Positions 1 through 64,000 of a stretch of DNA of 64,000 nucleotides are shown in pieces (within the stretch, counting starts at the first letter, position 1; each line of letters opens with the position of its first letter). Below the pieces are notes generated by a model. That model ran no database searches. It was not told where the DNA came from and saw nothing but the letters and a program-made list of their open reading frames with translations. Origin of the DNA: Henricia sp. BOLD:AAB3569 (taxonomy: Eukaryota; Echinodermata; Asteroidea; Spinulosida; Echinasteridae); NCBI GenBank assembly GCA_037783545.1, contig JBBELK010001007.1, positions 124,001 through 188,000 of the forward strand. Reading direction: 5' to 3'. The translations under genes were made by a program, and so were the position numbers.

Positions 1-437
1 AATGCAATTATCTCATTTTTAATAGTTCTTGTTCATATTTTTTGTATCAATGTATCGGTAGTACAACATCATGGTGATTAATTAAAATTCTGCGATGAGG
101 GGGGAGAAAATCTGGTGTGTTGAACTAAGTTATTCTGTGTGCTTGCCTTAATAGAATGCGGATTGGAAACCTGGAGAACAAAAGACAAGGTTAGAGTATT
201 TGTGAGTTCGTACAAAGCAAGATGTACATGAAGTTCGAAGGGGCAGGGGGGGGGGGGGGGGGGGGGGGGGTGAAAGACATTTCTGAGTAACAGGAAAAAC
301 AGACTGCAAACATGTTTTAGACGGGGTCACACTAGTCTACTACAACTAAGGGGCCACCTATAAAGTACGTATAGGCATGGGGGAGGTGGGGTGCCGGGGG
401 GTGGGGGTGGGGGTGGGGGGGGGGGGGGGTACATTTC
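1..437. repeat. 3' flank of an upstream array unit (unit 0)
   Basis: This stretch is near-identical to the downstream flanks of genes 1, 2 and 3 (12750-13150, 25830-26240, 46005-46420). It includes the same AT-rich lead and the same G-rich end. The window therefore opens just downstream of another, unseen copy of the tandem gene. I see no coding sequence in it; short open frames here translate G-runs. Confidence 0.85.
246..429. repeat. Two long G-tracts with GGGGT spacing
   Basis: There is a run of 25 G at 246-270 and a G-rich block with GT interruptions at about 396-429. The same places in the other units (about 13000-13145, 26070-26230, 46245-46410) carry G-tracts of different length and interruption. 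They are length-variable microsatellites with clear potential to form G-quadruplexes on the + strand. Confidence 0.85.
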
Positions 438-616
438 GGTACATTTCAGCATCAGAGGCTGCTTGGAGACTCAATGGTTTTTATCTAAGCCACAAGTACC
501 CTGCTGTACAAAAACTACCCATTCATCTACCAAATGAACAGACGGTCTTAATTCAGGAAAACATACACCCTGCGGAGGCAGCAGCTCAACACAATTGACC
601 CAAATGCACTGCAGCA
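438..616 (+). mobile_element. Helitron remnant (Rep-domain C-terminal piece)
   Basis: In one frame this encodes a piece related to SEAAWRLNGFYLSHKYPAVQ, which also occurs in the longer Helitron copy at 15897-16060. In Helitron replication proteins this segment follows the Rep nuclease domain. It is cut on the left by a G-tract and on the right by a MITE, so it is a dead fragment. Confidence 0.7.
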
Positions 617-626
617 CTAGTCTTGG

Positions 627-939
627 CCCAAGACTACTCTAGTCGATATTGGTTTGTGTACGCGTTGGCCATTCCCAGTAGTGGGCCCTCTTGCAGCACT
701 AACTGGCCAGCCCTTTAGCCCGCCGCACACGTACCTTTGCGATTTACCGGATAATCGGATCATCGGACCACATACCGGAAAGGTGTGCTCTGAAACAATT
801 CGGGCCGGTCTGACCGTACACCATAGACCGGAGCAAATCAAACTTGTTTGATTTTTCCGGATCCGATGGTCCGGTGTCCGATGGGCCGGTAAATCGCAAA
901 GGTGTGCGGCGGGCTTTTGCTCACTAGAGTAGTCTTGGG
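627..939. mobile_element. Small inverted-repeat MITE (outer), carrying a nested MITE
   Basis: The ends are inverted copies of CCCAAGACTACTCTAGT (627-643 and 923-939). Two 105-bp relatives lie at 31341-31445 and 55594-55698, in the opposite orientation and without the nested insertion. The extra length here is the second element at 717-915. There is no coding capacity. Confidence 0.8.
717..915. mobile_element. Nested palindromic MITE of 199 bp
   Basis: The termini AGCCCGCCGCACAC and GTGTGCGGCGGGCT form terminal inverted repeats. They continue inward (CCTTTGCGATTTACCGG on one side, its complement on the other) with a 3-bp indel. The interior is rich in CCGG/CGGA motifs. TTT flanks both sides and only one copy is present in the 105-bp relatives, so a 3-bp target duplication is likely. 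Confidence 0.75.
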
Positions 940-1369
940 AATTTCGCCCGGAAGTTCAGCATTGGGGGCGGTACCGTTTTATGTAAATAGCTGCAGAGGG
1001 TTTTATGATGGCACACAAGGGACATGGCATACCACAGATATCTTTGCAAATATTTGCAATGTCGCAATTATCTTCATAAACAAATGTATTTTGCGATGTC
1101 ATACGCTTTTGCAAACATGTTTGTAAATATATTCGCAAACATTTGCCAAGAAACATATGCCACCGAAAATATTAGCAACGATAAAACGGTCATGTTCGAT
1201 AATTCTTGTAAGCCGCCTTATATTTTTCAAACCATTCGAAGCGGTGCACGCGGTGTATTTGGGTCACGCTCTGCGGTCGACGCGCTGTATTTGGGTCGCT
1301 CGCTGCATTCCCACGCTCTGCTGTAAATTCGGCATAGGTGGGTCATATTTACTATTTGTTACTTTCACC
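940..1369. repeat. Dispersed repeat with TTTGCAAATATTTGCAATG motif
   Basis: About 1022-1335 is homologous to 30974-31290 and 55229-55545, where it interrupts Helitron sequence. It contains a direct repetition of GTATTTGGGTC-type words near the right end. Overlapping open frames in two phases show no protein-like features. I regard it as a non-coding transposon relic of unknown class. Confidence 0.6.
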
Positions 1370-2113
1370 TTAAAGGGGCTATGTCACGGTTTGCGCATGC
1401 GCCAAATTCGTTCATATTTTGACATACGTGCGGGCTCAGATGAATGTAGTGCAATTTCGTTACACAACGCCATTGGTGCATGTGCTATAGTTGTGTACAT
1501 CGTGTACTTAGCACGTGCCGCATGGGCAGTGTGTTCGTTCATGAGTGTTTACAATACGCAGAATTCAGCTACATTGTGCATCGTGTGCGTGCTCTTGTTC
1601 GTTTTGGCATCGCGCGCGCGACCACGCGCGATTAATGTTTGGAAAAACAAAATCGTACACCGGTGGCGGCCACTGTGTCTTTCCAAGGACAGAAGGTATG
1701 CTGTAAAATTGCTGTCAGGACCAAATAAGCATGTCAGTTTTGATGGAAAACAAGGTTAAATAAATTGCTGTATCCAACCATGTCATTCATATCATTCGAT
1801 GCCGTTTCTGTCATGTGTTGTCGAGTTTTTTGATGGGATGAAAAAACTCTCTTTTTAACGACGGCCGCACACACGGTGATGTTGATGTTTGGCGGCTTAA
1901 AAATAAGGCAAACAGTGCGATTCCAAGTAAAAAGTAATGCATCAGGACATCCTGGACGTCGACAAGTACACCGCTGCCAAAATTACTAAAGAATTATAAG
2001 GGATGGCAAAGATTGAATAGGATATGCGAAACCTGGCGACAAAACTTGAAAAAGTTAGCCACACTTTTTCAAGTTTTGCTGCGCATGCGCAAACCGTGAC
2101 ATAGCCCCTTTAA
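1370..2113. mobile_element. TTAA-flanked MITE, copy 1 (upstream of gene 1)
   Basis: The element 1374-2109 has terminal inverted repeats that begin AGGGGCTATGTCACGGTTT and run into GCGCATGCGC. It is flanked by TTAA at 1370-1373 and 2110-2113. Units 3 and 4 keep a single TTAA at the same place (about 32764 and 56764), which is the empty site. TTAA duplication with short inverted ends is the hallmark of piggyBac-superfamily insertion, so this is probably a non-autonomous piggyBac-type MITE. No transposase frame is seen. Confidence 0.85.
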
Positions 2114-2352
2114 GAAAGAAAGGGTAGTTTTTCAGAAATAAACTCCGCCGTCGCTGGTTTTAGGTTGGATATTTCATTCAAGAAAGTGATTGTCACGTCA
2201 CAGTTGTTAACTCAAACTCGCGCCGCGCGCTACGCCGCGCCCAGGCAGCCAGGGTACAAAAACCCAGTGTTGTCCTTAGAAACGGCACACTGCGTCTATG
2301 CTGTGTAAACAGTGTGGACGCCCTTTTTTCAGGAGAATTTTCATCGATTCGA
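2114..2352 (+). promoter_or_regulatory. Conserved upstream/promoter region of gene 1
   Basis: This segment recurs directly before the signal-peptide exon in all four units (16925-17135, 32770-33000, 56770-56999). It holds GTCACGTCACAG, a CRE-like half site, at about 2192-2203. A GC-rich block (CGCGCCGCGCGC type) follows, then GGGTACAAAAACCC at 2252-2265, about 90 bp before the ATG. There is no consensus TATA box. The call as promoter plus 5' UTR is inferred from position and conservation. Confidence 0.5.
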
Positions 2353-2411
2353 ATGCGATTTGTCCTGATTTTTGCGATAATTTTGTGGACTTCAGTCGAC
2401 TCGACTGTGAG
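2353..2411 (+). CDS. Gene 1 exon 1: signal peptide
   Basis: The exon starts MRFVLIFAIILW and continues with small and polar residues, a textbook signal peptide: basic n-region, hydrophobic core, then TSVDS near the likely cleavage site. It ends in phase 2 at AG before GTAGGT. The exon is present in all four units with only core substitutions (FLIF in gene 2, VLFC in gene 3). The upstream region is conserved as well, which argues that this is the true first coding exon and not an internal one. Confidence 0.65.
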
Positions 2412-5400
2412 GTAGGTTTTAGATAAACATGTTCATGATGTTTAAGTTTTTGTAACTTTGTTAGGCCTAGGCTAAGCTAAGTTAAGTAGGCCCATTTAAG
2501 ACTATAAGCTAGGCTAACATTAGACAAATCTCTTTCCTAACTTTATACCCTCAACTTTAGTTATAGTGTTGCACTTCACACTAAAACTAGCCTAGGCCAG
2601 GTTTATGCAGCTTTCTTTCTTTCTTTCTCTTTTGTTAACAAGATAAAAGAGTTCCCGGATGTCCGGAGGGCTAGGCTAGTGGGTATATGCCTATACTAAA
2701 AGGTTCGAGCTGGCATGTGCAAACCACGTTTGTTTGTAAACAATAATGATTTCTGTCCTGATTTTTGTTCCTAGTTCACAGACCCTGAGCACCATCTCGG
2801 GTCCCTTCCAGGGCAATCATGCCATCTCTGCCCTGACTAGTGATGACTGCCTTTCAACTGTTGATTGGCATGAGATCATCCTCATCACTGCAGTCCCGAT
2901 AGCTGGTGGCTTTGGACTGCTGCTGCTCGCTGCCTTTCTCAAAGATTTCAGACAGGCTTGCAAGGTAGGCCAATTAACAAGTCAACAAGTCTGTAAACTT
3001 ACTAGCATTAAACTTTTAAAGTGTCTGGTGTGTTCAGATCTGATCACATTTCTGAGGCGCCCATTTTTGCCATGGGTGTTCAGATTTTGTACCATATCAT
3101 TTGTCATATTTTTCTCATTACCAATCTGAAAATTTGTGCTCTTCGCCTCTTAATCTGTATATTTTTAAGGATATTGTCAAAAAGTACTGATCTTTTGTAA
3201 ACTAATTTAAATCCATTCCATAAACAGTGCATGTTTGCTTCCACACCAAATTGGAGATTGCAAATTTCATGTTTTCTTACCAATGGCTAGTATTCATGGT
3301 ATTTTGGGGAGGTATTTTATATGATTTTTAGGTTAGAGCAAATTCCATTATCTAGCCAAATATGAACAAGCAGAGCTCCTTTTAAAGGAGTGTGTTTAGA
3401 TTCTTCTACAAAAAGGTTTAATTTTAACCTAAAAATCATATAAAATACCTTCCCAAAATACTATCCATTGGTAAGAAAACATGAAATTTGCAATCTCCAA
3501 TTTGGATGTGAAAGCAAAAATTTTGTAATTTCTGCACTGCTTTATGATACAAATAAATTAGTTTACAAAACATCTGTGTTTTATTACGATATCCTTAAAA
3601 AAGATATGGATTGAGAACGCGAAATTTAAGAATGGTATTGAGAAAAATATGACAAACGGGCTCGAAAAAAATTATGTGGACAGGCTCCTTTAAAGGCCCA
3701 GTACATGTATCATTTGCAATGACCCCAAAAAGTAATCGACGAGTCTACAGGGGAAAAGTTCTGAAAGTAAAGATTGAATTAATAGCAACTATCCAATGAA
3801 AGGTTTTCGCTCAAAATGATATAATTTTACCAGAAAATAATCCGTAAAGATGAAGTTATTTAGATCGTTTGCAAACGATTTACTTACATGTATTTTGTGG
3901 TTCGCATCTACGCGGTCCAAAATGCATGGGCGTGTGTTCCAACGCGATGCATTTTTATGGATCGCGCGCACACGCAGTATATGATGTGCGCCCACAGATA
4001 TCTATTAACAACAAGATAGGAAACGACAGTGTTATTGAATGGCACATCATCGTAACCGTCTTGGGGCGGTTCCGAACGTGTGCGTGTGCGTAACATTAAA
4101 TATTTATGTAATTTATGTTTGATCTCATGACGTCAAAATTAACATACCCGGAGAAAAAAAAATTAAAACGACCATCTTGTTTTTGACCAGTGTGGCGCAA
4201 ATTCCGGGCTTATTATGCTGAAAATATACTTTAAACTTGTAACCATGGAGCTGTAAAGGTGATGTAGTTTGAATGTTGTATCTAATTGAAGCAATGTCTT
4301 GACAGAATAGAATCTGCAACGATATTGCAAGGTTTATTTAAGACAATTTCGACCGTCGTCGCGACGGTATGGACTCGTTACCGCATACTACATAGCGGAC
4401 GGAGTCCGGGATATGAAGTTCCAAAAACATGGCACAAACTTTATAAGAAAGATTTTCAAATTGTCTACCTTGTGCTGGAAGACGATGTGCAAACAAGGTT
4501 CCGTGTGTCCTAATCTCTGGCATTGACAGGTTTAGAAATACCCTACACATCACCAAACTGCTTAATCCGGAGGAAAATGGCAAAAAAGTCACGCTAAATT
4601 GTGTAAAGAAATACCAATATACGTATACAGTTAGCAACCAAGTTCGTTCATCCTTCTAGTGTACGCGTACGCCTGCCAATACAGCGCGCACGTCGCGAAT
4701 GGGGCTTTGCGTACACTACCCCTAATCGCGTGTGCGCATCGCGCGTATCCAAACTTGACGACGCGACGCGAGTCACGCGACAGCAGCTTTCATCTGTGCG
4801 CATGCGCGAAAACCCATGTAGAAGTGCCAAAAATCATGCAAATTACGGTGCCCAAAATCATGCAAATGAGGTGGCTTAAACCACGCAAATATGGAAATAC
4901 TTATGCAAATGGTGCCCAAAAGTATGTAAATGGTGCCCAAAAGTATGTAAATGAGGATATGCTAATGAGAAGGCGCGGTTATGCTTGTACGGCCTCCGTT
5001 TCCTATCTTGTTGTTAATATATATCTGTGTGTGCGCCACAGAGTGCATGACGCAAGCCACATAGTACCCGATCAACTGAGAATGAATAATTGAAACACCC
5101 CGCCATTACAAGACCAGGAAAACGCATATGGATTTTCATGGGTTTTTTAAACTTGGTACATTTGACAAAGCTGAAATTTCTTCGGATGAGTTTTTTTATG
5201 TCTTTCTTTTGATTTATAATGGTTTTATTCGCAGGATCGCTCAAAAACATATGATATACAGGGCCTTTAAAGCCCCAATACATCATTTGCAGTTGCCCAA
5301 AATTGCAGTTGCCAAAAATTGCAGTTGCCCAAAATTTGTTATGAGTTGACCAGAAACAAATTGACTTAAAGTGTTAATTGCAGTGGTAACAAATACCACT

Positions 5401-8400
5401 TTTTTTCGTGTAAAATGGTACTTTTGTGGGAGAAATTGCCAACTGAACGTGGGTTTTGTGTTTTGTTTTAAAAGTTGTCTGCTACCTTTTATCCTTCATT
5501 TACACACAAAAATTGCATGGATTTCTGAAGTATTACTGCATCTATGTGGCTGAAACTTCAACAAGGCATTTTCTCGAAATAGGCTTTCAATTACGAGTGC
5601 AAATAACGCCATTGATACAGTTACCATTCATGTACAGTACTGTATCTTTAAGTCAAGATTCTTTGTATGTAATAGTAATGTATGATTTATCCTCCTTTTT
5701 CTTTGCTTCAAACAGAGCAATCGTTCCTGCCCTCCAGCTCCTCAAACCATCAGAGCTAAAAAGGGACGCACCTACGTCATAGACGTAGAATACGGAGGCT
5801 GTACAAAATGGGGTTCATTCCTGCGTTGGTGTGCTGTGCAGACATCATCAGCCGAAATAAAAAACCGACGTCTGGTGAGACTCCGTGGAAGTACTGGCTT
5901 CAGCAACTGGTAAGATACCGTATACGTGCATTTATGCGAGTTCAGATATAAACCCAAGTTTGACTGACGATTTCTGTCTTGTTACTAAATAATTTCCTTG
6001 GTAACATTGCAAAGCCCTGTTATTCTTCGTTACAATGATGTGTTAATTGTTATAATTAAGCAATTTAACAGGGCTTTCCGGTGATACTAAATTCAAGGAA
6101 TGATTTCATAACAAGAGAGCATTGTCAGTCAAACTCGAGTTTCCAAACGTTTTTGAGGAGTTTAAAGGGGCTATGTCACGGTTTGCGCATGCGCCAAATT
6201 ATTTCATATTTTGACATACGTGCGGGCTCAGATGAATGTAGTGCAATTTCGTTACACAACGCCATTGGTGCGTGTGCAATAGTTGTGTACATCGTGTACT
6301 TGGCATGGGCAGTGTGTTCGTTCATGAGTGTTTACAATACGCAGAATTCAGCTACATTAATTGTGCATCGTGTGCGCGCTCTTGTTCGATTTGGCATCGC
6401 GCGCGCGCGATTGCGCGACTAATGTTTTGAAAAAAAATCGTACAGCGGTGGCGGCCACTGTGTTTTTCCAAGGACAGAAGGTATGCTTTAAAATTGCTGT
6501 CAGGACCAAATAAGCATGTCAGTTTTGATGGAAAACAAGGTTAAATAAATTGCTGTATCCAACCATGTCATTCATATCATTCGATGCCGTTTCTGTCATG
6601 TGTTGTCGAGTTTTTTGATGTGATGAAAAAACTATCTTTTTAACGACGGCCGCACACACGGTGATGTCGATGTTTGGCGGCTTAAAAATACGGCAAACAG
6701 TGCGATTACAAGTAAAAAGTAATGCATCAGGACATCCTGGACGTCGACAAGTACACAACTGCCAAAATTACTAAATAATTATAAGGGATGGCAAAGATTA
6801 AATAGGATATGCGAAACCTGGCGACAAAACTTGAAAGAGGTTAGCCACTCTTTTTCAAGTTTTGCTACGCATGCGCAAACCGTGACATAGCCCCTTTAAT
6901 ATGTTTGTTTGATTATGGTACATGTATTTTGTTTTTGGTCCGTCCTCCAGGGTGTCTTTTGATCTGGTTCTTGGAAAGAAATCGGAACAGAAGACGATGA
7001 CGACCCCTCGCGCCATCGGTAAGCTGGTAGCTGTGGAGTCGAAATACCCACCAATAAGCGACAGGCTCCACCCCAGGGCATTGCCAACTTCCAACACCAG
7101 GGCCTGTCTGAGAGGACTCTTCAAAAGGGCATGTGATATGTAAGCATTTATAAGAAAATTACATTTTGCAAAAGACAAATAGTTGTATTAAACAACTAAT
7201 GGCCCATTATATCATTTGCAATAAACAAAATGTTCACTTTTCGAGTTGAGCAGAAGAAATTTACTTAAAATGTTGACAGCAATGGCAACAAACACCACAT
7301 GATATTTAAAGGTTTTCTGAAGCATTGATGCGTCTTTGTATAGCTGAAATTTCTGCAGATTTATAGTTTACCAATATTCTTTAGATATCCTATGCCCGGA
7401 ATATGTAAAAAGTGTTATCTTGCAAATGATACATTGGCCTTTAAAGCCCCAATACATAATTTGCAGTGACCCAAAATTAAAAGTTTTGATGGCAATGGTA
7501 ACCAGCACAACATAATTTATTCCCGTGTAAAATGGTACCTTTGTGGGAGAAATTGCCCCCTCTGGTTTTTAAAAAAAGTTTTTGCACCATTCATTTACAC
7601 ACAAAAACCATGCATGGATTTTTTAGGTTTTCTGAAGTACATGTATTACTGCATCTATGTTACTGAAATGTGTACAAGGCAGTTAATTAATCAACATTAT
7701 TTTAACTGTTTTTAAAATCCGTCAAAGTAATCCGTCTTTAAGTATAGGATGTACTTTACCCGAAGTCAATTAAATATACTCTGAACATTGAGATGGATAA
7801 AAACTATATGAGATGGATATAAACTATGTTTATTTTTTCTTCTTCTATTTTCAGTGAGATCAGACGTATCCATGCCAAAGACACAAAGACACAAAACCAT
7901 TACTTCACCGTCATTGGTCCAAGCAGTGGTGGCATCTCATCGACAGATCAAGGGATTATCACCACCCTGCCGCTGTTATATTCAACCACTCCGCCCAAAA
8001 CCAAAATCAGCTATGTCGCCTACTACTTCACTAATGCATCCCTGTGGACCTCGACCTTCATGCCTCAATACCAGGGAAACTTCACTGGAGTACGGCATAT
8101 CACCCTCTTGTTTACGTGTATTAGTTACACCATGGTTGCTGCCGATGCGTTATCCCAGTTTGCAGTGATGGAGAAGTCTGTCGTGCTAAGCTGGCCTAAT
8201 TATAGTCTGACCTTATGTGTGGTAATTAGAGCAGCCGTAGTTGGTGTCGTAGTCTTCGCATTCATTGGCATTGTTGAGATGATCTTCCGAGCCACACCAA
8301 CTGTATGGTCGCTATATCCACCTTGCGTACCTGTGCAACAGCAGCATGAATACATGTTTTCGAATTGCGTCCGACCGACTTGTGTGCAGTCTGTAGATGG

Positions 8401-10312
8401 ATATTTCTACGGAGGAAACTCTATTAGTGTTGAGAGTATTCCCCACGAAACGAGCAGTGCTCCAGATATTATGCAAACCCAGAGTTCCAAACAAGTGCGT
8501 GATAACACCCAGATGCACTTCAATCAACCGGCATTGTATGGTAAAGGCGACTTGAAGCCATGTGACATTTTAAGTAACACATCAGCTAAGATGAATAATG
8601 CTGTTGATGTGAAGACAAAGAACGCTGAAAGTCCCACTACCAAAATTCGTGCTGCAGGTTTGACTTGCCGCTCTCAATGGACCGTGGTCAATGGCCGCGA
8701 AATCTACAAACTTTATGCTGAAAAGTTAAACAGCAAACAGTTTACCAAATCTACATTTGACACCAAGCCTGATGCGTCTCTATCCCCCGACGTAACAATC
8801 AACCCTACTCGTGACAATACCAACAATTCCAAGAATGACATCAAGCTTGCTGTTAGTTCCAATTGCAACGTAGTTAGCTCCGGGAACAGCTCTCAGACAA
8901 GCGACGTAACCTGGATTCCTTGCTCGTCTACATCAATTGACTTCAAGAGCAGTTCCTTCATAACTGACACGGTAACATCTTATCAACCAAGGTCAACTTC
9001 AAGTGCTTCTGCTGCCAGGAGCAGTTCATCACTCTTTTCCAATGAGTCGATTGAGAAAGGAAGACCCGATGACGACCATGATGACAAGACCTTTCCGGCA
9101 ATTGAGGACTGTTTAACCCAATCTGACACCAAGCAGACGTCTCTAATCAAGACAATTTTCCATGAGCCATTACAGAGCCGACCCGAATCCACCTCTTGCA
9201 CTGCGCCTGCAACCATTCAGCCCTACTACAACAAACAAAAGATCACTATTCAGAAGCAGGCAGCAGGTGATAGCCACTGTACTGCACACAGTGAGCAGTA
9301 CAAGTTCCAAAACCGTGACCCTTCAGAAGAATTCGTATCCTACTTTGCTGTTCTCACAGAGGAGAATATCAAGACAGCTAAAGTGAAACGCACCAAGAAT
9401 TACATCAACAAGTTTTCCGACATGGGAAAGGCTATAATTGTCATCTTGCCTTACGATGATTCCAAAGCACCCCAGGATGTGTCTGACATTAACGAGATGA
9501 ATATAATATCATTTCTCGATGATATTCCACCAGTTAAGACAAATCCCGATGAAAAATCCCCGGCCGCCTGTGCTGCAGTGGAAACACGCGCTGACTACAT
9601 CATCAATATTCCCATGGATTTTGAACTGCCGAGTGTGACCATACAGACAAGCACTAGCCTCAGATCGGTCTTCTTCGGGATTAGAAATTGGTTTGCGGGA
9701 TTGCTGTCCAAACCCAGACTTGATATTGGCGATGACTACAAGTTGGAAGTGACTGAAAATGATTCTTTCATGAAAACCCCGGATGAAAACACCAGTGTGC
9801 TGTCTGTTCCACAGGAAGCTGTTGCTAACCATCACATTCAACCAGGACCAAGTGGAGCCAAAACCAAGCACACCGCCTCAAGCTGGCTTCCTAGTAATGG
9901 AAATAACAACTGCGATACTGAAGAAAAGTCCGTTCACAATCTCCAAGGCGCCGTCTTCCAAAGATCGAGCGACAGGTTCGAGTACAATTCTGTCTCTTCA
10001 TCCACCAGTTGGAGCAGCATCCAGTCAGTTCAGAATGCCTCGAAGAAACAACTTCCTCCAGTCGCAATGTTCATTCTTTTAATCTGCAACGTCCTTCTGA
10101 TTGCGTCCTGCGTGCTTGCGGTGTGGTGGTCCATATACTCCCTCCATGGCTTCTGTTGGAGCGCCTTCTGGGAGTGGGCCGCCACTGCTGTCACTGCTGT
10201 TCTCATCCAGGCTATCATCTATGATACCATCAAGGCTGCCATCATAACGTTTCTCAAGCGGTTGTCCTTCAAGGAAGAGACAAAACCAAAGCCCTACTCC
10301 ATCATTCTCTAA
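2353..10312 (+). CDS. Gene 1: five-TM polycystin-1-like protein with PLAT-like region, 5 exons, 1029 aa
   Basis: Spliced gene with exons 2353-2411, 2775-2964, 5716-5909, 6951-7139 and 7855-10312. Every junction has GT-AG borders and matching phase (2, 0, 2, 2), giving 3090 nt. Predicted order is signal peptide (about 1-18), short extracellular segment, TM1 (about 53-75), cytosolic PLAT-like region (about 100-245), TM2 (about 291-311), TM3 (329-355), a ~590-residue Ser/Thr/Asn-rich cytosolic loop, TM4 (948-971), TM5 (983-1004) and a short tail. This is the TM1-PLAT-TM2-TM3-loop-TM4-TM5 layout of polycystin-1 family proteins, without the GAIN/GPS ectodomain or the channel-like TM6-TM11. Known polycystin-1 proteins act in ciliary or sperm membrane signalling; the role of this short form is unknown. 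Family assignment rests on topology and motif resemblance, not a database search. It is the first copy of a tandem array. Confidence 0.68.
2775..2964 (+). CDS. Gene 1 exon 2: extracellular stub and TM1
   Basis: 190 nt, entered in phase 2 after CTAG and left in phase 0 at TGCAAG before GTAGGC. It encodes about 35 extracellular residues with one Cys, then a 22-residue hydrophobic segment (IILITAVPIAGGFGLLLLAA) followed by basic residues (KDFRQACK). This puts the next exons in the cytosol, as for TM1 of polycystin-1. No GPS cleavage motif is present upstream of TM1. Confidence 0.7.
3100..3655. mobile_element. Foldback element in intron 2 of gene 1
   Basis: The left half (TTTAAGGATATTG..., CACCAAATTGGAGATTGCAAA, TTACCAATGGCTAGTA) recurs in the right half as an imperfect reverse complement, e.g. 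TTTGCAATCTCCAATTTGG and ACGATATCCTTAAAA. The arms are roughly 200 bp or more around a short centre. All four genes carry it at the same place (about 17875-18430, 38020-38585, 57735-58300), so it predates the array. Confidence 0.75.
3918..5070. mobile_element. DNA-transposon relic in intron 2 of gene 1
   Basis: Gene 2 reads straight from CTACGCGG to TCAACTGAGAA at about 18680, whereas gene 1 has ~1.15 kb between these words. The insert ends carry inverted copies of ATTAACAACAAGATAGGAAACG (about 4000-4025 and 4997-5018), with longer imperfect matches outward. A minisatellite of GTGCCCAAAAGTATGTAAAT-type units lies at about 4835-4945. Genes 3 and 4 keep only the first ~25 bp of the insert, because both have the same ~1.6-kb deletion. 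Confidence 0.65.
5071..5715. repeat. Dispersed intronic repeat (AAAGCCCCAATACATCATTTGCAG family)
   Basis: Phrases of the type TTTAAAGCCCCAATACATCATTTGCAGTT, followed by CCAAAAATT and TGTAAAATGGTACCTTTGTGGGAGAAATTGCC, recur many times in the window, for example at about 3690, 7198, 7440, 11740, 18865, 20520 and 40710. They form a short interspersed repeat of unknown class. Here it occupies the 3' part of intron 2. Confidence 0.6.
5716..5909 (+). CDS. Gene 1 exon 3: start of PLAT-like region
   Basis: 194 nt after TTCAAACAG, leaving in phase 2 at AACTG before GTAAGA. It encodes a Pro-rich linker (SNRSCPPAPQ) and then alternating hydrophobic residues (GRTYVIDVEYGG, RLVRLRGSTGFSNW) that suit the first strands of a PLAT beta-sandwich. 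In polycystin-1 a PLAT domain sits at this place directly after TM1. Gene 2 differs by two in-frame 3-nt deletions, as expected for a sequence under coding constraint. Confidence 0.65.
5994..6097. mobile_element. Deleted foldback element in intron 3
   Basis: AAAGCCCTGTTATTCTTCG opens the element and AACAGGGCTTT closes it. In gene 2 the full 348-bp version (19566-19913) is present. This copy has lost most of its right arm. Genes 3 and 4 carry the same short form (about 39280-39382 and 58975-59075). Confidence 0.65.
6162..6899. mobile_element. TTAA-flanked MITE, copy 2 (gene 1 intron 3)
   Basis: Same family as the element at 1374-2109: inverted ends AGGGGCTATGTCACGG and so on, with TTAA on both sides (6162-6165, 6896-6899). 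It ends only ~50 bp before exon 4. Gene 2 has the uninterrupted site (GAGTTTAATATAATG, about 19965-19980). Genes 3 and 4 share the insertion. Confidence 0.85.
6951..7139 (+). CDS. Gene 1 exon 4: second part of PLAT-like region
   Basis: 189 nt between TCCTCCAG and ATAT before GTAAGC, phase 2 on both sides, so it can be skipped in frame. The stretch VSFDLVLGKKSEQ followed by TTPRAIGKLVAVES resembles the PLAT pattern of a strand, then TPxPLGxLxxIRV. GGTAAGC at 7018-7024 inside the exon is a donor-like word; using it would shift exon 5 out of frame. The longer exon keeps the frame open in all intact copies and is preferred. Confidence 0.65.
7140..7854. repeat. Intron 4 of gene 1, made of dispersed repeats
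   Basis: Two copies of the AAAGCCCCAATACAT / TTGCAGTGACCC repeat family lie head to tail at about 7195-7440 and 7437-7700. The intron ends with a duplicated GAGATGGATA(A/T)AAACTAT word, then a TTTTTTCTTCTTCTATTTTCAG acceptor. No gene is seen. Confidence 0.6.
7855..10312 (+). CDS. Gene 1 exon 5: TM2-TM5 and the large cytosolic loop
   Basis: 2458 nt, 818 codons plus TAA. It opens with EIRRIHAKDTKTQNHYFTV, which would complete the PLAT fold. GNFTGVRHITLLFTCISYTM then leads into TM2, like the FTRVQRL-type lead into TM2 of polycystin-1. After TM3 and the FRATP exit, the loop (about residues 356-947) is rich in Ser, Thr, Asn and acidic patches, with no recognisable domain. TM4 and TM5 end in YDTIKAAIITFLKR, close to the QPLKV...KR ending of TM5 in polycystin-1. 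The tail KEETKPKPYSIIL then stops. The reading frame after the stop is closed by several stops, so no channel half follows in this exon. Confidence 0.75.
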
Positions 10313-13150
10313 TCTGTATCACACAGATTTCTAATACGCATACTGCCATATAAATCACAGTCATCAAGTTCAATTAGCCTTTTGCGTGTTTCACATCAAT
10401 AGCATATAACGTACGGAATCTCTTCATTTCACCTGTACCCAATAGATGACCATACTAGATATGTGTTGCTATGTAATGGGTGCACGTGACCGGTGTGAAT
10501 TAAAAAGTACACAAAATGACATAAAACAAACTGACTGTTGGTTGCTAGGCAAAGGCGTGCACCGTGTAGCAACCTAATATGCAAACTTCCTAAACTGCAC
10601 TATGAAAGTGAAGAATTCGGAGTGCCAGATATAGTGCAATGGTTACACGCAAAAGGCTAATGACATGTAGGTTCTGCCGTGAACCTACTGGATTAACTTC
10701 GGATCATGATATACACAAAATTGACCAAAGAAAACAATTTCAACTGCAAAGCATAAAAAGCAAACAAAATGTTAAAAACAAAAAAACAAAAAATGGAATG
10801 CTGCAAATCAAATATGGTGAATATTTCACCATACTCCATTCGTGCAGTTGTAAATATGTAAATATATGTTGTGTTTAAAAAAAAAAAACATTTAATAAAA
10901 AGAAAAACTATAAAAAGAAAAAAAGAAAACGAAAATATAAAATTAAAAAAGGGGAAATTAACTATACTGGCTATGGTCAAATTACAGAGACTAGGAAAAT
11001 TATCAACACTCATTCAAATTTCCGTCAGAAAAAAAAAACCTACTGCATGGTTTCCAAAACAAAACAACAAAACACTAAAAGCAAATATTTATACACCGAC
11101 TGGAGAGTTTGTGCTATACATGTACTTGCAGAGAGAATGTCTTGTACTTCCAGATTATTTTCAGGTGATTTTAAGCTTCCTGGCGAAGTAGACAAAATAC
11201 TAATTCTTATCTACGAACCTCTCTCAAATTACGTCAGTGCATGAGGGTCTTGAGCGTAATGTTTTTGTGACGTGTATCGGCTGTGCCATATTTGGAACAA
11301 ATATTGAGCAACACACATTCTTGTTTGGAATATTTTCCGTGATGTGCGTACACGTATATACCCGATGGCGTTTATTAATATAGACTAATCCGACGAAGGA
11401 AAACTGCGGTGTATCTCCAAGGTATTTACATGACGTCACAGTGGAAATTCAGCTCATTAACATTGGAGTAATCACAATTAAGAGGGCGGGCTCACTAAAT
11501 GTTGCTCGGATTACACTATACGCAGTTGTATTTTTCCTACAAAGATGGCTGTCTGTGAGAGTGGTCTATATAGGTAAAAGAGAGTGTGCTCGGCAAATGC
11601 ATTTTACTTTTTCTTTTATCACCAGACAGGTGCCGGGGCACAAGTGCCATCAATTGAGTTTTTAGTCTCACAGAACTGTATTCAAACAAACATTGTTTTT
11701 CAAACATCCTGCAGGCTTTTGTTTTTATTTATCTTTTGTTTAAAGCCCCAATACATCATTTGAAGTTACCAAAAATGTTAGTTGACAAGAGAAAACCGAA
11801 TAAAGTGTTGGTTGCAAACACCACATGATTTGTTTCCATGTAAAATGGTACCAATTGCCAACTGAAGGTGGTTTTAGTTTTTAAATAAGTTATCTGCAGA
11901 CAACGTTTTTACCTGGATTTTTAGGTTTTCTGAAGTATTACTGCATCTCTGGGGCTAACATTTCTACAAGGCAATTTTCTCGACAAAGGCTTTTAATTAC
12001 GTGTGGAAATAACGCCGTTTTTAACAGTTTACCAATCATGTACTTTATCTTTAAAGCCCATTTGCAGATGAAAAATGTATTCCTGTGTCATGTAGGCTGC
12101 ACAAATTTCAGCTTCACTAAGTACAATTTTGGGTCTCTGGAAATGATAAAAATAGGTCTTTGAGGTCTATAATGGCAGGAAATATATATATTTGTTTGAT
12201 TAATTTTGATGACAAGTTTAAGTTTTCTTGGCAACCTACTGGCTAGTTATTGTTCTTTATAAAAATGACGCACCTGCAACAAGGTCTGTCGAGACTGTGT
12301 TTGTTTAACCCCTAGAGGTGATTTAGTAAAATTGGCTAGCAGATCACTGGTATTGAACAGTCATTAGGGCACACTAGCAAATATCATTGTACCTTACACT
12401 AACTCTTCTACAATTCGGATGATCAAAGTCTGGTTAAAGAAAGAAAACTTTGTAAATTCATAAGATGTTTAACAATGTTTTAAAAACTGTGTTGATACTA
12501 GAATAATCATTGAAAATGAAAGAATATTATCCTTTATTCATTTGATAAGATATTTGCATCAACGGTGCTTTATCGATCATGAAACTCCTAATTGAAATTT
12601 GTAACTTTCAGCAATCAAGTATATCTGAATTCTGTAAAAAAATCTGTAAAAAGCCAGTTTTATAGTTTAATAGAAAGCGAAGAAATGTATTTTGAATTAT
12701 GTACACAATTACACACTGGAATGATTCATTCAGAACCCAAATTCATTGCTTATAATGCAATTATCTCATTTTTAATAGTTCTTGTTCATATTTTTTTGTA
12801 TCAATGTATCGGTAGTACAACATCATGGTGATTAATTAAAATTCTGCGATGAGGGGGGAGAAAATCTGGTGTGTTGAACTCAGTTATTCTGTGTGCTTGC
12901 CTTAATAGAATGCGGATTGAAAACCTGGAGAACAAAAGACAAGGTGAAAGTATTTGTGAGTTCGTACAAAGCAAGATGTACATGAAGTTCGAAGGGGGAG
13001 GGGGAGTTGGGAAAGACATTTCTGAGTAACAGGAAAAACAGACTGCAAACATGTTTTAGACAGGGTCACACTAGTCTACTACAACTAAGGGGCCACCTAT
13101 AAAGTACGTAGGCATGGGGGAGGTGGGGTGGCGGGGGGAGGGGGGATATA
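10313..13150. repeat. 3' UTR and unit flank of gene 1
   Basis: It is homologous to 23403-26240, 43580-46430 and 62204-63190. It starts as the 3' UTR. An A-rich stretch with AATAAA at about 10894 could serve polyadenylation, but is too A-rich to be sure. Further on, the repeat family with CCAATACATCATTTG recurs (11740 on). TCTATATAGG with GTAAA after it is conserved in all copies, but no gene could be built there. Confidence 0.6.
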
Positions 13151-13175
13151 TTGTGTACGGGGGCGGTGGTCTAAA

Positions 13176-16160
13176 ATGTAAAGATTCAAGGCAAAATCTA
13201 GCACTCAATAGGCACTCTCTTTTCACAGCAGGGTGAAGGGAGAACATTTGCTCAAATCTACATCCACGTTGGAAATTACCACGAGGAAGGTCAACGGAGA
13301 ATTTACCTACAACAAGAACATGGTCATAACTTCTCAGAACACACCATGTGTATTTACATGTATTAAAATGACGTCACAATGGAAATACACCTCAGTAACT
13401 ATGGAATAATCACAAGAGGGCGGGCTCACTAAATGTTGCTCGGATGACACTATACGCAGTTGTATTTTTCATACAAAGATGGCTGTCTGTGAGAGTGGTC
13501 TATATAGGTAAAGAGAGTGTGCTCGGCAAATGCATTTTACTTTTTCTTTTATCACCAGACAGGTGCCGGGGCACAATTGCCATCAATTGAGTTTTTAGTC
13601 TCACAGAACTGTATTCAAACAAACATTTGTTTACAAACATCCTGCAGGCTTTTGTTTTGATTTATCTTTTGTTTAAAGCCCCAATACATCATTTGAAGTT
13701 ACCAAAAATGTTAGTTGACAAGAGAAAACCGAATAAAGTGTTGGTTGCAAACACCACATGATTTGTTTCCATGTAAAATGGTACCAATTGCCAACTGAAG
13801 TTTGTTTTATTTTTTAAATAGGCTATCTGCAGACAACGTTTTTACCTGGATTTTTTAGGTTTTCTGAAGTATTACTGCATCTCTGGGGCTAACATTTCTA
13901 CAAGGAAATTTTTCTCGACAAAGGCTTTTAATTACGTGTGGAAATAACGCCGTTTTTAACAGTTTACCAATCATGTACTCTATCTTTAAAGCCCATTTGC
14001 AGATGAAAAATGTATTCCTGTGTCATGTAGGCTGCAAAAATTTCAGCTTCACTAAGTACGATTTTGGGTCTCTGGAAATGATAAAAATAGGTCTTTGAGG
14101 TCTATAATGGCAGGAAATATATATTTTTTTGGATTAATTTTGATGACAAGTTTAAGTTTTCTTGGCAACCTACTGGCTAGTTATTGTTCTTTATAAAGAT
14201 GACGCACCTGCAACAAGGTCTGTCAAGACTGTGTTTTTTTTAAACCCCTTTTTTAACTGGCTATAGCAGATCACTGGTATTGAACAGTCATCAGGGCACA
14301 CTAGCAAATATCATTGTACCTTACACTAACTCTACTACAATTCGGATGATCGAAGTCTGGTTAAAGAAAGAAAACTTTGTAAATTCACAAGATGTTTAAC
14401 AATGTTTTAAAAACTGTGTTGATACTAGAATAATCATGGAAAATGAAAGAATATTATCCTTTATTCATTTGATAAAATATCAAATTTACCTACAACAAGA
14501 ACATGGTCATAACTTCTCAGAACACACCATGTATGCCCTACAGATGATGTTACATGACATCAATCCATATGTTCAATCCTTCAGAGCTGTATCACATCTG
14601 CCACAAGAAGTTGTTTGCTTAAGAAAGGACAACAGACCAACTGCTGACCACAACAGAAGATACAACTTACCTGAGGTGAACAAAGTTTTTTCTACTAGCA
14701 TTGAACGATTCCAGTAAACCTGCCGACGTTGTCATACACTTGAAGGATGGTGGTGTAGACTACGTCGAATCAATGACCTCAACAGAACATTTGATCCACT
14801 TCATTTTATCCTTTTTTTTTCATACGGTCAGGATGGCTGACATGTAGACCTACATCGGTCAATGCAGGATGGAAGTGAATGTGCCAAAATCTCGCCAACT
14901 ATGTTGTTTAGTTACAGAGTCCAAGTCAGATAAGGACGATCTGGCAGACTTTTTCAGGAATATCTCTGTTCGATGTGGTACAAAGCCGAAAGAATGAAAC
15001 TTAGCTGGTACAAACTCAATAAAAACAAGATCCGGGCAGAAAAATACAACGGCCTCATGGATGCCATCCACTTGAATGACGACAGTAACTTACAAATCTT
15101 GGCCAAAGACTGATCTTGCCAGCCACGCATTATGGCAGTCCAAGATGGTACCAAGAAAGCTTCCAAGATGCTATGGCCATTGTTATACATTATGGTCGAC
15201 CTCATTTTGTTTGTGACCTTCACTGCACACTCCAAGTGGCCAGAAATAACAGTCTGTATATCCTGGAGAAGAAACAACAGATAGGCCTGACATAGTCAAC
15301 AGAGTTTTCAACATGAAAGTCAAAGAACTCGTTCACGATATCACCAAAAAATATATCTTAGGCAAGGTTAAAGCTATGGTTGGTTTGGTTGATATCCAGA
15401 AACGGGGTCTTCCTCACATCCACCCGATGTTTACTCTTCAGGAACAAGATGTCCCCAAAAACCCAGGCGACTACGACAATCCCATGTTGTATGACCTCTT
15501 CACAAAGTTCATGATGGACCCTGTGCAGGCGTCAACCAACGCAGTCCATGTGTTACAAATAACGTCTGCGACAAAGGCTTTCTAAAGAAGCTACACCAAC
15601 ATACCATATTCATTCCGACCATACTTACCCAATCTACAGAAGGAGATCTACACTTTAAGGTGGACACACTGCAGACATTTGGGTCAACAGCATCCAAGAG
15701 AATATCTCCATCGACAACAGATGGGTTGTTACTTACAACCCAGTAGTACATGTACTTCTGACGTACAAAGCACACATCTGTCGGTGGAGTCAAATACTTG
15801 TACAAGTACATAAATAAGGGCGCTGGCCGTGTAATGGTTGAAACAATCACCAAAGACCAAATAACACCAGATGAAATACAGAAGTTTTTTGACGCTCGGT
15901 ACATTTCAGCATCAGAGGCTGCTTGGAGACTCAATGGTTTTCATCTAAGCCACAAGTACCCTGCTGTACAAAAAATACCAATTCATCTTCCAAATGAACA
16001 GACGGTCTTAATTCAGGAAAACATACACCCTGCGGAGGCAGCAGCTACCTTTAAGAAGACGCAGCTAACATAATATTTCACCCTCAACACAATTGACCCA
16101 AATGCACTGCAGCACCTGCACATTGACATCCTGAGGCATTACACACACGGTACAGTAAAA
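13176..16160 (+). mobile_element. Helitron remnant with Rep/HUH domain, split by a duplicated segment
   Basis: Broken frames encode a Helitron_like_N region in order: GEGR(K/T)FAQIYIHVGNYHEEG, then MYALQMMLHDINPYVQSF, NGLMDAIHLND, SPRWYQESFQDAMAIV, and QKRGLPHIHPMFTL with the H-x-H of the HUH nuclease, followed by KYINKGAGRVMVE around the catalytic Tyr region. Several frameshifts and stops make it inactive. No helicase domain is seen. A 1133-bp copy of the unit flank (13350-14482) splits it. A longer frame (15313-15585) keeps the HUH motif intact. Confidence 0.8.
13350..14482. repeat. 1.13-kb duplicated unit-flank segment inside the Helitron
   Basis: This segment is a second copy of about 11418-12557 (same GAGGGCGGGCTCACT, GTCTATATAGG and CAAGGTCTGTC words). 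On both sides lie the same ~49 bp of Helitron sequence (13301-13349 and 14484-14532). The right boundary lies inside TTTGATAAAATAT, where the flank sequence stops abruptly. Confidence 0.8.
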
Positions 16161-16924
16161 CCAAGCAATTCACCATGTTGGGCACGATGTACTCCTTGCG
16201 TTTTCCTCGATACCTTCTACACAACTTCACCAGGGTCCATCGCCGGCACAGCAGGACAAAATCAACCTTGGACAAAACCAACATTTTTAGTCATAGGTCC
16301 TATAGGTTTTTCTTGTAAATTCGTGAACTAAAATGTTGGTTAAAGTTATACATTGTCTGTACGTGGTTCTCAGCAAATTCGATTTGTTTTTTTCTCCGAA
16401 CGAATTTTTAAAGCATTTACTTTACTTTTACAAAATAAAAACATAATATGTTTGTATTGTAAACATCAGCAAGTCTTTGAAAAACGCCGTTTTTTACGGT
16501 CGTTTTTGCGGCTTTGAGGATTAGGCCTATGCCTACTGTAAAATACCGCTTGCTTGAACGAATTTGCAGCCCAAATGGAATTTTAAGAAACGGCGCAAAC
16601 CTCGAAAAAGGTGTTATTTGGGCCCAGTTTATTTATTTATTTATTCATTTCTGTGGCAAAGGTTTCATCTTCGTCCATTTTTATTTCCAGAACAATAAAC
16701 GTTATGTTTTGTTGCTGCATGCACGACGCGTGAGTTCAGGCGATGGCGTCATCACAAAAGTACTCGGACGGATCCAATATTTTGTTTTGGGGGGAATGGC
16801 CCCACGCTCTATGTACGTTGATCAGCATTCTCATTTCCCTACAGTGCTACCGCTGATAATTTGACAGCATTTGTTTTCACACATACATGTATGATAACTG
16901 ATCACTTTATTTCTCTAGCGTTTA
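16161..16924. other. Intergenic AT-rich stretch upstream of gene 2
   Basis: It contains TTTATTTATTTATTTATTC and a TTTTTTACGGTCGTTTTTGCGG word that recur before genes 3 and 4 (31840-32000, 56100-56240). I see no coding region. It may be part of a Helitron 3' portion or of the distal promoter. Confidence 0.4.
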
Positions 16925-17135
16925 ACGTAGGCCAAATCCTCGCTGGTTTTGGGTTGGATATGTCATTTAAGAAAGTGATTGTCACGTCACAGTTGTTAAC
17001 TCAAACTCGCGCCGCGCGCTACGCCCAGGCAGCCAAGGTACAAAAACCCAGTGTTGTCCTTAGAAACGGCACACTGCGTGTATGCTGTAAACAGTGTGGA
17101 CGCCCTTTTTTTCAGGAGAAATTTCATCGATTCGA
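16925..17135 (+). promoter_or_regulatory. Conserved upstream/promoter region of gene 2
   Basis: Same order as before gene 1: GTCACGTCACAG, GCGCCGCGCGCTACGC, GGTACAAAAACCC, then the ATG of the signal-peptide exon. The GC-rich part is shorter by a few bases than before gene 1. Function is inferred from conservation. Confidence 0.45.
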
Positions 17136-20100
17136 ATGCGATTTTTCCTGATTTTTGCGATAATTTTGTGGACTTCAGTCGACTCGACTGTGAGGTAGGT
17201 TTTAGATAAACATGTTCATGATGTTTAAGTTTTTGTAACTTTGTTAGGCCTAGGCTAAGCTAAGTTAAGTCAAGTAGGCCCATTTAAGACTAAGCTAGGC
17301 TAACATTAGACAAATCTCTTTCCTAACTTTATACCCTCAACTTTAGTTATAGTGTCACACTAAAACTAGCCTAGGCCAGGTTTATGCAGCTTTCTTTCTT
17401 TCTTTCTCTTTTGTTAACAAGATAAGAGTTCCCGGATGTCCGGAGGGCTAGGCTAGAGGGTATAGGCCTCTACTATATAAAGGTTCGAGCTGGCATGTGC
17501 AAACCACGTTTTTTGTAAAAAATAATGATTTCTTTCCTGATTTTTGTTCCTAGTTCACAGACCCTGAGCACCATCTCGGGTCCCTTCCAGGGCAATCCTG
17601 CCATCTCTGCCCTGACTAGTGATGACTGCCTTTCAACTGTTGATTGGCATGAGATCATCCTCATCACTGCAGTCCCGATAGCTGCTGGCTTTGGACTGCT
17701 GCTGCTCGCGGCCTTTCTCAAAGATCTCAGACAGGCTTGCAAGGTAGGCCAACAAGTCAACAAGTCTGTAAACTTACTAGCATTAAACTTTTAAAGTGTC
17801 TAGTGTGTCCAGATCTGATCACATTTCTGAGGCGCCCATTTTTGCCATGGGTGTTTAGATTTTGTACCATATCATTTGTCATATTTTTCTCATTACCAAT
17901 CTGAAAATTTGTGCTCTTCGCCTCTTAATCTGTATATTTTTAAGGATATTGTCAAAAAGTACTGATCTTTTGTAAACTAATTTAAATCCATGCCATAAAC
18001 AGTGCATGTTTGCTTCCACACCAAATTGGAGATTGCAAATGTCATGTTTCCTTACCAATGGCTAGTATTCATGGTATTTTGGGAGGTATTTTATATGAAT
18101 TTTAAGTTAGAGCAAATTCCATTATCTAGCCAAATCTGAAAAAGCAGAGCTCCTTTTCAAGGAGTGTGTTTAGATTCTTTTACAAAAAGGTTGAATTTTA
18201 ACCTAAAAATCATATAAAATACCTCCCCAAAATACTATCCATTGGTAAGAAAACATGAAATTTGCAATCTCCAATTTGGATGTGAAAGCAAAAATGGTGT
18301 AATTTCTGCACTGCTTGATGAAATAAATTAGTTTACAAAACATCTGTGTTTTATTACGATATCCTTAAAAAATATATGGATTGAGAACGCGAAATTTCAG
18401 ACTGGTATTGAGAAAAATATGACAAACGGGCTCGAAAAAATTATGTGGACACGCTCCTTTAAAGGCCCAGTACATGTATCATTTGCAATGACCCCAAAAA
18501 GTAATCGACGAGTTTTCAGGGGAAAAGTTCTGAAAGTAAAGATTGAATTAATAGCAACTATCCAATGAAAGGTTTTTGCTCAAAATGATATAATTTTACC
18601 AGAAAATAATCCGTAAAGATGAAATTTTTTAGATCATTTGCAAACGATTTACTTATTTTTGGTTCGCATCATATCTACGCGGTCAACTGAGAACGAATAA
18701 TTGAAACACCCCGCCAAGACCAGGAAAACGCATATGGATTTTCATGGGTTTTTTAAACGTGGTACATTTTACAATTTCTTCGGATGAGTTTTTTGATGTC
18801 TTTCTTTTGATTTATAATGGTTTTATTCGCAGGATCGCTCAAAAACATATCATACTGCAGGGCCTTTAAGGCCCTAATACATCATTTGCAGTTGCCCAAA
18901 ATTTAATTTCATGAGTTGACCAGAAACAAATAAAGTGTTAATTGCAGTGGTAACAAATACTACATTTTTTTTTCGTGTAAAATAGTACCTTTGTGGGAGA
19001 AATTGCCAACTGAAAGTGGGTTTTGTGTTTTGTTTTAAAAGTTGTCTGCTACCTTTTTTTATCCTTCATTTACACAAAAAAAAAATTCATGGATTTCTGA
19101 AGTATTACTGCATCTATGTGGCTGAAACTTTAACAAGGCATTTTCTCGACATAGGCTTTTAATTACGAGTGCTAAAAACGACATTTATACAGTTACCATT
19201 CATGTACAGTACTGTATCTTTAAGTCAAGATTCTTGGTATGTAATAGTAATGTATGATTAATCCTCCTTTTTCTTTGCTTCAAACAGAGCAATCGTTCCT
19301 GCCCTCCAGCTCCTCAAACCATCAGAGCTAAAAAGGAACGCACCTACGTCATAGACGTTGAATACGGAGGCCGGACATGGGGTTCATTCCTGCGTTGGTG
19401 TGCTGTGCAGACATCAGCCGAAATAAAAAACCGACGTCTAGTGAGACTCCGTGGAAGTACTGGCTTTAGCAACTGGTAAGATTATACTACCTTATGTGCA
19501 TTTATGCGAGTTCAGATATAAACCCAAGTTTGACTGACGATTTCTCTCTTGTTACTAAATAGTTTCCTTGAATTTGGTATCATTCCAAAGCCCTGTTATT
19601 CTTCGTTACAATGATGTGTCAATTGTTATGATTAAGCAATTTAGGGATGTTCAGCCCAGCAGAATATGAGGATGGGTGTAACAAAATGCATTGATTTTGT
19701 AATAGATTGGATTCCCCTTTTGCTTGGAGAATGCGAATGTGTATACTGTCAATACACATTTTGGCAATATCAATGCATTATTTTGTAACATTTCACTTTA
19801 CACCCACCCCCATATTCAGCTGAGCTGCACATCCCCCAATTGCCTAATCATAACAAATGACACATCATTGTAAAGAAGAATAACAGGGCTTTCCGGTGAT
19901 ACCAAATTCAAGGAAAATGATTTTATAACAAGAGAGCATTGTCAGTCAAACTCGAGTTTTGGAGGAGTTTAATATAATGTTTGTTTGATTATGGTACATG
20001 TATTTTTTTCTTTTCTGTCCTCCAGGGTGTCTTTTGATCTGGTTCTTGGAAAGAAATCAGAACAGAAGACGATGACAACCCCTCGCCCCATCGGTATGCT

Positions 20101-23100
20101 GGTAGCTGTGGAGTCGAAATACCCACCAATACAAGTAAGCGACAGGCTCCACCCCAGGGCATTGCCAACTTCCAACACCAGGGCCTGTCTGAGGGGACTC
20201 TTCAAAAGGGCATGTGATATGTAAGCATTTATAAGAAAATTACATTTTGCAAAAGACAAATAGTTGTATTAAACAACTAATGGCCCATTATATCATTTGC
20301 AATAAACAAAATGTTCACTTTTTGATTTGAGCAGAAGAAATTTACTTAAAATGTTGACAGCAATGGCAACAAACACCACATGATATTTAAAGGTTTTCTG
20401 AAGCATTGATGATGCGTCTTTGTATAGCTAAAATTTCTGCAGATTTATAGTTTACCAATATTCTTTAGATATCATATGCCCGGAATATGTAAAAAGTGTT
20501 ATCTTGCAAATGATACATTGGCCTTTAAAGCCCCAATACATAATTTGCAGTGACCCAAAATTAAAAGTTTTGATGGCAATGGTAACCAGCACAACATAAT
20601 TTATTCCCATGTAAAATGGTACCTTTGTGGGAGAAATTGCCCCCTCTGGTTTTTAAAAAAAGTTTTTGCACCATTCATTTACACACAAAAACCATGCATG
20701 GATTTTTTAGGTTTTCTGAAGTACATGTATTACTGCATCTATGTTACTGAAATGTGTACAAGGCAGTTAATCAACATTATTTTAACTGTTTTTAAAATCC
20801 GTCAAAGTAATCCATGTAATCCGTCTTTAAGTATAGGATGTCTTTACCCGAAGTCAATTAAATATACTCTGAACATTGAGATGGATAAAAACTATATGAG
20901 ATGGATATAAACTATATGTTTATTTTTTCTTCTTCTATTTTCAGTGAGATCAGACGTATCCATGCCAAGGACACAAAGACACAAGACCATTACTTCACCG
21001 TCAGTGGTCCAAGCAGTGGTGGCATCTCATCGACAGATCAAGGGATTATCACCACCCTGCCGCTGTTATATTCAACCACTCCGCCCAAAACCAAAATCAG
21101 CTACGTCGCCTACTACTTCACTAATGCATCCCTGTGGACCTCAACCTTCATGCCTCAATACCAGGGAAACTTCACTGGAGTACGGCATATCACCCTCTTG
21201 TTTACGTGTATTAGTTACACCATGGTTGCTGCCGATGCGTTATCCAAGTTTGCAGTGATGGAGAAGTCTGTCGTGCTAAGCTGGCCTAATTATAGTCTGA
21301 CCTTATGTGTGGTAATTAGAGCAGCCGTAGTTGGTGTCGTAGTCTTCGCATTCATTGACATTGTTGAGATGATCTTCCGAGCCACACCAACTGTATGGTC
21401 GCTATATCCACCTTGCGTACCTGTGCAACAGCAGCATGAATACATGTTTTCGAATTGCGTCCGACCGACTTGTGTGCAGTCTGTAGATGGATATTTCTAC
21501 GGAGGAAACTCTATTAGTGTTGAGAGTATTCCCCACGAAACGAGCAGTGCTCCAGATATTATGCAAACCCAGAGTTCCAAACAAGTGCGTGATAACACCC
21601 AGATGCACTTCAATCAACCGGCATTGTATGGTAAAGGCGACTTGAAGCCATGTGACATTTTAAGTAACACATCAGCTAAGATGAATAATGCTGTTGATGT
21701 GAAGACAAAGAACGCTGAAAGTCCCACTACCAAAATTCGTGCTGCAGGTTTGACTTGCCGCTCTCAATGGACCGTGGTCAATGGCCGCGAAATCTACAAA
21801 CTTTATGCTGAAAAGTTAAACAGCAAACAGTTTACCAAATCTACATTTGACACCAAGCCTGATGCGTCTCTATCCCCCGACGTAACAATCAACCCTACTC
21901 GTGACAATACCAACAATTCCAAGAATGACATCAAGCTTGCTGTTAGTTCCAATTGCAACGTAGTTAGCTCCGGGAACAGCTCTCAGACAAGCGACGTAAC
22001 CTGGATTCCTTGCTCGTCTACATCAATTGACTTCAAGAGCAGTTCCTTCATAACTGACACGGTAACATCTTATCAACCAAGGTCAACTTCAAGTGCTTCT
22101 GCTGCCAGGAGCAGTTCATCACTCTTTTCCAATGAGTCGATTGAGAAAGGAAGACCCGATGACGACCATGATGACAAGACCTTTCCGGCAATTGAGGACT
22201 GTTTAACCCAATCTGACACCAAGCAGACGTCTCTAATCAAGACAATTTTCCATGAGCCATTACAGAGCCGACCCGAATCCACCTCTTGCACTGCGCCTGC
22301 AACCATTCAGCCCTACTACAACAAACAAAAGATCACTATTCAGAAGCAGGCAGCAGGTGATAGCCACTGTACTGCACACAGTGAGCAGTACAAGTTCCAA
22401 AACCGTGACCCTTCAGAAGAATTCGTATCCTACTTTGCTGTTCTCACAGAGGAGAATATCAAGACAGCTAAAGTGAAACGCACCAAGAATTACATCAACA
22501 AGTTTACCGACATGGGAAAGGCTATAATTGTCATCTTGCCTTACGATGATTCCAAAGCACCCCAGGATGTGTCTGACATTAACGAGATGAATATAATATC
22601 ATTTCTCGATGATATTCCACCAGTTAAGACAAATCCCGATGAAAAATCCCCAGCCGCCTGTGCTGCAGTGGAAACACGCGCTGACTACATCATCAATATT
22701 CCCATGGATTTTGAACTGCCGAGTGTGACCATACAGACAAGCACTAGCCTCAGATCGGTCTTCTTCGGGATTAGAAATTGGTTTGCGGGATTGCTGTCCA
22801 AACCCAGACTTGATATTGGCGATGACTACAAGTTGGAAGTGACTGAAAATGATTCTTTCATGAAAACCCCGGATGAAAACACCAGTGTGCTGTCTGTTCC
22901 ACAGGAAGCTGCTGCTAACCATCACATTCAACCAGGACCATGTGGAGCCAAAACCAAGCACACCGCCTCAAGCTGGCTTCCTAGTAATGGAAATAACAAC
23001 TGCGATACTGAAGAAAAGTCCGTTCACAATCTCCAAGGCGCCGTCTTCCAAAGATCGAGCGACAGGTTCGAGTACAATTCTGTCTCTTCATCCACCAGTT

Positions 23101-23402
23101 GGAGCAGCATCCAGTCAGTTCAGAATGCCTCGAAGAAACAACTTACTCCAGTCGCAATGTTCATTCTTTTAATCTGCAACGTCCTTCTGATTGCGTCCTG
23201 CGTGCTTGCGGTGTGGTGGTCCATATACTCCCTCCATGGCTTCTGTTGGAGCGCCTTCTGGGAGTGGGCCGCCACTGCTGTCACTGCTGTTCTCATCCAG
23301 GCTATCATCTATGATACCATCAAGGCTGCCATCATAACGTTTCTCAAGCGGTTGTCCTTCAAGGAAGAGACAAAACCAAAGCCCTACTCCATCATTCTCT
23401 AA
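17136..23402 (+). CDS. Gene 2: five-TM polycystin-1-like protein, 5 exons, 1029 aa
   Basis: Exons 17136-17194, 17554-17743, 19288-19475, 20026-20220 and 20945-23402, with the same phases as gene 1. Exon 3 is 6 nt shorter (two 3-nt losses) and exon 4 is 6 nt longer, so the total is again 3090 nt. Domain order is as in gene 1. It lacks the TTAA MITE of intron 3 and the intron 2 insertion shared by the other copies, so its 5' half seems closest to the ancestral structure. Its terminal exon matches gene 3 almost perfectly. The 6-nt insertion in exon 4 creates CAAGTAAGC, a donor-like word, while the other internal donor-like word is lost (GGTATGC). The gene appears intact; function is unknown. Confidence 0.68.
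17875..18430. mobile_element. Foldback element in intron 2 of gene 2
   Basis: Orthologous to the element at 3100-3655, with the same inverted arms (CACCAAATTGGAGATTGC and GCAATCTCCAATTTGG). Small indels are its only differences. Confidence 0.7.
19566..19913. mobile_element. Full-length foldback MITE in intron 3 of gene 2
   Basis: The left end CCTTGAATTTGGTATCA and right end GATACCAAATTCAAGG are inverted. The arms continue through AAAGCCCTGTTATTCTTC and a dozens-of-bases match (ACAATGATGTGTCA against TGACACATCATTGT), about 85 bp in all. The shorter forms in genes 1, 3 and 4 lack most of the right arm. Confidence 0.75.
20945..23402 (+). CDS. Gene 2 exon 5: TM2-TM5 and large loop
   Basis: Same length (2458 nt) as in gene 1, with no indel. 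Protein differences from gene 1 are few: Asn to Asp (KTQD), Ile to Ser (VSGPSS), Gln to Lys before TM3, Gly to Asp inside TM3 (FIDIVEM), Ser to Thr (KFTDMG), Val to Ala, Ser to Cys and Pro to Thr near TM4. An Asp inside TM3 is unusual for a membrane segment and is unique to this copy. Confidence 0.75.
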
Positions 23403-26240
23403 TCTGTATCACACAGATTTCTAATACGCATACTGCCATATAAATCACAGTCATCAAGTTCAATTAGCCTTTTGCGTGTTTCACATCAATAGCATATAAC
23501 GTACGGAATCTCTTCATTTCACCTGTACCCAATAGATGACCATACTAGATATTTGTTGCTATGTAATGGGTGCACGTGACCGGTGTGAATTAAAAAGTAC
23601 ACAAAATGACATAAAACAACCTGACTGTTGGTTGCTAGGCAATGGCGTGCACCGTGTAGCAACCTAATATGCAAACTTCCTAAACTGCACTATGAAAGTG
23701 AAGAATTCGGAGTGCCAGATATAGTGCAATGGTTACACGCAAAAGGCTAATGACATGTAGGTTCTGCCGTGAACCTACTGGATTAACTTCGGATCATGAT
23801 ATACACAAAATTGACCAAAGAAAACAATTTCAACTGCAAAGCATAAAAAGCAAACAAAATGTTAAAAACAAAAAAACAAAAAATGGAATGCTGCAAATCA
23901 AATATGGTGAATATTTCACCATACTCCATTCGTGCAGTTGTAAATATGTAAATATATGTTGTGTTTAAAAAAAAAAAAATTTAATAAAAAGAAAAACTAT
24001 AAAAAGAAAAAAAGAAAACGAAAATATAAAATTAAAAAAGGGGAAATTAACTATACTGGCTATGGTCAAATTACACAGACTAGGAAAATTATCAACACTC
24101 ATTCAAATTTCCGTCAGAAAAACAAAACCTACTGGTTTCCAAAACAAAACAACAAAACACTAAAAGCAAATATTTACACCGACTGGAGAGTTTGTGCTAT
24201 ACATGTACTTGCAGAGAGAATGTCTTGTACTTCCAGGTTATTTTCAGGTGATTTTAAGCTTCCTGGCGAAGTAGACAAAATACTAATTCTTATCTATGAA
24301 CCTCTCTCAAATTACGTCACTGCCTACAGATTGCCACGTGCATGAGGGTCTTGAGCGTAATGTTTTTGTGACGTGTATCGGCTGTGCCATATTTCGAACA
24401 AATATTGAGCAACACACATTCTTGTTTGGAATATTTTCCGTGATGTGCGTACACGTATACCTGATGGCGTTTATTAATATAGACTAATCCGACGAAGGAA
24501 AACTGCGGTGTATATCCAAGGTATTTACATGACGACACAATGGAAATACACCTCAGTAACAACGGAATAATCACAAGAGGGCGGGCTCACTCAATGTTGC
24601 TCGGATTACACTATACGCAGTTGTATTTTTCCTACAAAGATGGCTGTCTGTGAGAGTGGTCTATATAGGTAAAGAGAGTGTACTCGGCAAATGCATTTTA
24701 CTTTTTCTTTTATCACCAGACAGGTGCCGGGGCACAAGTGCCATCAATTGAGTTTTTAGTCTCACAGAACTGTATTCAAACAAACATTTTTTTACAAACA
24801 TCCTGCAGGCTTTTGTTTTGATTTATCTTTTGTTTAAATCCCAATACATCAAATGTTAGTTGACAAGAGAAAACCGAATAAAGTGTTGGTTGCAAACACC
24901 ACATGATTTGTTTCCATGTAAAATGGTACCAATTGCCAACTGAAGGTGGTTTGATTTTTTAAATAAGTTGTCTGCAGACAACGTTTTTACCTGGATTTTT
25001 TAGGTTTTCTGAAGTATTACTGCATCTCTGGGGCTAACATTTCTACAAGGCAATTTTCTCGACAAAGGCTTTTAATTACGTGTGGAAATAACGCCGTTTT
25101 TAACAGTTTACCAATCATGTACTCTATCTTTAAAGCCCATTTGCAGATGAAAAATGTATTCCTGTGTCAAGTAGGCTGCAAAAATTTGAGCTTCATTAAG
25201 TACAATTTTGGGTCTCTGGAAATGATAAAAATAGGTCTTTGAGGTCTATAATGGCAGGAAATATATATATTTTTTTGATTAATTTTGATGACAAGTTTAA
25301 GTTTTCTTGGCAACCTACTGGCTAGTCATTGTTCTTTATAAAAATGACGCACCTGCAACGAGGTCTGTCAAGACTGGTTTTTTTTAACCCCTAGAGGTGA
25401 TTTCGTAATATTGGCTATCAGATCACTGGTATTGAACACTCATCAGGGCACACTAGCAAATATCATTGTACCTTACACTAACTCTTCTACAATTCGGATG
25501 ATCAAAGTCTGGTTAAAGAAAGAAAACTTTGTAAATTCACAAGATGTTTAACAATGTTTTAAAAACTGTGTTGATACTAGAATAATCATGGAAAATGAAA
25601 GAATATTATCCTTTATTCATTTGATAAAATATTTGCATCAACGGTGCTTTATCGATCATGAAACTCCTAATTGAAATTTGTAACTTTCAGCAATCAAGTA
25701 TATCTGAATTCTGTAAAAAAATCTGTAAAAAGCCAGTTTTATAGTTTAATAGAAAGCGAAGAAATGTATTTTGAATTATGTACAAAATTACACACTGGAA
25801 TGATTCATTCAGAACCCAAATTCATTGCTTATAATGCAATTATCTCATTTTTAATAGTTCTTGTTCATATTTTTTGTATCAATGTATCGGTAGTACAACA
25901 TCATGGTGATTAATTAAAATTCTGCGATGAGGGGGGAGAAAATCTGGTGTGTTGAACTAAGTTAGTCTGTGTGCTTGCCTTAATAGAATGCGGATTGGAA
26001 ACTTGGAGAACAAAAGACAAGTGAAAGTATTTGTGAGTTCGTACAAAGCAAGATGTACATGAAGTTCGAAGGGGGGTGGGGGGAGATATTTCTGAGTAAC
26101 AGGAAAAACAGACTGCAAACATGTTTTAGACAAGGTCACACTAGTCTACTACAACTAAGGGGCCACCTATAAAGTACGTAGGCATGGGGGAGGTGGGGGG
26201 GTTGGGGGGGGGGGGGGGTGGCGGGGGGTCTGCGTACGGG
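23403..26240. repeat. 3' UTR and unit flank of gene 2
   Basis: Almost identical to 43580-46430 after gene 3, and a little more different from the flanks of genes 1 and 4. It ends in variable G-tracts (about 26070-26230). No gene is seen. Confidence 0.65.
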
Positions 26241-26920
26241 GGCGGTGGTCTAAAAAGTCGGCATTTCGTCTGTATTTTTGGATGGCCCCTAAACGAGAGT
26301 CACCTGGACTGAACGAGAAAATCCCACGCCGTTATCGTTTCATCATTTTCCACCACCATATATGCGAAAACATGTGCGACATTGCAATTTATTTGCAAAG
26401 ATATTTGCGATTTGCGATGTCCCTTGTATGTACGCCACGATATTTTACTAAACATTGTTTTGCTCGCTTCATTGGAAAAATAATATCTTAATCCACAGAA
26501 AACTGTGGTTTGACGCGTTTGAGATGCGTTCCCGGCACGGCTTGTGAATTCGTAATCCATGATTCCGCGCACACTGTGACGAAAAGGCGAAAAGCACCTA
26601 TAACATAGCTGTGATTTTTTTTTCTCAGACCAAATGGCCTCATCCTAGACAAGACAGTATAGCACACTGATTTATTTTCCCCTAAAATGAGCCTGTAGGC
26701 CCACTTCATTTTTTTGTACTTTGATGTTTTTGAAAAAAGCGATTAGTTACAGTACAAGTGGTCCCCAGGAATTTGCGTTTTAAACTTTGCAGGATTTTCC
26801 CAGGAATGTTTTTAAAAACAAGGGTTAAAGACAGATAACATGATTGGAAAAAGGAACAACCGCATAACTATGCTCCTGTAATCACAATAAAACCACTATA
26901 AAACCACTATAAAACCACTA
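26241..26920. other. Non-coding spacer with a short ATAAAACCACT tandem repeat
   Basis: Homologous to 46425-47007 plus 53330-53432, where the second LTR element interrupts it. TTTGCAAAGATATTTGCGATTTGCGATGTC words link it to the dispersed repeat at 1022-1335 in inverted form. Three or so ATAAAACCACT units end it at about 26888-26922. No gene is seen. Confidence 0.5.
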
Positions 26921-27745
26921 TACCGCCTCTTCAAGATCCACCACAAGTTCTGCAGGACCTTTCTAGTCAAGGATAAACACTTCAAGAAAAACATCATAAG
27001 TTACAACAACGCTCTGTCTCTATGAAGCATAGGATTTGACGAAGAGATCATCATGCCAGGTTTCTCTCCAAATGTAAAGATTCAAGGCAAAATCTAGCAC
27101 TCAATAGGCACTCTCTTTTCACAGCAGGGTGAAGGGAGAAAATTTGCTCAAATCTACATCCACGTTGGAAATTATCACGAGGAAGGTCAACGGAGAATTT
27201 ACCTACAACAAGAACATGGTCATAACTTCTCAGAACACACCATGTATGCCCTACAGATGATGTTACATGACATCAATCCATATGTTCAATCCTTCAGAGC
27301 TGTATCACATCTGCCACAAGAAGTTGTTAAAGACACCAAATTTGCTTAAGAAAGGACAAAAAACCAACTGCTGAACACAACAGAAGATACAACTTACCTG
27401 AGGTGAACGAAGTTTTTCTACTACCATTGAACGATTCCAGTAAACCTGCCGACGTTGTCAAACACTTGAAGAATGGTGGTGTACGTCGAATCAATGACCT
27501 CAACAGAACATTTGATCCACTTCATTTGATCCTTTTTTTTTCATACGGTCAGGATAGCTGGCATGTAGACCTACATCGGTCAATGCAGGATGGAAGTGAA
27601 TGTGCCAATATCTCGCCAACTATGTTACAGTCACAGAGTCCAAGTCAGACACGGACGATCTGGCAGACTTTTTCAGGAATATCTCTGTTCGATGTGGTAC
27701 AAAGCCGAAAGAATGAAACTTAGCTGGTACAAACTCAATCAAAAC
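26921..27745 (+). mobile_element. Helitron remnant, N-terminal part
   Basis: Begins with sequence reading KHFKKNIISYNNALSL and GFDEEIIMPGFSPNVKIQGK, then GEGRKFAQIYIHVGNYHEEG and HTMYALQMMLHDINPYVQSF. These are typical of the region before the Rep domain in Helitron proteins. Stops (for example after KDTKFA) and frameshifts break it. It is interrupted at 27745 by a 2.25-kb insertion and continues at 30002. Confidence 0.75.
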
Positions 27746-27854
27746 TAGAGGTATGACGTTTGTTGTTACAAACGCCAGGTGATCGGGTTAAATGAACATT
27801 TTGTGATGAATTTCAGACGTTGTTATCACCTGTGGAATGGCAAAAATGGAAGTT

Positions 27855-27977
27855 CAGCAGCCGATTTCACGAAACTTTACGCAATTGCGCAAGTCCACTT
27901 ACGCCATTACTTGCGCAATAACGTATGGCGTAAGTGGACTTGCGCAATTGCGTAAAGTTTCGTGAAATCGGCTGCTG
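27855..27977. repeat. Perfect 53-bp inverted repeat with 17-nt spacer
   Basis: The left arm 27855-27907 and right arm 27925-27977 are exact reverse complements, with the spacer 27908-27924. The arms contain ACGCAATTGCGC and CACTTACGCCAT. The spacer repeats TTGCGCAATAACGT, a near match to an arm word. Confidence 0.95.
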
Positions 27978-28042
27978 TATACACTAATCCGGTAACTAAT
28001 ATCTCCTCCCTGCATATCCGCCATAGCTGGGGGTTGATAGCT

Positions 28043-29811
28043 TGCACCGTTTTGAGATATGAATTGTTGAAATAATAACCTTTGAAATCTTGTAATGTGA
28101 CACCTGTGACGACATCATGACGTCACAATTTTGTGCACAAATTGTTCAACAATTTGATAAACATCAAGTTCTTAAATGTGGCGAAAGAATCATGCAAATA
28201 TCTGCTGTAGTTCTCAAGATACAGCATTTTAAAACATCTCAGCTCCAAATTTGCGTGATTTGACACCACATTACGTAACCACCGTCCATGTAATGACGTC
28301 ACCAATGGTATAGTCAAAAGGTCCACATGTGTGGAAACATTTCGTTCCGTAGAAATATGGTCAAATTCACTACCACTTTGAATCTATTTGCATTCAAAAT
28401 GCTAAAAAATTGCACATTTTCGAACAACTTCCGGTTTGGACCGGAAGTAGGCGTCACACAGGGGTCATGACATCGTATGATTTGTTCAGTTCATTTAGAC
28501 TTATCATGTTGTGAAAGAATTGTTCAAGTATCTATTACGGTTCTTGAGATATGAATTTTGAAAATAATAACCTTTGAATTTTTGTAATTTGACACCTGTG
28601 ACGATATCATGACGTCACAATGTTGTGCACAAATTGTTCAACAATTTGATAAACATCAAGTTCTTAAATGTGGCGAAAGAATCATGCAAATATCTGCTGT
28701 AGTTCTCAAGATACAGCATTTTAAAACAATTCAGCTCCAAATTTGCGTATTTTGACGCCACATTACGTAACCACCGTCCATGTGATGACGTCACAAATGG
28801 TATAGTCAAAAAGTCTACATGTGTGGAAACATTTCGTTCCGTAGAAATATGGTCAAATTCACTACCACTTTGAATCTATTTGCATTCAAAACGCTTACAA
28901 AATGCACATTTTCGAACAACTTCCGGTTTGGACCGGAAGTAGGCGTCACACAGGGGTCATGACATCGTATGATTTGTTCAGTTCATTTAGACTTATCATG
29001 TTGTGAAAGAATTGTTCAAGTATCTATTACGGTTCTTGAGATATGAATTTTGGAAATAATAACCTTTGAATTTTTGTAATTTGACACCTGATGACGTCAT
29101 GATTACGTCACACTTGATGCCATCGTGATACTATACATTCTGGTGAAAGTCTGCCGTAGGGCCTATGTCTGTATCTAATTTACTAACGATTCAGCTTGGT
29201 TTGATAGGCATTGTTGCTGGTAAGTGTAAAAACTGAGATTCTCAGTTTCGTTGAACTTTGACCTCCAATTGACCCCAGAGAGAAGGGTCAGATGAAAATG
29301 CCCACACAAAGAAAATTGTAGCACAGAATGTCATCTGTAAACCTGCCAAATACGAAGATCCTGGGTCACGTGGTTTTCAAGACGGAAGCATTTTAAAATA
29401 TGCATATTTTGTTTTTTTGGGGGGTGTAATTTGATACTTGATGACGTCACGATGACGTCACGCTTGATGCCATCATAATATTATACACGCTGGTGAAAGT
29501 CTGCCATAGGACCTATGCCTGTACTTAGTTACTTAAAGATTCAGCTTGGTTTGATGGGCATTGTTGCTCAATTAGTGCAAAAATTGCGATTTTCGTTTTC
29601 GTTGAACTTTGACCTCAGATTGACCCCAGAAGGAAGGGTCAGATGAAAATGCCCACACGAAGAAAATCGTAGGCCATGATCTTATCTATAAGCCTGCTAA
29701 ATACGAAAATCATGGGTCACGTGGTTTTCCAGACGGAAGCATTTTAAAACATGCATATTTTAGTCATTTTTGGGTTGTAATTTGATACCCAATGACGTCA
29801 CAATGACGTCA
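28043..29811. repeat. Tandem ~492-bp and ~350-bp repeats with nine TGACGTCA sites
   Basis: Two copies of a ~492-bp unit start at about 28043 and 28538, and a third begins at about 29032 but is cut short. A different ~350-bp unit starts at about 29090 and 29440, with the head of a third at 29790. Perfect TGACGTCA octamers lie at 28118, 28294, 28610, 28786, 29092, 29442, 29453, 29793 and 29804, paired in the later units. Confidence 0.85.
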
Positions 29812-29969
29812 CCCTTGTATGCACACCTTCACATTGGGGTTGATGTTCCTACAAAGTTCCAAGTTGATAGCTTGAACCGTTTTGAAGAAAAGCTCTGGAA
29901 ACGTTTGAGTGGAAAAAGAAAAAGAAAAAAAAAAAAAAAAAAAAGACAAAGAAATCGTACGAGAGTAAT

Positions 29970-29998
29970 AGGTGATCGGGCTGTTGGCCCGATCACCT
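29970..29998. repeat. Terminal hairpin of the insertion
   Basis: AGGTGATCGGGC (29970-29981) and GCCCGATCACCT (29987-29998) form a 12-bp stem around TGTTG, exactly at the right end of the inserted element and just after an A-rich tract. Confidence 0.9.
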
Positions 29999-30001
29999 AA
30001 C

Positions 30002-31500
30002 AAGATCCGGGCAGAAAAATACAACGGCCTCATGGATGCCATCCACTTGAATGACGACAGTATATAAATTACAAATCTTGGCCAAAGACTGATCTTGCCA
30101 GCCACGCATTATGGCAGTCCAAGATGGTACCAAGAAAGCTTCCAAGATGCTATGGCCATTGTTATACATTATGGTCGACCTCATTTTGTTTGTGATCTTC
30201 ACTGCACACTCCAAGTGGCCAGAAATAACAAACAGTCTGTATATCCTGGAGAAGAAACAACAGATAGGCCTGACATAGTCAACAGAGTTTTCAACATGAA
30301 AGTCAAAGAACTCGTTCACGATATCACCAAAAAAGATATCTTAGGCAAGGTTAAAGCTACGGTTGGTTTGGTTGATATCCAGAAACGGGGTCTTCCTAAC
30401 ATCCACCCGATGTTTACTCTTCAGGAACAAGATGTCCCCAAAAACCCAGGCGACTACGACAATCCCATGTTGTATGACCTCTTCACAAAGTTCATGATGG
30501 ACCCTGTGCAGGCGTCAACCAACGCAGTCCATGTGTTACAAATAACGTCTGCGACAAAGGCTTTCTAAAGAAGCTACACCAACATACCATTCATTCCGAC
30601 CATACTTACCCAATCTACAGAAGGAGATCTACACTTTAAGGTGGACACACTGCAGACATTTGGGTCAACAGCATCCAAGAGAATATCTCCGTCGACAACA
30701 GATGGGTTGTTCCTTACAACCCAGTACTACATGTACTTCTGAAGTACAGAGCACACATCAATGTCGAAATTGTAGCATCTGTCGGTGGAGTCAAATACTT
30801 GTACAAGTACATAAATAAGGACGCTGGCCGTGTAATGGTTGAAACAATCAAAGACTAAATTACACCAGATGAAATACAGAAGTTTAATGACGCTCGGTAC
30901 ATTTCAGCAATGGTTTTCATCTAAGCCACAAGTACCCTGCTGTACAAAAACTACCCATTCATCTGCCAAATTGGCATACCACAGATATCTTTGCAAATAT
31001 TTGCAATGTCGCAATTATCTTCATAAACAAATGTTTTTTGCGATGTCATACGCCTTTGCAAACATGTTTGTAAATATATTCGCAAACATTTGCCAAGAAA
31101 CTTATGCCACCGAAAATATTAGCAACGATAAAACGGTCATGTTCGATGATTCTTGTAAGCCGCCTTATATTTTTCAAACCATTCGAAGCGGTGCACGCGG
31201 TGTATTTGGGTCACGCTCTGCGGTCGACGCGCTGTATTTGGGTCGCTCGCTGCATTCCCACGCTCTGCTGTATTTGGGTCACTCGCTGATTGAAAGCCTA
31301 GGCAAAAACAAAGAAAAAGTTAAAACTTCCGGGAGAAATTCACAAGACTACTCTAGTGAGCAAAGACTGGTCCGTTAGTGCTGCAAGAGGGCGCACTATA
31401 TGGCCAACGCGTACACAAACCAATATCGACTAGAGTAGTCTTGGGCCAAGACTACTGCAGCACCTGCACATTGACATCCTGAGGCATTACACACACGGTA
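30002..31500 (+). mobile_element. Helitron remnant, Rep-domain part, with secondary insertions
   Basis: Continues from 27745: SPRWYQESFQDAMAIVIHYG, a long frame (30095-30568) with MKVKELVHDITKKDILGK and QKRGLPNIHPMFTL. The first His of the HUH pair is Asn here, so the nuclease would be dead. KYLYKYINKDAGRVMVE follows, then a stop. From about 30973 a dispersed repeat and a 105-bp MITE replace Helitron sequence. A short piece (HLHIDILRHYTHG) resumes at about 31452. Confidence 0.7.
31341..31445. mobile_element. 105-bp inverted-repeat MITE
   Basis: Ends CAAGACTACTCTAGT and ACTAGAGTAGTCTTG are inverted. It is the same family as 627-939 but without the nested element and in the other orientation. 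It is nearly identical to 55594-55698. Confidence 0.8.
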
Positions 31501-32769
31501 TACATGCAGTAAAACCAAGCAATTCACCATGTTGGGCACGATGTACTCCTTGCGTTTTCCTCGATACCTTCTTCACAACTTCACCAGGGTCCATCGCCGG
31601 CACAGCAGGACAAAATCAACCTTGGACAAAACCAACATTTTTAGTCATAAGTCCTATAGGTTTTTCTACTAAATTCGTGAACTAAAATGTTGGTTAAAGT
31701 TATACATTGTCCGTACGTGGTTCTCAGCAAATTCGATTTTTTTTTTTTTCTCCGAACGAATTTTTAAAGCATTTACTTTACTTTTACAAAATAAAAACAT
31801 CATATTTTGTATTTTAGACATCAGCAAGTCTGTGAAAAACGCCGTTTTTTACGGCCGTTTTTGCGGCTTTGAGGATTAGGCCTATGCCTACTGTAAAATT
31901 CACTGTAAAATACCGCTTGCTTGAACGAATTTGCAGCCCAAATGGAAAAAGGTGTTATTTGGGCACAGTTTATTTATTTATTTATTCATTTCTGTGGCAA
32001 TTTTTATTTCTACAACAATTAATATTTTGTTTTGTTGCTGCATGCACGGCCTTTCTCAAAGATCTCAGACAGGCTTGCAAGGTAAGTCAACAAGTCTGTA
32101 GACTTACTAGCATTAAACTTTTAAAGTGTCTAGTGTGTCCAGATCTGATCACATTTCTGAGGCGCCCATTTTTGCCATGGGTGTTCAGATTTTGCAGCCC
32201 AAATGGAAAAAGGTGTTATTTGGGCACAGTTTATTTATTTATTTATTCATTTCTGTGGCAATTTTTATTTCTACAACAATAAATGTTTTGTTTTGTTGCT
32301 GCATGCACGACGCGTGAGTTCAGGCGATGGCGTCACAAAAGAACTCGGACGGATCCAATATTTTGTTTTGGGGGAATAGCCCTATGTACGTTGATCAGCA
32401 TTCTCATTTCCCTACAGTGCTACCGCTGATAATTTGACAGCATTTGTTTTCACACATATGATGACTGATCACTTCATTTCTCCAGCGTTTAACGATAGGC
32501 CAAATCCTCTTTTTCATTTTTTTTTAAATTCTTGTACGGTTACGTGATGCACCCCTCCTACAAAATCCATGCAACGCGCGGACAACAAGTCACGCGCCCT
32601 CTTTTGAAATATATCCATACTTCCTTGGGAAAAGTTAACTGGCGAAATAAGGTTTTTTGTCATCTTGCATGTGCATGCTCTTGTCGAAAATTGGAGAAGA
32701 AGTGCCTGCGAACAAGTAAATTCGGCATAGGTGGGTCATATTTACTATTTGTTACTTTCACCTTAAGAA
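31501..32769. other. Spacer before gene 3 with a local rearrangement
   Basis: Largely homologous to 55745-56765 before gene 4. About 110 bp around GCCCAAATGGAAAAAGGTG occur twice (about 31933-32046 and 32194-32308), on either side of a copied gene fragment. T-rich tracts and TTTATTTATTTATTTATTC are present. No gene is seen. Confidence 0.55.
32047..32195 (+). pseudogene. Stray fragment of exon 2 plus intron 2
   Basis: About 52 bp of the 3' end of exon 2 (reading AFLKDLRQACK), its GTAAGT donor and ~95 bp of intron 2 lie about 800 bp before the first exon of gene 3. The sequence matches genes 3 and 4 (GTAAGTCAACAAGTCTGTAGAC). There is no acceptor, so it is not a functional exon. Confidence 0.8.
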
Positions 32770-33000
32770 AGAAAGGGTAGTTTTTCAGAAATAAACTCCG
32801 TCGTCGCTGGTTTTGGGTTGGATATTTCATTCAAGAAAGTGATTGTCACGTCACAGTTGTTAACTCAAACTCGCGCCGCGCGCTACGCCCAGGCAGCCAG
32901 GGTACAAAAACCCAGTGTTGTCCTTAGAAACGGCACACTGCGTCTATGCTGTGTAAACAGTGTGGACGCCCTTTTTTCAGGAGAATTTTCATCGATTCGA
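32770..33000 (+). promoter_or_regulatory. Conserved upstream/promoter region of gene 3
   Basis: Contains GTCACGTCACAG, the GC-rich block and GGGTACAAAAACCC in the same order and spacing as before the other genes, followed by the first ATG at 33001. Confidence 0.45.
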
Positions 33001-36000
33001 ATGCGATTTGTCCTTTTTTGTGCGATAATTTTGTGGACTTCAGTCGACTCGACTGTGAGGTAGGTTTTAGATAAACATGTTCATGATGTTTAAGTTTTTG
33101 TAACTTTGTTAGGCCTAGGCTAAGCTAAGTTAAGTAGGCCCATTTAAGACTAAGCTAGGCTAACATTAGACAAATCTCTTTCCTAACTTTATACCCTCAA
33201 CTTTAGTTATAGTGTTACACTTCACACTAAAACTAGCCTAGCCTAGTAGGTTTATGCAGCTTTCTTTCTTTCTTTCTCTTTTGTTTACAAGATAAGAGTT
33301 CCCGGATGTCCGGAGGGCTAGGCTAGTGGGTATATGCCTATTGTAACAAGAATATTCCCTGCTTGTTAAAGAACTCGGCACGAAAAGAACACAAGGCAAA
33401 AGACAATTCTCAGCATGAAAGTACCGCAGGTTTATTTGGATCAACTTTCCTCAACAAACACAAAGATCAAAGATGGCGCAGAGAATCGCGTCCCCGCGCG
33501 GAACGGGTATCCCGATCCTCCGGCAGGGGCTCACGCCACCCGGCTCCGTGGGCAGCCGCAATGGCGCCACCAACACGTCAGTTAGACCCACCGTGAAACG
33601 GTGCTGGCGCCCCCAGCGGCGGATCGGGACGGCCGTTACACCGCCCCCTTCGAGGACCCTGCTTGTCCCCAAAGCAGGCGGCGACGCCCAGTTCCGCCGG
33701 GAAGACGATTCCCTGCAATACATGGCAACTGCAACTACAGAACAAAAAAACAAAGAACAACTGTTAGAAAAAGAAACACAACATGGCAACAAAGTGTCTG
33801 ATTAGCTAGGGGGTGGTGGTCCCCGATGCGTCTCCGTCTGGGTGCCGCTCTCTGTCCGCGATGGCGTTGTAGCGCTCGGGGGCCGCTCCGATGGGGGTGG
33901 TGTCGAGGCTCTCTGGGCGTCCGGCTGGGGTGCCGCGGCGACCGGGGGTTGCTCCGGTGGGGTGCGATTCCCCCCACGAGCGGGCGGCTCCGACAGGGCG
34001 GTTCCGGGCCTGGACGCCTCAGCGCGAGGGGGCGGCTCCGAATGGCCGCCAAGCCCCCTCCGCTCCCTGTCTTCGCCGTCCATCCCGTCGTCGCTGGCGT
34101 GCACGTCCAATTGGTCGCCCACTGTCACGGTCGCCACCCTCTCTGGTCGCCGGGGACAATACTGGAGGTGGCGATGCCTAACGTCATCCCTGTAGAAGGA
34201 TCTCCCGCATCCGAGGGGGCACTCGAACGGCATCGTCAGGTGTAGCGCCGGGCATGCTGTTCGGTGGTGCCTCCTCAGGTTCGACAGGCGGGTGAACCGC
34301 CGGTCGCAGTGGCTGCACTGGGCGTTGCTCATCCTTATAAGGGGGCGGGTTCCGGACCGCTCTCCGCCGTTTGTGGTGCGCCCTGCTGTCGGGGCGCCTC
34401 CGGTCTCCTGCTTCCGCGTCCTTACCAGGGGCAGGTTTCGAACCGCCCTCAGCTGTGGGGGCGCGGCCTCGTGGCGGGGCGCCTCCCGGTCTCCTGCTTC
34501 CGCGTCCTCCTCGGGGTTTCCCGGCGGCGGCCGCGTCGCCAGGTCCTCAGTTTTCACTTTATCTCCCGGGCCCTCTCCGGCCGGCCGCGTCTCCTGGTTC
34601 AGTAGGTCTCTCTCCGTCCCGGTGGCCTCCTCTTCGCGGGGAGCCGCTGCGTCTAGGTACACCGTCCCAACCCCTATCCATTGTAGTTCCCTTACCTTGT
34701 GTCCAACCTGAACTCTTGCCACCGATGGGTGCTGTTCGTAGTCTCTTAAAGCCGCGGGCTTTCCATTGATCAACACTGTGTTGTCCCCCCACCGCCACTG
34801 GCAACGGTATGTCGACAGGAAGTCTATCCCCAGGATGACATCCGGCTCAATTTTAGCTACAATGCAGGCATGGCTCAAGACCTGATCTCCGATCTGGAGT
34901 TCAAAAGTAGCCCTCCCCCGGACCTGCATGGGGCTCCCATCCGCTTGCCTCAGAGTCTCCGGCAGAGGCTGGAGGTTTGGCTTCTCGGGTCCGTAAAGTT
35001 CGTCATAGATGCGTTCGGAAATTAGGCTCACCGAAGCTCCCGTGTCCAGCAAGAAGCAGACAGGCGTCGACACAACTTTCCCCGCAATGTAGTTTTCCCC
35101 CAGCGGCACATTCGGTGTCGTCTGGTTCCGTCCTGGTGGTCTTCCCCCGGCTGTCCGCTGGCTCGGCTTCCTTCGTGGACAATTGCGCCGGAAGTGCCCG
35201 AATTCGTGGCACCCAAAGCACTCCACCATCGACCGGTCGAGCGGTCTACGCGCGTAGCCTGTGCTCTCCGTGTTCCTGTATGGTATAGGTTGCGCTAGCT
35301 CCACTACCGACCTCACTTCCCTGGTTCCTTGTCTTCCCTTCCTGTTCTGTACCTGGGACTCCAGGAAAGCCTCCATCTCCGTTGCCAGGGTGATTGCTTC
35401 GGTCAGGGTCGTCGCCTTTCTCGAAAAAACGTGGCGTTGCAGCTGCTCGTCACCTAATGCATTACGGAAAGCATCCACAGCCAGGTCCTCCCGAGCTTGC
35501 GTGGGGAGGTTCGGGTAGCTCTTGGAAACCAACCGCCTGATCGACTGCCCCAGGCCACTGATAGATTCGTCCCGACGTCTGGTGCACATCGACAGCTGGG
35601 CCCGATGCAGTGGAACTTGGGCCGTGACTCCGAAACGCTGTTCGAAGTACTCTAGGATACGGAGGTACTCCGTCCGAGCCTCCGGTGCCATATCAGCCAG
35701 AGCTTCCCGTGCCGAGCCCTTCAGATGGGCGCCCAGAAACATTGCCTTCTCGGACTCGCTCCACTGGTTGACTCTGGCCACGCTCTCAAAATGGACCAGG
35801 TAATCCGACCACGAGGAAACCCCGTCAAACTTATCTGGAAGCATCATCGGTCGTCGACCTCCTCCGGGGGGCCCCGCGGTCGGCGGTTGTGCCGGTGATG
35901 GACCGGACCCCGTGGCTGGCTGGGTGGCTGGAGTGTCTGCATCCGGGTTCCCGCTCCGCGGTGGCGCCCCATAGGGTTGTGTAGTGCGGTTCTCCGAGGG

Positions 36001-39000
36001 GAGCCTCCCGCCATATAGTTGTGCAGTGCGGTTCTCCGAGGGGAGCCTCCCGCCATGTAGTTGTGCAGTGCGGAGCTCCGAGGGGAGCCCTCCGCCATAC
36101 AGTCGTGCAGTGCGGTTCTCCGAGGGGAGCCTCCCGCCATGTAGTTGTGCAGTGCGGTTCTCCGAGGGGAGCCTCCCGCCATGTAGTTGTGCAGTGCGGA
36201 GCGAATCCTGATGCTCCGCACCATAGGGTTGTGCAGTGCGGAGCAAATTATCGTGCTCCGCACCATAGGGTTGTGCAGTGCGGAGCAAATTATCGTGCTC
36301 CGCACCATAGGGTTGTACAGTGCGGAGCAATTTCACTTGCTCCGCACCATAGGGTTGTGCAGTGCGGAGCAAATTATCGTGCTCCGCACCATAGGGTTGT
36401 GCAGTGCGGAGCAATTTCACTTGCTCCGCACCATAGGGTTGTGCAGTGCGGAGCAATTTCACTTGCTCCGCACCATAGGGTTGTGCAGTGCGGAGCAATT
36501 TCACTTGCTCCGCACCATAGGGTTGTGCAGTGCGGAGCAAATTATCGTGCTCCGCACCATAGGGTTGTACAGTGCGGAGCAATTTCACTTGCTCCGCACC
36601 ATAGGGTTGTACAGTGCGGAGCAATTTCACTTGCTCCGCACCATAGGGTTGTGCAGTGCGGAGCAATTTCACTTGCTCCGCACCATAGGGTTGTGCAGTG
36701 CGGAGCAATTTCACTTGCTCCGCACCATAGGGTTGTGCAGTGCGGAGCAATTTCACTTGCTCCGCACCATAGGGTTGTGCAGTGCGGAGCAAATTATCGT
36801 GCTCCGCACCATAGGGTTGTGCAGTGCGGAGCAATTTCACTTGCTCCGCACCATAGGGTTGTGCAGTGCGGAGCAATTTCACTTGCTCCGCACCATAGGG
36901 TTGTGCAGTGCGGAGCAATTTCACTTGCTCCGCACCATAGGGTTGTGCAGTGCGGAGCAATTTCACTTGCTCCGCACCATAGGGTTGTGCAGTACTCGGA
37001 TTGGCAGGGTCAGGCCGTACCGTACGTACCGGCCTTTTTCCCTCTACAATCTCAGGCTCTAACATTTTACCAGTATCCTCCCACCACCCGGAGTTTTCTC
37101 TCGGGTTTTCCCCAACAAACGAGTACAGTAATTCATCTACAGTTACGAACGTACTACTGTGGGCCTTGTCAGTCTGGCCTCCGTACTGGTACTCGTCACT
37201 TTCTGGCATGTCCCCGCTCCGCGGCGAGTCTGATACCAGACCTCCCCGGTCTCGTGAATTCATTGCTTGAAAATCTCGAATTCCACCTGTATTTCTCTCA
37301 GTGTGCCGCCCCACCGCTGCCGCCAGTGTAACAAGAATATTCCCTGCTTGTTAAAGAACTCGGCACGAAAAGAACACAAGGCAAAAGACAATTCTCAGCA
37401 TGAAAGTACCGCAGGTTTATTTGGATCAACTTTCCTCAACAAACACAAAGATCAAAGATGGCGCAGAGAATCGCGTCCCCGCGCGGAACGGGTATCCCGA
37501 TCCTCCGGCAGGGGCTCACGCCACCCGGCTCCGTGGGCAGCCGCAATGGCGCCACCAACACGTCAGTTAGACCCACCGTGAAACGGTGCTGGCGCCCCCA
37601 GCGGCGGATCGGGACGGCCGTTACACCATACTAAAAGGTTCGAGCTGGCATGTGCAAACCACGTTTGTTTGTAAACAATAATGATTTCTTTCCTGATTTT
37701 TGTTTCTAGTTCACAGACCCTGAGCACCATCTCGGGTCCCTCTCAGGGCAATCATGCCATCTCTGCCCTGACTAGTGATGACTGCCTTTCAACTGTTGAT
37801 TGGCATGAGATCATCCTCATCACTGCAGTCCCGATAGCTATGGGCTTTGGACTGCTGCTGCTCGCGGCCTTTCTCAAAGATCTCAGACAGGCTTGCAAGG
37901 TAAGTCAACAAGTCTGTAGACTTACTAGCATTAAACTTTTAAAGTGTCTAGTGTGTCCAGATCTGATCACATTTCTGAGGCGCCCATTTTTGCCATGGGT
38001 GTTCAGAGTTTGTACCATATCATTTGTCATATTTTTCTCATTACCAATCTGAAAAGTTGTGCTCTTCGCCTCTTAATCTGTATATTTTTAAGGATATTGT
38101 CAAAAAGTACTGATCTTTTGTAAACTAATTTAAATCCATTCCATAAACAGTGCATGTTTGCTTCCACACCAAATTGGAGATTGCAAATTTCATGTTTTCT
38201 TACCAATGGCTAGTATTCATGGTATTTTGGGGAGGTATTTTATATGATTTTTAGGTTAGAGCAAATTCCATTATCTAGCCAAATATGAACAAGCAGAGCT
38301 CCTTTTAAAGGAGTGTGTTTAGATTCTTCTACAAAAAGGTTTAATTTTAACCTAAAAATCATATAAAATACCTTCCCAAAATACTATCCATTGGTAAGAA
38401 AACATGAAATTTGCAATCTCCAATTTGGATGTGAAAGCAAAAATTGTGTAATTTCTGCACTGCTTTATGAAACAAATAAATTAGTTTACAAAACATCTGT
38501 GTTTTATTACGATATCCTTAAAAAAGATATGGATTGAGAACGCGAAATTTCAGAATGGTATTGAGAAAAATATGACAAACGGGCTCGAAAAAAATTATGT
38601 GGACACGCTCCTTTAAAGGCCCAGTACATGTATCATTTGCAATGACCCCAAAAAGTAATCGACGAGTCTACAGGGGAAAAGTTCTGAAAGTAAAGATTGA
38701 ATTAATAGCAACTATCCAATGAAAGGTTTTCGCTCAAAATGATATAATTTTACCAGAAAAAAATCCGTAAAGATGAAGTTATTTAGATCGTTTGCAAACG
38801 ATTTACTTATTTTGTGGTTCGCATCTACGCGGTCCAAAATGCATGGGCGTGTGTTCCAAATAGGCTTTCAATTACGAGTGCAAATAACGCCATTGATACA
38901 GTTACCATTCATGTACAGTACTGTATCTTTAAGTCAAGATTCTTTGTATGTAATAGTAATGTATGATTAATCCTCCTTTTTCTTTGCTTCAAACAGAGCA

Positions 39001-42000
39001 ATCGTTCCTGCCCTCCAGCTCCTCAAACCATCAGAGCTAAAAAGGGACGCACCTACGTCATAGACGTAGAATACGGAGGCTGTACAAAATGGGGTTCATT
39101 CCTGCGTTGGTGTGCTATGCAGACATCATCAGCCGAAATAAAAAACCGACGTCTGGTGAGACTCCGTGGAAGTACTGGCTTCAGCAACTGGTAAGATACC
39201 GTATACGTGCATTTATGCGAGTTCAGATATAAACCCAAGTTTGACTGACAATTTCTGTCTTGTTACTAAATAATTTCCTTGGTAACATTGCAAAGCCCTG
39301 TTATTCTTCGTTACAATGATGTGTTAATTGTTATAATTAAGCAATTTAACAGGGCTTTCCGGTGATACTAAATTCAAGGAATGATTTCATAACAAGAGAG
39401 CATTGTCAGTCAAACTCGAGTTTCCAAACGTTTTTGAGGAGTTTAAAGGGGCTATGTCACGGTTTGCGCATGCGCCAAATTATTTCATATTTTGACATAC
39501 GTGCGGGCTCAGATGAATGTAGTGCAATTTCGTTACACAACGCCATTGGTGCGTGTGCTATAGTTGTGTACATCGTGTACTTGGCATGGGCAGTACGTGT
39601 GTTCGTTCATGAGTGTTTACAATACGCAGAATTCAGCTACATTGTGCATCGTGTGCATCGATTTGGCATCGCGCGCGCGCGATTGCGCGACTAATGTTTA
39701 AAAAAAAAATCGTACAGCGGTGGCGGCCACTGTGTTTTTCCAAGGACAGAAGGTATGCTTTAAAATTGCTGTCAGGACCAAATAAGCATGTCAGTTTTGA
39801 TGGAAAACAAGGTTAAATAAATTGCTGTATCCAACCATGTCATTCATATCATTCGATGCCGTTTCTGTCATGTGTTGTCGAGTTTTTCGATGGGATGAAA
39901 AAACTCTCTTTTTAACGACGGCCGCACACACGGTGATGTCGATGTTTGGCGGCTTAAAAATACGGCAAACAGTGCGATTACAAGTAAAAAGTAATGCATC
40001 AGGACATCCTGGACGTCGACAAGTACACAACTGCCAAAATTACTAAATAATTATAAGGGATGGCAAAGACTAAATAGGATATGCGAAACCTGGCGACAAA
40101 ACTTGAAAAAGTTAGCCACTCTTTTTCAAGTTTTGCTACGCATGCGCAAACCGTGACATAGCCCCTTTAATATGTTTGTTTGATTATGGTACATGTATTT
40201 TGTTTTTGGTCCGTCCTCCAGGGTGTCTTTTGATCTGGTTCTTGGAAAGAAATCGGAACAGAAGACGATGACGACCCCTCGCGCCATCGGTAAGCTGGTA
40301 GCTGTGGAGTCGAAATACCCAACAATAAGCGACAGGCTCCACCCCCGGGCATTGCCAACTTCCAACACCAGGGCCTGTCTGAGAGGACTCTTCAAAAGGG
40401 CATGTGATATGTAAGCATTTATAAGAAAATAACATTTTGCAAAAGACAAATAGTTGTATTAAACAACTAATGGCCCATTATATCATTTGCAATAAACAAA
40501 ATGTTCACTTTTCGAGTTGAGCAGAAGAAATTTACTTAAAATGTTGACAGCAATGGCAACAAACACCACATGATATTTAAAGGTTTTCTGAAGCATTGAT
40601 GCGTCTTTGTATAGTTGAAATTTCTGCAGATTTATAGTTTACCAATATTCTTTAGATATCCTATGCCCGGAATATGTAAAAAGTGTTATCTTGCAAATGA
40701 TACATTGGCCTTTAAAGCCCCAATACATAATTTGCAGTGACCCAAAATTAAAAGTTTTGATGGCAATGGTAACCAGCACAACATAATTTATTCCCGTGTA
40801 AAATGGTACCTTTGTGGGAGAAATTGCCCCCTCTGGTTTTTAAAAAAAGTTTGTGCACCATTCATTTACACACAAAAACCATGCATGGATTTTTTAGGTT
40901 TTCTGAAGTACATGTATTACTGCATCTATGTTACTGAAATGTGTACAAGGCAGTTAATCAACATTATTTTAACTGTTTTTAAAATCCGTCAAAGTAATCC
41001 GTCTTTAAGTATAGGATGTACTTTACCCGAAGTCAATTAAATATACTCTGAACATTGAGATGGATAAAAACTATATGAGATGGATATAAACTATGTTTAT
41101 TTTGTCTTCTTCCATTTTCAGTGAGATCAGACGTATCCATGCCAAAGACACAAAGACACAAGACCATTACTTCACCGTCATTGGTCCAAGCAGTGGTGGC
41201 ATCTCATCGACAGATCAAGGGATTATCACCACCCTGCCGCTGTTATATTCAACCACTCCGCCCAAAACCAAAATCAGCTATGTCGCCTACTACTTCACTA
41301 ATGCATCCCTGTGGACCTCGACCTTCATGCCTCAATACCAGGGAAACTTCACTGGAGTACGGCATATCACCCTCTTGTTTACGTGTATTAGTTACACCAT
41401 GGTTGCTGCCGATGCGTTATCCAAGTTTGCAGTGATGGAGAAGTCTGTCGTGCTAAGCTGGCCTAATTATAGTCTGACCTTATGTGTGGTAATTAGAGCA
41501 GCCGTAGTTGGTGTCGTAGTCTTCGCATTCATTGGCATTGTTGAGATGATCTTCCGAGCCACACCAACTGTATGGTCGCTATATCCACCTTGCGTACCTG
41601 TGCAACAGCAGCATGAATACATGTTTTCGAATTGCGTCCGACCGACTTGTGTGCAGTCTGTAGATGGATATTTCTACGGAGGAAACTCTATTAGTGTTGA
41701 GAGTATTCCCCACGAAACGAGCAGTGCTCCAGATATTATGCAAACCCAGAGTTCCAAACAAGTGCGTGATAACACCCAGATGCACTTCAATCAACCGGCA
41801 TTGTATGGTAAAGGCGACTTGAAGCCATGTGACATTTTAAGTAACACATCAGCTAAGATGAATAATGCTGTTGATGTGAAGACAAAGAACGCTGAAAGTC
41901 CCACTACCAAAATTCGTGCTGCAGGTTTGACTTGCCGCTCTCAATGGACCGTGGTCAATGGCCGCGAAATCTACAAACTTTATGCTGAAAAGTTAAACAG

Positions 42001-43579
42001 CAAACAGTTTACCAAATCTACATTTGACACCAAGCCTGATGCGTCTCTATCCCCCGACGTAACAATCAACCCTACTCGTGACAATACCAACAATTCCAAG
42101 AATGACATCAAGCTTGCTGTTAGTTCCAATTGCAACGTAGTTAGCTCCGGGAACAGCTCTCAGACAAGCGACGTAACCTGGATTCCTTGCTCGTCTACAT
42201 CAATTGACTTCAAGAGCAGTTCCTTCATAACTGACACGGTAACATCTTATCAACCAAGGTCAACTTCAAGTGCTTCTGCTGCCAGGAGCAGTTCATCACT
42301 CTTTTCCAATGAGTCGATTGAGAAAGGAAGACCCGATGACGACCATGATGACAAGACCTTTCCGGCAATTGAGGACTGTTTAACCCAATCTGACACCAAG
42401 CAGACGTCTCTAATCAAGACAATTTTCCATGAGCCATTACAGAGCCGACCCGAATCCACCTCTTGCACTGCGCCTGCAACCATTCAGCCCTACTACAACA
42501 AACAAAAGATCACTATTCAGAAGCAGGCAGCAGGTGATAGCCACTGTACTGCACACAGTGAGCAGTACAAGTTCCAAAACCGTGACCCTTCAGAAGAATT
42601 CGTATCCTACTTTGCTGTTCTCACAGAGGAGAATATCAAGACAGCTAAAGTGAAACGCACCAAGAATTACATCAACAAGTTTACCGACATGGGAAAGGCT
42701 ATAATTGTCATCTTGCCTTACGATGATTCCAAAGCACCCCAGGATGTGTCTGACATTAACGAGATGAATATAATATCATTTCTCGATGATATTCCACCAG
42801 TTAAGACAAATCCCGATGAAAAATCCCCAGCCGCCTGTGCTGCAGTGGAAACACGCGCTGACTACATCATCAATATTCCCATGGATTTTGAACTGCCGAG
42901 TGTGACCATACAGACAAGCACTAGCCTCAGATCGGTCTTCTTCGGGATTAGAAATTGGTTTGCGGGATTGCTGTCCAAACCCAGACTTGATATTGGCGAT
43001 GACTACAAGTTGGAAGTGACTGAAAATGATTCTTTCATGAAAACCCCGGATGAAAACACCAGTGTGCTGTCTGTTCCACAGGAAGCTGCTGCTAACCATC
43101 ACATTCAACCAGGACCATGTGGAGCCAAAACCAAGCACACCGCCTCAAGCTGGCTTCCTAGTAATGGAAATAACAACTGCGATACTGAAGAAAAGTCCGT
43201 TCACAATCTCCAAGGCGCCGTCTTCCAAAGATCGAGCGACAGGTTCGAGTACAATTCTGTCTCTTCATCCACCAGTTGGAGCAGCATCCAGTCAGTTCAG
43301 AATGCCTCGAAGAAACAACTTACTCCAGTCGCAATGTTCATTCTTTTAATCTGCAACGTCCTTCTGATTGCGTCCTGCGTGCTTGCGGTGTGGTGGTCCA
43401 TATACTCCCTCCATGGCTTCTGTTGGAGCGCCTTCTGGGAGTGGGCCGCCACTGCTGTCACTGCTGTTCTCATCCAGGCTATCATCTATGATACCATCAA
43501 GGCTGCCATCATAACGTTTCTCAAGCGGTTGTCCTTCAAGGAAGAGACAAAACCAAAGCCCTACTCCATCATTCTCTAA
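33001..43579 (+). CDS. Gene 3: five-TM polycystin-1-like protein, 5 exons, 1029 aa
   Basis: Exons 33001-33059, 37710-37899, 38997-39190, 40222-40410 and 41122-43579; all splice sites and phases match gene 1 and give 3090 nt. Intron 1 is 4.65 kb instead of ~0.36 kb, because an LTR element (33342-37625) lies in it in antisense. The signal peptide core reads MRFVLFCAIILW. In the 5' half it shares insertions and a large intron 2 deletion with gene 4; its terminal exon matches gene 2. The coding sequence is intact, but the intronic LTR element carries its own promoter and polyadenylation potential and could disturb expression. Other remarks as for gene 1. Confidence 0.66.
33342..33640 (-). repeat. 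3' LTR of the Gag-zinc finger element
   Basis: Starts TGTAACAAGAATATTCCC and ends GGACGGCCGTTACA on the + strand. It matches the LTR at 37327-37625 along its whole length. Confidence 0.93.
33641..33656 (-). other. Polypurine tract
   Basis: On the minus strand the bases just before the 3' LTR read CTCGAAGGGGGCGG, a purine-rich primer site for plus-strand synthesis. This confirms the orientation. Confidence 0.7.
33802..37263 (-). CDS. Gag-retropepsin-zinc finger polyprotein of the LTR element, 1153 aa
   Basis: The start is taken at the ATG at 37263; the frame is open further up but runs into the primer site. Order: acidic N-terminus (1-90); 24 complete 14-residue repeats plus a partial one (TAQPYGAEQVKLLR and relatives, 91 to about 440); a retrotransposon Gag region starting MMLPDKFDGVSSWSDY (about 475-650); a CCHC knuckle CFGCHEFGHFRRNC (about 680); a retropepsin with LLDTGASVSLIS (about 739) and ILGIDF; then a charged linker and two C2HC fingers, CSHCDRRFTRLSNLRRHHRTAC (split here by class CX2CX12HX4C) at about 981 and CX3CX12HX3C after it. 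The tail is Pro/Arg rich. Gag and protease are usual in Ty3/gypsy elements. The C-terminal fingers stand where reverse transcriptase would normally begin. Confidence 0.88.
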   Translation of the reverse strand: MNSRDRGGLVSDSPRSGDMPESDEYQYGGQTDKAHSSTFVTVDELLYSFVGENPRENSGWWEDTGKMLEPEIVEGKRPVRTVRPDPANPSTAQPYGAEQVKLLRTAQPYGAEQVKLLRTAQPYGAEQVKLLRTAQPYGAEQVKLLRTAQPYGAEHDNLLRTAQPYGAEQVKLLRTAQPYGAEQVKLLRTAQPYGAEQVKLLRTAQPYGAEQVKLLRTVQPYGAEQVKLLRTVQPYGAEHDNLLRTAQPYGAEQVKLLRTAQPYGAEQVKLLRTAQPYGAEQVKLLRTAQPYGAEHDNLLRTAQPYGAEQVKLLRTVQPYGAEHDNLLRTAQPYGAEHDNLLRTAQPYGAEHQDSLRTAQLHGGRLPSENRTAQLHGGRLPSENRTARLYGGGLPSELRTAQLHGGRLPSENRTAQLYGGRLPSENRTTQPYGAPPRSGNPDADTPATQPATGSGPSPAQPPTAGPPGGGRRPMMLPDKFDGVSSWSDYLVHFESVARVNQWSESEKAMFLGAHLKGSAREALADMAPEARTEYLRILEYFEQRFGVTAQVPLHRAQLSMCTRRRDESISGLGQSIRRLVSKSYPNLPTQAREDLAVDAFRNALGDEQLQRHVFSRKATTLTEAITLATEMEAFLESQVQNRKGRQGTREVRSVVELAQPIPYRNTESTGYARRPLDRSMVECFGCHEFGHFRRNCPRRKPSQRTAGGRPPGRNQTTPNVPLGENYIAGKVVSTPVCFLLDTGASVSLISERIYDELYGPEKPNLQPLPETLRQADGSPMQVRGRATFELQIGDQVLSHACIVAKIEPDVILGIDFLSTYRCQWRWGDNTVLINGKPAALRDYEQHPSVARVQVGHKVRELQWIGVGTVYLDAAAPREEEATGTERDLLNQETRPAGEGPGDKVKTEDLATRPPPGNPEEDAEAGDREAPRHEAAPPQLRAVRNLPLVRTRKQETGGAPTAGRTTNGGERSGTRPLIRMSNAQCSHCDRRFTRLSNLRRHHRTACPALHLTMPFECPLGCGRSFYRDDVRHRHLQYCPRRPERVATVTVGDQLDVHASDDGMDGEDRERRGLGGHSEPPPRAEASRPGTALSEPPARGGNRTPPEQPPVAAAPQPDAQRASTPPPSERPPSATTPSRTESGTQTETHRGPPPPS
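35947..36993 (-). repeat. 42-bp tandem array inside gag (about 25 units)
   Basis: About 19 units of one type (encoding QPYGAEQVKLLR or HDNLLR) are followed, toward the protease, by about 5 of a second type (LHGGRLPSENR). Because 42 is a multiple of three, several other frames are also open, which makes long but meaningless frames on the + strand. Most units of the first type hold TGCGGAGCAA and TTGCTCCGCA as inverted arms around 6 nt. Confidence 0.95.
37310..37325 (-). other. Primer binding site, tRNA-Leu type
   Basis: The minus strand reads TGGCGGCAGCGGTGGG one base after the 5' LTR. It matches TGG plus the complement of the 3' end of animal tRNA-Leu (AAG type, ...CCCACCGCTGCCA) with one mismatch at the discriminator base. 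The tRNA sequence is from memory. Confidence 0.7.
37327..37625 (-). repeat. 5' LTR of the Gag-zinc finger element
   Basis: Identical copy of 33342-33640. On the minus strand it lies upstream of gag and should hold the promoter. Confidence 0.93.
38020..38585. mobile_element. Foldback element in intron 2 of gene 3
   Basis: Same inverted arms and position as 3100-3655. Just after it, at about 38855, lies the ~1.6-kb deletion shared with gene 4 (GTGTTCC joined to AAATAGGC). Confidence 0.7.
39443..40170. mobile_element. TTAA-flanked MITE, copy 3 (gene 3 intron 3)
   Basis: Element 39447-40166 between TTAA at 39443-39446 and 40167-40170. It is the same insertion as in genes 1 and 4 and is complete at both ends. 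Confidence 0.85.
41122..43579 (+). CDS. Gene 3 exon 5: TM2-TM5 and large loop
   Basis: 2458 nt, open throughout, with the gene 2 type residues DALSK, KFTDMG, AAANHH, GPCGAK and QLTPVAM. It has the ancestral-looking Gly in TM3 (FIGIVEM) and Ile in VIGPSS. See gene 1 for the anatomy. Confidence 0.75.
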
Positions 43580-46430
43580 TCTGTATCACACAGATTTCTA
43601 ATACGCATACTGCCATATAAATCACAGTCATCAAGTTCAATTAGCCTTTTGCGTGTTTCACATCAATAGCATATAACGTACGGAATCTCTTCATTTCACC
43701 TGTACCCAATAGATGACCATACTAGATATTTGTTGCTATGTAATGGGTGCACGTGACCGGTGTGAATTAAAAAGTACACAAAATGACATAAAACAACCTG
43801 ACTGTTGGTTGCTAGGCAATGGCGTGCACCGTGTAGCAACCTAATATGCAAACTTCCTAAACTGCACTATGAAAGTGAAGAATTCGGAGTGCCAGATATA
43901 GTGCAATGGTTACACGCAAAAGGCTAATGACATGTAGGTTCTGCCGTGAACCTACTGGATTAACTTCGGATCATGATATACACAAAATTGACCAAAGAAA
44001 ACAATTTCAACTGCAAAGCATAAAAAGCAAACAAAATGTTAAAAACAAAAAAACAAAAAATGGAATGCTGCAAATCAAATATGGTGAATATTTCACCATA
44101 CTCCATTCGTGCAGTTGTAAATATGTAAATATATGTTGTGTTTAAAAAAAAAAAAATTAATAAAAAGAAAAACTATAAAATAAAAAAAAGAAAACGAAAA
44201 TATAAAATTAAAAAAGGGGAAATTAACTATACTGGCTATGGTTAAATTACAGAGACTAGGAAAATTATCAACACTCATTCAAATTTCCGTCAGAAAAACA
44301 AAACCTACTGGTTTCCAAAACAAAACAACAAAACACTAAAAGCAAATATTTACACCGACTGGAGAGTTTGTGCTATACATGTACTTGCAGAGAGAATGTC
44401 TTGTACTTCCAGGTTATTTTCAGGTGATTTTAAGCTTCCTGGCGAAGTAGACAAAATACTAATTCTTATCTATGAACCTCTCTCAAATTACGTCACTGCC
44501 TACAGATTGCCACGTGCATGAGGGTCTTGAGCGTAATGTTTTTGTGACGTGTATCGGCTGTGCCATATTTCGAACAAATATTGAGCAACACACATTCTTG
44601 TTTGGAATATTTTCCGTGATGTGCGTACACGTATACCTGATGGCGTTTATTAATATAGACTAATCCGACGAAGGAAAACTGCGGTGTATATCCAAGGTAT
44701 TTACATGACGACACAATGGAAATACACCTCAGTAACAACGGAATAATCACAAGAGGGCGGGCTCACTCAATGTTGCTCGGATTACACTATACGCAGTTGT
44801 ATTTTTCCTACAAAGATGGCTGTCTGTGAGAGTGGTCTATATAGGTAAAGAGAGTGTACTCGGCAAATGCATTTTATTTTTTCTTTTATCACCAGACAGG
44901 TGCCGGGGCACAAGTGCCATCAATTGAGTTTTTAGTCTCACAGAACTGTATTCAAACAAACATTTTTTTACAAACATCCTGCAGGCTTTTGTTTTGATTT
45001 ATCTTTTGTTTAAATCCCAATACATCAAATGTTAGTTGACAAGAGAAAACCGAATAAAGTGTTGGTTGCAAACACCACATGATTTGTTTCCATGTAAAAT
45101 GGTACCAATTGCCAACTGAAGGTGGTTTTATTTTTTAAATAAGTTGTCTGCAGACAACGTTTTTACCTGGATTTTTTAGGTTTTCTGAAGTATTACTGCA
45201 TCTCTGGGGCTAACATTTCTACAAGGCAATTTTCTCGACAAAGGCTTTTAATTACGTGTGGAAATAACGCCGTTTTTAACAGTTTACCAATCATGTACTC
45301 TATCTTTAAAGCCCATTTGCAGATGAAAAATGTATTCCTGTGTCAAGTAGGCTGCAAAAAGTTGAGCTTCATTAAGTACAATTTTGGGTCTCTGGAAATG
45401 ATAAAAATAGGTCTTTGAGGTCTATAATGGCAGGAAATATATATATTTTTTTGATTAATTTTGATGACAAGTTTAAGTTTTCTTGGCAACCTACTGGCTA
45501 GTCATTGTTCTTTATAAAAATGACGCACCTGCAACAAGGTCTGTCAAGACTGGTTTTTTTTAACCCCTAGAGGTGATTTCGTAATATTGGCTAGCAGATC
45601 ACTGGTATTGAACACTCATCAGGGCACACCAGCAAATATCATTGTACCTTACACTAACTCTTCTACAATTCGGATGATCAAAGTCTGGTTAAAGAAAGAA
45701 AACTTTGTAAATTCACAAGATGTTTAACAATGTTTTAAAAACTGTGTTGATACTAGAATAATCATGGAAAATGAAAGAATATTATCCTTTATTCATTTGA
45801 TAAAATATTTGCATCAACGGTGCTTTATCGATCATGAAACTCCTAATTGAAATTTGTAACTTTCAGCAATCAAGTATATCTGAATTCTGAAAAAAAATCT
45901 GTAAAAAGCCAGTTTTATAGTTTAATAGAAAGCGAAGAAATGTATTTTGAATTATGTACAAAATTACACACTGGAATGATTCATTCAGAACCCAAATTCA
46001 TTGCTTATAATGCAATTATCTCATTTTTAATAGTTCTTGTTCATATTTTTTGTATCAATGTATCGGTAGTACAACATCATGGTGATTAATTAAAATTCTG
46101 CGATGAGGGGGGAGAAAATCTGGTGTGTTGAACTAAGTTAGTCTGTGTGCTTGCCTTAATAGAATGCGGATTGGAAACTTGGAGAACAAAAGACAAGTGA
46201 AAGTATTTGTGAGTTCGTACAAAGCAAGATGTACATGAAGTTCGAAGGGGGAGGGGGGTGGAGGGGGGTGGGGGGGGGGAGATATTTCTGAGTAACAGGA
46301 AAAACAGACTGCAAACATGTTTTAGACAAGGTCACACTAGTCTACTACAACTAAGGGGCCACCTATAAAGTACGTAGGCATGGGGGAGGTGGGGGGGGGG
46401 GGGGGGGTCTGCGTACGGGGGCGGTGGTCT
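43580..46430. repeat. 3' UTR and unit flank of gene 3
   Basis: Near-identical to the flank of gene 2 (23403-26240), including ATACCTGATGGCG, which differs in gene 1. It ends in variable G-tracts (46245-46410). Confidence 0.65.
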
Positions 46431-47007
46431 AAAAAGTCGGCATTTCGTCTGTATTTTTGGATGGTCCCTAAACGAGAGTCACCTGGACTGAACTGTCACG
46501 AGAAAATCCCACGCCGTTATCGTTTCATCATTTTCCACCACCATATTTGCGAAAAAATGTGCGACATTGCAATTTATTTGCAAAGATATTTGCGATTTGC
46601 GATGTCCCTTGTATGTACGCCACGATATTTTACTAAACATTGTTTTGCTCGCTTCATTGGAAAAATAATATCTTAATCCACAGAAAACTGTGGTTTGACG
46701 CGTTTGAGATGCGTTCCCGGCACGGCTTGTGAATTCGTAATCCATGATTCCGCGCACACTGTGACGAAAAGGCGAAAAGCACCTATAACATAGCTGTGAT
46801 TTTTTTTTCTCAGACCAAATGGCCTCATCCTAGACAAGACAGTATAGCACACTGATTTTTTTCCCCCTAAAATGAGCCTGTAGGCCCACTTCATTTTTTT
46901 TCACTTTGATGTTTTTGAAAAAAGCGATTAGTTACAGTACAAGTGGTCCCCAGGAATTTGCGTTTTAAACTTTGCAGGATTTTCCCAGGAATGTTTTCAA
47001 AAACAAG
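46431..47007. other. Non-coding spacer, left of the second LTR element
   Basis: Homologous to 26245-26825. It is cut at AAAACAAG, the insertion site of the LTR element, and continues at 53330. Confidence 0.6.
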
Positions 47008-48186
47008 TGTAGGGGGTGCTTTGGTTTAGTGATGCACAGCTAGGGTTGGAGGGGGAAGAGACACGCAGGTTCTTTAGGCGGGAGAGTAGGGGTGGCTCAT
47101 GGACTACAGGACAAGCTGGGGTTGACTCCGACTCTAATTAGAGGATGCTTTGACTTCATGTCCTGAGCTTCTGATGTTTTATTGTCCTCTGGGGCAAACG
47201 GCCCGGCCTGTAAAATTCCAAGCAGGCACTCAATAAAGTTTACATCCATTTAAAATACCTTTAAGTTTTAAACAAATACATGTACATGTACATAAATTCC
47301 TTAAAGTTTTAAACAAATACATGTTAGGTATTGTCCACAGTGTAATTGATTAAAACCTGTATCGAATAATCCATTTAACAGTCTTCTGCATTAACTTAAA
47401 AAGTGAAACTATTTCCAAGACTGCAAGAAAAACGATGCTGGTGTTGGCGTTGCGATAGTGTGCTACGCGCAGGAGAGGACTCACAAATAAACGTTGGCTG
47501 ACCCGCGCGCTGATCAGCCAGGCACTCAACATCACACGCACCGCATACACACACGTCCGCTCATGCAAGCACCACACGCTCGCCGGCCAACACAACATCG
47601 CTACAGACGACTACATGTATGTGCAAAAAGTAATGGAAGCTTCGACGTTTTACTCGCACGGCCAGATTTTACCACCGCAACATAACGGCCCAAAACTATC
47701 GAAATAACAATTCAAGTGCCTCTAAAAACAGCACTATAATACTCTATGGCCTTGCGCGGATAATCTGGATCATATTATACCTCATATTAAACACAATATT
47801 ATTCAAAATTACAATGCAAACTTTCCTCAAAGATTTACGATATATTTACCTGTAAAATTCCAAGCAGGCACTGCCCGGCAGCCCCGCGCGCGCCTACACA
47901 CAACGATCGCACGCGCACGCACAACGATAATCATTTTCAACAAACAGTTAAGGTTAATATTATTACACATCGTCTAACAACCGCACTTGATTTTAGAGCT
48001 ACAGTTCATGCCAATTTCAGTTTGTTTACCGCAAAGGAATGGTCCTGTGCGATGAGCTTACACCGGTGATTAAAGGTAACAAAAGATGGAAGACAAATAT
48101 AAAAGAAAATAAGTGAACAAGTTAAATGATTCGGAGTAGGTGTTGTAATTAAAGAATCATGGCAATGCATGTAAGACTCCCCTACA
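47008..48186 (-). repeat. 3' LTR, long form (1179 bp)
   Basis: It matches the other LTR apart from 642 extra bases between two copies of CCTGTAAAATTCCAAGCAGG (starting at 47207 and 47849). The right LTR has one copy and no extra sequence. Conversely, the right LTR duplicates ACTTCATGTCCTGAGC plus the bases after it. Confidence 0.85.
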
Positions 48187-48202
48187 ACTCTTCCCCGCCT
48201 TG
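48187..48202 (-). other. Polypurine tract of the second LTR element
   Basis: On the minus strand GGCGGGGAAGAGT directly precedes the 3' LTR. Confidence 0.65.
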
Positions 48203-48435
48203 CAGTCATCGTCCTCGATGACTCCTTGGAAGCGCTAAGTGAAAAACCTGAATATAGACCGAGGCCACATAATACCAGACGCTCAGTTATTCATCGATAC
48301 TGAATTTAAACTCGTCAAAAAGGTTCAAAGTTAAAAATCAACATTAAACAACAACTTTAAGGTATATATCATCAACCTAACACGTCGGTTTCCCATTCAT
48401 AGAAAGAACACCAATGAATGGGATTTCTGAGTAAC

Positions 48436-50325
48436 TTAAGTAGGGGTGAACCAGGTTGGAGGTTTGCCTCGCGATGAACGCACCGGGTATCTCGAGCCCA
48501 GGTTTGATTCATCTATCACGTCGGCCTCTGGGACCGCTGTGCATGCTTCGTTATTCCCTGAGCTGGAGGGTGCCTGCGTACATTGTACCTCGTCTGTCTG
48601 CGCATTGGGTTTATCGCCCAAGCCACGTTGTTGAAGCACGTACCCTCTTGGGGTCGATTCCCCTTCTTCCTCCGATGACTCTAAGGAAGAACTTGTCTCA
48701 CTTTGATGCTCCGGGAGCCACGGGCAATGCTTTATGTGAATCCGGTGTACCACCTTCTCATGCCCGGCTGGATCGCGGACAACATACACTGGCTGATCCT
48801 GGTAAGGCTGCCGGATGATGAAATAGGGCTCTGCTTCCCAGTGGTCTTGGATTTTCTTCCGTCCACGCTGAGCTTGCTTCCGGATGAGGACATACTGCCC
48901 CACTCCCATCGGTTTCTCAAAAACATTTTGGGCTCGTAGAGCTTGCCGCGCCCCAGCCGCACGTTTGGTGTTTTCCATGGCTACTTTGCGGGCTGCTCGT
49001 AACGCCTTCTGGTGCCTCTGAATGTATGTTGGCAGGTTCTGGGTCTTCCTCCGCTGAGCTTCCCCGCCTAAGTGTATACTTTGTGGGAAGTGCCTCTTTC
49101 GTCCCATTCGTCGGATGGGATGTACTGTTCCTGTGTCTATCTGGTGCACCACTAAATCATGTTCGCTCGGAGATAACTCCTTGTGCCTATCGAGAGACTC
49201 GACCTTTTTTAACTCATCAGTCATCAGGTGGTCACCCATATCGACTTGTGACAGTTTTGAAGGCCTCAGATCCTCTACTGAAACATTGATGTTGGAGACT
49301 CCGACGTTTATGCCACCGTTACTCTCGCTGTTATCACATACAATATAAGTCGGATTTAGTGTCCCTAGCTCTACAGATGCATGTACAACGACGTCCGCTT
49401 CTGTCTCATCGAACTGCCCGGCTTCTACTTTTACTAAACAGGGAGGAACTGTTAAGGTTGAGGGGGACCCGATCTCCTTCGGCTCCAGCATCGCCTCGTA
49501 GTCTGCACCACCTGGTCTAGTGCGCCCTTGGCCACGGATAGCAGCTTCTTGTCGCGCTGAAATAGTGATGGGTGGCCCAGTCTTGAGTGCTTTGCCAACC
49601 TTTCCATCGCCCGCTCCAAACGTCATTGACTGTCCAACAGCCTGTAGAGTATTGTGCCAAATTGTGTCCTGTGAGGGCCAGGGGATCCTTTCTAGGTGAG
49701 AGGCGGAGTTTTTATTTACTAACTGCTCCCAACACTGGTGAAGGACGTTCATCCCAAGAATACAATGAACTCCTTCTTTCTTCCAGGCCTGTTGAGTTTT
49801 GCAGTCTTCCCGGAGAACAAGAACCACCCGCGCCTCCATGGTTTGGCCAATGGCGTGAACATCAGTCTCGAAGAATCCAATGTAAGGCATTTCGACTCCG
49901 TTGGCTGAAACGACGGAGAAGGGTCCTGGGAGTGGTTGTAACTGAAACCCCTTCGGAAGCAGCTCTCTAACGAAGTAGCCTTCCCCCACTGTGGTAACTT
50001 GGGATCCAGGGTCAAGGAGACTGGAGACTGGAGTGCCCGAAAATAGGACTGTGGTCGAGAAGCACTGCCCTACAGCTCGCAAAAGAAAATTATTTCCTAT
50101 TTGTTGACTTGAGCCTCTTACACCCATCTCTGCAGTATGGCCCACTACTGCAGAGGCTGTCCGTTTAACGCTCCATGTTGCTGCTGCACAGGAACTAGTA
50201 CTGCCGCCCGCTGGCTCTCGAATGTGGTCCTGCAACCTGTGGATGCAGGGGCGCTTGGTGTACCCTCCCAGATGGGCAGTCCCTGGCATAGTGTCCTGGA
50301 ACGCCGCATGCGTAGCACACACCAC
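48436..50325 (-). pseudogene. Pol remnant: retropepsin-like region fused to integrase C-terminal tail
   Basis: The frame is open for 629 codons but its upstream border has no ATG; it overlaps the zinc-knuckle region in another frame (+1 relative to gag). A retropepsin-like segment has LLDPGSQVTTVGEGYF, with Pro where DTG or DSG proteases have Thr/Ser, and CILGMNVL. Further on EHDLVVHQIDTGTVHPIRR is the usual lead into reverse transcriptase. It is joined at once to GRKRHFPQSIHLGGE, YIQRHQKALRAARK, KIQDHWEAEPYFI and YVVRDPAGHEKVVHRIHIKHCPW, the end of a Ty3/gypsy integrase. Roughly 800-900 codons of enzyme core are therefore missing in frame. The acidic tail ends with RYPVRSSRGKPPTWF. Confidence 0.85.
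50265..50325 (-). pseudogene. Gag zinc knuckle beyond the stop codon
   Basis: CYACGVPGHYARDC fits CX2CX4HX4C. It lies in the gag frame about 35 codons after the TAG and overlaps the start of the pol frame. This frame closes soon after, near ASGRQY. Confidence 0.75.
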
Positions 50326-50401
50326 GTCGACTTGGCCAACTGGAATCCTGTCTGCGAAAGTCCCGCTGCATGTAGTTACCCGGTGGTCGGAATGCTGGCT
50401 G

Positions 50402-51421
50402 CTAGGATGCTGACCTCGGGTAGAAAGGTTGTGTACTAGGAGGGTACATGGGATACCCCCACGGCCTCGTCATGCCCTCTACTGCCTTGAGGACGCCATC
50501 AGTCATAGTTTTTATGGCCCCTAAGATCTCTCCATCATTACTGGACTTCTGGTCAAGGTGAACGGTCGCCTGATAAGCAGCACTTGTTCCCACAGCTTTG
50601 CTCCGAGCTTCTTCTTGGCCTTCACGCTTGATGGCGTACTCCCGCAATTCTCGGAATGACGTCACTTCCTCCCGCTCATAAAGGTCACGGCATGTGTTCC
50701 GCATGATAGTATCATTTAGACCTTCAACAAACTGCTCCACTAGTGCCGAGTTTGGGCTCGAGTACAGTTTTGCATCTCGTCTGTTCAGCCGCAGGAATCG
50801 TTTCTCCAGGTCAACTGCAAAATCCCTAACACTCTCTCCCTGACGCTGTTTACGATCAAGGAACTGTCGCTGGAGCTCCCCGGTAGAGATCCTGTCCCCG
50901 TATGACTGTTTCAGGAAGGAGATAACCTCCTCGATGGTCTTATTCTCGGCTACTAGTGCCTTGACCTCCAATTTTGGAATCCCTCGCAGGTAGTCGAGGA
51001 GGAATGATCTCTTCTGGGCGGTAGGTATGGCGTAGCGCTGAAATGCACCTTCGATGGAGATGACGAAATCTTCTATTTCCCCTGGCTTCCCGTCAAACGT
51101 TATAATCTTTCGCTCGGGTGCCATGACTAGCTGTGCTCGAGTCGATGCTGCTGGGTCATCCGTCAGCTCACTTTTAGTATGGGCTTTCTCGGGGAACAGC
51201 ACGGCGAAGACTCGGTCGCCCCAGCCATCTAGGGGCGGGCCAACAGCATCCTTGTGAGGGGGAACTACCACCTGGTCGCCATCATCACCATATAGTAATC
51301 CCTGGGCTGCTGGGAACTGGGCCTGCAGTGCGCTAAGGGAAAGGGGGCCATTTTCTTCTGCAAGGGGAAATTTACGAACCAGCCCATTCGACGTAACCTT
51401 TACGTACCGAGTCATGTTCAC
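50402..51421 (-). CDS. Gag of the second LTR element (capsid part), 339 aa
   Basis: Starts at ATG in MNMTRYVKVTSNG. The first ~75 residues (VRKFPLAEENG..., YGDDGDQVVV) look like a small ubiquitin-like or PB1-like fold. A capsid-type region follows (ITFDGKPGEIEDFVISIEGAFQ, ERKQRQGES-like motif, RDFAVDLEKRFLRL). The frame ends at TAG. Without that stop the same frame would run on through QPAFRPPGNYMQRDF into a CCHC knuckle, CYACGVPGHYARDC. The stop is either a nonsense change (CAG to TAG) or a readthrough site. Confidence 0.8.
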   Translation of the reverse strand: MNMTRYVKVTSNGLVRKFPLAEENGPLSLSALQAQFPAAQGLLYGDDGDQVVVPPHKDAVGPPLDGWGDRVFAVLFPEKAHTKSELTDDPAASTRAQLVMAPERKIITFDGKPGEIEDFVISIEGAFQRYAIPTAQKRSFLLDYLRGIPKLEVKALVAENKTIEEVISFLKQSYGDRISTGELQRQFLDRKQRQGESVRDFAVDLEKRFLRLNRRDAKLYSSPNSALVEQFVEGLNDTIMRNTCRDLYEREEVTSFRELREYAIKREGQEEARSKAVGTSAAYQATVHLDQKSSNDGEILGAIKTMTDGVLKAVEGMTRPWGYPMYPPSTQPFYPRSAS

Positions 51422-52743
51422 ATGTATTCACAATATGGTTAGAGAAAAAATACATGTGCTGCAAACTAATAGTAAGTCATAAAAACACTCTGTATAACTT
51501 GAATCGCAGCGCTGTATAGTTAAAACTTTACGCAATTACACGTGCTGCGAAACACTATAAAATTACATGTACATTGAGTTATTAAAGTACAGGTAGCACC
51601 AATTTGCAATTACCGGTACGAACTGGAACATTACTCTTGCATAACACGGCATGTGTGAAACAAACTGGCTTGCATAAATTTTACACAATGTCGTTGTGCA
51701 CTGCATAACTGCTATATGACAGGTTAAAAACAATCACTATAAAAGGGATATCACCTTTCCAGCAAATTGCTATGATTAAACCTGCTACTTGAACAGAGAC
51801 TAATTAAGGCTCCACTGCTTGGTTAACAATGCACTAATTAAGACTGAAATCCACCTGAGAAAAATGTAGTTGCTTTCCCGGGTTTTTTTTTTTTTTTTTT
51901 GGACAATAAACGATCTCACTTGCAGGAAATATCCCTTTAAGTACTGTACTCAAAGATACACACAGTAAATATTACAACAAATATTTCACCAAGCCTTTTT
52001 TTTGTTCTTTCCCAAAACAAAAATGCAGTTCTTTTGGCAGTCTACACAGTATGTACAAACAATCGCACAATGTATGTATGTACCTTTAAAGTTTGAACAA
52101 CGGCCAATAAAAATACACGTGGTATTAAGTACTGTACACAAAGATGCACACCAGCAAAATTTTTCAAAACACAAATGCAGTACTTATGCCAGTTTATGTA
52201 TTACGATTACGAACATGGTATACATTCGTCTAAACACAAAGCCAGTAAAAATACACGCGGTCTTAAGTGCTGTACTCAAAGATTCTCACCTGTCCAGTAA
52301 ATAAACCACTCTTTTTTTCTTTTCTTTTTTTTTTACCACAAATACAGGCCTACTTTATGCCACTCTGCCTATATTTTCTTTTACAAATGTGCACTGTATA
52401 CAAACACAAGCCACAATACAATAAAACCACGTCAAGCAGACTGAGGTTCGCAGGTTAAAAAAAAGGATAAACAATAACTTTTTGCAAAGTATGGTACTGC
52501 AAGCGCGCATCAATTAGCACTTAACAAGGTCAGCACTTTTTTTCCTTTTCCTTTTTAGCTTTAAAACGCCATTAAAATAACAAATACTGCCAACTTTTTG
52601 TTTTTGTTGTTTTTTAAAACAGTGTATAACAGGAACACCAAAAGGATTAAAAGTAACGCTTAATTGTTTTGTTTGCAATTTAACTTTGAAATCAAATAAC
52701 TTTGTCACCAAAATCCTGTGATGAGGACTTGAGCCGTCTCCAC
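51422..52743 (-). other. Leader of the second LTR element
   Basis: About 1.3 kb, AT-rich, with long T and A tracts and several partial repeats of AAAGATACACACAGTAAA and CAAAGATGCACACCAGCAAA. I see no protein in it. Confidence 0.5.
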
Positions 52744-52758
52744 ATCCTGCCGACTACG
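52744..52758 (-). other. Primer binding site, tRNA-Ser type
   Basis: The minus strand reads CGTAGTCGGCAGGAT, which complements the 3' end of animal tRNA-Ser (AGA type, ...ATCCTGCCGACTACG). It is separated from the LTR by AAG where TGG (complement of CCA) would be expected. The tRNA sequence is from memory. Confidence 0.6.
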
Positions 52759-52761
52759 CTT

Positions 52762-53329
52762 TGTAGGGGGGGGGCTTTGGTTTAGTGATGCACAGCTAGG
52801 GTTGGAGGGGGAAGAGACACGCAGGTTCTTTAGGCGGGAGAGTAGGGGTGGCTCAGGGACTACAGGACAAGCTGGGGTTGACTCCGACTAATTAGAGGAT
52901 GCTTTGACTTCATGTCCTGAGCTTCTGATGTTTTATTACTTCATGTCCTGAGCTTCTGATGTTTTATTGTCCTCTGGGGCAAACGGCCCGGCCTGTAAAA
53001 TTCCAAGCAGGCACTGCCCGGCAGCCCCGCGCGCGCCTACACACAACGATCGCACGCGCACGCACAACGATAATCATTTTCAACAAACAGTTAAGGTTAA
53101 TATTATTACACATCGTCTAACAACCGCACTTGATTTTAGAGCTACAGTTCATGCCAATTTCAGTTTGTTTACCGCAAAGGAATGGTCCTGTGCGATGAGC
53201 TTACACCGGTGATTAAAGGTAACAAAAGATGGAAGACAAATATAAAAGAAAATAAGTGAACAAGTTAAATGATTCGGAGTAGGTGTTGTAATTAAAGAAT
53301 CATGGCAATGCATGTAAGACTCCCCTACA
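52762..53329 (-). repeat. 5' LTR, short form (568 bp)
   Basis: It begins TGTAGGGGGGGGGC, contains a local duplication around TTCATGTCCTGAGCTTCTG, and lacks the 642-bp segment of the left LTR. Confidence 0.87.
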
Positions 53330-53432
53330 CAAGGGTTAAAGACAGATAACATGATTGGAAAAAGGAACAACCGCATAACTATGCTCCTGTAATCACAATA
53401 AAACCACTATAAAACCACTATAAAACCACTAT
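53330..53432. other. Spacer right of the second LTR element
   Basis: Continues 26825-26920, including the ATAAAACCACT tandem units. It starts with the second CAAG of the target duplication. Confidence 0.6.
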
Positions 53433-55227
53433 ACCGCCTCTTCAAGATCCACCACAAGTTCTGCAGGACCTTTCTAGTCAAGGATAAACACTTCAAGAAA
53501 AACATCATAAGTTACAACAACGCTCTGTCTCTATGAAGCATAGGATTTGACGAAGAGATCATCATGCCAGGTTTCTCTCCAAACGTAAAGATTCAAGGCA
53601 AAATCTAGCACTCAATAGGCACTCTCTTTTCACAGCAGGGTGAAGGGAGAAAATTTGCTCAAATCTACATCCACGTTGGAAATTATCACGAGGAAGGTCA
53701 ACGGAGAATTTACCTACAACAAGAACATGGTCATAACTTCTCAGAACACACCATGTATGCCCTACAGATGATGTTACATGACATCAATCCATATGTTCAA
53801 TCCTTCAGAGCTGTATCACATCTGCCACAAGAAGTTGTTAAAGACACCAAATTTGCTTAAGAAAGGACAAAAAACCAACTGCTGAACACAACAGAAGATA
53901 CAACTTACCTGAGGTGAACGAAGTTTTTCTACTACCATTGAACGATTCCAGTAAACCTGCCGACGTTGTCAAACACTTGAAGGATGGTGGTGTACGTCGA
54001 ATCAATGACCTCAACAGAACATTTGATCCACTTCATTTCATCCTTTTTTTTCATACGGTCAGGATAGCTGGCATGTAGACCTACATCGGTCAATGCAGGA
54101 TGGAAGTGAATGTGCCAAAATCTCGCCAACTATGTTACAGTCACAGAGTCCAAGTCAGACACGGACGATCTGGCAGACTTTTTCAGGAATATCTCTGTTC
54201 GATGTGGTACAAAGCCGAAAGAATGAAACTTAGCTGGTACAAACTCAATCAAAACAAGATCCGGGCAGAAAAATACAACGGCCTCATGGATGCCATCCAC
54301 TTGAATGACGACAGTATATAAATTACAAATCTTGGCCAAAGACTGATCTTGCCAGCCACGCATTATGGCAGTCCAAGATGGTACCAAGAAAGCTTCCAAG
54401 ATGCTATGGCCATTGTTATACATTATGGTCGACCTCATTTTGTTTGTGACCTTCACTGCACACTCCAAGTGGCCAGAAATAACAAACAGTCTGTATATCC
54501 TGGAGAAGAAACAACAGATAGGCCTGACATAGTCAACAGAGTTTTCAACATGAAAGTCAAAGAACTCGTTCACGATATCACCAAAAAAGATATCTTAGGC
54601 AAGGTTAAAGCTATGGTTGGTTTGGTTGGTATCCAGAAACGGGGTCTTCCTCACATCCACCCGATGTTTACTCTTCAGGAACAAGATGTCCCCAAAAACC
54701 CAGGCGACTACGACAATCCCATGTTGTATGACCTCTTCACAAAGTTCATGATGGACCCTGTGCAGGCGTCAACCAACGCAGTCCATGTGTTACAAATAAC
54801 GTCTGCGACAAAGGCTTTCTAAAGAAGCTACACCAACATACCATTCATTCCGACCATACTTACCCAATCTACAGAAGGAGATCTACACTTTAAGGTGGAC
54901 ACACTGCAGACATTTGGGTCAACAGCATCCAAGAGAATATCTCCGTCGACAACAGATGGGTTGTTCCTTACAACCCAGTACTACATGTACTTCTGGAGTA
55001 CAGAGCACACATCAATGTCGAAATTGTAGCATCTGTCGGTGGAGTCAAATACTTGTACAAGTACATAAATAAGGGCGCTGGCCGTGTAATGGTTGAAACA
55101 ATCAAAGACTAAATTACACCAGATGAAATACAGAAGTTTATTGACGCTCGGTACATTTCAGCAATGGTTTTCATCTAAGCCACAAGTACCCTGCTGTACA
55201 AAAACTACCCATTCATCTGCCAAATTG
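53433..55227 (+). mobile_element. Helitron remnant with Rep/HUH domain, uninterrupted copy
   Basis: The least broken copy. In order it encodes NIISYNNALSL, GEGRKFAQIYIHVGNYHEEG, MYALQMMLHDINPYVQSF, DPLHFILFFSYGQD, SGRLFQEYLCSMWYKAERMK, SPRWYQESFQDAMAIV, MKVKELVHDITKKDILGK, QKRGLPHIHPMFTL with the H-x-H pair, and KYLYKYINKGAGRVMVE near the catalytic Tyr. Stops after KDTKFA and after VETIKD and several frameshifts show that it is dead. There is no helicase part. It gives the empty site for the 2.25-kb insertion in the previous unit. Confidence 0.8.
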
Positions 55228-55593
55228 GCATACCACAGATATCTTTGCAAATATTTGCAATGTCGCAATTATCTTCATAAACAAATGTTTTTTGCAATGT
55301 CATACGCCTTTGCAAACATGTTTGTAAATATATTCGCAAACATTTGCCAAGAAACTTATGCCACCGAAAATATTAGCAACGATAAAACGGTCATGTTCGA
55401 TGATTCTTGTAAGCCGCCTTATATTTTCAAACCATTCGAAGCGGTGCACGCGGTGTATTTGGGTCACGCTCTGCGGTCGACGCGCTGTATTTGGGTCGCT
55501 CGCTGCATTCCCACGCTCTGCTGTATTTGGGTCACTCGCTGATTGAAAGCCTAGGCAAAAACAAAGAAAAAGTTAAAACTTCCGGGAGAAATT
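55228..55593. repeat. Dispersed repeat replacing Helitron sequence
   Basis: Homologous to 30974-31340 and 1022-1335. It is joined to Helitron sequence at CATCTGCCAAATTGG in both units 3 and 4, so this junction predates their separation. Confidence 0.6.
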
Positions 55594-55698
55594 CCCAAGA
55601 CTACTCTAGTGAGCAAAGACTGGTCCGTTAGTGCTGCAAGAGGGCGCACTATATGGCCAACGCGTACACAAACCAATATCGACTAGAGTAGTCTTGGG
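55594..55698. mobile_element. 105-bp inverted-repeat MITE
   Basis: Ends CCCAAGACTACTCTAGT and ACTAGAGTAGTCTTGGG are exact inverted copies. Same element as 31341-31445. Confidence 0.85.
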
Positions 55699-56769
55699 CC
55701 AAGACTACTGCAGCACATGCACCTGCACATTGACATCCTGAGGCATTACACACACGGTATACATGCAGTAAAACCAAGCAATTCACCATGTTGGGCACGA
55801 TGTACTCCTTGCGTTTTCCTCGATACCTTCTTCACAACTTCACCAGGGTCCATCGCCGGCACAGCAGGACAAAATCAACCTTGGACAAAACCAACATTTT
55901 TAGTCATAGGTCCTATAGGTTTTTCTACTAAATTCGTGAACTAAAATGTTGGTTAAAGTTATACATTGTCCGTACGTGGTTCTCAGCAAATTCGATTTTT
56001 TTTTTTTTCTCCGAACGAATTTTTAAAGCATTTACTTCACTTTTACAAAATAAAAACATCATATTTTGTATTTTAGACATCAGCAAGTCTGTGAAAAACG
56101 CCGTTTTTTACGGCCGTTTTTGCGGCTTTGAGGATTAGGCCTATGCCTACTGTAAAATTCACTGTAAAATACCGCTTGCTTGAACGAATTTGCAGCCCAA
56201 ATGGAAAAAGGTGTTATTTGGGCACAGTTTATTTATTTATTTATTCATTTCTGTGGCAATTTTTATTTCTACAACAATAAATGTTTTGTTTTGTTGCTGC
56301 ATGCACGACGCGTGAGTTCAGGCGATGGCGTCACAAAAGAACTCGGACGGATCCAATATTTTGTTTTGGGGGAATAGCCCTATATGTACGTTGATCAGCA
56401 TTCTCATTTCCCTACAGTGCTACCGCTGATAATTTGACAGCATTTGTTTTCACACATATGATGACTGATCACTTCATTTCTCCAGCGTTTAACGATAGGC
56501 CAAATCCTCTTTTTCATTTTTTTTTAAATTATTGTACGGTTACGTGATGCACCCCTCCTACAAAATCCATGCAACGCGCGGACAACAAGTCACGCGCCCT
56601 CTTTTGAAATATATCCATACTTCCTTGGGAAAAGTTAACTGGCGAAATAAGGTTTTTTGTCATCCTGCATGTGCATGCTCTTGTCGAAAATTGGAGAAGA
56701 AGTGCCTGCGAACAAGTAAATTCGGCATAGGTGGGTCATATTTACTATTTGTTACTTTCACCTTAAGAA
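55699..56769. other. Spacer before gene 4
   Basis: Homologous to the spacer before gene 3 but without the stray exon fragment and the local duplication. It contains a poly-T tract at about 55998 and TTTATTTATTTATTTATTC at about 56227. No gene is seen. Confidence 0.5.
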
Positions 56770-56999
56770 AGAAAGGGTGGTTTTTCAGAAATAAACTCCG
56801 TCGTCGCTGGTTTTGGGTTGGATATTTCATTCAAGAAAGTGATTGCACGTCACAGTTGTTAACTCAAACTCGCGCCGCGCGCTACGCCCAGGCAGCCAGG
56901 GTACAAAAACCCAGTGTTGTCCTTAGAAACGGCACACTGCGTCTATGCTGTGTAAACAGTGTGGACGCCCTTTTTTCAGGAGAATTTTCATCGATTCGA
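56770..56999 (+). promoter_or_regulatory. Conserved upstream/promoter region of gene 4
   Basis: As before gene 3, but the CRE-like word reads TTGCACGTCACAG because one T is missing. GGGTACAAAAACCC is kept. Confidence 0.45.
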
Positions 57000-57734
57000 A
57001 TGCGATTTGTCCTGATTTTTGCGATAATTTTGTGGACTTCAGTCGACTCGACTGTGAGGTAGGTTTTAGATAAACATGTTCATGATGTTTAGGTTTTTGT
57101 AACTTTGTTAGGCCTAGGCTAAGCTAAGTTAAGTAGGCCCATTTAAGACTAAGCTAGGCTAACATTAGACAAATCTCTTTCCTAACTTTATACCCTCAAC
57201 TTTAGTTATAGTGTTGCACTTCACACTAAAACTAGCCTAGCCTAGTAGGTTTATGCAGCTTTCTTTCTTTCTTTCTCTTTTGTTTACAAGATAAGAGTTC
57301 CCGGATGTCCGGAGGGCTAGGCTAGTGGGTATATGCCTATACTAAAAGGTTCGAGCTGGCATGTGCAAACCACGTTTGTTTGTAAACAATAATGATTTCT
57401 TTCCTGATTTTTGTTTCTAGTTCACAGACCCTGAGCACCATCTCGGGTCCCTTCCAGGGCAATCATGCCATCTCTGCCCTGACTAGTGATGACTGCCTTT
57501 CAACTGTTGATTGGCATGAGATCATCCTCATCACTGCAGTCCCGATAGCTGGTGGCTTTGGACTGCTGCTGCTCGCGGCCTTTCTCAAAGATCTCAGACA
57601 GGCTTGCAAGGTAAGTCAACAAGTCTGTAGACTTACTATAGCATTAAACTTTTAAAGTGTCTAGTGTGTCCAGATCTGATCACATTTCTGAGGCGCCCAT
57701 TTTTGCCATGGGTGTTCAGATTTTGTACCATATC

Positions 57735-58300
57735 ATTTGTCATATTTTTCTCATTACCAATCTGAAAATTTGTGCTCTTCGCCTCTTAATCTGTATATTT
57801 TTAAGGATATTGTCAAAAAGTACTGATCTTTTGTAAACTAATTTAAATCCATTCCATAAACAGTGCATGTTTGCTTCCACACCAAATTGGAGATTGCAAA
57901 TTTCATGTTTTCTTACCAATGGCTAGTATTCATGGTATTTTGGGGAGGTATTTTATATGATTTTTAGGTTAGAGCAAATTCCATTATCTAGCCAAATATG
58001 AACAAGCAGAGCTCCTTTTAAAGGAGTGTGTTTAGATTCTTCTACAAAAAGGTTTAATTTTAACCTAAAAATCATATAAAATACCTTCCCAAAATACTAT
58101 CCATTGGTAAGAAAACATGAAATTTGCAATCTCCAATTTGGATGTGAAAGCAAAAATTGTGTAATTTCTGCACTGCTTTATGAAACAAAAAATTAGTTTA
58201 CAAAACATCTGTGTTTTATTACGATATCCTTAAAAAAGATATGGATTGAGAACGCGAAATTTCAGAATGGTATTGAGAAAAATATGACAAACGGGCTCGA
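57735..58300. mobile_element. Foldback element in intron 2 of gene 4
   Basis: Orthologous to the elements in the other three genes. The ~1.6-kb deletion after it has the same breakpoints as in gene 3 (GTGTTCCAAATAGGC). Confidence 0.7.
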
Positions 58301-59135
58301 AAAAAATTATGTGGACACGCTCCTTTAAAGGCCCAGTACATGTATCATTTGCAATGACCCCAAAAAGTAATCGACGAGTCTACAGGGGAAAAGTTCTGAA
58401 AGTAAAGATTGAATTAATAGCAACTATCCAATGAAAGGTTTTCGCTCAAAATGATATAATTTTACCAGAAAAAAATCCGTAAAGATGAAGTTATTTAGAT
58501 CGTTTGCAAACGATTTACTTATTTTGTGGTTCGCATCTACGCGGTCCAAAATGCATGGGCGTGTGTTCCAAATAGGCTTTCAATTACGAGTGCAAATAAC
58601 GCCATTGATACAGTTACCATTCATGTACAGTACTGTATCTTTAAGTCAAGATTCTTTGTATGTAATAGTAATGTATGATTAATCCTCCTTTTTCTTTGCT
58701 TCAAACAGAGCAATCGTTCCTGCCCTCCAGCTCCTCAAACCATCAGAGCTAAAAAGGGACGCACCTACGTCATAGACGTAGAATACGGAGGCTGTGCAAA
58801 ATGGGGTTCATTCCTGCGTTGGTGTGCTGTGCAGACATCATCAGCCGAAATAAAAAACCGACGTCTGGTGAGACTCCGTGGAAGTACTGGCTTCAGCAAC
58901 TGGTAAGATACCGTATACGTGCATTTATGCGAGTTCAGATATAAACCCAAGTTTGTTACTAAATAATTTCCTTGGTAACATTGCAAAGCCCTGTTATTCT
59001 TCGTTACAATGATGTGTTAATTGTTATAATTAAGCAATTTAACAGGGCTTTCCGGTGATACTAAATTCAAGGAATGATTTCATAACAAGAGAGCATTGTC
59101 AGTCAAACTCGAGTTTCCAAACGTTTTTGAGGAGT

Positions 59136-59514
59136 TTAAAGGGGCTATGTCACGGTTTGCGCATGCGCCAAATTATTTCATATTTTGACATACGTGCGGG
59201 CTCAGATGAATGTAGTGCAATTTCGTTACACAACGCCATTGGTGCGTGTGCTATAGTTGTGTACATCGTGTACTTGGCATGGGCAGTAGGTGTGTTCGTT
59301 CATGAGTGTTTACAATACGCAGAATTCAGCTACATTGTGCATCGTGTGCATCGATTTGGCATCGCGCGCGCGCGATTGCGCGACTAATGTTTTGAAAAAA
59401 AATCGTACAGCGGTGGCGGCCACTGTGTTTTTCCAAGGACAGAAGGTATGCTTTAAAATTGCTGTCAGGACCAAATAAGCATGTCAGTTTTGATGGAAAA
59501 CAAGGTTAAATAAA
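59136..59514. mobile_element. TTAA MITE, copy 4, truncated
   Basis: The left TTAA and inverted end are intact. The element stops at GGTTAAATAAA, where sequence of intron 4 begins (GTATAGGATGTAC). The right half was lost together with exon 4. Confidence 0.85.
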
Positions 59515-60040
59515 GTATAGGATGTACTTTACCCGAAGTCAATTAAATATACTCTGAACATTGAGATGGATAAAAACTATATGAGATGGATATAAACTAT
59601 GTTTATTTTGTCTTCTTCTATTTTCAGTGAGATCAGACGTATCCATGCCAAAGACACAAAGACACAAGACCATTACTTCACCGTCATTGGTCCAAGCAGT
59701 GGTGGCATCTCATCGACAGATCAAGGGATTATCACCACCCTGCCGCTGTTATATTCAACCACTCCGCCCAAAACCAAAATCAGCTATGTCGCCTACTACT
59801 TCACTAATGCATCCCTGTGGACCTCGACCTTTATGCCTCAATACCAGGGAAACTTCACTGGAGTACGGCATATCACCCTCTTGTTTACGTGTATTAGTTA
59901 CACCATGGTTGCTGCCGATGCGTTATCCAAGTTTGCAGTGATGGAGAAGTCTGTCGTGCTAAGCTGGCCTAATTATAGTCTGACCTTATGTGTGGTAATT
60001 AGAGCAGCCGTAGTTGGTGTCGTAGTCTTCGCATTCATTG

Positions 60041-60276
60041 GCATTGTTGAGATGATCTTCCGAGCCACACCAACTGTATGGTCGCTATATCCACCTTGCG
60101 TACCTGTGCAACAGCAGCATGAATACATGTTTTCGAATTGCGTCCGACCGACTTGTGTGCATTGTTGAGATGATCTTCCGAGCCACACCAACTGTATGGT
60201 CGCTATATCCACCTTGCGTACCTGTGCAACAGCAGCATGAATACATGTTTTCGAATTGCGTCCGACCGACTTGTGT
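60041..60276 (+). repeat. 118-bp tandem duplication in exon 5 of gene 4
   Basis: 60041-60158 is repeated exactly at 60159-60276. The junction shares only GC between its two ends. 118 is not a multiple of three, so the frame is lost. Confidence 0.95.
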
Positions 60277-62203
60277 GCAGTCTGTAGATGGATATTTCTA
60301 CGGAGGAAACTCTATTAGTGTTGAGAGTATTCCCCACGAAACGAGCAGTGCTCCAGATATTATGCAAACCCAGAGTTCCAAACAAGTGCGTGATAACACC
60401 CAGATGCACTTCAATCAACCGGCATTGTATGGTAAAGGCGACTTGAAGCCATGTGACATTTTAAGTAACACATCAGCTAAGATGAATAATGCTGTTGATG
60501 TGAAGACAAAGAACGCTGAAAGTCCCACTACCAAAATTCGTGCTGCAGGTTTGACTTGCCGCTCTCAATGGACCGTGGTCAATGGCCGCGAAATCTACAA
60601 ACTTTATGCTGAAAAGTTAAACAGCAAACAGTTTACCAAATCTACATTTGACACCAAGCCTGATGCGTCTCTATCCCCCGACGTAACAATCAACCCTACT
60701 CGTGACAATACCAACAATTCCAAGAATGACATCAAGCTTGCTGTTAGTTCCAATTGCAACGTAGTTAGCTCCGGGAACAGCTCTCAGACAAGCGACGTAA
60801 CCTGGATTCCTTGCTCGTCTACATCAATTGACTTCAAGAGCAGTTCCTTCATAACTGACACGGTAACATCTTATCAACCAAGGTCAACTTCAAGTGCTTC
60901 TGCTGCCAGGAGCAGTTCATCACTCTTTTCCAATGAGTCGATTGAGAAAGGAAGACCCGATGACGACCATGATGACAAGACCTTTCCGGCAATTGAGGAC
61001 TGTTTAACCCAATCTGACACCAAGCAGACGTCTCTAATCAAGACAATTTTCCATGAGCCATTACAGAGCCGACCCGAATCCACCTCTTGCACTGCGCCTG
61101 CAACCATTCAGCCCTACTACAACAAACAAAAGATCACTATTCAGAAGCAGGCAGCAGGTGATAGCCACTGTACTGCACACAGTGAGCAGTACAAGTTCCA
61201 AAACCGTGACCCTTCAGAAGAATTCGTATCCTACTTTGCTGTTCTCACAGAGGAGAATATCAAGACAGCTAAAGTGAAACGCACCAAGAATTACATCAAC
61301 AAGTTTTCCGACATGGGAAAGGCTATAATTGTCATCTTGCCTTACGATGATTCCAAAGCACCCCAGGATGTGTCTGACATTAACGAGATGAATATAATAT
61401 CATTTCTCGATGATATTCCACCAGTTAAGACAAATCCCGATGAAAAATCCCCGGCCGCCTGTGCTGCAGTGGAAACACGCGCTGACTACATCATCAATAT
61501 TCCCATGGATTTTGAACTGCCGAGTGTGACCATACAGACAAGCACTAGCCTCAGATCGGTCTTCTTCGGGATTAGAAATTGGTTTGCGGGATTGCTGTCC
61601 AAACCCAGACTTGATATTGGCGATGACTACAAGTTGGAAGTGACTGAAAATGATTCTTTAATGAAAACCCCGGATGAAAACACCAGTGTGCTGTCTGTTC
61701 CACAGGAAGCTGCTGCTAACCATCACATTCAACCAGGACCATGTGGAGCCAAAACCAAGCACACCGCCTCAAGCTGGCTCCCTAGTAATGGAAATAACAA
61801 CTGCGATACTGAAGAAAAGTCCGTTCACAATCTCCAAGGCGCCGTCTTCCAAAGATCGAGCGACAGGTTCGAGTACAATTCTGTCTCTTCATCCACCAGT
61901 TGGAGCAGCATCCAGTCAGTTCAGAATGCCTCGAAGAAACAACTTACTCCAGTCGCAATGTTCATTCTTTTAATCTGCAACGTCCTTCTGATTGCGTCCT
62001 GCGTGCTTGCGGTGTGGTGGTCCATATACTCCCTCCATGGCTTCTGTTGGAGCGCCTTCTGGGAGTGGGCCGCCACTGCTGTCACTGCTGTTCTCATCCA
62101 GGCTATCATCTATGATACCATCAAGGCTGCCATCATAACGTTTCTCAAGCGGTTGTCCTTCAAGGAAGAGACAAAACCAAAGCCCTACTCCATCATTCTC
62201 TAA

Positions 62204-63195
62204 TCTGTATCACACAGATTTCTAATACGCATACTGCCATATAAATCACAGTCATCAAGTTCAATTAGCCTTTTGCGTGTTTCACATCAATAGCATATAA
62301 CGTACGGAATCTCTTCATTTCACCTGTACCCAATAGATGACCATACTAGATATGTGTTGCTATGTAATGGGTGCACGTGACCGGTGTGAATTAAAAAGTA
62401 CACAAAATGACATAAAACAAACTAACTGTTGGTTGCTAGGCAATGGCGTGCACCGTGTAGCAACCTAATATGCAAACTTCCTAAACTGCACTATGAAAGT
62501 GAAGAATTCGGAGTGCCAGATATAGTGCAATGGTTACACGCAAAAGGCTAATGACATGTAGGTTCTGCCGTGAACCTACTGGATTAACTTCGGATCATGA
62601 TATACACAAAATTGACCAAAGAAAACAATTTCAACTGCAAAGCATAAAAAGCAAACAAAATGTTAAAAACAAAAAAACAAAAAATGGAATGCTGCAAATC
62701 AAATATGGTGAATATTTCACCATACTCCATTCGTGCAGTTGTAAATATGTAAATATATGTTGTGTTTAAAAAAAAAAAACATTTAATAAAAAGAAAAACT
62801 ATAAAAAGAAAAAAAGAAAACGAAAATATAAAATTAAAAAAGGGGAAATTAACTATACTGGCTATGGTCAAATTACAGAGACTAGGAAAATTATCAACAC
62901 TCATTCAAATTTCCGTCAGAAAAAAAAAACCTACTGCATGGTTTCCAAAACAAAACAACAAAACACTAAAAGCAAATATTTATACACCGACTAGAGAGTT
63001 TGTGCTATACATGTACTTGCAGAGAGAATGTCTTGTACTTCCAGATTATTTTCAGGTGATTTTAAGCTTCCTGGCGAAGTAGACAAAATACTAATTTTTA
63101 TCTACGAACCTCTCTCAAATTACGTCACTGCCTACAGATTGCCACGTGCATGAGGGTCTTGAGCGTAATTTGTTTTGTGACGTGTATCGGCTGTG
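62204..63195. repeat. 3' UTR and partial unit flank of gene 4
   Basis: Closest to the flank of gene 1 (GATATGTGTTGC, CTACTGCATGGTTTCC). Homology stops at about 63215 (GGAACAAATAT), so the array's regular flank ends here. Confidence 0.7.
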
Positions 63196-63215
63196 CCATA
63201 TTTGGAACAAATATC

Positions 63216-63751
63216 AAATTTTATCACTCAATGATAAAATTATTTATAAACAGGAAGGGAGGTGTGTTTTGTTCACACAGGATATTGATATTTGGTCTTG
63301 CTTACTGGCAATTTGACTGTACAAGTATGTTGTGTAAATTTCCAATGGCTGTTTAGGTTTTGGGTGGTTTTAGCTTGTGTGTGTGTGACTGTAACAGGAG
63401 TACCTAGCCTAATCTGGCCTAGGCCAATGAGAGCTAGGTTACATTCACAGTGTGTAGGATTTAGGCGGAAAGCTATAGCCATGTGGTCACTTTTGTCTCA
63501 GCCTTAAACTGCACAACATCTAATAACCCTTTCATTACCAATGTGCCAAACGGGCTCAAAATGTTTGGGACGGTTCCGTACCATTGTGCCACTGAGGTTC
63601 ACAAAAAAAATGTCATGCTCGATACCAACGTGCCATTATGGCACAAGTTGTAAAGCTTTGAACGCAAAACGTTATAGCGCCCTCATATGTCCCATTATAA
63701 AAGACGGCGTGCCAAATTTGAAATCACTTCAACCGCCGACGCGACACGGAC
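63216..63751. other. Sequence outside the array, upstream of the last reading frame
   Basis: Not shared with any other part of the window. It contains TGTGTGTGTG and a CCTAGCCTAATCTGGCCTAG stretch. From about 63528 there are short inverted words around ACCAATGTGCCAAACGGG and ACCAACGTGCCATTATGGCACA, which may be the left end of a DNA transposon. Confidence 0.4.
63696..63702 (+). promoter_or_regulatory. TATA box candidate
   Basis: TATAAAA lies about 50 bp before the first ATG of the frame at 63752, a plausible distance for a core promoter with a short leader. Confidence 0.5.
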
Positions 63752-64000
63752 ATGATGGAAAGCGACCAAGCTACAAACATTTTGGATGAAATCCTTGCCG
63801 ACAGCGGGTCCGACCTTTCTTCCCTAGAAAGTTTCTCTAGTGACTCCGACGAGCCGGCCAGTGCTAGCGAAGATGACGTCTCCACAACATCAACACCCCC
63901 ACGTCCTGGTGAGAAGCCGAACTTTCGTCGCGGATGGCAGGAAATCAGTTCTGCTGCATGTAGTTCGAGGTATGGGCATATAGCTAGTACTACTATAGGC
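63752..64000 (+). CDS. Start of an unidentified ORF, possibly a transposase, cut by the window end
   Basis: Two ATGs in tandem open an 83-codon frame that runs off the window without a stop. The N-terminus is acidic and Ser-rich (ADSGSDLSSLESFSSDSDEP), followed by Thr/Pro and a basic-aromatic segment (KPNFRRGWQEI). Acidic, Ser/Asp-rich N-termini are common in piggyBac-type transposases, and a TTAA-type MITE family is present here. There is no catalytic domain to see, so this is only a suggestion; an unrelated host gene is equally possible. The context of inverted words at 63528-63640 favours a mobile element. Confidence 0.5.
   Translation, partial: MMESDQATNILDEILADSGSDLSSLESFSSDSDEPASASEDDVSTTSTPPRPGEKPNFRRGWQEISSAACSSRYGHIASTTIG

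Follow-up and report, generated by a model that had tools for sequence, protein, structure and literature searches.

Gene copies in the window

The window, by which we mean the whole 64,000-nucleotide stretch of Henricia sp. DNA that was analysed, carries on its forward strand a tandem series of genes whose predicted products resemble the first membrane-spanning half of polycystin-1, and which are here called mini genes. Mitochondrial DNA likewise points to an echinoderm. The first copy, A (2353-10312), has five exons joined throughout at GT-AG junctions in phases 2/0/2/2, and its predicted product has 1029 amino acids; the splice sites, the phases and the open frame bear out the five-exon model of the preliminary description. 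Exon 1 (2353-2411, donor in phase 2) holds the ATG and the signal peptide, MRFVLIFAIILWTSVDS; exon 2 (2775-2964, ending in phase 0) encodes TM1 preceded by a short outer stub; exons 3 (5716-5909) and 4 (6951-7139, ending in phase 2) encode the first and second parts of a degenerate PLAT-like region, exon 4 ending inside the codon that aligns, by eye, with the PLAT tryptophan; and exon 5 (7855-10312) encodes the end of that region, TM2-TM3, a loop of about 600 residues, TM4-TM5 and a stop codon shortly downstream of TM5. The hydrophobic segments lie at residues 3-21 (the signal), 54-72, 293-311, 333-351, 949-967 and 993-1011. Structure prediction of exon 5 alone gave a mean pLDDT of 36.5.

Copy B (forward strand, 17136-23402) also has an intact frame, with exons at 17136-17194, 17554-17743, 19288-19475, 20026-20220 and 20945-23402, as does copy C (forward strand, 33001-43579), with exons at 33001-33059, 37710-37899, 38997-39190, 40222-40410 and 41122-43579. 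Exons 1 and 2 of copy C are held apart by a 4286-bp LTR retroelement in intron 1 (33342-37627), which has a long open frame on the reverse strand and LTRs of 301 bp that are 100% identical; no such element occupies this position in copies A, B or D. Copy D (forward strand, 57000-62203) retains exons 1-3 (57000-57058, 57421-57610 and 58709-58902) and an exon 5 starting at 59628. Four adjacent genes had been proposed; three of the four are intact, because copy D has lost about 1.2 kb, exon 4 included, and a 118-bp tandem duplication near 60041-60158 throws its exon 5 out of frame; the family extends well past four. Compared block by block, the window copies are mostly 93-99% alike. Fragments of Helitron_like_N occur at 30068 and 54322, within duplicated DNA.

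A genome-wide family with two subfamilies

Family members flank the window copies on both sides of the same contig and are found on 14 further contigs (150 of 282 candidates scored). Exon-2 sites number 214 in the genome, some of them on redundant contigs, and a single 522-kb array contains 52 without a mismatch. By hand count, 131 of the 150 scored exon-5 matches stay open over 326 amino acids or more with no inner stop, and the other 19 have an inner stop or a frame shorter than 326 amino acids.

The second subfamily encodes a predicted protein of 577 amino acids, with a loop much shorter than that of the 1029-residue type; both share the signal-peptide exon and the stop after TM5, and their exon 5 products are 41-47% identical (four pairs). 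Type-2 units from two contigs (C95 and C159) are 98-99% alike. The array had been described as recent and tandem: the tandem copies are there, but they belong to a genome-wide family whose subfamilies have diverged to this degree.

Nine gene models were tried beside copy A, eight of which have the exon 2-5 design with GT-AG junctions and intact frames, while copy D failed. The script located exon 1 in six of these eight; that of copy C was identified separately and that of L031 was not located. Two more loci, L048 and L049, likewise fit. Because the script searches by motif and by AG acceptor, the acceptors are partly given by construction, whereas donors, frames and the lengths of exons 1 and 2 are not imposed. 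A pattern search of viral contigs gave 10 matches, none of them a relative.

Relationship to polycystin-1

The polycystin-1 family is the one behind human polycystic kidney disease, and human polycystin-1 itself has 11 TM segments and a large ectodomain. A profile of the mini genes was compared with a canonical polycystin-1 profile built from three genes of the same genome (L036, L038 and L039) and the PLAT-TM3 part of the human protein (6a70). The match is collinear from TM1 to TM5 over 318 columns, with a score of 49.4 and a probability of 86; the reversed profile scored 18.5, and the best of 60 local and 60 full shuffles scored 26.4 and 21.0. TM2-3 alone scored 36.0, against 17.1 in 50 shuffles; the PLAT region alone scored 21.4, where the top one of 50 shuffles reached 18.4, and TM1 alone 15.4, where shuffling gave 15.3, so that both are marginal. 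TM4-5, assigned in the mini proteins by position, did not rise above shuffles when taken alone, its score being reached in 6 of 50 and in 13 of 200. A Pfam scan at E<=10 recognised no family, PF01477 (PLAT/LH2) included, in any of four members, and a PDB search with the mini profile returned no polycystin-1 match. A profile search against PLAT and PKD families had been proposed as a check: Pfam was silent, and the kinship appears with the same-genome PKD1 genes; taken by itself, the PLAT-like label is weakly supported, with a marginal PLAT-only score and no Pfam match.

Introns give a second line of comparison, in which splice sites and alignment were judged by eye on genomic sequence. A phase-0 intron following TM1 is common to the mini genes, L036, L039 and C135; the phase-2 intron between exons 4 and 5, which interrupts the codon lining up with the PLAT tryptophan, is shared with C135 and is absent from all three other canonical genes read. 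The case for a C135-type parent rests on this intron position, since the mini genes resemble C135 no more closely than L036 (17% against 19% identity for type 1, 13% against 17% for type 2) and the mini profile matches the C135 exon weakly (score 17.8, probability 1.3). Collinear homology over TM1, PLAT, TM2-3 and TM4-5 places the predicted mini proteins in the polycystin-1 family, and the shared intron positions and phases argue for membership by descent; on sequence, profile and introns, the proposal of a free-standing TM1-TM5 half of a polycystin-1-type protein appears right.

The rest of the canonical protein is missing. Exon matches to PLAT (26), PKD_channel (22), GPS (48), REJ (26) and Polycystin_dom (19) all fall outside the 15 family contigs. 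The TM6-11 channel part (PF08016, PF20519) was not found on these contigs, and both subfamilies stop past TM5; the REJ domain (PF02010) was not found there either, and a short stub alone lies between signal peptide and TM1. GPS/GAIN (PF01825) was also without a match on the family contigs, in a search insensitive enough to miss most canonical loci too: C340/C370 were the only ones of these that it picked up, and it overlooked C135, where a GPS-like tail was recognised by eye.

Constraint on the coding sequence

Indels come in multiples of three in 26 of 26 cases in exons and in 16 of 53 in introns, and exon 5, compared between subfamilies in four pairs, gives a dN/dS of 0.24-0.27 at a dS close to saturation (1.9-2.3), the pairs used for both measures being non-independent and picked for open frames. 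Representative mini genes are under purifying selection. The signal is not uniform: among copies A-C, exon 5 has a dN of 0.003 and a dS of 0.002, and in several short exons dN equals or exceeds dS, on few changes. Exon 2 differs little between subfamilies, with a dS of 0.065-0.136 against 1.9-2.3 for exon 5 (four pairs). The family is a striking example of amplified genes being homogenised exon by exon.

Origin and possible role of the free-standing module

Our main reading, to which we give a probability of about one half, is that the mini genes belong to the polycystin-1/REJ family in truncated form and have been selected and amplified, their products probably being accessory or competing membrane subunits. 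The parent would have been a REJ/PKD1 gene with the PLAT-tryptophan intron and with TM2-TM6 in one exon, like the C135/C654 gene. A stop arising after TM5 would have cut the protein short, and the signal peptide would have been fused directly to the N-terminal membrane module (TM1, the PLAT-derived cytosolic region and TM2-TM5), ectodomain and channel being lost, as sequence, profile and introns suggest. The module would then have been multiplied to very many genes and retained under the purifying selection seen in representatives. Since the extramembrane parts of the protein would be nearly all cytosolic, a role as accessory or competing membrane subunit seems probable: it would dock where TM1-5 of a full-length REJ/PKD1 protein does and, at high gene dosage, would tune how polycystin channels are assembled, trafficked or gated. 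A decoy or regulatory-subunit role is possible for the putative mini proteins; sperm as their site of action is a guess, by analogy with what some REJ proteins are known to do. More tentatively, the TM1-5 module may be an autonomous protein, able to fold and traffic by itself and acting in trans on full-length REJ/polycystin channels, amplified in one echinoderm lineage as a regulator driven by dosage or conflict. Whether the N-terminal membrane half of polycystin-1 can work independently bears on a human disease gene family, and a natural, selected, free-standing version of that half would be a ready reagent to study it.

It is also conceivable, but unlikely, that recombination or mobile elements amplified the arrays while the protein is not needed, most copies being unexpressed or decaying. 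The near identity of the window copies and of the type-2 units, the Helitron_like_N fragments in duplicated DNA, the broken copy D and the 19 interrupted or short exon-5 matches would all fit; the in-frame exon indels and a dN well under dS between subfamilies speak against it, as does the conservation of splice sites and of the post-TM5 stop despite the high exon 5 dS. Rather less probable is a putative gametic or intragenomic-conflict family, in which truncated modules of REJ type, acting on full-length REJ/polycystin proteins, would have multiplied because high copy number as such wins, in sperm competition or meiotic drive. Its very high copy number, with 52 exact exon-2 sites in one array, and a parent family that includes the sea urchin sperm REJ receptors, according to the available part of PMC1934368, agree with such a role, but a diversifying signal was not found in the exon 5 pairs divergent enough to judge.

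The preliminary description had raised the possibility of a split receptor, in which the mini protein pairs with a separate TM6-11 protein, and the module does stop where the channel module would begin. Matches to PKD_channel or Polycystin_dom occur on 12 contigs, however, and among these C156 alone is without a REJ or PLAT match; it carries both channel families and resembles an ordinary PKD2, and channel genes show no matching expansion. The split receptor is improbable and unsupported because this sole channel-only locus is PKD2-like; with no channel-only partner family among the channel-match contigs, it was rejected. That the mini genes are an unrelated five-TM family resembling polycystin-1 by chance, as the silence of Pfam and PDB and the TM4-5 result might suggest, is very improbable given a whole-module score far above shuffles and reversal and two intron positions in common with PKD1 genes.

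Comparison with known systems

The truncated, selected subunit of our main reading can be set beside the canonical genes of the same genome. L036 (C777), L038 (C340), L039 (C15) and C135/C654 have, where read, the same order of TM1, PLAT, TM2-3, loop and TM4-5, and C135 shares with the mini genes both the intron at the PLAT tryptophan and the placing of everything from TM2 on in one exon. On the canonical contigs the PLAT/TM exons are accompanied by matches to REJ and to channel or Polycystin_dom families, whereas the mini genes have neither, and the mini-gene PLAT region is too degenerate for Pfam, unlike that of the canonical genes. The human protein (6a70) has the same order within its TM1-5 module, but it has 11 TMs and a large ectodomain (PMC1934368, available part), and this half of it is no separate gene.

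In the literature searched, judged on titles and the openings of abstracts, no free-standing five-TM PKD1 family is described. A close parallel is the sea urchin SpREJ family, as presented in the available part of PMC1934368: like the mini genes, these are echinoderm PKD1 relatives of varied TM number (0, 1, 2, 6 and 11), with no TM in SpREJ10, one in SpREJ1/8/9, two in SpREJ2 and six in SpREJ7, so that polycystin-1 relatives do not all have 11 TMs, contrary to the 11-TM layout that the earlier description gave for the family members known to it. None is described there as a signal peptide with TM1-5 only. The REJ domain is given as the defining feature of the SpREJ family, and all 10 members have it, whole or in part, each as a single copy (PMC1934368, same part); the mini genes lack REJ and are amplified.

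Structure of the mini genes in the window

The free-standing mini genes, which encode a signal peptide and the TM1-TM5 half of polycystin-1 (PC1), are composed of five exons. In copy A these lie on the forward strand at 2353-2411, 2775-2964, 5716-5909, 6951-7139 and 7855-10312, separated by GT-AG introns of phases 2, 0, 2 and 2; joined, they encode 1029 aa, the length given in the preliminary description, and the hydrophobic segments correspond to one signal peptide and five TMs, as proposed there. The full design had been attributed to all four copies (A-D): it holds for A and for copies B and C, whose frames are intact under copy A's model, but not for copy D, which is without exon 4 and has a 118-bp duplication that shifts the reading frame.

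Intron 1 of copy C holds a 4286-bp LTR element containing a tandem repeat of 42-bp period (35969-37108), and a stray piece of exon 2 lies upstream of this copy at 32036-32081 (48 aligned columns, 89.6%). A second LTR element, whose 338-bp LTRs are 100% identical, occupies 47849-53329; its reverse-strand frame at 50405-51427 matches TDP-43_N (1.9e-9) and PNMA gag (7.4e-8) in Pfam, and no reverse transcriptase family was among the matches listed for the scanned LTR-element frames. Helitron_like_N fragments are found at 30068-30565 (2.1e-25) and 54322-54819 (1.5e-27), in duplicated intergenic DNA between mini genes.

Relation to polycystin-1

Mini-gene profiles alone had no match in Pfam, where the suggested search against PLAT and PKD families found nothing, and no PC1 match in PDB. 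Canonical PKD1 exons of the same genome match human PC1 at 9.7e-54, and a first profile-profile comparison of the mini genes with canonical PKD1 gave a probability of 74.9 over 170 columns; with TM1 and TM4-5 added, the score was 49.4 (probability 86, 318 columns), compared with 18.5 for the reversed profile; the highest-scoring local and full shuffles (60 of each kind) gave 26.4 and 21.0. Taken piecewise, with 50 shuffles per piece, TM2-3 scored 36.0 (best shuffle 17.1), PLAT 21.4 over 18 columns (18.4), the C-terminal part of PLAT 22.2 over 15 columns (14.1) and TM1 15.4 (15.3). The TM4-5 score of 14.9 was equalled or beaten by 6 of 50 shuffles and, with more sequences, was reached by 13 of 200, so that TM4-5 is assigned by position and gapless visual alignment. 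Even canonical TM4-5 barely matches human PC1 (E 0.35 for L039, no match for L036, two PKD1 sequences of this genome), which indicates that this stretch evolves fast.

Family size, coding constraint and exon 2

A TM2-3 protein query returned 282 genome candidates; the 150 that were scored, all listed as matches, are spread over 15 contigs. By hand count, 131 of these 150 are free of internal stops, with an open frame of 326 aa or more. An exon-2 pattern (27 bases, up to two mismatches) has 214 genome sites and none in the control; among the 100 places listed, 52 lie on C95 at 1,659,307-2,181,069. Both totals (282 and 214) are rough, being inflated by apparently redundant contigs and broken copies, and may miss diverged copies. 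Some contigs look redundant; C898 and C1007 are 99.97-100% identical in three compared stretch pairs. Mitochondrial COX1, which reads sensibly with the echinoderm code (AAA = Asn, ATA = Ile, AGR = Ser) and has tRNAs and a frame taken for ND1 upstream on the opposite strand, occurs once on C2104 and three times on C955 at 16,221-bp spacing (L052-L054), the latter probably concatenated mtDNA, an assembly artefact. The mitochondrial gene order points to a sea star among echinoderms.

Two subfamilies share the five-exon design: type 1 (1029 aa in A and B, 960 aa in L032 and L033) and type 2 (577 aa in L029, L030 and L034; L031, whose exon 1 was not located, is shorter). Their exon 5 products are 41-47% identical (four pairs). 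In seven non-independent pairs, with members picked for open frames, every exon indel (26 of 26) has a length divisible by three, compared with 16 of 53 indels in introns aligning at >80%. Exon 5 dN/dS is 0.24-0.27 in the four between-subfamily pairs, at a near-saturated dS of 1.9-2.3. Paired with A, L048, L032 and L049 give 0.33, 0.53 and 0.60, and two type-2 pairs give 0.48 and 0.35. Exon 5 of A differs too little from that of B or C for a verdict (A-C: dN 0.003, dS 0.002), and in short exons 2-4 dN often equals or exceeds dS, on few changes.

Between subfamilies, the same four pairs have dS of 0.72-0.93 in exon 4, 0.33-0.63 in exon 3 and 0.065-0.136 in exon 2, which is homogenised (copy A, 2775-2964, against L029, L030 and L034). 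The 92% alike block of A and L030 starts 2 bases before exon 2 and reaches ~49 bases beyond it into the following intron. This likeness probably arose by gene conversion or exon transfer.

Missing domains and possible function

PLAT (PF01477), PKD_channel, GPS, REJ and Polycystin_dom have 26, 22, 48, 26 and 19 genome matches respectively, none on the 15 family contigs of the TM2-3 match list, in searches run exon by exon that miss diverged exons: the mini-gene PLAT region itself escapes PF01477, C135/C654 go unmatched by PKD_channel, and C340/C370 are the only canonical loci at which GPS matched. The three GPS matches on C777 are all >100 kb from its PKD1 exons. We count some nine canonical REJ/PKD1 loci, taking C15/C152, C340/C370 and C135/C654 as redundant pairs, besides a PKD2-like locus on C156; a REJ match on C40 contains stops.

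By its topology, the mini protein would expose outside only a ~35-residue stub and the short TM2-3 and TM4-5 loops, with the PLAT-like region and the long loop facing the cytosol. Such an arrangement makes a ligand receptor role unlikely and favours, as our best guess, a subunit of polycystin/REJ complexes with an accessory or competing role.

Introns and the likely parent gene

A phase 0 intron after TM1 is common to the mini genes, L036, L039 (in both ~nine residues past VWAR) and the canonical gene of C135 (AAA|GTGAGT). The phase 2 intron between mini exons 4 and 5 falls within the codon aligned by eye to the PLAT tryptophan; C135 also has a phase 2 intron at this codon (TG|G), with a weak donor (GTTGGT) and a boundary chosen by frame and homology, and L036, L038 and L039 read through the site. 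No counterpart in C135 was found for the phase 2 intron between mini exons 3 and 4, the other boundaries are also unmatched, and in sequence L036 resembles the mini genes at least as closely as C135 does. The shared intron positions and phases, a single 645-aa open frame of C135 spanning TM2 to TM6, its REJ matches upstream, its GPS-like tail ahead of TM1 (read by eye) and its Polycystin_dom downstream point to a C135-like gene as the likely parent.
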